A stretch of DNA of 64,000 nucleotides, from NCBI RefSeq assembly GCF_000003605.2, contig NW_003130861.1, positions 302,705 to 366,704 on the forward strand. The letters run 5' to 3'. Below are positions 1 to 64,000 of this stretch, piece after piece. Position 1 is the stretch's first letter. Every line of letters begins with the position of its first letter. This stretch comes from Saccoglossus kowalevskii (taxonomy: Eukaryota; Hemichordata; Enteropneusta; Harrimaniidae). The position numbers and the translations under genes are program-made. Under the pieces are notes generated by a model. That model saw only the letters and a program-made list of their open reading frames with translations. It ran no database searches and had not been told where the DNA came from.

Positions 1-1094
1 TTTTCCTTGCCTAGGTAGTGTATGTTGGACATCTATAGAATTTGGATTTGTTTTTGAACTGTGGTACTACGACTGTAGTGCTGGATGTGTATGCTCATCA
101 TCTATAGTCAATGTACTTTCTTTCTTTCTGAACTTAGAGTGTATAACCTTCGTATGTAACTTGAGGTAGGAGTGTTGAACGACAAGGATGTCATTTTAGA
201 AAGCCAGGGAGTATGTGACCAGTGTTCATGGAACACATTAGTTTGATTATTTTAATGTTCCTTTTACCTCTGGTGTGACAAGGGCTCACAGAATCTTGTT
301 ATCGAGTTTGAATTATTGTACTTAACAAAAACAAACGTTTTACCAATATCACCTGTGATGGCGCATTTTATAACATGTGGGTTCCTCGGTGGTGACCTTT
401 AACCCCACCTGCCATCTTTTGTGTGTTCCTAGGGGTTCAAAGGGGAAATAAAGATCAGCAACGTAGAATCGGTTCATCAATCCACAATTGCAATCTCTGG
501 TGTGTTATTATATTTTCATGTATGATCACCCAAAATTATATATACAACGCAAATCTCCGACTGACCGTCGAGAAGCCCTTCCACAAATGTATCAATGCTC
601 ACATCTACAATCTTACTGTTTTACAGTTGAATAAGAAGTGTGTCTAATTCAATAGTAATACAATTAGTATGCATTCATGCAGCGTGAAATGTATCATGGT
701 TTGCAGGTGGAGAACAATGTGGTTATACAGTTAACCCTGATGATCTTGATGACATTTCCAGAAGATAAAATTTTCATGAAGACTGTGCAAGTTACCTGCC
801 AGATTATCTCACAGAATTGCATATCGAACATATTTGTGGGAACATCAATATTCACAATGCCAGGGAGAGCTACAGTCTGAAATGACTCAGTTTGGTATGA
901 CTAATCAGTAAATGAAGTATAAAAATAGATAATTTATAAACAATGTAGTTTCCAACGCACAATGTTCAGTTTCCATTATTTAATACAAGAACATAAGAAA
1001 TCATAATAAATCAATTTACGCAATGCTGTTTCAATAGAGCATTAACCGATATGAGACTGCAATCTTGTACATACTAAATTATTTTTATTCCATA
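1..1094. other. non-coding stretch, nothing recognised
   Basis: AT-rich sequence with only short open frames that resemble no family I know. No RNA gene, splice-bounded exon or repeat end could be supported. Confidence 0.5.
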
Positions 1095-1660
1095 AGGCCA
1101 GACTCTTATTATCCCTTGTTTCGCGAATCTGCCGAATGAACAGGAGCCGAAAATAAAATAAAAATTAAATTTTATTTCTGCGTAATTTCTCGCGCCCGCC
1201 GACTTGGGAATGCAAAAAATTGCTAAAAAAATTATTTTTCTTCATTTGTTCCTGCCCGCCGCCTAGTTGCATTTTAATGGGAGTATCATGATCAAAGTAC
1301 CGAAGTCTCGCGCAGATCTATACTTTATGGCGTTGGTTGACAGTGAATCTCGGGTATTGACCTCTCTGCGTACTGCTTGAAACTACTAGGCGAACATGGC
1401 GGCGTGGTTTGTGGTGACACGCCGTGAAACTCTGTCGTCACATACCGAGAAATCCCTCATTAATGCTGAAAATTGTGCCACTATTGTCGACATTACCAAC
1501 CAGGTTATACATGGAATAACAGTTTATTTCATTTCTTCCCTCCGATCAATGATAATCACACAAATCTAATGGAAAAAAAAGAATTAATTTTATTTTTTCC
1601 GCCCTCAAAAAATTGACTTATAAAAATTCGAGAAACAAGGAATAAAAAAAAGTCTAGCCT
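1095..1660. mobile_element. MITE-like element with 34-bp terminal inverted repeats
   Basis: The left end (1095-1128) reads AGGCCAGACTCTTATTATCC and onward; the right end (1626-1660) is its imperfect reverse complement, beginning AGGCTAGACTTTTTTTATTC on the minus strand. Both arms carry CCTTGTTTC followed by GCGAAT or TCGAAT. The 566-bp interior has no long frame, so this is a non-autonomous DNA element of unknown superfamily. No clear target-site duplication is visible. Confidence 0.7.
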
Positions 1661-4425
1661 AATGGTTATACCAAATATATTGTTATAAAAATCATTGTGT
1701 CTTTATTGTATATTTGTGATATTTATATAAATATATTTAAACCAGTTTTGGTTATAATATGTGTGTGATTATTTTCTTTAAATATTTCCTCTGAATGGAA
1801 CAGGCAGCAAAGGGCAAAACAGTGTATGCATTAATTCTGTCAGATTGTTGTGGTACAAGTTGTTAACAATAAACATAATAAGCTACTACAATTGATAATG
1901 ATTGATTATATAGTTCCAGTTTATTGACGAGTTGAACAAGGCTTTTAATAGGCTCATGAAGACCCTTTAAAAATAAATATGAATTTAAATCTACCATAGT
2001 AATTTGTCAATGTATTTCATTATCAAACACAAATTGATCTGCAGTTAATTTGTACCATAATTAATCTGAAACATTTCAAAATACATTTTATAACTGTATT
2101 TTGTTATACATTAGTAGTGTTTATGCTGTATGGGCTAACATTTAAGCTAATCTTATATGTTTGCAAATTGGATAGACCCAAATGTGTTCAAGCACGTGAG
2201 GGTACAGTGGTTAGCAGCATGGGCTAAGGAATGCCCAATCCTGTTAAGAATATACAAAACTTTCCAGTCATTTTAACTATCATTACGCATTACAGTAACT
2301 AGGATGGTATACATGTTAGTTACCAGTAAACAGTTACAAAACAGTACCGAATTCAGAGACTAACTGGAGATTAGATTATGTAAATTCTCGTCTGTTCATT
2401 TTTTCTCGAGAACAATATCTCTGGATGTGCTCGCGTTGATCGTCAAATCAAAAATGACATACCAAAATGGATAGTTTCTTAGCCCGTGCTAAATGTTCAC
2501 ACATAATTTATTTTAAACATGGGCTAAAGTATTTGACCCCTTAGCTTGTGCTAAGCTATATATGAACGCTACTAATATAAACAATTATAACTGGTTCAGT
2601 TCAGTTCAGTTCAGAGTATCCTGTGATGCCACCTGATTTTCACTGGGTGACAAGTTAAGCCACCAAGTCATTTTAGTAATGTCAAAACATTTATACAAGA
2701 GTGTATTCTTCATAGGTAATAATTTACAACTCTATATACCTCATGATGTAGCACTATGAGGTTACTATAATTAGCAGACTTTTTCAGAGGTATCTTCTGA
2801 ATGAAAAAACACTTTCATTGAGCTTTTTTTTATATTTTGGTTCGAGTCATCGATGGCGTGTTCAGTTTCTGGATCAGTCTAGTGGACGCTGACTAACGGT
2901 ATAGTAGGCTTTGAAGCTGTCACTATTCCATCATTTTGATTTGTTTTACCAAATTATTAATTATACTATGTGGTTTCTTCAATTGAACAACATACGATAT
3001 CCTAGCTATCACTCACATACTAGTTTCCTGACTGTTTTCCAATGACTGACATCTTTCAAGATGACCTAGAGGGTGCTATACATTGATCAAAATACAATAT
3101 GCTCATTTGAAGAAATATGTAAAATTAATTACAGATTTAATATCTTTTTAAACCAGATGTACCAGTCTGCCGTTATAGCTCTGTCCCCGGGATTCACTTA
3201 CAGCCATGCACCAAATTTTAGATTCTTAGATTTAATTACAATATTCAAATTAGTTGTACCTGTTTATTGTGTAAAATAGTACTGGTTATCTTAATTAGTT
3301 CAAACACCATTAACAAATTCACATCTTTTACCAGAATGCACTTTATTTAAAAAAAAAATAACCACAAAGATTACAACACAGTTCAATGAATAAGACATCA
3401 GACACAGGAGAATTCATTCATTCATCAGTTTATCTGGACTTCGAAAGCTCTGAAAAATACAACAGTTCAATAATGTTAAATATTATTTGAGGTATTTACC
3501 AATATCTCAGACCACTAATAAGTGATCTGAGCCAATATGCTTCAAACAAGTTTTAACTAAGCATTTATTACAGAATTTCAAAATTGGTGTGAAATGATGT
3601 AGTATAAGCAAATATCACGCAAATGACTGGAAAAGTCACGTAATGATAACTATAAAACTTAAATCTTCATGATGCAAAAAATGCTGATGAAATTAAACGC
3701 ATATTTCCGTTGGAAAAAAAAACACACTAAACACTGGTGATTTTAATCTGGAGATAACTGAATTGATTATTATTTGTCTACAACACGTATAATCAGTCCT
3801 GCAAACCTCTTTTACACACTTACCACAACTTCAGATGTCACTAATCGTTGCCTGATCATTACCATCTACATCATCTGGAAGAGGATTAATACCTAGAGGA
3901 ATACAAACACAAATGATTTTTAATATAATATGAAAGAAGCCAAATACAATCCTAAGAGAGAGTTATTAGTGTGAACCAACAAATGGCATAATAAAACAAT
4001 TTTACAACATAGCTAATGTTAGTCAAAGCTTTTTAATATATCACATAAATAACAGTTCATAAAACCATGCAATTGATTATTGATATATTTAGACAATTGA
4101 ACTGTGTGACTACTTAGCTTTTAATTGTTGTTCATTTAAATTAATCTATTTGTTGACAGAATCCATAAAAGCAACTTTCTAGAATACAACACTTTTGCGT
4201 TTAAAAATAGGTGTAAGGTAAAAATCTTCGTGTTTTTTTTCGTTGATATTTTATCATTGCATTTATCTTTCATTTTCATGTTTTTTTTGTTTTTTAATTG
4301 ATTTTTTATTGAAGTTCAAAGTATACAAGATACAATCTTACAGTGCTTTGAATAAATAGAATTACATGTGTTTGAGAAACCTTCAACAAATATGCATTGT
4401 ATATAATAGTGTCAACTGAATGCAT
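1661..4425. other. non-coding stretch with a short GTTCA repeat
   Basis: No gene recognised. The only simple structure is a short perfect run of GTTCA units near 2594-2615. Small open frames such as 3073-3279 on the plus strand show no domain signature. Confidence 0.5.
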
Positions 4426-7400
4426 TTATTTTTCTAATAGATCAAGGGATTCACCCCACTTTTTCAGATGAGTGCCCAGTTTTGGTCTTTTGTTTGCAAA
4501 TGCATATTCCACATTTTGAATGTTTTGCACAAATGAGTTTACAAATGATCGTAGGGATATGAAATACTTGCCAATGATACCAGGAGTATTCACCTTGGTT
4601 GTACAATGTTTTAAATGATAATGTGCATTAGTGAATCTAATACCAATCATTTGATCTCGACTTTCAATATCAAACAAATCAGCTGGCTTTCACACTGAAA
4701 ATAATGCTGAAACCAAGCATGCATTTTAACATTCTGATAAATGATAAACATTCTGTGAAACACCCTTGCCTACAACATCATCCCATTCCAAAATGTTACC
4801 TTTATCATTGAATAAATTACCTACATAAATCAATCTAGCATCTACAAATTCTTTAAAGTAAATACTACATCTACCAACTGTTATGTTGCAATTGTTCAAT
4901 ATGCGCTGATTGAGGTAGTGTTCCTCCAATTTATGGCCAGACACTGATAGCCAGGATTGTAACATGTTAAAATGAAATTTGTTAAGTTTTAATGGCAGTG
5001 ATTTCAGACAAAAATTGCATTTAAGTAACATTTCAATGAACATCATAAATAGCAAAATATCTGGCATTTTTAAGCCACCTTGTTCAATACTACCAATAAC
5101 AGTTTTCCTAGCCACCCTATCAGGACCATCCCAGAGAAAGTTATACATTAATTTGTTAATCTCTCTTAATCGGTTCATTTGTGGATCACTGAGATTGAGC
5201 ACATACAAGATGTGAGATATTCCCATCGATTTAATAGTCTGTACTTTACCTAATAAAGTTAAATTTTGCATTCTCCAAAATTTCAATGATGCATGTAATG
5301 TTTCCATAGGCGCTGCAAAATTCATTCCAGCCGCAAGTTTCTTGTATGAAATGAATATACCAATGACTTTAATCATAGATTTCCAATTCATGTCCATGGG
5401 TTTATCTCTCCGATCCTTTCACTTGCCCAACCAAAATGCATCACACTTAGTTTTGTTAACAGCCAGACCAGACACCATTCAAACTTTTTAAAATTTCTTG
5501 AAGAGGTGGGTACAAACATGTCAGGTCGTCTGCAAAAGCAACACTTTTCACTACCTTATCATGTATGGAGATCCCTTGAATATTTGAGTCTGAGCGTACC
5601 GCATTCTGAAAAATGTCTAGAACTAAGATAAAGAACATAGAGGAGATTGGGAAGAGGAGGCAGGGTGACCTATTGTGAAATAACAAGTACTTGCCCCTCT
5701 ATTCATGATACAACTGGATATGTCAGTGTAAAGAGTTTTGGTTTTGATCCAACTGATAAGGACTGGGCCAAAATTAAATGTCTTTAAGGTTGTGAATAAA
5801 AAAAAGGCCACTCCACCGTGTCAAAGGCCTTCCCCTAATCTATAGTCAACAGATCACCTGGAATATTACACTCATTTGTATGATCAAGAATGTCACCACA
5901 TGTCTGACGACATCCCCTATGAATCTGCCCTTGACAAATGTATTTATTCATTCACAATATTTGCTAGTACTTTAGTCATCCTTTTGGCAGGACATTTTGT
6001 TCAATTTTATAGTCGGAGGTCAATAATGAAATAAAACGCCAATTTTTAATCAACCTGTGATCTGTCTTTTTTTTTTGAATTAATGTTATTACACTTTGCC
6101 TTTGGGATGTTGACATTTGACCTTTTTCAAGTCCTGTATTTAGTGAGGTGACCACATATTTGCCAACCAGTGGCCAAAACTGCCTATAAAAATCCATGGG
6201 GAGGTCATCATTACCAGGTGTTCTGTTTGCTGGGAAGTCTTTCAATGCATTCAAAGCCTCTTCATTAGAGATCACACCCTCGTATGTTTCCACTTGTTCG
6301 TCTGCTAGTTTAGGGATCACTGGGTTGTTAAAGAAATAGTCATTGATTTCAATCAAATCATCTGGGTCTCCCTTAAGCCTAGTTGAATACAGCTTTCTGT
6401 AGAAATTTCTAACTTCTGAATGAATTTCTGGAAGTGAGGCAGCCATAATAGACCCATCAGATCGAATCAGTGTAGTAATTTGTGTTTTCTTATTGTTCAT
6501 TTTCTCAGCTTGCAAAATATATTTGGTGTTCTTTTCACCCAATTCGCCCTTGATCTAATCATTGCCCCGTCGGTAATATAATCATACTCTATTTGGAGGT
6601 CATCTTTTGTCCTATCTCTACCTAAACAAAATTCAATATTTTTTATTTTGTTTCCAATTCATCAATTTTTATCTTACGTTCTTTAGCTTTCTTTTTACTG
6701 TATCGGATTGAGGTCTTTTTATACAATATTTTAGCCAATCTCAGAGAGAACGACAATCCACCAATTCATTGCCTTCCTGGACCCAATTAGGAAAATTTTC
6801 ATCAATTAATTCTTTATACTAAAAGGCTGGTATTAAGTTTCCAGTAAGAAGGACCACTTATTGTACATGCAATATAACAACAGAATGATCGGACCATATG
6901 CAGGGAACAATTGACGCATTTTGAATCAAATTTTGAAGGTTGGCATTGATCAAAAATTAATAATAATCTACTTTGAACAATAGTGGGGTTGAATCTTTTC
7001 CAAGTAAAACATTTTTGGGTTGGATGCAGGACTCTCCAAATATCACTCAGTTCAAGGGCCTCCATACACTCACTAAGTACCTGAGAGGATCTTAACCATA
7101 GATGTGGGTCCCCCCCCCCCCGTCGGTCTTGGTCTAAATTTAAAACCATATTTTGATCACAACCCCACAAAATGTTAATGTCTGGGTCTGTTAAATTTGT
7201 TTTGATTTGTGCTACTGAAATACGTTGAAATGGAGCATGTCATTTAGCATATTAATTAATCACCAAGAAATGTTTACAGCAAAGTGTTACATCAATGATC
7301 AAGTAGTACCCTCCTGGGTCATTGACTGTTTTGTGCACATCAATAGTCAATATTTCTGAAAATTGTGAGTACATCGCTACTTGCAGATGAACCATGACAA

Positions 7401-7561
7401 AATATCATCTGACCTCTAAATTGACTTTTCCAATTCATTTTACATTGAGGAGTACTGTGAGTTTCCTGAAGCATGGTTATACTACACTTTTGACTTGAAA
7501 GCCAGGTCCAAAGTTGTTTTCTTTTTTTGTACTGACCCATGCCTCTTGCAATCAATGACAA
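4426..7561 (-). mobile_element. decayed Tx1/L1-type LINE, ORF2 (endonuclease and reverse transcriptase)
   Basis: Read on the minus strand from 7561: an AP-endonuclease start with an LQETHS motif near 7465 and a DIWRVLHP / FTWKRFNP stretch at 6990-7060, then the RT N-terminal region GEKNTKYILQAEKMNNKK (6542-6480), fingers and palm with TPGNDDLP and KNWRFISLL (about 6210-6020), the catalytic FADDL box (about 5540), and a C-terminal region to 4426. The order and the motifs GEKN.KY and LQETH fit the L1/Tx1 group. The frame is split over at least five pieces by frameshifts and stops, so the copy is dead. No ORF1 was recognised upstream of 7561. Clade assignment is from motif style only. Confidence 0.85.
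7112..7123. repeat. poly-C tract
   Basis: A homopolymer of C inside the decayed LINE endonuclease region. It adds length uncertainty to that frame. Confidence 0.8.
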
Positions 7562-8329
7562 TCACATGTTTATGTTTTACAATTTTAATGTATATTTTAA
7601 ATCTTGGGAATCAAAACTAAAAACAAATATAGCTTAATATACTTGGTTATCTGAACATATATATCACACCTAGTTATGCTCAAATACACTGACGAAGCAC
7701 TTTTAGTGGTGGAAGCTGGTGGAAGTCCTTTAATTTACTATGTAAGAAAACTCTTTGAAAATCAATAGTAAATCTTGGCTCTTTGAAAATCAATTGCACT
7801 AACTTTAACTCTTCAATGATAAAAAGAACTCTACTTATACCTTGTAAGTTTAAAAGATGACAATAACGGTTGCACATGTAATGCTTTTTACTAAACGTTA
7901 TGGCAGTTTTGGACATGTTATCACATCCAAAGTACCTATGAAAGTAGTAATGCAAATTCACAAAATACATGTGTAATTAGCATAACAGATAGTTATACCA
8001 AGTGAGTTCAAGTTAGATATTGTCGGTAAAAACAATTAATGACAGTTTGTATTATAAGCTCGAGATGTCACATGAATATCAAGGTGATATCAATACCATG
8101 GCATCCTTAGCGTATGAATGTACTAAGTTTAAAACAAATCCGGCAACACACAATGAAGATCCATATTTGGAATGTGTGATTTTGATGCATTTTTGGCCTT
8201 AAAAATGGCTGCCATTCAACCATTCATGCACATGCATTATAATAATAATAATTGTGTATTGCATCACTAGAAATATTAATAAATACAGAAAAATAAATAG
8301 TTAGTAAGAAGAATTTTAGAAAGTAAATA
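7562..8329. other. non-coding stretch between two LINE fragments
   Basis: Open frames here (minus 7680-7970, plus 8020-8202) have no recognisable motif. Possibly 5' remains of the Tx1-type LINE, but nothing supports a gene. Confidence 0.4.
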
Positions 8330-9050
8330 AAATATGTGCGTTGTTGGAATGCCATGAAGAAAAATTGTGCAACATGATTAATTGATTTTTTTCATTATTA
8401 GTTTTGATTTCTTTTGGGGATATTATATGTGAGAACAAATCTTGCCGTAATGTCATGTATTTTGGACAAACGATTAGTGTATTTTTGTTTCATTTGACAT
8501 TTCACTTTGTTAATCATTTTTTTAGATTTTGAGTCTAAGATTGAGTCTCTCTATCATACAGCGAGTTCTGAATAATTTCTGTCAACATGCCTTTTAGTGT
8601 TGGCATCCAAATATTACTATAATGTTGATTTTTTTGTTCATTGTATGCCCATTTTGTTATATTGTCTTCTGGAAATTCCCGTAGTCTCAACCAATATTAA
8701 AACATGAAAGTATGTAAACTACCAATCTCACTTCTACAAGCTGCATTGTTAGCATGTTTGTTTTGTCCTAGAATTCTTTTACAGTATTTAAGATGTATTT
8801 TTTCAATAGCACCTCTATCCCATTTTGTTAAATCAATGATCTCTCAACCCCAGATTTCTGCACCATATAACAATTTTGGTTTGACATTGGAATAAAATAA
8901 CTTGATAAAGATGTTGATAGCTGTGTTAATAATAGTGCTTTAGCGCACACAGCTTTAGATGCTTTTTCCGATAGTGTTTGTTTTGCTTTTTCAAAATTTA
9001 CCCATTGATGATGTCATCAAAATTCGAAGGTAGGTATAGCTTGTAACGCA
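8330..9050 (-). mobile_element. LINE ORF2 C-terminal fragment
   Basis: On the minus strand, 8895-8700 encodes KPKLLYGAEIWG, then KIHLKYCKRILGQNKHANNA and RSEIGSLHTF. This is the familiar post-RT region of many LINEs (LLYG.E.WG ... IH..CK..LG ... N.A ... E.G). It continues, with frame changes, to about 8530. An upstream piece with KALLLTQLSTSLSSYF lies near 8950-8870. A stop follows the WG in this copy and several frame shifts are present. The clade is unresolved; it is a different fragment from the Tx1-type element next to it. Confidence 0.75.
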
Positions 9051-9477
9051 ATTAATGTTTTTATTGCCATAGTTTCACGTGTCTGATGTTTCAAGACACT
9101 TTGTTGACACTTGGCTCATTGTGGGTCATATCATACCCCCATAACTAGTTCAGAATATATTTATGAAAAAGAATTTCTGATAATAAAAAATCAGCTAATT
9201 TAATATGGCCGTAGGTAACTACTGCGCTTTATTTAATCTTGTTATTTTCCAATCTGATTGAAGTAGGTGCATGCGATTTCGGCTCTGGTGCGTTTACATA
9301 GTCAGACCTATATGTCCTTTCTTGGCTCAAACACAAAATATAACACAGATGAACATATTTACACAGTGATTTTGGCTGGCTCAAGCTAAAGCCTGTTGTG
9401 TCAATGTGGAAATAGATGTCTAAGTGGCCGGCTAAATCTATTATATAATATGTTCAGTGTTTGAAAAAACATACCTT

Positions 9478-9664
9478 ATAAATCCGCTATGATAAGCTTT
9501 GTATGGAACTTCCGGAAAACATAATGACAAAATGCCATAACCTTTTTTCCCATCATGTTTTCCGCTAATAATTTGTTAATCACTCCATCGTTGTTCATAT
9601 ATTTTACAAATCTTCCAGGTAACTTTTCTTCAATCATGTAACAATGATCTGAATAATTCTTCAA
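9478..9664 (-). pseudogene. alpha-kinase (eEF2K/TRPM7 type) catalytic-domain fragment
   Basis: The minus-strand frame encodes HCYMIEEKLPGRFVKYMNND and later AFCHYVFRKFHTKLIIADL. This follows the conserved alpha-kinase core, where the usual pattern is (V/I)E..(L/I)PG.F.KY.NN.G, then AF.H(F/Y).(Y/F)......L.V.D(L/I)QG. A TAA stands exactly where the Q of the DLQG motif belongs, immediately before a possible splice donor (GTATGT). An acceptor-like CAG precedes ATCATTG, so this may be one exon. The glycine-rich and zinc-binding parts of the domain are not visible nearby. Most likely a dead gene or a captured exon; a sequencing error at the stop is the other option. Confidence 0.65.
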
Positions 9665-9839
9665 AAGTAAATAACATGGTATAACACTGAAATGGGGAAA
9701 AAGAACAGAAAAGAAGAATTACAATATGACTGCAGTACTGTTTATCCACAATCCAAATATAAGTATATAGGCTAACTAAACTAAACTAAACTTAACTAAA
9801 ATTAAAAAGAGAAATATTTACAGCGGACATTGGTGATGT

Positions 9840-10425
9840 GAATATTTCCTTCTAATATGACAGCCATACTCCGGGAATTTTGGTTGTCTATTTATATAAA
9901 AAAATCCACGACGGTTTTATCTTGCGTGAAACCCTTCCTGTGTTGGTGTTTTATCTTTTCGGTTTACCATCGTCTCCATTCTTTCAAACACGGACTTACT
10001 AATCTCTGCACTGCACTCGTTTGCCATCCCAATACCATTCCCACATGTTTATCTCTTGATATGGTGAACTCCATCTGTTGTACCAAATTACTGATTCTTG
10101 TGGTGTTAGGTATCGTACAGTGTCATTATACTTGATATTATTTTTGTAAGTTTTAATGAGTGGATCAACTCAACGAATTGTTGTTGTAGCACCTCGCCTC
10201 TTATCGCATCTTGGACTGTATTGTATAAATATTGTGACACACTCCTGCTGATAAACTTGTGCCAAGTTTCCTTCATATCTTTTGACAATTTCAAAAGTCG
10301 GTCGGATTGTACCGCTTCACCTGGTCCTTAACGAAATATGAGTTCTTTAGTTTTTGTTTTTTTTCCTGTCGCGATCCTTGCATCTGTCTTCCATGTCGCT
10401 TATGTCAATGGAACATGTTTTATTT
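9840..10425 (-). other. coding-like minus-strand fragments of unknown family
   Basis: Minus-strand frames include KLSKDMKETWHKFISRSV (10294 onward) and, at about 10130-10000, SVIWYNRWSSPYQEINMWEW. They look protein-like but match no family I can name. They lie directly 3' of the duplicated block, and the words TCCAAGAT / ACAATACAG at 10206-10222 recur at the end of the second block copy (11984-12000), so they were probably once contiguous with it. Confidence 0.35.
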
Positions 10426-11955
10426 TCTATTAGGTCTCACAGTTCTTTTCCATTGGTGTTTAACATTCATACTGATTCTTTGCTCTTTCCTTGTAAATAA
10501 ACAGCAAAAGATGACGGTACTTTGCATACTTGGCTTATGATATGAAAGTTTGGATTGGTTTCTTCATAACTTGTTTTTGCCAGTCTATACGCAACCGTTT
10601 GCCCGATGTAGTTTGTGTTACAGAGCATCGCCATTCCATAAACATGCGGTTCTTTATTGAGTACAAAAATCTTGTGCACCATTTTTGAAAGTACCATACG
10701 AGTCAACACCTTTGTCGTTTAACAATAAATCACGTACAGCAGAGGATAGTCTTCCTCTTGTCATAGTACTACTTAACACTTTACAATAGTCATTTTTACA
10801 CGTTACACGAATTACACCATGACATTTCAATATATCATACACTTTATCAATGTCTAAACTATGATATTCCAAAATGGTACCATCTAAGTACGTGGATTTT
10901 TCACGGAAAATCATCTCAACGAATAATAAATAATTCTTATCTAATCTACCTCGTTTTATTTTGGGCCCGTAAGGTGGCCCACTCGCCTATATATTGTCAC
11001 AATCATATTTGGGCTTGGCACACAAGGAAACGACTTCTTCTATCTCCATCCGCGTCATCTTCGTAGGGGTTTCTCAGTACGCAGTACAAGTCAGTTATGT
11101 TATCTTGAATATTCTATTGACAATATTGTAATACGTCAGATGGACTTGTTTCTTGGCTGCGGCGCTCACAAAGTATGTGTAGATGTAGTATCATCAACAC
11201 AATGTAGAAAATCTTCAATGAAAACAGTGAGAAATTGTCATTTTTTTTTCCATGCATTCAGTTCAGTATAAAATCTACGGGTCAAGTCAACATAATGCTA
11301 GCTGATGAAAAAGCACAAACCCGATTGCTTCGATATTATACATATAGGTACTACAAGTGGACCAATCAATCTCAGATTTGTTCACACCCCAGGAGTTGTT
11401 TAGAGGGCTCCCAATTACAATTCAATCGAGATAATAAAACAAAACACAAACCTCCTTGATACTGGCCAAAAGCCGAGAAACTTCTTAAACGGGTCGAGAT
11501 TTCCTATTACATGGGGTAGCGGCAAAATAATATACGTTTTCTGTTTGAAAAAAAAAAAACGAAAATGAATCACAGACGAAGCCAAATCGCAATATATATA
11601 TAGTTCTACAAACTATACAGTAATTACGTACCGAATGTATCGGGCGCGTACCATCTTTGAATACAGCCTTATCACTACATTCAATTCTTATTTCAGAATT
11701 CCTCAGGTATAGCACACAGTATAAGGTGGTAGAAGCGATGAAAAACAGATTTCCTTATTACCTGGGGAAAATTCCAAAAATATATTATACATTTAGTGAT
11801 TTGCCTGTTGGTGATTAATGTTTAATTATTATACACACGTAATTATGCACCGAATTTATCAGGTCACTACGTTCACGATACATTCAATGAAGTCGTATAC
11901 ACCAAATGCGAAGAGTTTGAGAGTGGTGAAAAATCTACAATATGGGTACTGGAGC
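10425..11955 (-). repeat. tandem 1.57-kb duplication, copy 1, with an unrecognised interrupted ORF
   Basis: This block repeats at 11990-13515 with an offset of about 1566 bp and only scattered differences. On the minus strand it opens near 11060 with MTRMEIEEVVSLCAKPKYDC, followed by frames containing KIKRGRLDKNYLLFVEMIF, STYLDGTILEYHSLDIDKVY and, nearer its end, NTNYIGQTVAYRLAKTSYEE and SSFAVYLQGKSKES. The frame is interrupted. A TATA-like TTTTATAC lies upstream near 11270 on the minus strand. I do not recognise the protein; its neighbours (capsid fossil on one side, alpha-kinase fragment on the other) leave viral, transposon or host origin open. Confidence 0.6.
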
Positions 11956-11989
11956 CAATGTTGCTGTAGTCGTATCTTGGACTGTATTG

Positions 11990-13515
11990 TTTCTATTAGG
12001 TCTTGCAATTCTTTTCCATAGGTTTTTAACATCCATACTGGCTCTTTGCTCTTTCCTTGTAAATAAACAGCAAAAGATGACGGTACTTTGCATACTTGGC
12101 TCATGATATGAATGTTTGAAATGTGTTTCTTCATAACTTGTTTTTGCCAGTCTATACGCAACCGTTTGCCCGATGTAGTTTGTGTTACAGAGCATCGCCA
12201 TTCCATGAACATGCGGTTCTTTATTGAGTACAAAAATCTTGTGCACCATTGTTGAAAGTACCATACGAGTCAACACCTTTGTCATTTAACAATAAATCAC
12301 GTAGAGCAGATGATAGTCTTCCTCTTGTCATAGAACTACTTAACACTTTACAATAGTCATTTTACACGTTACACGAATTACATCATGACATTTCAATATA
12401 TCATACACTTTATCAATGTCTAAACTATGATATTCCAAAATGGTACTATCTAAGTACGTGGATTTTTCACGGAAAATCATCTCAACAAATAATAAATAAT
12501 TCTTATCTAATCTACCTCGTTTTATTTTGGGCCCGTAAGGTGGGCCACTCACCTATATATTGTCACAATCATATTCGGGCTTGGCACACAAGGAAACGAC
12601 TTCTTCTATCTCCATCCGCGTCATCTTCGTAGGGGTTTCTCAGTACGCAGTACAAGTCAGTTATGTTATCTTGAATATTCTATTGACAATATTGTAATAC
12701 GTCAGATGGACTTGTTTCTTGGCTGCAGCGCTCATAAAGTATGTGTAGATGTAGTATCATCAACACAATGTAGAAAATCTTCAATGAAAACAGTGAGAAA
12801 TTGTCATTTTTTTTTTTCAGTTCGGTATAAAATCTTCGGGTCAAGTCAACATAATGCTAGCTGATGAAAAAACACAAACCCGATTGCTTCGATAATATAC
12901 ATATAGAGATACTACAAGTGGACCAATCAATTTCAGATTTGTTCACACCCCAGGAGTTGTTTAGAGGGCTCCCAATTACAATTCAATCGAGATAATAAAA
13001 CAAATCACAAACCTCCTTGACACTGACCAAACGCCGAGAAACTTCTTAAACGGGTCGAGATTTCCTATTACATGGGGGTAGCGGCAAAATAATATACGTT
13101 TTCTGTTTGAAAAAAAAATAAAAATCGAAAATGAATCACCGACGAAGCCAAATCGGAATATATATATATATTGTACAAACTATACAGTAATTACGTACCG
13201 AATGTATCATGCGCGTACCAGCTTTGAATACAGCCTTATCACTACATTCAATTCTTATTTCAGGATTCATCCGGTATAGCACACAGTAAGGTGATAGAAG
13301 CGATGAAAAACACATTTCCTTATTACCTGGGGAAAAATCCAAAAATATATTAAACATCAATCACCGACAGGCAAATCACAAAATGTATAATTATTATACA
13401 CACGTAATTACGCACCGAATTTATCAGGTCACTCCGTTCACGTTTCATTCAATGAAGTCGTATACACCGAGAGTTCAAGAGCGGTGAAAAATCTACAATA
13501 TGGGCACTGGAACAA
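11990..13515 (-). repeat. tandem 1.57-kb duplication, copy 2
   Basis: Near-identical second copy of 10425-11955 with the same protein words (for example SLDIDKVYDILKCH and NTNYIGQTVAYRLAKTSYEE) on the minus strand and the same upstream non-coding part. Its end retains ACAATACAGTCCAAGAT, which in copy 1 is displaced by about 200 bp. The copies sit head to tail with a junction of about 35 bp, so an unequal-crossover or replication-slippage origin is likelier than two insertions. Confidence 0.7.
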
Positions 13516-13547
13516 TGGATGTCAGATTGACCACATCTGACATCCAT
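13515..13547. repeat. perfect 12-bp palindrome with 9-nt loop
   Basis: ATGGATGTCAGA (13515-13526) and its exact reverse complement TCTGACATCCAT (13536-13547) surround TTGACCACA. It lies between the end of the duplicated block and the 3' tail of the first capsid fossil. Confidence 0.85.
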
Positions 13548-13559
13548 GGCCGCAGTGGT

Positions 13560-14305
13560 CACTACCAATAATGCATTGCGGCATGTTTATCCATGATGCA
13601 AAACTTCAATTTTTTGTATTTTTTTTATTCAATTCAACTTAATCTTAATAATAAAGAATAAAAAAATTCGATGAACATTGAAAATGAATATATACATATC
13701 TTAATAATTTCCGACTTGTCTATGGTAATCTGGTTAATCGTAATTTGTGTTTGTTGCATTTGTGAAATCCAGTCTCTCCAAATCGTATGATCTGGTGGGT
13801 GCTCTTGTAATACTACTACCTCTATGTGCTTCATTTTCATATGTTGTATTTCTGTAAAACATATTGTTATAACGTAGTGGTGCCCCTGTTTCGTGTGTTG
13901 CTGTGAATATGTCAATATGCAGTAATGGTTGCAGCCTGTTGGTATGTATTAAATTGTGGTTCATCCATCCGAGTTGAGTTGGCATATTTCTTTGGTGTCA
14001 TCCATATATCTGGTGGTTTATTACAGTTGAATTGATAGTGTCTAGTGCTGTCTGGATGTGTCATTCCGGTTGTTACAAGATTCCGTCTATCTCCCTAAAT
14101 CAAGCCCTGGTCAATCTATTATTGAACAATATGTGTGCCATGGTAGTGATAAATTGAATACTGGTTCTAGTATGGTTCTATGTACAATGGATTTTATCTT
14201 CCTTGTGTGCGTTAGGATTATCTGGATCTTCATCTTTTTGGTATGGTGCTGCTTGTGGTTCACTCCTATCCGGCATGTCATTTACTGCCTACCATGGTGA
14301 TGGTT
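13560..14305 (-). pseudogene. densovirus-like capsid (VP) fossil, copy 1, C-terminal half
   Basis: Minus-strand frames carry VFNLSLPWHTYC, GMTHPDSTRH, NKPPDIWMTPKKYANST, NMFYRNTTYENE and ITRAPTRSYDLERLDF, each matching the longer copy at 18668-20316. The N-terminal phospholipase part is absent. The copy is broken in several places and clearly old. The non-coding tail after the gene ends with GCAATGCATTATTGG, shared with the other two copies. Family assignment rests on copy 2, which retains the PLA2 motif. Confidence 0.7.
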
Positions 14306-15984
14306 TTACACTTGGGTAGAAAACAGTAATAAAAATATCCAAATGTGTGGTTTGTAAAAACCCAACCAAATAAATGATTTAATCTCAATATGTTGCAATT
14401 ATTTGTTACATTGTAACGATTAACAATAAAATTGACGCTCAGTTTTCATACAATGAAGCATTATATCGATAATTTTTGTTTTCAGTAAATAATGTTCAAC
14501 TCAGTAGGTCACTAGCAGATCATTGACCGTCCTCGATTACTGTCGGACGCAACAAAAGCATTCTCTTTACATTTTCAAACTGAAAGCGAGATCGCACACG
14601 TATTTAACGGTAGTGAGGGGAGGGGCGCCCTCTCTGAACGGTTCCCTTCTCGGAGGGAGTGTAGTGTCCCAGCAATTTAGACTGGGGATGGCTGGTTACT
14701 TCCGGTAAAGTTAGGGTATGCCTTTGTTATGTGGAGAGTAAATATCCGGTATGGGATTAGGGGAATCACCACCACGTGGAAATAATTCTGACTGACCTCG
14801 CATTCGTTTTTGAATTCTGTGGGAACGTTTCTTCTTTCCAACAGAATTCAAAATGCACTCGTATACAGACAGATTCTCAATGATGGAACGGGAAGTAAGT
14901 GAGACGGTGTTTTTTGGACGTAGCTCCGTCTTTGAGAATACAATATGATTAATCAAATCTACTATGTTACTTGCTTTTGTTCATTTAAATAAACATACTA
15001 TATATTTTTTTTTCCACGAACCATTCTTTATCGCCTGAATTCTAGTTACCTGTATATGAGAGAGAGATAAGCATTATTGCAACGAACAACTACCAGAACA
15101 AATTTTTGATCGAGTTATACAAGCAGCCTGCAGCAGCCGACTGAGATAGCTCTGCTGTTAGCAATGTACATATAAATTAAAGAACTTAAGATATCATTGG
15201 AAAATGAACAATATGTATAGTATTAAAGCAATCGGACTTGCTGTTTTCAGCAAGATTTCGAAAATATCACTTTTCACCAAAACTATTCATCAAAAATAGA
15301 GAATCAAAGATATCATCACGAGATGAACAAATAATCTAAGACACTAACTATCAAAGAATTCAGGCTTGTAGTTTTCAAGAAGAAGTGGGAAAATATGATA
15401 AGCTCGGCTCAACTAAGTCGACAACGGAGCTAAAATACTCACATCAATTAACCTTCTTTTACCTCCCAATTACCTGTAAGTGTGAGAGAGAAAAATAAAC
15501 ATTAATGCAACGAATAGCTATTTGTGATCGAGAGTAACGGTAGCTACTAACTTACATCAATTAACATCAGTCACCCCGGGCTTCAGATACGGGTAATAAT
15601 AACGCAAGATGGCTGTTAAATAATAAAAAGTTAACATTATTTTGATTGATTGAATGAACGAACGAACGAGCAGCTCACCTTCTTCTGACAGGCCAACTGT
15701 TACCGGCATCTTCATACAGTTCCGGCTGGGAATAGCGTTATTCTGTCAATGGATAGACATACAATTCGATTTCTAGACACTTCGACCAAAATTGGACATC
15801 ACATTCAGTGAAACAAACACTGGTCTGCGAGCACTGGGAAAAGAGGCGTCTGAAATAGGTGGGTCGAGATGTCCTAATCTAAAACACCTTTTTAATTCAA
15901 ATGATTAATAAGACTCATATCTTTGGTGTTCAAAGGCCCATCTGATGAGAACGTAAACACCAAATGCGGACAGCTTGGATTTAC
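14306..15984. other. non-coding stretch with an imperfect direct repeat
   Basis: No gene recognised. A roughly 75-bp word (AATTACCTGTA.., GAGAGA.., ATTGCAACGAA..) occurs imperfectly at about 15045-15118 and again at about 15465-15540 in the same orientation. The minus-strand frame 14711-14956 has no family signature. Confidence 0.45.
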
Positions 15985-16691
15985 TGTCAGGGGGAAATTC
16001 TCTTTCTCTCGGGTTCTCCACACTTGTCAGGGGGGGAACTCGTCTCGTCTCTATCTCGTCCCCTTGAGGTACGGGATCGGGAAAGTCACTTTAACTTTAC
16101 AGTCAAATAAGGCACACACAACGAAATACGTTTCAGCTCTCGTCTTAGTCGATCTTTTGGAGCACTCTATAAGACACAGCGCCCTGGGAAAAAGTCCCCA
16201 AGACTCTCACAAGGCTGAACCAAGACTCGCCCAAGACTGGACTGCGTCAAGGCTCACCCCAAGACTCTCTCGGACTGCTCTCTCGACTTTCGACTGTNNN
16301 NNNNNNNNNNNNNNNNNNNNNNNNNNNNNNNNNNNNNNNNNNNNNNNGTCTGTCGTGGAGTATTCTTCAAGACCAACTCAAACTCTCTTTATTCATTTTC
16401 AAAACTCTAACCAATTACAAAGCAGTAAAAAGACTCTAAGGCGTAACCTTCAATCATAAAGCCAATCATACTAAGTACTGAATACGTCATATCTTTTGAT
16501 TAATCGTTCACTACATTAATAACTACGGATGTCAGAATAGCGACGGTATCTTGTAATTAGTTCCAAATCACTGAGCCAAGTTCCGTCCAAAACTTCAAAT
16601 AGGCCTAGACGATGACAGACATAACACAGCAATTCGCTAATAATCAGTTAATTAAGTCGGTCAACAGATACGCAAAAACAAATTCATGACA
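15985..16691 (-). mobile_element. solo LTR (fossil), minus orientation
   Basis: In minus orientation this begins TGTCATGAATTTG (16691) and ends with TGACA (15985): an LTR-style TGTCA...TGACA pair. It is an inverted relative of 20625-21241, aligning along its whole length at roughly 80 percent by eye. It contains a 50-base assembly gap (16298-16347). No internal retroelement genes adjoin either edge, so it is a solo LTR; the LTR-retrotransposon family is not identified. Flanking 4-mers (TTAC and CACC on the plus strand) do not match, suggesting age. Confidence 0.65.
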
Positions 16692-18496
16692 CACCATGTC
16701 GACTGCACGACTAGCTAGGCTAAAAGACGAAATGTGGCACTACATAAATCACGTGCCAGTCTAAACGATGATTGGTTATTTGTTGCACGTTTACCTTGCA
16801 TGACACGAATGTTCATTTGCATTAAATTAATATTCATGACAACTCGATTGAAATGCTTTTCGATAGTTCTAGGGGGATTGGCACGAGAGGGCGCCGTTCG
16901 ATCTGGATAGAACTTCACGCAGTCAGTCGTCCTTTTTACATACAGGCTTTAAAATTGTGTCTATCGTAAAACAAATCAGCTGGCACTGGAGCCTGAGTTC
17001 TACGCGTGCTTTTATTGTGTTCAAAAATGTTTCATTTCAAACTGCACATGCGCACACACAGTGCTTTCTCGAAATGCATACTAATTAGGTAACTTGTCAC
17101 TGATAAAAGATACTGAAAACATTTTGAGCAACTAGAGTGAAATATTAACGACAACATGTTATCCCTTTATTTTCTGCTCGCTTATTAAAAACACCGATCA
17201 AACACTGGCACATGAGTGAGTCGACATGGTGGTTTTAATGCTAAAGGTCGGGGATTAAATGAGTATTAACTATTATTAAATTCTAAGCGACACCAATCGT
17301 GTTCCACAACAAGTTGATATAGCGGGACTGGGTTCCGTCTGAACTCAGACTAGTACTATAGTTTGAGGTCCAGGGGTTCCCTCTTTTCAACAATATTAAT
17401 ATGGAGGAAGAGAAAAAAGAAACAAGGAAAATATTGATGTGTTTTGCCCAAAAAAACAACGATGTCAAAGCCACTTATATAAAATGCTAGCGTACGGACG
17501 GCGAGGCAAATTTGTTTACAATATTGTACCGGCTCTTAATATTTCAACATTGTAATGTATTGCTTTCATAATAATTAAGAAAACTCAAGTTATTTTTTTA
17601 CTATTGTTAGGGCGCTGACACGGGGTATTGGGTCTGTGAATATTTCAATATTAATGACCACCTCCCCCTTAGAAGACACGCATTGCTTTGTTCAAACTTA
17701 GTTGAATGAAAAAGCAGTGTTTTCAGCTCCTATCGGCACGTCGACTGCTTTCGCTGCATTCCAATACTTGAGTGTCTCACAACCCTACTGACTGTTATGT
17801 AAGAAAAGTTTTTCGTTCATAAGAACTATCCTTCAAGCAGTTATATATATATAACACTTACTATTCAAGGCACGTTTTCTCGTTTTTGCTTTTTTCACCA
17901 TGGCAAAAAAGAATGATATTTTGATGGTATTTTGTACGTCGAACTAGAAAAAGGTATTTTGACTTTGAATACATTAGCTCTCCATTAAAAATAATATGGA
18001 TTTGATACAATCAAAGGGAAAATTATACGACATGGGGGTTAATCATTCAAGCTTCAGATTCCAAAATTTGCTGTCGTTTTTAATGAACTGATATACTAAG
18101 TTGCCCGTTTTATACTTTCAGCGTAAATTGACGGGCAACTCAGAGTTTGTCGTTGTTTAACGTTCAACATACTTAGCGGAAATCACGCACCATGAACTTG
18201 AGCGCTACTGGTGAACCTGCTTCCGTGGCCTGGTTTAAAGACTCTGGTAATATATTTCAAACTAATCAGTTCATAATTTACTAGTTTATGGTCATCGTCC
18301 ATGCATCAGCTATATATTTTTTGTTGTGTGCAGATGTGTATAATGGACAGGTGTTGTATATGCTGTTTTGAACTAATACGCATTGATTCGATCGTGGCGG
18401 AGTGCTTGTTCGGCGACTGTAAATATACGTTACATATACATGCCAATATAACGACATATACTACTTTTTACATACGCATTCGTAGTGTCCCAACAC

Positions 18497-18534
<38 letters not shown>

Positions 18535-18660
18535 CTGTTATTGTGCCCTCGCACATGTCTAGTTACAATTCATTATACGTGTTTTGAGAATTTATATGAC
18601 GATTAAATAAGTGTTAACTTCATAATTGTTTAATTACTTTTACACGCACACACGAGGTAG
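16692..18660. other. non-coding stretch between solo LTR and capsid fossil
   Basis: No gene recognised, and no parvoviral NS1 helicase or nickase motif seen on either strand. It contains a TA dinucleotide run at about 18503-18534. Short frames such as minus 16715-16918 and 17283-17474 show no signature. Confidence 0.5.
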
Positions 18661-18667
18661 GTAACAA

Positions 18668-20316
18668 TGGTTAAATTTTCATTACCTGTATATAATTATT
18701 GTGGCCCAAGTGCTGACCTAAAAGAATACAAAAAGGCCAAAGTTAAAATAGATTAAATATGCAAAGAGCATGACATACAATATGGGAATCCAAGAATACC
18801 AACTGCTGAACATGGATATGTAACGCGTATCCTAGAGGAGAAAAAAAATGATAAAAATAACGAATTCCATGTTATGAATGAAACACTCTAAATACAAATA
18901 TAATACAAGTGCAAATACAATACACCAATACAACAGATAAATGTCGAAACAACAAACCAAGAACAAACAACAGGTGAAGAGCAAGAAGCGGAAACAACAA
19001 CGATGTCGCCAAGTAAAAGACAAAAAGAAGATGATGACAGAGAGAAAGAAATGCCAAACGCGACGAAAGAAGATGAAGGCTGCTCTGCAGTTGGCTTTAC
19101 GGGAATTGGGAAATATGAAATGCATATGTTCAATTCGAATGGACAGGGGATAGACCCAACGAACTAACGTTTGCAAATACTGTACCAATATATATATATA
19201 CCAATATACCAAGAAGTACTCACCAGTGACAGATCACAAACTCAAGTGTCGAAACTTGATAACATAAGACACCAAGTTGGTCATAGGTAGGCCACGATCA
19301 TCCAATGCAAAAACACGACGAAAAGCACTTATTTGTCTATGCATGCAGAGAGTTGAAGAATAATATAACAATTAACAAATATTACTCCATTGGCAGTAAC
19401 TGATATGACAAATCAAAAAACTATACTACACATACCAAGACCTGTACTGTTTATATTTGAGGACAAAATTGGAATAACACCACAATTCCAATGCCATGCA
19501 TTGAGAAATAAGAAAAAAACGATCTAATTGATGCACTAAAATTAAATTATCCAAGATTCGAAAACCTACCAGAGTGGAGAGAACATATGTAATACCGAGA
19601 GTGTAAAAATCGCTTATACTGGATTTGTCAGCTGAATATTCAGATTTGTAGTAATATCAAATCCTGAACGTCAAGCAGCATCATATCAAAATAATGAAGA
19701 TCATGACAATCCAAACTACCGACAAAGAGACAAAATAAATGACAGTATAAACAAATCAAAAGTACATGGAAGTATAGTTGAATCAGTATTTAATCTGTCA
19801 CTACTATGGCACACATACTGTCCATTAATATATTGGCCAGGACACGATTTGGCAAAAGACCAAGGAGACGGATGAAACATGGTAACATCAGGAATGGCAC
19901 ATCCAGACGGAACTAGACATCAATTTAAATGTGATAAACCACCACATATATGGATGACACCAAAGAAATGTGCTAATTCAGAAGAAAAATTGTATAAAAA
20001 GTGGACTATGGACATGCAAATTAGAACCACAATAAAATACATACCTCTCAGTGGCAAACCATACTGTGCACCCGAAGTCATAGGATTTGACACATCCAGT
20101 GCATCATCTAATATTGACATATTTTACAGAAACCCGACACTAGAAAACAAAACACAAGTTCGAAAAAGTATCACAAGAGAACCAATAACATCATATGGTA
20201 TCGGAGGATTGGATTTCTCAAGCATAGCCAAGAAAAACTACGAACAACCAGAGAACAGAAGTCGAAAATTATTAACACAAAGTTTTTTCAAGTTAATGTT
20301 CATCAGTTTTTGTTAA
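18668..20316 (+). pseudogene. densovirus-like capsid (VP) fossil, copy 2, nearly full length
   Basis: The frame starts MVKFSLPVYNYCGPSADLKE and soon has ICKEHDIQYGN: the YCGP calcium loop and the HD catalytic pair of the phospholipase A2 domain that opens parvovirus VP1. Downstream are a lysine/aspartate-rich stretch, GFTGIGKYEMHMFNSNG, VFNLSLLWHTYCPLIYWPGH, PHIWMTPKKCANSEEK, IDIFYRNPTLENKT and ITREPITSYGIGGLDFSSI, ending near 20316. The span (about 1.65 kb) fits one VP gene. It is broken many times (more than five) and cannot act. No NS gene was found beside it. AATAAA at 20327 and 20344 could be old poly(A) signals. Confidence 0.75.
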
Positions 20317-20377
20317 ACTTTGTTAAATAAAGCAGGAATTTGAATAAAGTTATATAAGAAAAATAGTTGATGAATGG

Positions 20378-20394
20378 CGCAATGCATTATGGGT
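20378..20394 (+). repeat. conserved post-VP tail word
   Basis: GCGCAATGCATTATGGG lies about 60 bp after the end of VP copy 2. The same word follows copy 1 (13565-13581, reverse strand) and copy 3 (23795-23809). Confidence 0.6.
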
Positions 20395-20624
20395 AACGCC
20401 TTGTCGCAATGCGTTGTGCGTATTGAAAAAAAGTCTAATAAAAAGTCACTGGAGCCATGGAGTGGCCACACGTTTGAGAACCAATGGAAGGCAATTATCC
20501 TAAATCGGCTGAAACCATCCTCCAACACTCTCGATTACCAATCCACAATGTTATATTAAAGCAGCTGCTTACGAAGCTCAACGGGTGGCCCACCATGCAA
20601 AGGTGTGGTGCGTTCTGTTGGTAT

Positions 20625-21241
20625 TGTCATGAATTTGTTTTCGCGTATCTGCTGATCGACTTATTTAGCTGATTACTAGTGAATGGCTGTGTTATATCTG
20701 TCATCATTTAGGCTCATGCGAGGTCCTGGACGGAACTCGACTCAGTGATTTGGAACTAATTACGATATAACCGTCCCTATCCGGACTACTATTTCTGACA
20801 GTTGGTATTCGCAGTTAGTAATATAGTGAACGATTAATCAAAAGATATGACGTGTCCAGTACTTAGTGTGATTGGCTGTGTGCAGGTCGAATGTGTGAAG
20901 GCCACGCCTTAGAGTCTTTATAATGCTTTGTAATTGGTTAAGGTTTTGAAAGTGAATAAAGTTGTTTTAGTTGGTCTTGGCGAGTACACCACGACAGACG
21001 TAGTCTAGGGACAGAGTCTTGGGTCAGCCTTGCTATAGTCTTGGGGACATTTCCCCAGGGCGCTTTGTCTTATAGAGTGTTCGACTGACCGACTAAAGAC
21101 GAGAGTTGAAACGTATTTTGTTGTGTGCGTCTATTTGACTGTTAGGTCCCGATCCCGTACCTCGAGCAGACGTGTATAGAGACAGAGACGAGATCTCCCC
21201 CTGACACGTGTGGAGAACCCCAGAAGAATTTCCCCGTGATA
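20625..21241 (+). mobile_element. solo LTR (fossil), plus orientation
   Basis: Begins TGTCATGAATTTG (20625) and ends GTGATA (21241); the related copy at 15985-16691 ends TGACA. It is flanked by GTAT on both sides (20621-20624 and 21242-21245), a possible 4-bp target-site duplication. Inside are a TATA-like TTTATAAT near 20918 and AATAAAG near 20955, in the order expected for an LTR promoter and poly(A) signal. No internal gag or pol follows, so it is solo. Confidence 0.65.
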
Positions 21242-21245
21242 GTAT

Positions 21246-22190
21246 CTCGGGACAATGATTAAAAAGTAAATGTTGAAGAATATCAAAAGCTGCTTTCTTT
21301 AAATGAAAGCGTCTCTTAAAACCATCAAGCGGAAATCGTGGAACAACGTTCTCCGCATAACCAAAAATGTTCACTCTCGTGTATCGCTGTTTAACGCCAC
21401 TAAATAATAACATTAACTTATCGTCGTCTTAATCATCGTAAAACTGATTAAACGAATACGTTTCTGTATCAAAAACTTGTTTGATGAAAGAATACGCACC
21501 GTTGCTGAGGGCCGCCATCATGAATAATCGTGATTATGCTAATCGTTGTTTTGTTTACAGCCTCGTTTTCAATATTTACGTCTTGATAATCGTTGAGAAT
21601 CATGATCGTGATTTTGCAATATCAAACGCGCCCAAGGTATTTTACACCGATGCGCAGAATGTTGTTCAATAACTTCATATGAGAGCTGCCAAATGGGTAC
21701 TAAAACATTGTACTACGCTATATGAAAGACCGGAGCTATAATGGCCCTTTCATCTATATTATTTATTCTCTCCCTAGAAATATTTCAAGTCACCCTGCAG
21801 CATAATAGTAATGTGCATGGAATTATGTTTGAACGTGAATGAAGTTTATTTCACTATGAACATATATACATATAATAATAAACAAATAAATGTGATATAT
21901 AAACAAATGAGTAAATAAAATTAAGTAAATAGGTATATATAATTTGAATTTTAAATATATATATATTTATATAAATTATCTATAGTGAATATCACAAAAA
22001 TAGTTCCCTAAAACTAGTCTAGTCCATGACCTTTTTTAAAGAATGAACTGAATAAAGAGTAAATAATACTATTAATAAGTTATATACAGGTACATAGTTG
22101 TACATTCATTTGAATAGATTCAAAGTCTTAAATTAACAAAAGAGATGAAAGAAAACAAACTGATTGAAGCATTTTTGTCAATTACTTGGA
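21246..22190. other. AT-rich non-coding stretch
   Basis: No gene recognised. 21840-22100 is very AT-rich with ATATAT runs. The plus frame 21481-21672 shows no signature. Confidence 0.5.
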
Positions 22191-22199
22191 GAAGTCAGA

Positions 22200-23100
22200 A
22201 GAGTAACAATAAACTTAGAGTTTAGTGTTATGTTTTTTGCGAAAACCAAATTGCGTGTTTGAAAGTATGTGATTTTTTCAAGGAAACTTATGAATTGTTT
22301 ATTCACAATCGATTCAAATATTTTGCTAAGGATTGGTAAGATTGAAATAGGGCGATAGTTACTGGCCTCTGCTGGAATACCTTTTTTGTGAATGGGTGCA
22401 ACTTTTAAGTCATCAGGAAAAACACATTGGCTTAACGAACAATTGATAATGTGAGCAATGGGTCGGGCACTAATGTTAGCTGAATGAATTGATGTTTTAG
22501 GGTGTATATCGTCATGTCCTGCTAATTTATTGGGATTAAGGGATTTGATTTGATTGAAAACTTCGGACTCGTATACTGGGTGGAAAAATGACGAGTTAAT
22601 TTGACTCCCGGTGAAATGATGTCGAAAGTCATCTGTGTTCGTTAAACTAGCAGCAAGGCTCGGGCCAATATCTGTGAAATATTCATTAAGTTCTTCACCG
22701 ATATCAGAAATTTTCGTTAATTCATGGGGGATGACTTTGTTTTTGTTTTATTTAGGATCTCATTAATAACCTGCCATGTTTTATTTGTGTTCCCGCGGGT
22801 GACAACAAATTTATTTGAGTAATAAGACGTTTTAACCGACTTTAGCAACTTAGTCAAGACGTTTCTATATTGTTTATATACGTGTGCATTTTGGAGAAGG
22901 GTTATTTTTCATTTTAATAAATGGGTTTTGACTTTAATAGTTCTTTAGTTTTCGAAGTTGTATTTGTAAATACCGTTTTTTTTTTGTCTAAAAACATGTT
23001 TACTTTTTTTTAAGGATACCAAAAATTGGATAATGATCACTAATGTCCTTTAGGATTGTGCCACTTACAATAAAGTGATTAGTAATATTTGTTATGGAAT
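22200..23100 (-). mobile_element. CR1/Jockey-like LINE fragment (end of endonuclease to start of RT)
   Basis: On the minus strand the endonuclease end reads ITNITNHFIVSG then ILKDISDHYPIFGILKK (23090-23015). It is followed by the linker YYSNKFVVTRGNTNKTWQVI (about 22820-22760), then SLNPNKLAGHDDIHPKT, APIHKKGIP and NYRPISILPILSKIFES (22360-22310). This order (SDH.P, YY..F....N..TW, NP.K..G.D.I, NYRPIS.LP) is typical of CR1, L2 and Jockey-group LINEs. The copy stops after RT motif 2a, lacks the catalytic FADD part and is frameshifted, so it is dead. Confidence 0.85.
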
Positions 23101-23289
23101 CGTTGTGCTGGATTGTTGAAAAATGCAAGTAGTAGTGCTGATTATCTGGGTGAAATTATAAGCATTGAGAAGGGTGAGATAGTAACAGGTGTTCAAGTCT
23201 CCTTGGCAAAAACAAATACTTGTTGTTGCACCAGAGTCCGCGGACTTCATCAGGAGACTGTGATAAGCACGTCTTTCTTCGGTGGTCGC

Positions 23290-23720
23290 TGAGTAAAATC
23301 AATCACATGGAAGACACCGATTCAAATGTAATAAACCAATAGATATATGGATGACATCCAACAAGTATGCCAATTCAGATGGTATCTTAAGTTAGCAAAT
23401 GATATGCAAATTACAACTATACTAGAATACATACCTACAACACAAATCAACACTGTATACCTAAAATAATCTCATTTTACACATTCCGCGAAACTAATCT
23501 ATTAAGTGCACCATTACGACATAATAACATCTTTTACAATAATCCTGCACTAGAAAACCAAGAGAATTAATTACAAGAGAACCAATAGGCTCATATAACA
23601 TAGGTAGATTGGACTACTCCAAAATCAATACGAAGAACTACAAAAAGCCAGATTATCAACGACGAACATTATTAATGATCCATTTTTACAATACAATGTA
23701 CATCGATTTTTGTTTAAGTT
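23290..23720 (+). pseudogene. densovirus-like capsid (VP) fossil, copy 3, C-terminal part
   Basis: Plus-strand pieces read RFKCNKPIDIWMTSNKYANS, then ITREPIGSYNIGRLDYSKI, then YQRRTLL and a YIDFC-like end, colinear with VP copy 2 (KCDKPPHIWMTPKKCANS, ITREPITSYGIGGLDFSSI, LMFISFC). Only the last third is left and it is broken several times. It abuts the CR1-like LINE fragment on its 5' side. The shared tail GCAATGCATTGTGGG follows at 23795. Confidence 0.7.
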
Positions 23721-23811
23721 GCGTCATAGATGGTTGCAGGAATGTTAACAGAATTCTTTAAAAAAAAGGAAAAAATGATTGAAGTCTGAGTAATGCAATG
23801 CATTGTGGGGC

Positions 23812-26080
23812 TAGTAACACGACTTCAATTATGGAGACTTGTCCACTATAACGATCATACTTTTTTTAATATGACAGCCAAACCCCTGGCTGTGTGACGC
23901 ATATCGTGCAAGGAATGCCGGGAGTTTGTTCGAGACTGACGATATAATAAATCATCTCAGTTATTACTTTAATAAATAATGATAAATGAAACTTATAGAC
24001 AATGTAGAAATGAGCTGGGCAATTTTTTTTTTCAATCAGCAGTTAGTTTGATAGTTCCTTGCGTGTAATACGTTCTACGCTGGTGCATCATTGGAAATTG
24101 TGAGGGCCCAGAATGATTTGTCTGAAATATCTCAAGCACTGTTTTAAATAGGGACATACACCTAGTGTAGTATTGAATCCATCGGACATGTGACTAACAT
24201 ATCAGATGACCATATATGGTCATATGCCCTTAATTAACATTGTGACGTAAAATACGGGGTGGGGGCCTTTCTGGGGCTACTCCGTATTCAGGAGCTGGGA
24301 GCTTATCTTCAATGCAGGTCTAATAATAAACATCTTTGCTAGCGTGCTATCTTGTAAGTCTCCTCCCTTTCAGCTCGTCCGCTGCTACGAAGGTGGGAAA
24401 CGTTTGATGAATGTATATCACCACAACTGAGGCGGTGCAGGGAAGGACATATACCAGTAACGAATACAATAAATCAAAACAACACGATATATAAGGTTTC
24501 CTTTACTTTAATAAATAAATAATAGGGTTGCTGGTCACTGGAACCATCAAGAAATGGGGATATACAGTAAATAAATAAAATTAGGGACCTGATCGATGCT
24601 GCATGGTTCATTCCACTCTCTGATGGACAGCAATGTACAATCTTCCATCGTATCTGGCATACTGTCGAAGCAGGTGCACTGCAATTTGAACTCGTGCTCT
24701 GTGTCCAGGGAGTATCGGCAACTGCACTGCTATCTGCTGCTACTGGTAGCACTGGTACAACGTTAACGGGAGTAGTTCAGGCAGTCAACTTCAGTGGTTC
24801 CTGTTGATCAGCAGGGATTACTGCACAGCACGTTTGCATATGTACCCCAGTATAAGGTACAGCTCATTGGAGGCAAGAATCAACATCACAGGATATAACA
24901 GTATCACGTCAGGTCACCTTCCTGAATAAAGGTTTTCACACATGTCTCAACGTAATACCACAACTAAATTATGGCCATGCAAGCAATAAAATGTATTCAA
25001 CGAAATGATTGGTTATCTCGAAATAACGAACCAATTAGTGTATAATGAATGCCAATTTTGGTATTGGAATAAACCACTCTATATTCAAGCTCTACCAATT
25101 TAAAGTAGAAGACTCGGGTCAATGATATCGTATCTATTTTTATTGCTAACAACGCTGGGCTCAGCACATTCCAAGATATTTCACAATCACCACACCACAG
25201 TCTGTGACATACCATTACAAGACGCATGTATATCAAATTCTGCTGACAACACAATCCAGTGACTGTATCAGCAGTCTAAAAATAAACATGTACAATGGGT
25301 TGTTACAAAGTATCCAAACGTGTGTACTTTTCATTCACACATCAAGGGCTCTGTTTTCTAAAAGTACTTTTCATGTCACAATATGCATAACTATGTAACA
25401 TTCTTACAGATAGGATCATGTAACAAGTACAGTAATGATGGTGTATAACCACAGAAATAACTCACAATTCTTTTGACCATATGTTCACATTACCTCATTA
25501 ATATGCATAAGTGTATTATCATAAGTGCTATTGTAGATAGGACAATGCAATATCGGAGCATTTGGCAAGAGATGTCCATATATGATCATGTGTCTCATTA
25601 ATTAACTGCATTCTCAGCAAATATCAGCAGTAAATGACAGTAGATAACACAAAAGTACGAGTGATTGCGGAGCATGCATCCATCTGATAATGAAAATTAC
25701 TAGGATTGTGGAGAAATTGATTATACTATGACTTGATTCTTTTTTATCTGCATGTTGAACATTGCCAGATTGCCGCCTGAATATCGTCTATATAGAGAGC
25801 CTGGTTGTCTGCTTTAACTACAATGACAACAAACAGAAAACAAAATTAGCAGTACTAGTATATCGAATACAGAGAGAGGTACATGCATGGCTAATTCAAA
25901 GAACTAGGCAAGATTCCACCATAAGCCTGTTTTCTTACAGCTATAATATCTTTGGAATTACTAGGTATGTTTGATATGTTGTCTGTGTAACTATATGAAT
26001 GCTGTAATAAAAGCGTATGTCTTTAACAACTATCGTTCTTGTGTAAGTGCGCCCTCTTGGGTATTCAGACTTGAACGTAT
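23812..26080. other. non-coding stretch 3' of gene A
   Basis: No gene recognised. It should include the 3' UTR of gene A, but no convincing nearby poly(A) signal was seen; an AATAAA on the minus strand near 25138-25143 is distant. Short frames at minus 24474-24752 and 24997-25254 and plus 25204-25398 show no signature. Confidence 0.45.
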
Positions 26081-27015
26081 CTAACCTGGCGTGTAGACTG
26101 CAACTTCACACAATACTAACACAGCAGTAGTTTCCATAGAAACTGTAACCTCATTCCCTCGTAAAGGTTCTGGATTTCTACAGTCCAGCAAGATTACTTC
26201 GGAACTTGCTGTATCCGCATCTACCTGGCTGCCACATTGGTCACCAGCGGGGTTCACTGTCACTATAGCGCCCTCTATGTTGGATGCTAAAACAAAAAAG
26301 TCATGATTTATTATAAATTTGTGTTTTGAATAATAAAGTGCTAATACTAGAGGTATTTCAAATACTATTGGATATATATTCCAACTTCGTGAATATGGGT
26401 ATATACAAGTTTTATTGTATTCTAAAGAAAAATATATTAATAAGAAACACAGCTTTGTTCATAATTTCTCTGTCGCATTGTTAAGGGTGATCCGGAATTG
26501 GAAAACGTATTTTTACTCAAATGTAGATTGTGAAATTCACCCATCTCTTATTCAACATGTCAAATGTTTTGCATGTGTTTTTTATAACCATTGCGCAAAT
26601 GTCTGAACTACCCACCTATAATGCAGTTAGATTCAAGCCCAATAAGAGTTTGAAAACTAAAGTGAAAATAAAACAGTTCATATGAGGTTCATATGATCAA
26701 ATTTTGTTACACTGACTTTCGAAAATGTGTTATCAGCGATTTGGAATTAAATGAATTTTGGTGGCATTGACTTACCACAGCAATCTAGTCGATTGGTGAT
26801 CGTCACGTGATATATATCAAGAGAAACACCTAAGTGTACCGTCCACCACGGAGAAGGCTCAGAAACACTCGAAAAACAACTTCCTGTAGAGTAGTTACCG
26901 TTCTTATTGCCATCAACAGCGTTCGACGCATCGCCTTTCCCGTTTACCTCCGATGATGAGGTTACAGTTTTGCCAACGGCGTAATTGATAAACGTCTCTG
27001 GGTCCAACGATGGGT
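26081..27015 (-). CDS. gene A exons 14-15: F-type lectin (fucolectin) domain and stop
   Basis: Exon 14 (26776-27015) encodes INYAVGKTVTSSSEVN, SNAVDGNKNGNYSTGSCFSS, PWWTVHLG and VTITNRLDCCGKSMPP. Exon 15 (26081-26286) encodes GDQCGSQVD, LLDCRNPEPLRGNEVTVSME and LCEVAVYTPG before TAG. NRxDCC, PWW.V.LG and the final LCEV.VY are F-type lectin (eel fucolectin/tachylectin-4) hallmarks. The fucose triad H(26)R.D....(R/K) is degenerate: the R is kept, but the His position is Ser and the last position is Ser with a Lys one residue earlier, so fucose binding is doubtful. Confidence 0.88.
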
Positions 27016-30000
27016 CTGCGGGAAGGAATCACAAGTAATTTAGAACCGCAGTTGTGTAAAGTATATGACAAATAGATTAAATCTACTATTTCGCATCATC
27101 AGTTTCTCACATTATCATCAATTCCAATTACACAAAAAGAAAATGTTGGAAAATACCATTAAATTATTTTTATCGGGCAGGGAAAAGTATAAACTATGAA
27201 TGCAGGACACTAACTCAAGTTGAACGCATTACAATAATAATTCTTTTCAAATTTGAAAATGTTACTTGAGCATTCAGACATTATTCTTGATTGTTGGTTA
27301 TATATGACGCTCTAATGGTTTGACACCTCAATTGGAATTTGTGTAATCTGCTCTATTTTGAAGACAGCTTTTTTGCAAAGAGTGACATACTTGTATTTCA
27401 AACTCTTTTATTATTATTTCAGGATAACCAAAACTTGTATTTGTGAGTGGAACTTGGGCGTAAAACTGCTGGTTGTGAAAAAGATAAAGGGGGTGGTCGT
27501 CGCGTCGCGTCCTGTTCGATATAGGACTCATAGTGACGTATACAACGAGTGTAAAATACATTGTTTGTTTGAACATGAACTTTGAACACGACGACCACCA
27601 CCCTTTAACTGATACATTTCAAGAGAGCAGTCAGCTGAATCGAATTATTCATGTTTGTACATTGTAATCTGCGAATTAATTTAAATATTGGACCTGAAAC
27701 AGACATGTTTACGCAGACAGTCTGCCTTACCCAATTTTAGTGCAGTATATTCAAGCAAATTGTCACTTGATGATTGTGTGTTCTGCCAAACTTCAGGTGG
27801 TATGTTGTACCATGTCTCTCTATCGTCGTCACTGAATATAATCGACCTGCCATCTCCTCCAACGCCATAGTACGCATCAGTGTCGCTATCATATGCAAGT
27901 ATGTTTGTTATTTTAGGACTTTTACCTGAAAAATAAACACACATAAACTTCAACGCCCAAAGGTTGTGTCATAATACGACGTTGCATACTTAATCGTTTA
28001 TGTATGAAACAGTCACTAACGACACAGACTGAAAAACACGACTATAACACCAGTCCTCTGTACATTAGCGCAAAATACATATCAGTATAGCAGTTTATTT
28101 ATTTACCAGCCCATAAAGTATCATTGGTCTCCGATCCCAGCCTAGACTCGCTGCAATCGCCCCCATCCCTATAAACAACAGAATATTAGTATTGCCTATT
28201 GAATATAACGTGGAAGATAAACAGTTAATAGGGGGCAAGGGGACAGCTGGTACAGGTTACAGGAAATAGAAAAGGCATTTTACGTTTTTACAAAAAATAA
28301 AATGAAAGTTCCATGTACAGTGAAAAAAATAGTTTTTTACACTTCACAGATTCCTAATTACATTTGATATTTTTATATTCTAACCAGTAACTTATTCAAA
28401 CCAGTAACTTATAAACATTACATGTCCCCAACCACAACAAAGTCACTACCATCTGGTTCATCAGCATTATTACTCATTCATCTGGGCAATGTAGACTCTT
28501 CACAGTTTACCCAAATATTCACATGCAAATGCAGTAAACCAATTAGTTCAGCACACATTTTCACACCATGTTGCCTTGCAACATTCAGTTAAATATTGAA
28601 AAGACTATTGAAATGGAACACATAATGATAACTGCATTTTGTTAAGCTACCGGCAGCCGTGCTGGATTTAAGAAAACCTGTGCACAATTTGTCGTACTTC
28701 CAGTGGTAGTGATGTGATGTTTTTTGTGAAAGCATTACTAAAAATTGTTCTATGAATGTTACAAAGAAAAATAATTAATTTTATTCCCGAAATGATATAA
28801 AATGCTTCTTCTTCATAATCATTCATTTTATTAGTCTGCAATGTAACATGCATATAAATGTATATTACAGTTTTAAAATGTGTGGTAATTGGTTGTGAAG
28901 TTCGGCGACAATGTTCATGTTAAGGGAAATGCTGTATTTATCATACATGGGATGGAGAACTAAGCAATGTGAAATTGATCACTTTTCAGACGATTCTCAA
29001 AGAAGTATTTTTGAAAAAAATATAGTACAATAAGTACTTATTATTAGTGATATAAATACAGATTATGTTGCTGATGAAGAAAAAACACATTTAATTTTAT
29101 CACTTTCTGTTTTTCATTAAAAAAATGTCCGTGTGACTAATCCAAACTCTAAAAGTTGTACCAGTTCACTTTAGGGTATGGGACATTTTAGACCATTTGA
29201 TTTAGCAAAGGGCTGGAGAAAAAAAAAAACGGTGAAAGAATAAATGAACGATAACAAACGAAATCCAAACTATTTTGGCTTGGAGCCCTGATTAATATTG
29301 TTAAAATAGTCACATGTGCTGTAGGATAAGAAGAGATAGGAGCGAGTCCAGTCAACCAGAATAACAGCCCTGAGACAAATCCAACATTGGCTTCTCAAAT
29401 AACCCTCCTATAGTCTGTGTCTCGATGAACGTACTACAAGAACAAAATTTAGATAAGATTTATAACAACCCAGAACTTACCAGGCTACCAGCGTGTCACA
29501 TATCATAAGATCACCTTTATGTTTTCTCACAAGTATCCCTCTCTCATAGGTATCTATATATAGCATAAATAATTGAGTTGAAAGTTACAATGATTATATT
29601 TTCGTGCTTAAACATCGATATAGCAACGCCCTTTCACCTGGAAAGGGTGGATATGATAACAATTATGAAGTATTGAGACTAATATATCAAGTTTCCGTGG
29701 ACTCGCCAATTTGTTACACACTCACACAATTAGCAAAAATGACAAACAATGGAATGGTCGCGGGAAAAGCAACCGGTATTCTTTGCATGCGCCCTCATCG
29801 GAAGTGGAATCCAAAACACATTTCGGCCTTAAAAACTCGTAATTTGTTTAAAATATTTTGACATACCAAGTTTTGTTGATATAGCAATTTGTCATGTTGT
29901 AGTTGCCGTGATACAGCGAAAAATCGCATAGGTATGCACTCGAACTGGGTAGTCGGGTAGAAGGCTCGTCCCATTTTTCAGAACGTTCTATGGCAACACT

Positions 30001-33000
30001 GATGTGGATATTCATTGTTAACATGCATATTCTATTTATTTGCACCAAACTTCGCAAAACCTTCATACGATAAGAATGATCTAGCTGTTATACGATATTA
30101 TTTGCGATCATTACCGGAAATGACGTTGAAAAGCTCAAGGCAGTATTGATTTTTTTTTTTAATTACAAGCTTCAATACGCTTTGAGGTGTTAATGATTCT
30201 CGTATTACGTGTTAGTTACGAGTAACTCTTCAATATTATATTGTCACGTCAGTCCATTATTTATGAGTTTGTACAAGTTAAATATTGTATACAACAAATT
30301 TACCCGTTAACGTAGAAGTTTGTCTTTCAATATCGTTGGAGGGTACGGTCTTTTCATCTGTAAAGCAAAAATATGTGACATAATTATAATTATGTGATTA
30401 TATTATAATTGGAAAATTAACATAAAAAGTCAACGACATTAATATAAGTGTATACCTTCAATTTCGCATATATATCCGCGGTCTTTACTACATTTTTTGT
30501 CATTCATGTTGTAACTAGGCGACAACAATTCGACGCAGTTCTCATTGTCCAAGTAATTGTTAGGTTCATGCGGTAACCACATGCTGTATCGGAGGTAACT
30601 ACCGTTGACCCACTTAAATATTCCTTCTGTGTCCCGATCAGTCAAGCCGATGAACAAGTTGGTGAGTGCCCCTGTTGTGTTCAGTAGATTTTGGACAAAC
30701 TCCCATTCGTTTGCGTCTTCTACTGTAAGAAGATGACCGCCCTCTGCGGCGCAATCAGCGCTTGCTTGATCAAAGTTGTAATCTTCATCATCAGTGATGT
30801 AATAGCACGACGTTTTGAAACGATGATGCCCGTCTTTGCATTCTGGAATTAAAAACAGTATAAAAACTGTTAATAAACGGAAAGTATTTTAGGTTGTATA
30901 CACGGTCATGTATCTCAATAATCACATGCCTGAGGTTCGGTTCCATACAGCTTCAGTTTTTGCAGGCCTAAGTCATTTCATTACATCGAAATCGTGAGAT
31001 TCAGGCGATGGAACAGATGCGTTTTATGGCGATTATTCCAAGTTCAAAATTAGTGCCCGACTCGGAGAATGGGAACCATCTTTGGTCACGTTCTGTCACA
31101 GGGAGCCCAGGAACTATAATCAACTGTAACANNNNNNNNNNNNNNNNNNNNNNNNNNNNNNNNNNNNNNNNNNNNNNNNNNNNNNNNNNNNNNNNNNNNN
31201 NNNNNNNNNNNNNNNNNNNNNNNNNNNNNNNNNNNNNNNNNNNNNNNNNNNNNNNNNNNNNNNNNNNNNNNNNNNNNNNNNNNNNNNNNNNNNNNNNNNN
31301 NNNNNNNNNNNNNNNNNNNNNNNNNNNNNNNNNNNNNNNNNNNNNNNNNNNNNNNNNNNNNNNNNNNNNNNNNNNNNNNNNNNNNNNNNNNNNNNNNNNN
31401 NNNNNNNNNNNNNNNTGATTTATTCTGCAGATATCGGTAAAATGTAGGTAAGGCTTTGGCGAAATTCGAAGGAGCAACTAATATTCTTCAACCTGGTATT
31501 TTTTTAGATTTTTTTTTAGATTTTTTTCGTTTGTTTCTTCGAGTTTAAAAAATGTGAACTGGCTGGAGCCTTCATCCCTTGTCTATTTCTTACACTAGAT
31601 ACCAGCCGATACCCCCCCCCCCCCGCTCATAGAGACTGCGTATTACAGTTGATTATAGTTCCTGGGCTCCCTGTGGTTCTGTGCTTCGATATGTAAATTA
31701 CGATGTGGCAGTGGTGAAAGCAAGAATGAGTATAGCACAAGTAATAGCGCCAGAGTTTTGAGTGTGATGACATTGCATAACACAAAGTTACGTCATATTT
31801 GGACTAATTTGTCATATGGGGGCGTAGCGTAAGTCCTTCCAAATAAGTTGCGCCTCCTAGCGATGACCCGCTTCCGTGACGTCAACAGGATAGGTGTGCC
31901 GTGCAACCACCTACACATCATAGGTGAACTTCATATTCCACGTAATATGTTATTGTACATGTCTTAATTAATACCTTCACAGACATAACAAAATTGATTC
32001 TTAGTTACCTGGTATAACATAATCAAATACGATATATTGTGGGGATTGTGAATGATAACCTATCGAGTCACAGGAATCTTTGTAGACAAGTTCACATAGT
32101 CCGACAAATGTGTGCGTTCCGGCTGGCTGTTCCTGGTTATCGCCAATCCTAAAAGTAATCTCCAAATGTATGACAGTATCGAAAGTTACATCTCCCACCT
32201 GCAATTGTAAAGCAATATATTACCATTCAGATATTACCAGTAAGCTACTTCAGACTGCCAGTTTTGTAGTTAAGTAAAATCCCACCTGAGATTGAACATC
32301 AAAGAACAAGCGACCCATGCCTGAGGCAAGTACGTTACTGGCCGAGATTCAGACACAGTGAATTTTATACGGACGCACGACCCTGTCATGTACTCTACCA
32401 CCTGTTACTCGTATGTTGGTAAAATGCAATGAATTTACGGTTATCATGACTTGAATTTGAAAATGTCATCATCAGTGACCCATTGTAACTGTCGTATGGT
32501 ACAACAATTTAATAAAAAAACCTGAACCATGTTACCATAATATGCAATGCAGTGATTTATTTGGGCTGTAATATTTTTAATTACAAATCATCACAATAGG
32601 CACATCCGGGGTATTTGGCGGTTCAGTATTGGTGGTTGTCACAGATTTCATACAAAATTTAAACTCCTAGACGACAATGTACACATGTAAGCAGACGTAA
32701 TTTACTTATAGAAGAGATGACGTAAGAACTCCACTTTTGTCTTGTTGCATGAAAGTATAGGCTATAATAGAAAATTAGTAAAGACCAAGGTGACTACTAT
32801 TACGATATTATTCCGCTATTTCAAAACCAGCTGTTCGTCACTAAAATTCCACTCATCAACTAAAAAATATAGTAGTAACCGTGCACTAACCAACAATTTA
32901 CTTATATAACATAATATCTTGACAGACTTACTTTTATTCTAATTTGACTACCTTCTCCAGATGTTACAGTTGGTTCAGTTGGCATGGAGTTCTCATTCCA

Positions 33001-36000
33001 GTAACTGATTTCTGTGAAAGTAAGCCAGGGCGTGTACACCATATTGATTGTGACGTCATAACCATAAGCACGTGATAACGGTTGTTCATGATATACTAAA
33101 TATTTGAATCTGACATCGTCCCTGAAAATAAATCAGATTATTTTCGATTATTTTAGCGGTGGGTGTCAATTAATGTAATTAATGAGGGCGTCCTACGTAT
33201 ACGGAGACAAGCCTTGAGACAGTAGGGTCATTTTTTATCTATAATAACTGCCTTAAAGACAGTTTTTTGTTAGAAAAACATAATAACATGCATCGATTAT
33301 TCAGCTTTCTGGAAATGCGAATAGATCACACGCACCCTCTTTGATATGTGTCACCATGATTCATTAACAGCGCCTCAAAATGAAGTTTCGGTTGTCTGTC
33401 CTCTGCTATCTCCACAGCAACCGGTAATGTAGCAACAAATATTTGACTTCCTGCCAGATTTATACCTACACCAATCCATAGCTCGGTTTCATTGTTCAGA
33501 AACTCCATATCTTCCACTCTAAATGATATGTCCAAACTCAACTTGTTTGTGTCGTCTATGACGTCACCAGCGGTGATCGATATATATTCATCGAAACTAA
33601 CAACGGCGTAATCATGTCGTGTGTTGTTGCATGTTGATTCATATGCGATCGCGTCAGTCAGGTCCACGGTACACGTGTTAGCATGCGTTCCCAATTCGCC
33701 TGATACAGGACATGGCACGTTGCTACCCAAGTGATCGACCGTAACATTCATCACTGAGAACGCAGAAATTTCATCGTCCCCGCAGCCGTTCCCAATTTCA
33801 ATTTGCCAGGGTTTCAGTGATATTTTGGGAAACGCCATAACTAATGTCGTTGTCGCCGATTCACCGATCTGAAGAGGGGCAACGCCATCAACGGTGGGAC
33901 CAACATGCGAAAATTCGAAGAACGGTGTGGCTGCAAATGCAGATTTACATATGAAGTCCATGTAGAAAATATTCGGAATCGCCATTATTCTCAGCTGAAT
34001 GAGCAATTTGTATTGGTACCCTGACCACGGTCCGACTATGAAAGATAATATGAAAACGTGAAATAATCACGGCGAATCCACACGTTATTATGCAAAATAT
34101 CCGAATTTCTAAAATGAGTCTTCTAAAAAAATCTATCTCAGTTGTAGTCATGGTAACTATTGTTCTTACCTTTGTTCCCATTACAGTCTGTACAATCTGT
34201 ACCATACACACAGAAATTACTGTCAGAGTCCTCGCTTCCGTCATCGCATTCGCCATCCAGAGTGTAATCGCAGGAATCGTCAATATCGGAACAACTACCA
34301 TGAGAGACTAAAACAGTTTGACTCGGTCAATCAAGTGAATGTACATTTTGTATAATTGTGTATATCATGGCGAAATGTAGTTGATTTCAAGACGATCTAG
34401 TTACTTAAAGTTATATAAAAAAAAAGGTTTACCAGACGTTGAAGTGAGCAAAGTTCCGTAGAATCGAAATGTATGAGGGTCAGAAACTCTCAATATTGTT
34501 AAATGACCGTCTCCCAGTTGGACAATCTGTAATAAACCAGTGTAATATGTCAATATTTGTTTTCCATGCCGATGATCATTGCTGTGCGATCTGAAGTTAT
34601 AACGTATAAGGGGAACTACTTACCGAGGTACACTCAGGGTTGCAGGAATATTGTATGTCTTCAATCTATAAACAAAACAAAAATAACACTTCAGCATTTT
34701 GCTCGCAATTATGAAATTAGTTGTGTGTTTCAAATCTCAATATAGAAGGTACTCAGACTAATTGCGCAAATCTCCGCCACGCCATGCCATATTTGCAATG
34801 AATATTTCTGACGATAACAAAAAATCTGAATATTTCTGTCTCAATTGAAACTAGGTCCAGATCTTTCTAATCAATTGATCTTTCGCTCGAGTCAACCCGT
34901 CACCAATCATTTTATTGGTTATCTGGCAACCTGGTAGAAATCTTTCTAATAATACCATAATGAATGTAGCCAAATATTGGTCGCACCAAAATCTTCCTTC
35001 ATTTTTTCATAGTATGGCAAAAGCGAATAATCTATCCAACAATAGCCGTCTCCTTGACAACCCTAGATCTTGCCAACATTAAATAAATTGGTCTGTGTTC
35101 CTGCTGCGACCCCTTTTAAAAGTCTTAAATGATCGACAGCAATTCTAATTATCCCGCTGACAGACAGACATACAAACTAACGCTTTCTCAATAACTAACA
35201 TTTTACAATCAATCATACGAATATTTAACAGCGATAGGCCACCCACTATCTCGCTCACTCACTTGAAGTCTATATGCATCTTCAAAGAATCGAATATCCA
35301 TCAAATTCAGCTGATTTGTTATCGTAATGTTCAAATCAAACTCGAAGGCGATCTGTTCACCTGCTTCGTAAGGTCCATTTTCTCCAACCACAGTGACTAT
35401 CCCGTCTGCATCATAAGCTGGTAATTGAAAATAGATTTTATGTTTCATTACAGAATGACAGGATATGTCAACGATTATTTTTGAATTAGATAAATCATCT
35501 CAACTATTTTCAATTTCAAATAACTATTTTAACTGACTTACTAAATCACATAGCATAAATGCCGATACAAAGAAAATAATTTACAAATAAAATATTTATT
35601 TCATTCGTTAATATCAGCATTCGACATGGTAAAGTCAAATTGACAACTGTTGCTACGACTGGTTGGACAAACGTGAGAACGACATCAAGATGTATCCCTA
35701 ATTAAAAACTCGGATACATGTATGTTTCAATAATGTTGGTCATTAAAACAATCACTAACCGATAACGGCATTTGGCAATACCATTTAATGTACGTTAATG
35801 TAACGGTAAACTTAGTTCTGATAGTTCTATCTAGAAGTGCAAAATTAGAATACTGTTATATTCCGGCATTATTGTTTTATTTACATGTTCAAACATTATA
35901 ACTATATATTTAACCGCAGAATAGTACATGACTCAATAGCAGAAATGTATTGGGCAATTTGAGACAATTTATAATGAATATTAAATTCCTAATCCCAGTT

Positions 36001-38440
36001 TTCCCTTTGTTTCTTTACTTGTCACGTCTACACTTGAACTTTTATCCTATTCATATAACCCTTTAATTATGTCAGGGCAATTCTTCTATATTGTTTTCCT
36101 TAATATGTATGTTTTCTGTAGATATTGTTGTGTCTGGATTGTAATTATAAGAGACGAATTTATTTATTATAAGGAGATTACGTGTGGTTGAATATTATTA
36201 CGTGGTTTATATTTGGCCTGACCTCATCACTTTGTGAGATTTCGAGTCAAAAGTGAGATAGTATTCCACCTGCCAATCTACAAACAAAAGTACATGCTCA
36301 AATGCATATACTCTCTATTCGAGCTGTTGTATGGGAGAACAGAGACGTCCACTGACCACCTTGCAAGACCTATGGACAAAATAATTCACTAATCCTGAAA
36401 TTAAAGGTACATATGGGTATATCATTGACCTATAGAATCGATTGGATGACACCTGCAAATTGGCTCAAATAAAACTAAGCAAGTCCTATGCTCGGTATCA
36501 GGTTGATTTTGGAAAATGTACGTTACCGTGGGTGAGATGGCACAAGCTGCAAATGCAATGACAATGACAATACCGTGTTAAGGAAAAGGGCTGGCGGAAT
36601 GACAATCATATAGAAAAGGATAGTATAAATAAACTGTATAATGCCAATCTGTTGAAGAAGTGCGAGATAAGAAAGTCTACTGACGACCAATTAAACATAA
36701 ACGTATACACTGACACTAGGTTCATCCCAGTGTGTGTCTACTGACTTGATTGACAATCCACATACTGACCATGTTATAGTGGTCTAGAACACCTGAATGT
36801 CGACTAGAAGAAATCAGTCTGCTTGCAGGGGACAGTAACCATTCAGGATCTACATCTGGCCACTGGACTTACCGAGTCTCAGATCGAAGATGTGGAAGTA
36901 TTGAGAGAATATACTGCCACACTTACGTACCAGGCAAGTCAAACATTGCTAGCCATGACTCGCAAACGGCTTTGGTAGATCCTACTTATTCTAAAACATG
37001 CCGTGTCCATTTTTGCAATTTTGCCATTTTGTATGTGTTAGATTGAAGTATTTCCAGAAATAGTATTGTGTGTTTTACGTTAATATTTAACCCTGCTCCA
37101 TGACCTCGTAATAACTTACAATAGGTAAGTTTCTTGAAATATTACTTTCATTTAATATGCGAGTTTTCTGGAGATACTATTTTCAATTAATAGCTTAGTT
37201 TTTTGCGTTAAATCATGATTAACTGTGTCATTAGCTCGGTATTTTGTGACGGGCATTAGGTAGTGGATTATTTAACGCGCAACAAAATTTAAACAGAAAA
37301 CAGTGACCTCACCTTGTATAATATATACAAACGCCAGGTTGCCCTTGTGTAAATTTGAGTTGTATACTTGGCCGTGATATGGTTCAAACGTCAGTAAAAC
37401 AGTTAAACTCCATCCAAGCGTTTGGATGCGTCCAGAAAATGATAACGGAAACGAGAACTAACAGTACACAATTGTACATACATCGCGCCCTATTTGAAAC
37501 TACCTTTAACATTTATGTTCATGTATATCAAACGAGTTTGAGGAGAGAGTAATTTCTAATCACAGACGTTCGTGCGAGTGAACGGTGGTATTCTAATATT
37601 AAAATGTCCATAATTTGGACCAGTTGCTCGAATGTTACTAGCTCAGTATTATTATTTGCCATTTGCTTTTTGGTCCTGCAAAACAAAACTCCACAACCAT
37701 TGTATGTCGCGGATATATGCTTAGTTAGATTGATCACAAAGATACCGGTATTATTACCTATATTGGTGAATTGTTTACGCTGAACCACTGCCTATGCTTT
37801 ATGTTTTGCCGTGTTTTATATCACAGTATATTATATTGATTGACTGTTATGTAAGTTAATTGAAGAGAATTTTCCTGTCGCAGTTCGCAATATTTGTTTT
37901 TAATATCCTGTGTAGTATAAAGCTAACGTTCCTGCAAATGTTGTGATTTAGTTAGAACGGTAACAAGTCATAGGATGTAAACACGGCGGCTAGATTATGT
38001 TGATACATCAAGTTTTTACAACGCTGTTTGATATATACTTAGTGTGTACGATTTCTCGAGTGCAGTGAAATACTGGGATGAGTGGTTGCCTCAATTATAG
38101 TGTGGCGTATGTTATTGTGGTAACCGAAAACTCAAGGCGACCATGTCAGTCCGTCACTTTAAAACCGGTTGGAGACGCAAAACCTCAATAAACCTGTTCC
38201 AACAAGAAACATAAAATATCATGGGAAAGTGTAAAATTGCAAATGCCGTGTTACCGTGAAAGCCGGGTATTTCATCGTACAAGATTGTATGCAAATATGT
38301 GTCAATAGATATCTGTGTTAGTGTTTGATTAAATGAATGTTAATATTTTACTTACGATCGTCTCCTGTAACACTCGATAAATTCGTCACTATCGTACACA
38401 CAATAAAACACGTACACCACGAAACGGTCAGTTTGTACAT
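26081..38440 (-). CDS. gene A: secreted multi-domain lectin (C-type lectin plus F-type lectin)
   Basis: Fifteen coding exons on the minus strand: 38356-38440, 35263-35417, 34624-34665, 34433-34526, 34170-34307, 33336-34035, 32932-33121, 32009-32198, 30456-30842, 30304-30357, 29481-29553, 28107-28168, 27731-27925, 26776-27015, 26081-26286. All introns are GT..AG, every junction keeps frame, and the total is 2811 nt (937 codons with stop). Order: signal peptide, short beta-rich modules, DGECDDG cysteine module, large beta-rich exon, two more modules, C-type lectin domain, Asp-box-like module, F-type lectin domain. No transmembrane segment is seen, so the product should be secreted. A 284-base gap lies in the intron before the lectin exon and could hide an exon, though phases do not require one. 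Gene B upstream is its paralog. Ligand and physiological role are unknown; glycan recognition is inferred from domains. Confidence 0.85.
27485..27608. repeat. small fold-back element
   Basis: TAAAGGGGGTGGTCGTCG (27485-27502) and its imperfect reverse complement ending CCACCCTTTAA (27589-27608) enclose about 85 bp. It lies in gene A intron 13, about 120 bp from exon 13. Could be a very short MITE. Confidence 0.55.
27731..27925 (-). CDS. gene A exon 13: Asp-box-like module
   Basis: 195 nt, phase 1 to 1. Encodes ILAYDSDTDAYYGVGGDGRS, then IIFSDDDRETWYNIPPEVW. S.D.....W after a Y(Y)G.....G strand pair resembles the Asp-box (BNR) hairpin S-x-D-x-G-x-x-W. The gene B exon 42577-42762 has WNSSEYYGISHNTNAYLI and SNDDGNSWYSIRKELW, where the Asp-box is textbook. 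A single repeat cannot make a propeller, so the role is structural or unknown. Confidence 0.75.
28107..28168 (-). CDS. gene A exon 12
   Basis: 62 nt, encoding DGGDCSESRLGSETNDTLWA between acceptor TTGTTTATAG and donor GTAAAT. The gene B counterpart (43033-43078) encodes GGSACSRLNVDGRMS. Confidence 0.7.
29481..29553 (-). CDS. gene A exon 11
   Basis: 73 nt, phase 1 to 2, encoding YERGILVRKHKG and LMICDTLVAW, donor GTAAGT. The gene B exon starting at 43705 corresponds (QWSITCDDIVP). The acceptor ends TATATATAG, with little pyrimidine content. Confidence 0.65.
29867..29987 (-). CDS. gene A possible alternative exon 11a
   Basis: A 121-nt open segment bounded by AG on its 5' side and GTATGT on its 3' side, encoding KWDEPSTRLPSSSAYLCDFS and onward to NCYINKTW. 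It enters in phase 1 and leaves in phase 2 with TG, exactly like exon 29481-29553, and would join exon 28107-28168 as W-D. If both were spliced in series the frame would close, so they could only be alternatives. The acceptor tract is weak and gene B shows no counterpart. Confidence 0.35.
30304..30357 (-). CDS. gene A exon 10: short linker
   Basis: 54 nt, phase 1 to 1, encoding DEKTVPSNDIERQTSTLT: a Ser/Thr-rich linker after the lectin domain. Gene B has a linker exon of exactly the same length and phase (44086-44139). Confidence 0.7.
30456..30842 (-). CDS. gene A exon 9: C-type lectin domain
   Basis: A 387-nt exon holding a whole long-form C-type lectin domain: six cysteines (CKD, TSCYY, ADC, ENCVE, KKC, YICE), the core LFIGLTD in the WIGL position, W in FKWVNGS, and calcium-site residues HEPNN (EPN, the mannose/GlcNAc/fucose type) with MNDKKC in the WND position. 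It should therefore bind calcium and mannose-type sugars, by family knowledge. Phase 1 at both ends marks it as a shufflable module. Confidence 0.92.
31097..31675. repeat. perfect 33-bp inverted repeat flanking an assembly gap
   Basis: CACAGGGAGCCCAGGAACTA and onward to ACTGTAA (31097-31129) recurs exactly inverted at 31643-31675. Between them are 284 N and about 230 known bases, including a poly-C tract near 31612-31624. It may be a MITE in gene A intron 8, or a misassembled palindrome. Confidence 0.7.
32009..33121 (-). CDS. gene A exons 7-8: second beta-rich module
   Basis: Exon 7 (32932-33121, 190 nt) encodes DDVRFKYLVYHEQPLSRAYG, then YDVTINMVYTPWLTF. Exon 8 (32009-32198, 190 nt) encodes VGDVTFDTVIHLEITFRIGD, then GLCELVYKDSCDS. 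Gene B counterparts are 49266-49449 (DVTISVISTPYVKY) and 48759-48948 (VTFIEQVELQLTFNID), the latter also exactly 190 nt. Confidence 0.8.
33336..34035 (-). CDS. gene A exon 6: large beta-rich extracellular module
   Basis: A 700-nt exon, about 233 residues, phase 1 to phase 2. It contains YKLLIQLRIMAIPN, LKPWQIEIGNG, NVTVDHLGSNVPCPV, YAVVSFDEYISITAGDVIDD and LSLDISFRVEDMEF. The strand-like alternation and the G-D-V-I-D-D...L.L.I.F.V motif resemble DUF11-like beta-sandwich repeats; that assignment is tentative. The paralogous exon in gene B (49898-50606) is 709 nt with LQPWYIEMLSP, LISIGANVPCPP and ISAGAVSDIENTL. Confidence 0.8.
34170..34307 (-). CDS. gene A exon 5: DGECDDG cysteine module
   Basis: Encodes SCSDIDDSCDYTLDGECDDG, then SDSNFCVYGTDCTDCNG. 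The pattern C...C.Y..DGECDDG.....C..GTDC.DC recurs in many secreted marine invertebrate proteins as a small disulfide-rich, acidic module, likely calcium-linked. Gene B exon 50750-50875 has the same pattern with DGNCDDGG and YGDDCTDCG. Confidence 0.85.
34433..35417 (-). CDS. gene A exons 2-4: N-terminal beta-rich module
   Basis: Exon 2 (35263-35417) encodes GPYEAGEQIAFEFDLNITI and ends RLQ before GTGAGT. Exon 3 (34624-34665) is only 42 nt, encoding IEDIQYSCNPECTS. Exon 4 (34433-34526) encodes IVQLGDGHLTILRVSD and TFRFYGTLLTS. Alternating hydrophobic residues suggest beta strands. Gene B has matching exons (52989-53149, 51365-51436, 51054-51153) with FQFDINVNFTQ in place of FEFDLNITITN and IYGELSTVIL in place of FYGTLLTSTS. 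Confidence 0.75.
35418..38355 (-). other. gene A intron 1
   Basis: A 2.9-kb intron between the signal-peptide exon and exon 2, with donor GTAAGT and acceptor TTTTCAATTACCAG. Nothing coding or repetitive was recognised in it; small frames at 37355-37552 (plus) and 37528-37788 (minus) have no signature. Confidence 0.6.
38356..38440 (-). CDS. gene A exon 1: start codon and signal peptide
   Basis: Begins MYKLTVSWCTCFIVC and continues with a hydrophobic run to SSVTGDD, then a perfect donor GTAAGT. A lysine followed by about 18 apolar residues and small residues near a cleavage site is a classic secretory signal. It ends in phase 1 and joins exon 2 to give P-Y-D-A-D-G. This ATG is chosen because it is the only one giving a signal peptide in frame with exon 2. 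Confidence 0.8.
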
Positions 38441-39830
38441 TTTCCGTGTTCTCCTAGTGTCGAGTTTCCACCACGATCAGCCGTGAAGTACTAGCAGATA
38501 ATAAATTCTTTGCCGTACAAATACAGATTACACCGGTGCGTTGATTTCGTCGCTGGTACACATCGGGGTACACCCCTTAAATGTATGGATATACTCTCTC
38601 AAAGAACACAATACATTTAATTTCACAGAAACCAATATGTTCATTCATTCTAATATCCGTAGAAAGTGTGTTTACTTAAACATCCATCTAGCTCGTTTTA
38701 GCACTGATATGAACCGCACACATCGAATTCTTTTGATTCATATGATGTGCAAACATGTTTAGAACAATGGGTTATTGCATTTTATTGACTTTTTCAAAAT
38801 TGCAATTAAACATACATCAAACTGTATCAATAACATGAACGTGAATGTATGCTTTTTTGCATGGTAGAATGAATTGTCAATAACCGTATTTCATGCTTGC
38901 TTACAATACAAAATATGTCTTGATTGTGACCTTGAATTATGTGCATATTAAGTATTTGAGTACAATACACAAGTTAATAAGTTAGTTAAACGTGCTTTTA
39001 ATTAGTTTTGTGCATTTTGTGACCATTTGTGACAACTCGTATGAAAGGTCACTTCGAAAACTTTACCCGTAGGTAGCTGTGCCGATTTATTTCAGATTTG
39101 ATATGATTAAAATTAATACTATGACCACAACGAGTTATGACGTTTTTTTTTTTTTTGGCGATTCGAACTGTTAGATCTGACGTTTCCAATAAACGAATTT
39201 ACGGGGTAATACCTAAATTTATTCGTCCTGTTACGTTTCCAAGCTAACTTTTCAGAAAATGATTTGGAGACACAACGTTTAGATTTAACCTTCAACATAC
39301 TACAATTTCTAGTTGTACAATCTGCTCCACACATAAACCGTCATGAAACATGGATTTGGACAACCATTTACTTTAAACTGCGCTGAGATAGTACCAATGC
39401 TTGGTTGTTTGCTACGTTGATGACACGGGTATATAAGCAGACATATAGGAAATTGGAGAATAATATAGATTCAAATTGGAGAGTAAGCAATCTCATATAA
39501 CCCAAACAGGCCACAGCTATGATGTTGGGTTTAGGCACAGTCCCTCAACTTTACTGTAATCTCGTTGCAGTGTAATCTTGTATGTTTAGTGACTTGACAC
39601 GCATTGTTGTCAAAGTTGAATACCTTTTGTATGTTTTCGTTACAACAAAACAACCTGACATACACTTTCCCACCTCTTCATATTTTCATGTGTGGCAATT
39701 GGTTTTATGTTTGTATTTTGTATAGTGCGTGAGTTTGGCGAAACACTCGGGTACAAAGACTCTTATTGAACTTAAAGATGACGTCACACGTCAAATCAAA
39801 GAGAACACTTGATGTGAGACAAAACTAATG

Positions 39831-41113
39831 CCGGACGATTCGGCCCCTTACGTTTCGGCTCCGGACGTTTCGGCCTAAGTAGAGTTCGATGGTAAGATGA
39901 TCTTAGCCACGGAGTGAAACTATTCTAAATGAAAGGGAATATGTTTTGCAATCAACGATTTTTTTACGTTTGCTTCTTCTACTATTCGTGTAGTTGCATG
40001 TAATAGCATTCTTGTCTTTCTGCGAATGTGTGTTCGTTTACTCACGTGTCACCTGGCACCTTTAATATTAGCTGTACAGTAGATCTGCATTTCTCGTTTG
40101 TAGAATAGCTTAAGCAGTTAACACTATATGCTTAAGCAACTATATATTAATATTTCTGTAAACAACTCTATGCCGACATCACGTAATAGACTATGTATTA
40201 AATATTTCTGTAAACAACTCTATGCCGACATCATAGAGTATGTATTAAATATTTCTGTGAACAACTCTATGCCGACATCACGTAATAGACTATGTATTAA
40301 ATATTTCTGTGAACAACTCTATGCCGACATCATAGACTATGTATTAAATATTTCTGTGAACAACTCTATGCCGACATCATAGACTATGTATTAAATATTT
40401 CTGTGAACAACTCTATGCCGACATCATAGACTATGTATTAAATATTTCTGTAAACAACTCTATGCCGACATCACGTAATAGACTATGTATTAAATATTTC
40501 TGTAAACAACTCTATGCCGACATCACGTAATAGACTATGTATTAAATGTTTCTGTAAACAACTCTATGCCGACATCATAGAGTATGTATTAAATATTTCT
40601 GTAAACAACTCTATGCCGACATCACGTAATAGACTATGTATTAAATATTTCTGTAAACAACTCTATGCCGACATCACGTAATAGACTATGTATTAAATGT
40701 TTCTGTAAACAACTCTATGCCGACATCATAGACTATGTATTAAATGTTTCTGTAAACAACTCTATGCCGACATCACGTAATAGACTATGTATTAAATATT
40801 TCTGTGAACAAATATAAATCAACAAATAACTTATACCGTCACTTATTGTTATGAAATAATGGATTTCAACACTTATAACGATAGGTGTGAATTTCACGAG
40901 AAAGAACAATAAAAGTGTTTTTTATGTTACCACCTCTGTTTGCTAGATGAGATTGGGAGATATTCCTGTATGGCTTCACTAATGTCGGCAACATTACTTG
41001 TAACGCTAATTTCACATACTCACAGAGTACTGGAGATCGTTTATTTTATAGAAGAGAGCCACGGGCCGAAACGTCCGCCCTGGCCGAAACATCCGTAGCC
41101 GAAACGTCCGTCC
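39831..41113. mobile_element. non-autonomous element with GGCCGAAACGTCCG-type arms and an internal minisatellite
   Basis: Left arm (39831-39876) has three TTTCGGC/ATTCGGC words including CCGGACGTTTCGGCC; right arm (41061-41113) has three GGCCGAAACGTCCG-like words in inverted orientation. Between them is the 52/47-bp minisatellite at 40138-40810. No coding frame. Inverted arms around an internal tandem repeat recall non-autonomous elements known in molluscs and other marine animals; family not assigned. Confidence 0.6.
40138..40810. repeat. minisatellite, 13 copies of a 52/47-bp unit
   Basis: The unit contains TATGTATTAAATATTTCTGT, then AAACAACTCTATGCCGACAT. Thirteen GCCGACA cores are present plus a last partial unit. 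Units differ by presence or absence of CGTAA at the joint (52 or 47 bp) and by G or A in TGTRAACAAC. The long/short order is mixed, which suggests repeated unequal exchange. Confidence 0.92.
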
Positions 41114-41675
41114 ACCGACAAAACACATGGTCACATGATGTCAGATAACAGAGACCAGTTTAATCGCTTAACCACATATCACGTGCGTGCCAGGGCGTAG
41201 AACGATTTTCATGATACTGATAGACATTTGAATTAACACAAACCAGAAAATAATATATGCATTTTTAATTAATTTCAAAAGAATGATACGACCATGTTAT
41301 AGTTCATTTTTTACAACTGAATTTGTGCAATTATTAGGAAGTTTACTAAGTACAAACTGAGTAAAAATTCTGTACTTCCATGGGGAAGTAAAGAAACTGT
41401 TATACCTAATACACAAGTAATAGAGTAATCGTGCATCGCTGAGTGGATGGGAAGAAAGAGCATGTTTATAGACGTCCACATTATACGCTTGTCATAGAAA
41501 TTCCTCTCTACTCCAAGCAAATAAACATTACATAACAACTCATGTTTATCCACTGTAATTTGAGTTTCATTGGTAGTACACTTGACATGTGGTTATATTA
41601 GAGAACAACGCATGCGTGATTGGCTCGACGTCGATACAATACAGTGACAAGACACGTGTAATATCGTCTTTCTTC

Positions 41676-41746
41676 TTAACAGGTCGAGCATTGCCAAATA
41701 GCGGTCTTCGTACCATTCATAATCACAGCACTGTTGTCATGGTTAG
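41676..41746 (-). CDS. gene B candidate last exon
   Basis: After a good acceptor (TTTTAATTTCAG) the phase-1 frame reads ANHDNSAVIMNGTKTAIWQC and two more residues, then TAA at 41676. Length and phase fit exon 13 exactly. No similarity to known domains; it stands where gene A has its F-type lectin domain. Confidence 0.4.
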
Positions 41747-44700
41747 CTGAAATTAAAACACGCATCCGCATAAGAAACCAATTGGAAAGTCGGGAGTAAG
41801 TTCAATTCAGTCACACCGAGCGATAATATTCAACTCAATGAATTAATCACGTGACATATATAAGAATCGATTTACTCGGCTTTTGTCAATAAAGCCAACG
41901 TCTAATAATGAAATGTACGTATTTAATTATTAACAAAGGGAGACTTTTAAACGAACTATGGTTCATTGTGCACGTTTGTCGTTTATTTACCGCTATATCA
42001 TGTTGCTAATATGACAGCCCCGTTATATTTATTAAATTGTTGTTTTCCGTAAAAGGTCTCCTGGCTACGTCATAAACACGCCTCTCTACAATCAACCAAA
42101 ATTTTTGTTTGCGACATGTATGAGATTGACTTTAATCACGTGTTTGTAAAATGTATTTAAGCTATTGCAAAGGTGAATTACCCTGTGTCTACATTAGCAA
42201 CTGTCGATTCGAGGACACGTATTTTATTTCTCATACACCTTAGAAAGGTGAATATTTGTGTGTTTTGTGCACACATATAGGCGAGAATCTATGTGGCGCT
42301 CCAATTTCCTAACTCCTTGCTGTTATTTTAGCAATATCTCATTGTGGTCGACTAAAGGGCGCAAGATTATGGTTATTTTTTACCGTGCGCAGAATTTAAA
42401 TCGCCATGCCACACGACTGTTAATGACAACCCATAGTGTGTGTTATGTTTTGCATATTATGAATATTGAAAGAGAAATGCCACATAGATTCTACAAGCCA
42501 CTTGTTATCTGGTTACCTACACCAGTGTGGATGTGCGTAATATCTTGTCAAAACATTATAGCTAAGTGTTACAAACCTGTTGGCACGACTGAGTAGACGA
42601 CCATATCTACGTCAGCGCTTGCAGTATCCCACAATTCTTTGCGAATGCTGTACCAGGAGTTTCCATCGTCATTGCTGATCAAGTATGCATTTGTGTTGTG
42701 TGATATCCCATAATATTCACTACTATTCCACCCAATAACGTTCACCGCACCAGGAGTTATTGCTAGAATAAACGAGTTTAGAATTACACTGTAAACTGTA
42801 CATGTGCTGTATACGTTAACTAATGAAGATCGAACAACATCTGAAGTGAACATAATTTCCAACAGTCTCGAAAAGTTAATTTTAGTTACAAACACTATTA
42901 TGAAAGTAAAATTAAATGAACTATCCCCTTCTCCGGTTCAAAGCCATGTAATTGGATAGCATACAACTTGGTATGTAGAAAATGACATGTTGACTACAAC
43001 ACAGGGTCGTTTATTTTTACGAGTTAACTTACCTGACATTCTACCATCCACGTTGAGCCTTGAACAAGCACTTCCTCCCTGTCTAATGATAATGTAGATC
43101 AAATAAGTTATTTATTTATTATTAAAACGTGAGCTAATATCTACGTACACAATAAGTGTAATTCCAGTCTTGAGATTGAGTGTTTATGTTTATTATAGTT
43201 CTGCTTGTAGTTGATTTCTTTTTTCTCATTGGAATATGTTCACGGAGTTTATAGTACTTCATGTAGACCCGGATTTATGGGTTTTACAGAAAACGAATCT
43301 TCGTACGCCTTTTTATAGTCAAGCATTCACGGCTTCATTTGGTTGGAATTCACAAGTATTTTTTTATACATTAAATGCTGTGAACGAACCATATACTCAA
43401 TATACTTTACAAAACGAGCACTAGGTCGGAGAGTGTGTATATGTCCATACTAAATGTATACTTATAATGTATGTATGTATATATAGATCATTGGAATGTT
43501 AGCTTTATGGTCACAGTGTTTTCCCCCCTCCCCGCTCGTGTGACACACGTCCAAGTCCGCTTCTGATCGTTACAACAAGTAGTAATCACCAATACCTATA
43601 ATTTTCACAAACGTAATATTGGATGTAAGTACCTGGGTACAATGTCGTCGCATGTTATAGACCACTGTCCATTCACATCATCCAAAAACTGTCTTGCATT
43701 GTAGTCTGAAATATGAACGTATTATTTCATTTCGTGTTTGTAAAATGATCGTGTTTTTCGAGGAAAGCCAGCGGCAACCTCTCTAACAGCGAGAAACTGT
43801 TAATATAAATCGAATTTCTGTCGTAACTAATCTAGCGGAAGGAGGATTGCTGCAAGATTGACAACATTTGTTTAAAGGTCATTAACTCCATATTTGAACA
43901 TGAACATCAAACCAGTACATGCAATGTTCCATTCGGTGGACGGTTTTACAAACGGACGTGGAGGGCGGGTAACTATAGCAAGAAGTGAATATCGGCATCA
44001 ATTAACAGAACTACAAGAGTACGAAACATTGATGAACAGACGAGTAGCAAGACGATGCACGTTGTGGTCCGCAGTTTATTCTTACCTTCAACTGGATCTA
44101 CTGCATTTAGCGTATATGATACTGTGGGCGCTTGCTCACCTAAAAAAGGAAAGACAATGTAGGTTACCTATAACATTAATGTACTCATGCAATTATATAA
44201 ATGATTGTAAAATATATGCCGGGAAAATAATAAATGTTAAAAAAGCGGCACGAATGTACTTGTTAACTCCGCATATAAAAATTTACGTCATCTTTTCGAC
44301 CAACAATTATAGATACCGTCATAAAATGTACCTCTAGTTTCGCATATGTAATCGACTGCATCGAGACATGAGCGCGTGCCCCATTTGTCGCTATAGCTAC
44401 CGCCGATAACAGCACAGTGATACCCGTCTGATGGCTCTCCTGCGGCCCAGTTACTGTAAGATAGGTACGTCTCATCGTGCCATTGGAATATATCCTCAGT
44501 TATTAAGTCGTTGCTTCCGATCCAAAATTCTTTATTCGGGTCAGTGACGTAATTGTTGAATATAAAGCTGTTCTCTGCAGCGTCGTTGATAATGACTAGA
44601 CTTCCGCCCTCAGTGGAGCATTGGGAGACGGCCTGTTGCCATGCAACGCCTGTGCCTGACTGAGAATAACAGGACGTTCCATGTTGTAGTTGGCTTGATG

Positions 44701-47700
44701 TACAATCTTAAGAAATCAGAGAGGGTAGAGTCAATTTATTTCTTATCGTGACAAATGATTTTTTTGGAATATTTGAAACTGCGCTTGAATTATACGATTC
44801 AATATTGTAGCACATTTAGTGTAGGCTCATTTGTCATGAACTAAACATTCGTGTATTAATTTTGGTAAAAGCAAAATCTCACCCGATTCTGTTAGAATAT
44901 TATATAGACATAAGAAAAAATAGGGTGTCATTTTTTTCTCTCTTTCTGACACCCTGAAATCCAAGATGGCTTCCACACTACAAAAAGGGGGTAAATTGGA
45001 CATTATGGGCGAGCTAAATCTGATTCTAATATGTTTTTCACCATCTATTTCTTGTAAAAGAGCAGGTAGAGATTCCCACATGGATGTCAACTTCCCTATA
45101 ACTACTAATCTTATATTTTGTGAAGTTTCAGCCAGACCTACCATCTAAAATTAAATATGGCGTCCTGAAAATCAATGTTTAAGGTAGTTTGCTACCATTT
45201 CTAGCGGTCAAAATCTCATCACAATATTTTATTTCCAAATTGATATATAATTATTCATTATGGCACTAATGATCAACTTTTTTTTAGTTCAGAGAAGAAA
45301 TGTTTTCAAAGATAAACTACATAAAATATAAAAAAAATTCCATTTTAAAAATATCTCCATAGGAAACCATTGTAAAGCATTATTTGATAAAAAAATATTT
45401 TGAATCTAGAAATTGTTTTAATATTTCATGACAATAATTCGTATACCCAAGGTTATTATATATGATTTTTTCATCCTATGTCACCATGCAAATCTTGAGA
45501 TATGATGAAATATTATTCCCATAGGACCCAATGGTAAAAAGTTTAATTTTCATGAATTTTGTCCTAATGTTGTCGTGAAAGTAATACAGTGACCATAAAT
45601 TTTCTTTATGAATTCATAAGTACTGTATGAAATATTATGGAAATCTGACATTAAATTCAAATGGTGGCAAACTACCTTAAATGCAGTTGCTGGACGCAGT
45701 TGTTCCATATTAGATATATAAGGTTGTTTTATATATACATTTCATTGTATTTGCAGGAAAAAAGTGCCCACAGGAAACACAATGTAGCTTAGAATCCATA
45801 ATTAACCAACATGGCAGAATTTTCATCTAAAAAGAGGTCAAAAAACTGTGGATTTTAAACTTTGCTTCATTTCTCAAGTGAGCAGCAGACAAACAGATTA
45901 TACAAACTATGTGCTTCATCCTTCTTTGTCCTCAGTAGAAAAACTAATTAATACAACTGATGTTCGATGCTCATACGGAGGAAACAGAGTTCTCTGCATT
46001 AAAGGATCGCTTAAGTGGTTTGTCTGTTGATAATCTGCTACAGAAAAGTGTTTCGTACCACAAGACTTGTTACAAAGATCTCACAAATAAAACATACATT
46101 AAACGAGCAAAAATCAGATATGAGAAAGGACAATCAACAGGAAATGCAAGTGCCGTAAAACAAAAGAAAAGAGGACGACCATCAAAATCTACACCTACAT
46201 GTACTTCCAAGTCACAACCTACATGTACCAGGNNNNNNNNNNNNNNNNNNNNNNNNNNNNNNNNNNNNNNNNNNNNNNNNNNNNNNNNNNNNNNNNNNNN
46301 NNNNNNNNNNNNNNNNNNNNNNNNNNNNNNNNNNNNNNNNNNNNNNNNNNNNNNNNNNNNNNNNNNNNNNNNNNNNNNNNNNNNNNNNNNNNNNNNNNNN
46401 NNNNNNNNNNNNNNNNNNNNNNNNNNNNNNNNNNNNNNNNNNNNNNNNNNNNNNNNNNNNNNNNNNNNNNNNNNNNNNNNNNNNNNNNNNNNNNNNNNNN
46501 NNNNNNNNNNNNNNNNNNNNNNNNNNNNNNNNNNGGATGTGTGTTATTTGCCAAGAAGACAAATCATACAAATTGCATGATGTCTCAACTGAAAACATGG
46601 GAGCTCAGCTCAAGGCAATTGGTCATCAGACAGCAAATGAACAGTTGAAAGTCAGAATGAGCAATGTTGTTGCATCATCTGATCTTTTAACAGCAGTTGC
46701 AGAGGACATGAAGTGCTTAAGCCATGCAAAGAGAGACATAGAAAAGGCTAACAGGCAACTATCAAAACATCCTATCCAGTTTGCACAGTTAGTGTCCCAT
46801 CTTGAGATGCTCGACATGGTAGAAACGGAAATTAACAACACAACTCGTGAATCTGTTTTGAATATGAATGACATTGAAAAATCATATGTGCTTTTGCTAG
46901 ATGCAAACAGGTTTTCTTTGCCTGATCATCCAAGATACAAACCATACCTAAAGCAACTAATTTTGGACAATATCCCTGATGTGCATTTCACCAGACCTCC
47001 AGACAAAACCAAACCAGAACAAGTACTTTCTACAAAGTCCAAGGAAACCCTGTTAGCCAGTGCTCTTGATAATGACCCGAATAACCTAAGAGAAGATGTG
47101 AAGGTCCTTATGAAAGCAGCTAAAATTCTAAGGAGACACATTGCAACTGCAACTCCGTGGAAATTTCAAGGAACATTAGATAATTATGAACCACCTGCTT
47201 TGCTCCAACTATTCTGCAAACATGCTATCCAAGGCTTGCATGAAGTTAAAACTACCATCAGTGCAGAGTCCATGAACCAAAGTGTATCTGTGCTGGCACA
47301 GCATTTCGTGAGTTCATACAAAAGTGAACAGCAGGTTACTTCAAGGCATTCATGTCTTGTGAAGATCAAATCTTGGAATCATTATCAATGCTAGGAAATG
47401 ACAATAATCTTTCCCCTGATGCATGCTCCCAGCTAGAACGCTTTGTTTGTGTGCTGTATCGATCAAAAATCCACACAAAAGTAAATGAGCTTCGCTGGTT
47501 CCTCTACTCAAATCGTGCAGCCGAAGGAGAAAACCTTCCACCAACTTCAGGTTCACTGGAATTGCATATTCGTCGCGCACACTACATAGCCATGATTTGG
47601 AAGAAAGCTAATAAAAATCACCCAAGCCTCCCAGCACCTACTGCATTTGGTTGGACACTTGACGCAGGTTCAAGAAACTTCTCTCCTGTTCGATGTATGA

Positions 47701-50700
47701 ATCCACCAGCTCCTCAGGCAGTACTGCACCTAATAAAGTGCGGATGCAAACGTGGATGTGAAGGAAGGTGTAGTTGTCGCAAAAACAATATCCCCTGTAC
47801 AGAAGTATGTGGATGTTGGGCATTCACTTGCAACAACAAAACAAGTCAACCAGGGATAAATGATGAGTGTGAAGACGATTGATGTATATTTCTAAATTCA
47901 CACTTATGCTGTTGTATATGTGACTTTGTGACATTTTGTGATTAATACAATAACTGAACAATAACTAACGTTGTTTTAAAATATAATTTTGTAGATTTGT
48001 TTTTTGACTTTATCATGCAATACATTAGTTTAATCAAACAGCTATTTTGTTTGTACATTTATTTCCAATATCATTGTATAGATTACGGTGTTCAATTCAA
48101 TAGAATTCAGAATGGAAGCCATCTTGACCATAGGCATGTAAATCATAATTTTAGCCTAAATTTGAATATTGCATTGCTTTCCTTGTGTCCAAAAACCTAT
48201 ATCTAGACACTTTGTTTGAGTTATAACATGTGTACGAGTCAATATATTCAATTATTGCTAAACGGCGGCCATTTTGGACGCCATCTTGGATTTCAGACCC
48301 TAATTTTTATTAAAGCTTATGATATCTTCTTTTAAAATCAAGTAACTTTTTGCTTTTACCAAAAAAAATACACGAAATTACAAATGATCCTAGACTAATT
48401 GTGGAAATTGCCTTTGTGATTTTTTTCTCGCATCAAAAATCATTTTCGTTTTTGGTTGCAAATACATCCACAATTACCAATATTAGAATTATTATTGTGT
48501 ATCAGTTTTCGTCATATTTTCGTCTTAAATTGAAACAATGGTCATGTTTCTGATTGTTCAATACAACAGGTTCTATCACATCGTAGATTTATATTTTAAA
48601 ATACCTGTGAATTTCTTGTGAATTGATGTTGTTTGTGTACTTCATGTTGTTTGTGAATCAAAATCGACGACTTATGTCATTGTTTCGTTAGACAAACACC
48701 GTGCCCTGTTACCGGCATTTTTGTGTCATGTATATTGTCAACATTATTGTTAAAATACCTGGAACCTGGTACGTTACTTGTATAAAGCCACCACCCATCG
48801 ACAGCGTATTCGTTGACGTCCGTGTACTCTTATATAATATATCAACAACACCGATAAAAATATAGACACCGCCATTCTGTAGTTCATCCGGGTCGATATT
48901 AAAGGTAAGTTGAAGTTCCACTTGTTCGATGAAGGTAACACTGTCAAACTAAATGAAAAAACAAATATTTAATTTTAAACATTTTGGTTACGTAAAAATA
49001 CATCGATGCCCATTACATAAAAGTAGTTGGTTTCAACCAGTGTTGTTTCTGTTACACTGAGACAACAGTCAAATCACTACATTCGCCACACAGCTCGCGA
49101 TCAGAGTTCCAGGAAACAGTAAACTGTACACAGGTTGTACGTGTTGATTAGGATCCATATCGAACAAGTCGACGTAGCGCGACGACTGTGGCGTTTGAAG
49201 CCCTCCTTTAAGATGCTAGTCTCAAGTCTCTAATGACTTAAATGTGATTAGAAACAGTGTATCACCTTAATGTGAGTTATATATCCATTCTGACTAATAA
49301 GTGATGGCCCCGTCTCGATTGTTTCGTTATTCCATGTACAATCGCTGTATTTAACGTACGGGGTGCTGATGACGCTGATTGTGACGTCATGTGCGTAGGC
49401 ATCTGAGTCGGTTTGATGGTGTAATATAATCTGAGCACTGACGTTGTCTCTGAGAAAGAAAAGAACTTTCAAAATAAAGCGTATACTGATATTTAAATGG
49501 GGTTATTTGAGTGTCACGTTTCAACAATCACTACTAATTCAACACGTTATATACTATGAGAAAAATGAGATACTTTCAACCCTGTTTTACATACCAGATA
49601 CGTCTCTATATCGCACTTACCACACATAATATACATTTCCCTTTCCCATTTCACCTATATTATAGACCATATATTTAGAAAATATCTCACTGATAAGAGT
49701 TGACTGGGCCCATACTTATTTTCAATCATTGAGCATACTTTCGTTTATAACACCTCAATTACAGACCACATAAATCCGTATTGTACACTGTATTCACTAG
49801 TTACAATATAAAAGCACTCTTTTAAAACCAGATATACGTACATATGTATCTTTCACTTATCATCTACATCACACACCAATTCAAATTAATTACTCACCCT
49901 CTGTAATATACACCATTTTCATTTATAACACTTGTATTACAGATGAGATTGGGTTGTCTATCCTCGTTCAACAAAGCATAAAATGGTACTTGGGAAGTCA
50001 GTATGAGTGAATTTTCTATGAAACCACCAACTTGAAACCAATACTTGGAACCGTTCTCCATTGAAGGATGGTCTTCCAGACGGATTTTCACCTCGAAAAC
50101 GAGCGTGTTCTCAATGTCGGAGACAGCGCCCGCACTGATAAACATGTATTCTGTGAAATTAATGAGGGCGCGATTTATCTCCATCCCTGGTCCCGTCGAG
50201 TGATAAGTTATGAAATCAGCAACGTTACTGCACACGGTGACGTCATTTATCAAATTATCAGGTGGACAGGGTACGTTTGCTCCGATGGAAATCAAGTTAA
50301 TGTCTGCGATGGTGAGTGTTACTCTTCCGTCGATAGAGGGAGACAGCATTTCGATGTACCATGGCTGTAGAGACGCCATCGGTAAACTCACACTGAAATC
50401 AAAGACTGCTCTATTGCCAATGGCGACAAAGGAAGAGTTTGGTGCGCCGCTTACGGTAACTACCGGTGGAGAGAAATCGAAGTGAATCATTTGAATTTTA
50501 ACAGGATCCGAGTCGTACTGCGCAAGCGTAGACAGAGGTGACATTATGGTTGGTCTATATGATATTTTGATTGACATAGTCAGTTCCTGTCCCGGTGCTA
50601 CGCTGTCTGTAAAGAACAACAACAATACAATGTGTGAATAGTGATATACCGAAATAATATTTTTTTTTTGTCACTTGCAACAATGACAATCAATGTCGGG

Positions 50701-53149
50701 ACATGCAGGCATTTTTGTTTTGAAAATAATAAAACTCTTTTGAACTTACTTCTTACACCACAGTCCGTACAATCATCTCCATAATCACAGGAAGTCGAAA
50801 CGGCGTTTGGACCTCCATCATCACAGTTACCGTCGTTACTGAAGGCTCCACAGTTTTCATTACAAATGTCATTCTCTGTTTGAAAACACCAACAACAGCA
50901 ATATCAACAACGACGATTATGCGTTAGGTATACAATGGATAGCGATAACGATAGGGGTCGTGTTTCATATATAAATATTTCTTCACCATGATAATGTTAT
51001 TGTTGTACGCCAGCTCCACGTGGGTGTTAGAATAATAATAATGAATGTTTTACCTAATATTACTGTAGATAATTCGCCGTATATTCTACAGTCAGTGGCT
51101 TGATCTGCTAAATTTATTTTATTTTCCCACAGACCCGACGTAATTTCGGTTATCTGCAATCATATGAATACAGTTTTGTTTGTAAGTGTAAATGAACAAG
51201 CAAACTATTTCAGAAAAGTGTACTGTATTTCCGGGACAAACAGTGTAAGAATGATAGGTACAGTAGCTACTTGACAAAATTTTTGCTGTGGTGTTGTTCA
51301 AACTCAAAAGCTAACACGAATACTGCCCGCTATTGGCCTGAATAGCAATATCGCATTTCCTTACCGTAGATGGCGCCGTCGTATCCAGCCAAACATCGCC
51401 TATCAGCTCTGCATACGTCCATGACAACAGAGTGATCTACAATCAAATACGTATTTGTTTATTTGAATATTGATAAAAATATTGGATTATAATTTATCGT
51501 AAACTAAAATATTGACAAAATAATATTTGTTCGATGAAAATGCATTAGTTTGTGTTTATTGATTGTTGTAACATGTACCACAACAATCAGCGTACATGCG
51601 TAATAAAGTTGTTTTGACATCGAACAAACAGTGTGGTGCAAAACATGTCAGAAATAAAACAAAATGAAACTTCATAATAATAATAATGGTAAAAATATTA
51701 CGTTAAAATATGACACAGAACAAGGTATTTAAACTGTTCGATAAACTTGATCTTTACCTCTAGCGATTTCATATAATTGGCAGCTTAATGGTAAATCAAT
51801 CCCGCTAATAATAGAATTATCATTTCAAATGCGATTGCAAGTAAATTGCGTAAACATTTTGTGATTTTGCTATTAAACATGGTTATGAGAAAGTGTTAGA
51901 AAATCTGTAGCCGATAATATCAAATTACGATTGTTGACAATGCTTAAAGATGGGTAGCTGCTATTCTAATAACCATGCCAACATTGAAACTCCAATTGAA
52001 CTCATTGATGATAATTTGTGAAGTACTCGTCCCAGAAACACAAAACAATCAGATTTCCGACAATTATTGCGATACATGATGAAACTTCAGAGCCAGAAAG
52101 ATAATAGAACCTTTATGTACCTCGAAGCATACCTCGAGCACAGTGATGCATAATTTGAATCTTACTAACGAGATAATTTAGTTCAATTTATATCATAATG
52201 GTATCATAGGTACTAAAACTACGTTTGTTCACTAAATGTTCTAACGCTGTGACACATTTCAACTTCTATTGCCTTGTACTAATGTATCAACACCCATGAT
52301 TATATGGTAATTTCAATTGTATTAATACAATAACTTATAATGTTTTGTTTAGGCCAGCCGTCAATGCGTGGTACCTAGCGAACAAAGTATGCAATGTACA
52401 TCATTCGAAGAGTATGTGACGATTGCGATATATAATTTCTCAATATTAAATAACAAATGTAAATTTGTAAACAAATGATATTATTTTAATTCATCAGAGT
52501 GGAATGCATATTGCATTTTATGATGTGATTACATCGTCTATCATAAATTCGTTATTTGATTTGAAAAGACAAAGGAATATAGATGAATACGCGGAAAGTA
52601 CACTGTCCCCAGACGCAAATTGGATGTTGGTATTATGTAGTCAAATTTAATTATTAGCAATTTCATTTTTACCCCGACATACATTGAACATAATTCAAAC
52701 TGAGGTCATATGGCGATGTGACAATGACAATGATTAAGATAATCTTTGATAATCTTTGCAGTAGTGTATATATCACCCACCTAAACAGAGTTGCGACATG
52801 ATTATTGCAAATTAAATTGACTGCTGTGGGATTTTCTTGTCCATTTATCCCATAATGCAATGCAACGATAACGTTATTGTAATCCTATATAGCTGACAAA
52901 ACATGAGTCAGATCTCACAAACATGCGACAAAACAATGCACAGAAAATAAACAGGAGAATTGCCGAGAATCGTTAATTGTTAAATTACCTTGATCTTGAA
53001 GCTATTTGTAGTCTCGAAAAACGACAAAGCCGTCGTCTTCACTGACTGGGTAAAATTAACATTGATGTCAAACTGAAATACAATAGCGTCACTGGCCTGG
53101 TACCCCACGTCGGCTGTTGGTGGATCTAAGCTAGCGAAACCCGTCAAAT
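41676..53149 (-). CDS. gene B: tandem paralog of gene A, secreted C-type lectin protein (5' exon not found)
   Basis: Thirteen exons on the minus strand: 52989-53149, 51365-51436, 51054-51153, 50750-50875, 49898-50606, 49266-49449, 48759-48948, 44332-44706, 44086-44139, 43641-43705, 43033-43078, 42577-42762 and a probable last exon 41676-41746. Phases match gene A exon by exon and several lengths are identical (190, 54). The first exon found begins in phase 1, so a signal-peptide exon like that of gene A is expected above 53149, but none convinced me. The product is about 780 residues plus the missing start. It lacks the F-type lectin domain. The intron between 44706 and 48759 holds a 3.6-kb mobile element. 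Confidence 0.8.
42577..42762 (-). CDS. gene B exon 13: Asp-box-like module
   Basis: 186 nt, phase 1 to 1, encoding TPGAVNVIGWNSSEYYGISH, LISNDDGNSWYSIRKELWDT and VVYSVVPTG. SNDDGNSW fits the Asp-box S-x-D-x-G-x-x-W. If the donor (GTTTGT) is skipped, a TAA follows two codons later at 42569, which would also end the gene. Confidence 0.75.
43033..43705 (-). CDS. gene B exons 11-12
   Basis: Exon 11 starts at 43705 (YNARQFLDDVNGQWSITCDD). The donor matching gene A in position (exon end 43633, 73 nt) would put exon 12 out of frame; an inner GTACCC donor (exon end 43641, 65 nt) keeps frame and gives DDI-GGSACSRL. Exon 12 is 43033-43078 (GGSACSRLNVDGRMS), donor GTAAGT. Either the inner donor is used or an indel has arisen. 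Confidence 0.55.
44086..44139 (-). CDS. gene B exon 10: linker
   Basis: 54 nt, phase 1 to 1, encoding EQAPTVSYTLNAVDPVE between acceptor CTTTTTTAG and donor GTAAGA. Same length and phase as gene A exon 10. Confidence 0.7.
44332..44706 (-). CDS. gene B exon 9: C-type lectin domain with lost calcium ligands
   Basis: 375 nt, phase 1 to 1. Contains CTSSQLQHGTSCYSQSG, AVSQCSTEGGSLVIINDAAE, EFWIGSNDLITEDIFQWHDE and WAAGEPSDGYHCAVIGGSYS, ending CLDAVDYICE. The WIG core and six cysteines are kept, so the fold should form. The sugar/calcium ligands are changed: EPN is EPS and the WND position reads SDKW, so calcium-dependent sugar binding is probably lost, unlike gene A. Confidence 0.9.
45179..45680. 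mobile_element. TTAA-flanked MITE nested in the 3.6-kb element
   Basis: GGTAGTTTGCTACCATTT (45183-45200) and its reverse complement AAATGGTGGCAAACTACC (45659-45676, one mismatch) are each bordered by TTAA (45179-45182 and 45677-45680). TTAA target duplication suggests a piggyBac- or Kolobok-mobilised MITE. The interior has no ORF. Confidence 0.8.
45813..47883 (+). pseudogene. multi-copy-type protein with Cys/His motifs and C-terminal CXC-like domain, interrupted
   Basis: Plus-strand frames: MAEFSSKKRSKN (45813) and a LCFISQ piece; VSYHKTCYKDLTN and a basic KKRGRPSKS stretch (45960-46230); a 302-base assembly gap; CVICQEDKSYKLHDVS to 47394; then, in another frame, 47352-47882 with ELRWFLYSNRAAEG, TAFGWTLDAGSRN and CGCKRGCEGRCSCRKNN. 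The paired C..C / YH..C words and the C-terminal CxCxxxCxxxCxC cluster are typical of a large family of intronless proteins common in cnidarians and other invertebrates and suspected to be transposon-borne. A frame change near 47352-47394 and earlier ones break it. Function unknown; DNA binding by the CXC cluster is inference. Confidence 0.7.
48759..49449 (-). CDS. gene B exons 7-8
   Basis: 49266-49449 encodes DNVSAQIILHHQ, YAHDVTISVISTPYVKYSD and ITHIK. 48759-48948 (190 nt) encodes VTFIEQVELQLTFNIDPDEL and YIFIGVVDILYKS, ending TYQVPG. Both are the direct counterparts of gene A exons 7 and 8. Confidence 0.8.
49898..50606 (-). CDS. gene B exon 6: large beta-rich extracellular module
   Basis: 709 nt, phase 1 to 2. 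Contains SVAPGQELTMSIKISYRP, FVAIGNRAVFDFSVSLP, LQPWYIEMLSP, GANVPCPPDN, YMFISAGAVSDIENTLVF and ALLNEDRQPNLIC. It aligns throughout with gene A exon 33336-34035, including the NVPCP and EDRQP words, proving common descent. Confidence 0.85.
50750..50875 (-). CDS. gene B exon 5: DGNCDDGG cysteine module
   Basis: 126 nt encoding NDICNENCGAFSNDGNCDDG, then STSCDYGDDCTDCGVR, donor GTAAGT. Same disulfide pattern as gene A exon 34170-34307. Confidence 0.85.
51054..53149 (-). CDS. gene B exons 2-4: N-terminal beta-rich module
   Basis: 52989-53149 encodes GYQASDAIVFQFDINVNFTQ and ends FKIK before GTAATT. 51365-51436 (72 nt) encodes LLSWTYAELIGDVWLDTTAP. 51054-51153 (100 nt) encodes EITSGLWENKINLADQATD and IYGELSTVIL. 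Introns are GT..AG and phases are 1-0, 0-0, 0-1 as in gene A. Confidence 0.75.
51437..52988 (-). other. gene B intron between its second and third exons
   Basis: A 1.55-kb intron with donor GTAATT and acceptor TTTGATTGTAG. No coding or repeat structure recognised. Confidence 0.55.
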
Positions 53150-54856
53150 CTAAAAAAAATGATTGAAAAGATTTGACTTTTTCTATGTAATGATGGGCGA
53201 TCTACCTAATCTAATAATATTCAAACATGGGTTGAAAAGAAACAGAAGTACTAGGAATACTAGGATAGTTGTACTATCAAACCCCTATTTACATTGTATT
53301 GTCCCATGGTGCATCTCAACTATAACCTCATAAGACAAAGAATGAATATGTTACCACAATACACGTACGCCTAAGATTTAATTCCAATAACATTTAGCAA
53401 GAGTTTGGTAATGGAGGCGATATACAAACAAATTTGCGATTTACAATAAATCATCGAAAGGCACAGCAAAGTAACGCAGTGGTAGTTTGAAATTGTCGTT
53501 ATCATCTGAGCATGTAGTACATTTACCCTATTCACGCGCTGAATGGCGCGTCATGGTTACCTCATTTCCATTTTCAGTAACACGTAATCGCGACAAACGC
53601 TATCCATTTTTTTTATGATTCATAAAATTTACAATTTCTTTGACACAGTAACAAACTGGAGAAGCGTGATGTAAATGGATGGCCTACTCCGAAGTGAGTT
53701 CTACTGTAAACTGATCTCACCCTAGGCAGTTATGAGATGTATGTGAGATTGATTTAATGAACAAGTAATCAAGGAAATACACAACCAACTTATTCTAATA
53801 CTCCTGCTATATATTGAAATTATGTACTATATCCAATGTTTCTGTAGTGTAATAAAGGTCAACGTGGAGGTGTTTTACAAAACCAATGTCTTGATGAGCA
53901 CTCAATCGCCTTTTCCAATGTAGTTCGTGATAGTTACGGATAAATATTGTTTACTTTAGTTGAATTAGATGGAAGCGTGTTAAAAATACAGTAGTCAACT
54001 TGGATACTAGTGATTCGTCTGTACGCAATAGCCTATCCCAAGATCAAATGGCACATTAATGGAAACCAGTCAAATAATCCAAGGGCGATATCGCTAAGTT
54101 TCTTGTGGGTAGAGACTATAGAAAATATGCCACATACCGTTGAATTTTCTCTATTCGGTATTACTTAAATTGACTTACAGTTCACAATCATGCAGACAAC
54201 GCAGACATACTTAGGTATACTTTAATGTGTTCCAGACCTCGAAATAATAACATATCGTTTCTTGCAAAAAAAGTATTAACGCTACTTTGGGAGTGTTGAT
54301 ATCCCTCTTGTATTGAGTGCCGAATACCACACAAGTTGAAACGTATTTGATTTTGGTCAGCCAAGATATATTCAGAATATTTCCTCACTAGCAGGTAGTT
54401 ATGTTATTTTTCGATAATTATTTACGCCAGATTTGTCGTTACATTATCATTATATATTCTTAGAATGTCATAGACGAGTTGTGTTAGATAGTATACAAGT
54501 TCATCACCGTCATAATAAAGGTGTTCATATGTTAAGCCATCCCATACCAATAGCTGTTACAGTATCTGATAGATATATAGGTGAGTTCAAAATGTTATCT
54601 AGATGCAACACAGTATGAACTGTCATGTTATTTTCAAACGTTGTATTGAACGAGTGGGAACATTGATAACCTCAAAATGATCTGCAAAACATTCCGCTAC
54701 TTCCTGTTGATCTGACACAATATTATTGTCCATGTTTAGACAGATTGACATTCCTTTCTCCAACCACATACCAAAATGTATGTACTTTTCTGTGTCTTCA
54801 TCTCACATCTGAATAACCACTCAGCGTTTTTGTATTCGCTAGGTCAAATCAAATGT
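53150..54856. other. upstream region of gene B, no exon found
   Basis: Should contain gene B intron 1 and perhaps its signal-peptide exon. I searched minus-strand ATGs followed by a hydrophobic run and a phase-1 GT donor and found none that convinced. Confidence 0.45.
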
Positions 54857-55700
54857 AATAATAATATAATAATAATAATACGTAATTTATAAAGCGCCAG
54901 TATCCAAAACAAGATAATGTTCAATGGCGCTGTATATAGAGATGACTTGCTTGTTAAAGGCTTTCCTAAAAAGATGGGTCTTAAGTTGATTCTTGAAACT
55001 GTTCAATGTTGGCGACTTGCGTAGTTCAAGTGGTAATGTGTTCCAAAGCCATGGTGCAGCACATGAGAAAGAACGTTTGCCGAATGATTCTGATTTATAT
55101 TTTTGGTTTGATATATAACAAGGTGACATGTCATTTATTACTAATGTTTAGTAGCATCTTGTTAATGTAGTCCATTCTTGTAGCAGATTGTACATTCGTT
55201 TATGCAAATGAGCAATATTTTTCCAATATGGTTTGTAGTGCGCCTTCCAACTGGATTTTGGTATTGTACAAACTGACGTCACACGGCGAAAATCAACAAT
55301 GCTGTGTAATGAATTTTCTAACTCTTCCGGAGATTTAGATTTACTAACATGACACTTTACATTTACATGTACTTTTGATGTCTGTCCTGCTAAGTTTTTC
55401 CAATTGATTTCTTGAAAGAGCAAATAGTTGAGTTACAAAAAAAGTTGAAAATGATCCGACAAGTTATTCGAGTTACCACCATGCAACATATCAATGTGTA
55501 ACATTAGATTTTGAATCAGAAGGACTAAAAATGTAATCAATTGTTGAATGTTTAGTACCACAGAAAGATTTAAATCAGGGAAGATTTCCGTTTCGTGCAC
55601 GTGGTCGTAATTCCATCTCTGTCCATCACGAAGACGGAAATCGAAATAATGGATTGGGTCGTAACTTTTCCTTCTAATCTCAACCAATGTATGCAAAGTG
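54857..55700 (-). mobile_element. internally deleted LINE (CR1/L2-like) with its 3' tail
   Basis: Minus strand: NSNNLSDHFQLFL (endonuclease end, about 55475-55440), a linker with SSWKAHYKPYWKNIAHLHKR (about 55270-55200), then directly the extreme C-terminus KRSFSCAAPWLWNTLPLELR, KNQLKTHLFRKAF (55080-54950). The whole catalytic RT is missing. The 3' end GGCGCTTTATAAATTACG followed by ATT repeats (54857-54884) is the usual tail of CR1/L2-type LINEs. A dead copy. Confidence 0.8.
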
Positions 55701-58220
55701 TAGATGTCACTGTGGAATGGCTAAACTGTAGCGAGCACTAGACTACGGGCATCACCTATGACTTCCGGTCAACTAGCCCTATTAATTATAATAGTTAGCT
55801 GTCACTGTCGTAACCATGGATACATCATATACACTACACCTCTCTAAGGGTTTGGTATTAAATTTGCTACTATCAATGTTGAAATGATTAAAATCTTGAC
55901 AAACTCTACAACTTTGTGCGGTGTGCTCGCGTGTTTTCAGAGCATCCATTGTATTATATAAATTACAAAAGCAACTAGCCATTGGGGGTTATCCATGTGT
56001 TTACAGTTTACTTAAAATATACCATAACTAAATTCCCACCTTCTTTTTGAAGTAGTGAAATTTTCGCACGAATACTCCGTCTCAATGGATTATGTGCCGT
56101 TTTTGATTGTAAAGAACTTTAAATTGAACGGCTTATCAGTATTCATATAGTCTTATATTGCCAACAAAGTTGATCATTAAAAATGCATTGTATAAATAAG
56201 AGAAACGAACGTGTTTTTGTTTTTTCAAAACATTTAAAAAGTTATATTTGCAGAATAAATACATAAGAATGATGTGTAATACAAACACGTTATTAACCTG
56301 ACTTGTTCCATGTAATTTAATCGGTTCGAAATACTAAAGTACATGTTACACAAACACTATAATATGTTCTCGACAGGGAATTGCATCGTGCGTGGGAATA
56401 AATTGCTTCTGTTCTGAAGCACACATACGTAATGGGTTTGCTGGCAACAAAGGCGTGTAATAATTACCCGAGACGTTTGGTAAAGTCTCCCACGTCACGT
56501 GATTAGCCATGTGCAATTTAATCAGGCATGGATTCGGATATGGTAAACCTTAATATATTGAAATAGTAACGAATAAGGTGTTCAGTTTTAATATTTACAG
56601 AAGATCGAACATAATAATGATATTTTTTGAATGTGTTATCGCGTTAAATCTGATAATAACACGTGTTAAAGAACGACCCACAAGAATAAATTTGAACATT
56701 AGTTTACCAAAATTGGAATGTACACGGCAAAATCCNNNNNNNNNNNNNNNNNNNNNNNNNNNNNNNNNNNNNNNNNNNNNNNNNNNNNNNNNNNNNNNNN
56801 NNNNNNNNNNNNNNNNNNNNNNNNNNNNNNNNNNNNNNNNNNNNNNNNNNNNNNNNNNNNNNNNNNNNNNNNNNNNNNNNNNNNNNNNNNNNNNNNNNNN
56901 NTATTATTAAATTAAACGCAAAATAATAACAGATTCGACAGTAAATTCCGACCATTACATTAAATTCGGTGTTTTGTTGCAAATAAGGCTATACAATTTA
57001 ACGTTGACGTGCGTCAGGTAATTACTCCTCAAATTGCATTATATACGATATCAACGCAGTCAGTCGTTAAAAGTCTCGTAAACACGGATAGTGCCTTTAG
57101 ATAACTAGAGACATGTAGGGGTCGATTGTTTACGAGTCTTCCTCCGAAATTTTTTTTTTATTCATTTTATGGAGGGTAATTTCAGAAGTCTTGACAATGA
57201 ACTTTTTGTGTCTATGCAAACATAAGCTTGACCTTAATGTAACCGTTCGCCGGAAAGTAATTGACTATTAAACGATGAGTGGGATATTTGAAATTGCAAC
57301 ATGCGTGTGTTATAAATTGTATACGTGTTTTTTATTGGCATATTAAATCGAATATGTAGAATAGATAATTTAGACTGGGTTTAATAAATAAATAGTAATG
57401 TTTAAAAGCTGTAAATGAGAACCATAGGTGGGTTTTGGGGTGCTCCTGTGGTTGACTGTACCGTGGAACTCAGCAGTGAAAACAGAGTACATTCTGACCA
57501 CTTATCTGACTAAGACGGTATCTCTAGTTTAGAAATTATAGCATACAGTCGGAGAATACTCTGAGCTGCCGGTGCCGTGTGCTGGTCTTTTCATCGGTTT
57601 GCTTAAAACAACGCAGTATTCTTAACGCAACGATTAGCTGATTACCGCAGGATGACTGGAACTAATGCAGACCTGTAATTGGGATATATGGCCGTTGATC
57701 GGCGTTGAAAATAAATAAAGAACACTCGGACACCAGAATCTACAATAACTCAAAACATGACAATAATTCCCATTTTTACTGATAATTATTGTTCTAATTG
57801 TTGGTAAAAGCTAGTACTCATAACTTCTGTCTGTAAACATTGTTATTGTCACAATGGTTATTATTTCTGAACGTTTTGGTGTTTTTGAGGTAAAAATGAT
57901 ATTTTACATTTCTTCATGGAAACTAATATGTAATGTGTACGTACCCTGGGATGAATTTTCTGTCAGTGTATCTCAAATGTCTATTTCTCGGCGATTTTTT
58001 CTTGTTTTGTGATTTTTATTCTAAAATTTTGTTTTCGGCTATTCCTCAAAATTCATACGCCAGAATACAACTACCAATACTGTCTGTTTTTGTCATATTT
58101 TATTATCATTCGACATTGGGGTTTTAGAGTAAATTTGTCTACGTGCTGTGCTGTTTACTGTTTATTTCTCCATGCATGCATTTTTGTTATAAGTCAGAAG
58201 CATGCAGATACACTATAACT
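55701..58220. other. non-coding stretch with an assembly gap
   Basis: No gene recognised. A 166-base N run lies at 56736-56901. Short frames (for example minus 55782-55982, plus 57933-58127) have no signature. Confidence 0.5.
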
Positions 58221-58347
58221 CAATCCGATTAAAATCTAATGTACATATTCAAACTTCAATACAAATAAATATTATATAAAGGGTCATAAAAAACAATAAA
58301 AAAAAACTATTGGAGCTTCATACCTACATCGGATTTTAATCAGATTG
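58221..58347. repeat. hairpin/MITE with 23-bp arms
   Basis: CAATCCGATTAAAATCTAAT (58221 on) and TACATCGGATTTTAATCAGA (58325 on, to 58347) are near-perfect inverted copies about 80 bp apart. A transcript would fold into a long hairpin. Confidence 0.7.
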
Positions 58348-58719
58348 CAATGTAACTGAAAATGCCACAATATTGACCAATCACCTGACAATTTGATATC
58401 TATACTAGTATGACGTAATAGTTACAAAAGTCAATATAATTTGTTATTAGTTTGTATTTCTAGATAAGGCATATATTGTAACGTCGAGTTATGTTATCTT
58501 TTTCGTATCGATTTCATTTCATTTGTTTACCCAAATGCTATGATTGATCACATGGAAGTCAAATTTAATGATATTATGCAAATTCTGTTCATATACAGTG
58601 AATACGTAATGTTCTGTAACGTGACTGAATTCATACCTGCTATTTAATATATAGTAACATTAGCGTTACTGTAAATATATGCTATTTATTGTTTGTCTCC
58701 TGAACAGCGCAGTATCTTA

Positions 58720-59420
58720 TACTGTAATATGACGTCACATGATATACGTGTTGGTTAGTGACATATATGACATGCCATATATAAGACCATTGTTAGTGAC
58801 ACATAAATGGTGATATACAAGCGTGACCCAGTGATAGTGACATGGCCACTGTGGTACCTATTGTGACATGTCTATTATGATGCGTGTGTTACTGACACAT
58901 ACAAGGTGACAATTCATGTTCAGTGTGAACCGTAAGACAGTGACACGTAGATATAGTGATATGCCTACTGTGACGCCTGTGTAAGCGACCCCCCCCCCAC
59001 ACACACATACATACATACACACGCATGGCGACATGTCTGTTGTGACACCCATGTTACTGACACACACATGGTTATATGGCTGTGTTGTCACATATATGGC
59101 GATATGTGCATTGCGACTCTGCACTTGTGTCACATACGTGGTGTAATGTCTACTGTGCCTACCTGTGTTAGTTACACACACATAGTGGCATGCCTACTGT
59201 GACGTCACTGTTGGTGGCACTCCTAGTTATATACACATGGTGACAGATATATCTTATAAGTACCATACATAGTGACCTTTTTTTTGTGACACCAAGACAT
59301 GCCTACTGTGACGCCTATGTTACGGTATATATGGTTGGTGACAGACAGACATACTGTGTTTAGGTCATAAATGGCACCTAGACGCGGTGACATGCCTAGT
59401 ATAGGATACCAGTGTTATGA
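58720..59420. repeat. degenerate minisatellite, roughly 50-60-bp units
   Basis: Recurring words GTGACATG.CTACTGTGACG, TGTGTTACTGACACACACAT and ATGGTGATATG follow each other in variable order over about 700 bp, with a poly-C and CA-rich patch at 58990-59020. The units are strongly diverged. Confidence 0.65.
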
Positions 59421-62400
59421 ATTGACATAACGATAGTAGATGTTCACAGGCAGTTATGTCATTTTAGTTAAAATGAGATCAAGAAGCGTTGTAGTTCATA
59501 CTGAGTTTGGTAATGTGCATTCATTCTCGTATGTATAAAACATAAATGAACCGGATCGCATGACATAATTCAGTGGTCGTTATTATTTTAAAGTCACGTG
59601 CGTTGTTTGCTTTACTAATGAAACGGAATATTTATATATCTTATATTTTAACTCATCGGGAAAATCTAAGCTTTCCTTCTAACTGTGATAACTAAATGAC
59701 GTGTCGTGAGATGACATGCATATATAGGACTTGCCTTGTGACTTGATTCTTCTACTGTATATCACGCACACCATCAGAAGTTTCCAAATCGAAGACATTT
59801 CTGTAATAATACGGTACTAAAACGCAACTTCGAAACGCACACTGGTTCTAGGTCTCTCTACTATGTTGGGGACGCGCGAATTGCGTAATGCGTGAGAGAA
59901 ATCCAATCACGCGTTAGTAGACACGGGGATGAAATATGGACGATCATAAACACCCGCGTGTAGCTGCAAAGTTCACGCACCCCCGTCAAATAGTGTTTCA
60001 GTCCAAGCGCTCGTATTAATCTAATATCAAACCATACTTCGTGTAAGTAAATTGGAAATTTGTGATCCAGATATTGCTGCAAATTAGTTGATCCACGGAA
60101 TGGAGACAACGCAATTTGCTTGAGGCAAATCACAACAACATGCGAGGAAAGATCTATAATTATGTGTACACCGCGACGGGATAATGTAATAGAGGCATCA
60201 ATTACTCTGTGTAACCCGAGTTGTTTTCCCTTAATGTACCATTCACAGTGAAAAATAATGATTTATATTTTTCTTATGCCAGTTATTTAGATATCAAAAT
60301 AATAAGCGAATAACATCCGGGGAATATGTAACTCGTTCAACGGAGTTCGGCGCGAGTAACTTCCTTGTGTGCTACGTAGTTATAGTTTAAATAGTTGTGT
60401 GAATATATTTTTTCTCAATATGGATTACGCCCGACATCCATCCCTAGGTACACCTGACATTTTCCCCCTTAACGGTTTTTTCCTTGGCGGTCGATGTATT
60501 AGCGATGGGGATTTACAATCTATTATTTTGTGTATATTTACATATGTAAGGGGGATACCTGTAATAAACGCGTGTGGCTCCTTGGTTCTGAAACGACCGC
60601 ATACCGCATTTCATGCTTGTTGTGTAATTTGTATGAATAATTTAGGTTGGGTATAGATTCGTGCATATATGATGGCAAGTACGTTACACATATTCAATAT
60701 TGTTATGCAATTCATCATTCTAACGCAATTCATCATTCAAACACTAGTTTTGTTCTGTTTTCAATTGTTATTACAAGTGCAAACTTACCTCTTAAGTCCA
60801 TTCTATATGTATCGATTACTGTGGTGATACCAATCAGTCGTCTTTATGCATTCCACAAACACACACACGCCTCACGCTATTACCCTTATATCACTTTCCA
60901 CATCCAGACCTTATCGCGTCCTGCAATGCTGTATGTGTTGAGACGAATATAAGATACTCACTATCACACAGAGGTAGAAAGACGCAATAGTTCATGGTTT
61001 AGATTTCACTCACGTAATAATACTAATTAGAGCAGTTTGAGCCGATGAAACATTGCAGTAATATATAATTATTTCATCATAGTATAATGGACACGATAAT
61101 AATTTACATAGATTACAAAATCTCTTCTTCCTGTCAATTCATTGTTATCTACTGGTGTCTATTTCCCAGAGGATAACAAAAACTTCTGAATCTAGCAATT
61201 GCCCTTCGTGTTTTAAATATGATCTATACATGAAAAATACAATTCCAGGTTGAGGAAAGTTTTATAATTTCTATAATATGTATTGTCCTTATGAGTGGAA
61301 AATTTAAGATAAGCAATAGAGTGGGAGAAATCTCCTCCATTGGAAACTCACTAAATTAGAGGTAACATTCGTGAAATCTTCCAGCTATATTAGGTTTCAT
61401 ATCAAAAATAACATGCGTCTTTTTCATTTCAAGTTACCGAGTTAATTTTGAGATACGAAGAAATAATTTCACCACTGCCAAAATGCAAGTTTTTAATATT
61501 TTCCATGACATTTTAGACTGCATGTTCCCAATTATGTTTTTCAGTTTCGGTATGCTAATACAAATGAAAGCATAAAGACGGTGACAAATAATCTTCCATT
61601 CGGCTAGAACGTTCATAATATGAATCCCGACTGCAGAGAAGGTCAAATTATAATAAGATAGATGTTTCGTGAAAACGGTGAGTGATTGTCTTGTATGGTA
61701 TCATCCATCTTCCATGGCGAGTCAATATACACTCACTGTATCCTCATTAGGAAACAATTGTACATTTATTTGGTTCAACATATCTACATTCTCGACGATA
61801 TTAATGCATAGTGTGTCAATACAAAGGACGGCATGGGAGGGGATTGCTGTACTTCCTTGTAATAAAATCGTCCATACTTGGAGGTCCGTTGTTGACGATG
61901 AAATGGGAAATCACGCAAGACGCTGTAATAATTCGTCGCGTTTAAGAAATTACTGAACAGTTACTTAAACCTAGATACGTACGTGATCAGCTGTTTCGTT
62001 GTACGCACGCACTGTCCGATGAGTACATTTGTGAAAATAAGATCGGCGCTTTGAGTTATGGGTGTTACACTGATATACCTAGAGGGATAGTTTGCGGTGG
62101 ATTGGTAAGTTTGGGCTGAAATAATATCCTAAACATGAATGATTACGCAAATTTGTGACTGAAAGAAAGTAGTAAACCAAATAGCTGCTAAGATCTCGTC
62201 GTCTCCCTTCAAATAAGCGTTCAATTTTCGAATTTCATAGTGTCCAAATTAACATGATAACCAGGTCAGGACAGTGGACGCGCACACGGTAGAAAATGGA
62301 ACACTATTAGAAGGTAAAAACAAATCTCGCGGTTCTCTCGCTCTCGACGAGATCTCGGCGGCCATTTACAAATAATTTCTACAGTACTTTTTCTCTTTAG

Positions 62401-63392
62401 TTTGATACAGTTTCAACAAAGACTTGGCAGCAATATAATGTCGGGCTATCTAATATTCATCTCTTGGGGAAGAGCTGTGTTAGAAATGACTTGCGACAAA
62501 CATACACAGTCTGGTCGTAGTATAGACAACAGAGTGACTGTGCATAACCCTTAGAAAACAGGAACATGCAAATGTGAGTATTCTTTTCATGTAACCTTAG
62601 CTAATTTTGTGGTTAGAGCAAAATCAGAAACATTTCATATTATTAAAACTGAATAGGCCTAACTAAAAATTGCATGCAAGGAGGAAGTTTTTGTTTCACT
62701 GTGGGTACATGGAAAGAAAACAAATTGGACATTTTTTCCTACAAGGCAACAAAACTGTCTAAAGGTGAACAATGGCCTGTCGAAATTTGTATCGTTATAA
62801 CAAGTGTATCTATAAGACCGATATAGCCTTAGCCTCCCGTTATTCTGGGATAGATATGAATAGTGGCACAGCATAAATAATCAAACATGTAAAAAGGAAA
62901 AAACTGTTAAATCTACATGTTATATGCATAAATATGATTAACTATACTATACCCATGTCGCACACAGGGAGTAGGATTTTCTTTTGTCCCAGACAGTCAG
63001 TGGTACCTTTTTCTAGGTGGTCGTAGGTGGCGCTTTTCACAATAGCATTTCACCCTGATGAGTTCTGTCGTAGTGATGGCCAGCGATGACATTGCACTCA
63101 AATATAAAACATACCTGAATCTTAATTCCGATGCATTGGGCGTTACTGCTTTATATGGTGTCGTATTAATATAATAGTAATATAAGAAAATGTCCTGCCC
63201 TCTACGGTCACACGTAATACATCCACACATATTCAGACAAGAGATGAACAGGAATATATTTTTGTGTGATAAATGTTATATATCTATTCCAATTTCATGG
63301 TGACATGTTTGTTTGTTTTTTCTCAAAATTCCAAATGTCGGAAAATACGAAACTACTAATATAAGTAAAAACAGCCTGGCATATATACATTT
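59421..63392. other. non-coding stretch
   Basis: No gene recognised on either strand. A small duplication (AACGCAATTCATCATTC) occurs near 60708-60740. Short frames such as minus 59861-60133 and plus 60369-60656 have no signature or splice context. Confidence 0.45.
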
Positions 63393-63398
63393 TTTATT
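63393..63398 (-). promoter_or_regulatory. poly(A) signal of gene C
   Basis: AATAAA on the minus strand, about 130 nt after the gene C stop codon, in the expected position for its 3' end. Confidence 0.5.
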
Positions 63399-63525
63399 GA
63401 AAAAATATAAATGTAGCACTATAAATAAAGTATCGCTGATGTAATAGCGTAATTTAAAAAAAATGACGATGCCCTTGAATGAAATGTGCATGACAATCTA
63501 GTTCAATAGAAAGGAAGGCAGTAGT

Positions 63526-63593
63526 TCACTGGGAATATGGCTCGAACGCCCATGGCGCTTTCTTAAATTCATCCTCGTCTAGTACACCATCAC
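63526..63593 (-). CDS. gene C last exon: C-terminal half of an EF-hand
   Basis: After acceptor TTTTCTTGCAG (63594 upward on the minus strand) the frame reads DGVLDEDEFKKAPWAFEPYS, Q, then TGA (63526-63528). D-G-x-hydrophobic-x-x-x-E is the second half of an EF-hand calcium loop (positions 5 to 12), so the previous exon, outside or near the edge of the window, should supply D.D/N. The exon enters in phase 1. The protein is likely an EF-hand calcium-binding protein; nothing more can be said. Confidence 0.65.
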
Positions 63594-63598
63594 CTGCA

Positions 63599-64000
63599 AG
63601 AAAACACACTTAGGAGTAAAAATTAAAAATATCACTTAAAAAACGCTCTCTCGGAAGATTCGCGGTAGATTTTTATAAAAGCCAAACAAGTTAGTCTTTT
63701 AAAGATGAATGAGTTGCAGACGACAATTTGATTAATAGTGGAATAAAACATTTGGTTACAATGACAGATTCTCTTTAACGACCATGGCACATTCCGTTTG
63801 GCAGAATATAACGCGTTTTTGTTTATTCCGTATTTATGTTTAAAACATGTTATTTGCATATCTAAAGGAAATCAACTAGGAACGCTAAGGAGTAATCGGG
63901 AGCATTAATGAACCATCATGTGCCCTGTACCTCGCATATGTTGAAGAGTTGCAATAACTGTAAGACGCAACGTAAAAAGTGGCACGTCACGTATGAATGA
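63599..64000 (-). other. probable last intron of gene C
   Basis: Sequence beyond the acceptor of the EF-hand exon, running to the window edge. The minus frame 63632-63859 shows no signature. Confidence 0.35.

What the first reader, a model, noticed from the sequence alone, without database searches (positions are those of the whole stretch)
26081..53149. Two tandem lectin genes with the same exon-phase plan
Genes A and B match exon for exon over about 12 exons, with identical lengths for several (190, 54 nt; 73 nt with the outer donor) and identical phases. The domain set (beta-rich modules, DGxCDDG module, C-type lectin, Asp-box-like module, optional F-type lectin) is a combination I do not recognise as a named family.
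Basis: partly seen in the sequence, partly recalled or inferred. Interest (0 to 1): 0.75.

Follow-up and report, generated by a model that had tools for sequence, protein, structure and literature searches.

The report
Acorn-worm mosaic lectin gene pair
Two neighbouring genes of an acorn worm share one exon plan and belong to a small gene family in that genome, in which an undescribed protein core is combined with different sugar-binding domains, so the worm seems to have built a set of recognition proteins by swapping exons.

Summary
Confirmed, and larger than first reported. The window is Saccoglossus kowalevskii. Genes A (35417-25744) and B (53149-41676), both minus strand, match over 13 exon pairs; incoming phases agree in 13 of 13, and three pairs have equal lengths (190, 54, 73 nt). 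Proteins are 28% identical over 766 columns, E 2e-81. NCBI models contain my splicing verbatim, but one fuses the 3' half of B to A, against B's own stop exon and a candidate signal-peptide exon of A. New: both genes share a Cys-rich terminal exon, and genome searches found four more loci with parts of the same core in the same phases (C and D in tandem, E, F). C-type lectin, F-type lectin and Cys-rich domains sit on symmetric 1-1 exons and vary between genes. A's C-type lectin keeps the calcium site and B's does not; A's F-type lectin lost two of three fucose contacts, D's keeps the motif. No Pfam family, and no relative outside this genome, was found for the core, with limited sensitivity. 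A role in glycan recognition is inferred.

The parts
38356..38440 (-). Candidate gene A start: signal-peptide exon (28 codons plus 1 nt, donor GTAAGT), phase fits A1
   Evidence: 5.5% of 200 Markov-simulated copies of the region give a hydrophobic score this high. Gene D has a similar candidate in the same phase. Not in the NCBI model.
35263..35417 (-). A1: N-terminal module M1, part 1 (phase in 1, out 0)
   Evidence: in P0002
34624..34665 (-). A2 (0-0)
   Evidence: similarity to B2 not above shuffles
34433..34526 (-). A3 (0-1)
34170..34307 (-). A4: DGxCDDG Cys module, symmetric 1-1 exon
   Evidence: relatives in bacteria
33336..34035 (-). A5: large core module M2 (1-2)
32932..33121 (-). A6: core module M3 part 1 (2-0)
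32009..32198 (-). A7: core module M3 part 2, 190 nt (0-1)
30456..30842 (-). A8: C-type lectin domain, 1-1 exon, calcium-site residues present
   Evidence: Pfam Lectin_C 6.1e-23; alignment to C-type mannose receptor 2 residues 351-475 (5ao5)
30304..30357 (-). A9: 54-nt linker exon (1-1)
   Evidence: no sequence similarity to B9
29481..29553 (-). A10: 73 nt (1-2)
   Evidence: placed with the help of NCBI model P0002
28107..28168 (-). A10b (2-1)
   Evidence: placed with the help of P0002; similarity to B10b not above shuffles
27731..27925 (-). A11: Asp-box-like module (1-1)
26776..27015 (-). A12: F-type lectin, first half (1-1)
   Evidence: Pfam F5_F8_type_C_2 7.4e-10; A12-A13 to FBP32 6e-26
26086..26286 (-). 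A13: F-type lectin, second half (1-1)
25744..25817 (-). A14: terminal coding exon ending AIWQCSTCR, stop
   Evidence: 11 of 22 identical to the B tail
60787..60801 (-). First coding exon of NCBI model P0001 (MDLR); no signal peptide, doubtful
52989..53149 (-). B1 (1-0)
51365..51436 (-). B2 (0-0)
51054..51153 (-). B3 (0-1)
50750..50875 (-). B4: Cys module (1-1)
49898..50606 (-). B5: core module M2 (1-2)
49266..49449 (-). B6: M3 part 1 (2-0)
48759..48948 (-). B7: M3 part 2, 190 nt (0-1)
44332..44706 (-). B8: C-type lectin domain (1-1), calcium-site residues lost
   Evidence: Pfam 1.5e-19
44086..44139 (-). B9: 54 nt (1-1)
43633..43705 (-). B10: 73 nt (1-2)
43033..43082 (-). B10b (2-1)
42577..42762 (-). 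B11: Asp-box-like module (1-1)
41676..41746 (-). B13: terminal coding exon ending AIWQCSTC, stop (B's own end)
   Evidence: in P0001
44884..45003 (-). N-terminal 40 aa of the fused NCBI model P0002; probably spurious

Best explanation
Genes A and B are two old tandem paralogues in the acorn worm Saccoglossus kowalevskii. They belong to a family of at least six loci built on one undescribed core: N-terminal module M1 (seen in A-D) on exons of phases 1-0-0-1, modules M2-M3 (A-F) on exons of phases 1-2-0-1, a short exon pair (A-D, F), an Asp-box-like module (A-F) and a Cys-rich tail (A-C). Extra domains sit on symmetric phase 1-1 exons or exon pairs, so they can be gained or lost without breaking the frame: a Cys module and a C-type lectin (A, B), another Cys cassette (E, F), F-type lectin (one in A, two F-type-like exon pairs in D). 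Shown: the exon plan, the phases, the family and the domain differences. Inferred: the proteins are secreted glycan-recognition proteins; A binds mannose-type sugars through its calcium-dependent C-type domain, D binds fucose through its second F-type domain, and B and C, without an intact sugar site that I could see, act as structural partners or have another ligand. NCBI model P0002, which joins part of B to A, is most likely an annotation fusion.
For: 13 of 13 matching phases. Spliced A and B lie verbatim inside NCBI models P0002 and P0001. Paralogous stop exons A14/B13, 11 of 22 identical, 0 of 500 shuffles. Candidate signal-peptide exon of A and a candidate in gene D in the same phase. 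M2 exon searches give one set of 5 loci from B5 and from D5 (5 matches of 7 candidates each) and a sixth, weak one from E5. The exons placed in C, D, E and F follow the same phases (with the two mended borders told below). A8 has EPN, E and ND at the positions of C-type mannose receptor 2. D14-D15 has H-X26-R-X-D-X4-K. No Pfam family for M1-M3 of A and B at E 10 or better beyond a sub-cut-off row, none for the M2 of D and E.
Against: No transcript evidence could be read. P0002 is an NCBI model that contradicts two separate genes. The signal-peptide exon of A is only modestly better than chance (5.5% of simulations), the one of D has no control, and B has no convincing signal peptide: model P0001 starts with MDLR. 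Three of 13 exon pairs show no sequence similarity. AlphaFold models were unusable (mean pLDDT 30.8 and 36.8), so 'beta-rich module' is not shown. Profile comparison did not show M1, M2 and M3 to be repeats of one another. My first acceptor for E11 gave stops and was replaced; the F5 donor coded gives phase 1, and I moved it by one base, by eye, to a GT donor in phase 2. Exons 10 and 10b of E, M1 of E and F, and the tails of D, E and F were not found or not sought. The sixth locus F was reached at E 0.003 only, although its neighbouring exons match too. Whether F's upstream EGF-like and C-type lectin frames belong to the same gene is unproven.
Confidence: 0.72

Rival explanations
1. One gene: NCBI model P0002 is right and the C-type lectin/Asp-box part of B is spliced in frame onto A1, giving a fusion protein with two C-type lectin domains; the 5' half of B would be a separate gene or a dead exon set.
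For: P0002 is a public model and contains all 15 of my A exons. The join B11 (out phase 1) to A1 (in phase 1) keeps the frame.
Against: It skips B's own stop exon, which is paralogous to A's, and A's signal-peptide candidate. The frame of its N-terminal 40 aa matches no other frame in the window at E 1e-3; it was not compared with C-F. Model P0001 keeps B whole with its stop exon. Gene C also ends with its own tail exon next after the Asp-box exon.
Confidence: 0.12
2. A and B are separate genes but B is decaying: its C-type lectin lost the sugar site and it will become a pseudogene.
For: Calcium-site residues missing in B8; no good 5' end; a 4052-nt intron between B7 and B8 that holds opposite-strand reading frames.
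Against: The 13 exons placed in B are open and its 12 introns have GT..AG borders, although only 28% of aligned residues still match A; open frames over such a divergence are not expected without selection (inference).
Confidence: 0.1
3. The core is an ordinary member of a wider marine-invertebrate protein family that my searches missed because they need shared 5-residue words.
For: All three protein searches have limited sensitivity and two scored only the candidates sharing most words. A review says that F-type lectin domain occurrence and domain organisation are expanded in hemichordates and cephalochordates (PMC5712786, passages). Single-domain hits exist elsewhere. It is not known whether other hemichordate proteomes are in the database.
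Against: Among the proteins that passed the E-value limit, none outside S. kowalevskii covers more than 16% of the query (5834, 7998 and 7983 candidates scored).
Confidence: 0.35

Closest known systems
Drosophila furrowed and CG9095 (C-type plus F-type lectin mosaics)
   Same: One polypeptide with a C-type lectin domain and an F-type lectin domain; in CG9095 the C-type domain is thought unlikely to bind sugar, as argued here for B (PMC5712786, passages).
   Different: Those have complement control modules and a predicted transmembrane domain. P0001 and P0002 have no CCP hit, and the core M1-M3 plus Asp-box module has no counterpart in the passages that I saw.
F-type lectins (fucolectins; AAA 1k12, FBP32 3cqo)
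   Same: A12-A13 and D14-D15 match the domain.
   Different: A has S and N in place of His52 and Arg86 of AAA; the domain lies before the tail exon of a larger protein.
Mannose-receptor type C-type lectin domains (PLA2R, LY75, C-type mannose receptor 2)
   Same: Among the best PDB matches of A8 and B8; A8 keeps the calcium-site residues.
   Different: One C-type lectin domain per gene in A and B; no fibronectin-II or R-type domain hit.
Bacterial DGxCDDG Cys module (Myxococcota, Phycisphaerae, Flavobacteriales and others)
   Same: 45-65% identity to exon B4 in the 79 loci listed, out of 89 relatives among 337 pattern matches; also two copies in bacterial protein P0004.
   Different: In the worm it is a single 1-1 exon in A and B among lectin domains; a search of C and D with A and B gave no such hit. 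Its spread among animals was not searched.

Membership tests
C-type lectin domain | Pfam Lectin_C above gathering score | tested here: met
   A8 82 bits and B8 71.1 bits, cut-off 22.6
C-type lectin domain, sugar-binding subset (gene A) | EPN (or QPD), E and ND calcium-site residues (motif recalled; positions read from a PDB alignment) | tested here: met
   A8 EPNN, ENCVE and ND aligned to EPNN, EDCVT and ND of C-type mannose receptor 2 (5ao5)
C-type lectin domain, sugar-binding subset (gene B) | same residues in B8 | tested here: not met
   EPS and WGT
F-type lectin (gene A) | domain match | tested here: met
   FBP32 E 6e-26, AAA 4.8e-18; Pfam F5_F8_type_C_2 above cut-off
F-type lectin (gene A) | fucose motif H...R-X-D-X4-R/K (PMC5712786 gives HX24RXDX4 R or K; residues 52 and 79 of AAA have 26 between them) | tested here: not met
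   S and N in place of H52 and R86 (alignment; pattern search)
F-type lectin (gene D, C1729) | same motif in D14-D15 | tested here: met
   H-X26-R-X-D-X4-K; Pfam F5_F8_type_C_2 39.3 bits, cut-off 27.8
F-type lectin (gene D, first pair D12-D13) | domain match | tested here: inconclusive
   Pfam 20.8 bits, below the cut-off of 27.8
Asp-box (BNR) repeat | S-x-D-x-G-x-[ST]-W (recalled) | tested here: inconclusive
   B11 SNDDGNSW fits; A11 SDDDRETW has R for G; no Pfam BNR hit; one copy per gene
furrowed-type mosaic lectin | complement control modules | tested here: not met
   No CCP/Sushi hit in P0001 or P0002
furrowed-type mosaic lectin | transmembrane segment | not tested
   No program for this was run
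Mannose receptor family | many C-type lectin domains plus fibronectin-II and R-type domains (recalled) | tested here: not met
   One C-type lectin domain in each of A and B, no other such hit
Two separate tandem genes | separate start and stop for each gene | tested here: inconclusive
   Two paralogous stop exons found; start exon of A only a candidate, of B unresolved

The most novel reading that the evidence does not exclude
A hemichordate-specific scaffold of otherwise unknown domains (M1-M3 plus Asp-box module and Cys tail) that has been fitted, gene by gene, with different recognition heads through phase 1-1 exon cassettes: C-type lectin, F-type lectin, two kinds of Cys module and perhaps EGF repeats. 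This would be a small innate recognition repertoire made by exon shuffling on a new scaffold.
Probability: 0.35. Interest if true: 0.6.

Novelty: new variant of a known kind. Interest (0 to 1): 0.45.

Why it matters
Mosaic lectins are a main tool of innate recognition in animals without antibodies, and hemichordates are an early branch of the deuterostomes (both recalled). A core with no named domain and fixed intron phases, on which lectin and Cys domains come and go as in-frame cassettes, is a clear example of exon shuffling and a testable set of glycan-binding candidates. It also suggests that a public gene model (P0002) fuses two genes, which would mislead a survey of domain combinations.

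Tried and rejected
Structure: AlphaFold on P0001 (mean pLDDT 30.8) and on the exon-5 pair (36.8) was unusable, so no fold search was run. Internal repeats: profile comparison of M1, M2 and M3 gave at most 2.2% probability, with 5 reversed-profile controls reaching at most 1.0%, so I do not claim repeats of one fold. A DUF11-like fold suspected by eye has no Pfam support. Aligning single exons of A to P0001 failed, and a P0001/P0002 alignment paired the shared B part only. Signal peptide of B: two weak candidates, not accepted. ARAGORN and Rfam (gathering scores) found nothing in the window. Literature searches showed no title on these genes, but listed only 15 of 36, 2 of 2, 2 of 2, 12 of 35, 1 of 1 and 5 of 41 papers; LOC102803115 occurs in 0 papers. 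PMC5712786 was seen as passages only; other papers only as search listings with starts of abstracts.
Full report
Source. The spliced gene B protein is found with 100% identity and coverage in P0001, 'uncharacterized protein LOC102803115 [Saccoglossus kowalevskii]'; the lineage is Hemichordata, Enteropneusta. The window is G000:C2268:302705-366704 of a 572-Mb assembly.

Gene models. I set exon borders by hand at GT..AG sites and added A10 and A10b with the help of the public model P0002. Gene A runs 35417-25744 (15 exons placed, 930 aa from A1) and gene B 53149-41676 (13 exons, 782 aa from B1), both on the minus strand. My A is contained verbatim in P0002 (from residue 288) and my B in P0001 (from residue 6). 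A against B: 211 of 766 identical, E 2e-81 (before A10 and A10b were added).

Exon plan. Of 13 A/B exon pairs all 13 have the same incoming phase: 1,0,0,1,1,2,0,1,1,1,2,1,1. Equal lengths occur in 3 of 13 (190, 54, 73 nt). In 8 of 13 pairs none of 500 shuffles reaches the protein score, in 2 of 13 five do, and in 3 of 13 (A2, A9, A10b) similarity is not above chance.

Ends. A has a candidate signal-peptide exon at 38440-38356 in the right phase; 5.5% of 200 Markov-simulated copies of the region give an equal hydrophobic score, so it is a candidate only. Gene D has a candidate signal-peptide exon in the same phase, the better of two found in a looser scan without a control. For B the public model begins with MDLR at 60801-60787, without a signal peptide, and I found no better start.

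The fused public model. P0002 (1217 aa) starts with 40 aa from 45003-44884, then B8-B11, then A1-A14. It skips B's stop exon and A's candidate start. The join is in frame because both borders are phase 1. I think that it is an annotation fusion, but only transcripts can decide.

Domains. Above its cut-offs Pfam names only Lectin_C (A8 6.1e-23, B8 1.5e-19) and F5/8-type C (A12). NCBIfam gives only matches below cut-off, the best to a polycystin model in the C-type lectin part. A8 carries EPN, E and ND at the positions of C-type mannose receptor 2; B8 has EPS and WGT. A12-A13 is an F-type lectin by similarity to FBP32 and AAA, but His52 and Arg86 of AAA are S and N. The review PMC5712786 (passages) names this triad as the fucose contacts and cites furrowed and CG9095 as mosaics with C-type and F-type domains. 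B11 has an Asp-box-like SNDDGNSW; A11 deviates (motif recalled). Exon 4 is a Cys module also found in bacteria: 89 of 337 pattern matches in prokaryote genomes encode a relative, and 79 loci were listed. That collection holds prokaryotes only; the spread of the module in animals, and direction and age of the relation, were not studied.

Family. Searching the genome with exon B5 gave 5 matches of 7 candidates, with D5 the same 5 loci of 7 candidates, and with E5 those plus a weak sixth at E 0.003 (6 of 6 candidates). The loci are A and B; a tandem pair C and D on C1729; E on C3085; F on C3324. The 3333-aa open frame reported at E is mostly an N run next to the exon, not a long gene. C has M1, M2, M3, exons 9, 10, 10b and 11, and a tail YTAIINDCSDC. 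D has M1, M2, M3, 9, 10, 10b and 11 plus two F-type-like exon pairs: D12-D13 is below the Pfam cut-off, D14-D15 is above it and keeps H-X26-R-X-D-X4-K. A search of the C/D stretch with proteins A and B gave no hit in the Cys exon 4 or the C-type lectin part (E 0.1). E has M2, M3, a Cys cassette E8 and exon 11. F has M2, M3, a similar cassette F8 (0 of 1000 shuffles reach its score against E8), 10, 10b and 11. Phases follow the A/B plan in the exons placed, with two mends: my first acceptor for E11 gave stops and was replaced, and the donor coded for F5 is one base early (the next base gives GT and phase 2, read by eye). M2 identity: A/B 64 of 223, C/D 184 of 226, the other eight pairs of A-E 49 to 66 of 202 to 218. 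Upstream of F on the same strand lie EGF-like frames and a degenerate C-type lectin, recognised by eye; whether they belong to F is open. Tails of D, E and F were not found.

Elsewhere. Three protein searches gave, apart from P0001 and P0002, six proteins that match single domains over 9 to 16% of the query (P0003-P0008). Sensitivity is limited to proteins sharing 5-residue words, two searches scored only a capped set of candidates, and one search did not return P0002, a protein that it should have reached. Absence outside Saccoglossus is therefore suggestive and not shown.

Mechanism. The added domains of A, D, E and F that I placed sit on exons or exon pairs that begin and end in phase 1, so gain or loss keeps the frame (shown by the phases). 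The likely product is a secreted recognition protein in which the core presents a lectin head (inferred). A should bind mannose-type ligands with calcium; D should bind fucose; B and C probably do not bind sugar through these domains (inferred from residues).

Assessment. It is a new variant of a known kind, the mosaic lectin, on a core without a name. No experiment or transcript supports function yet.

Noticed in passing
40139-40811: Minisatellite of about 13.5 copies of a 52-bp unit (91% matches) between the stop of B and the candidate start of A.
   Followed up: no
10286-13537: A segment of about 1.57 kb is duplicated head to tail; matched frames are 53-100% identical, the longest 97% over 102 aa.
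   Followed up: no
13744-16715 and 19636-21259: Two stretches match in inverted orientation; possibly a mobile element or a long inverted repeat.
   Followed up: no
45948-47882, + strand, inside the B7-B8 intron: Opposite-strand open reading frames, the last ending in a Cys-rich stretch, interrupted by an N run. Two of the frames have no Pfam hit at E 0.01; the longest was not scanned. They may be a mobile element and may explain why public models broke gene B here.
   Followed up: partly
22178-22747, - strand; also 4726-5418 and 5976-6554, - strand: The frame at 22178-22747 has a weak reverse-transcriptase match (E 0.0086, below cut-off); the other two look like LINE remains to the eye, without a Pfam hit.
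   Followed up: partly
G000:C4110 (locus L085): The C-type lectin search lists nine C-type lectin frames on this 38-kb contig, in two sets of equal or nearly equal score on opposite strands, spaced about 8 kb: a tandem array.
   Followed up: no
L113-L114 (C3324:228196-233561, - strand): Gene F lies downstream of three EGF-like frames and a degenerate C-type lectin on the same strand; it may be a further domain combination of the family.
   Followed up: partly
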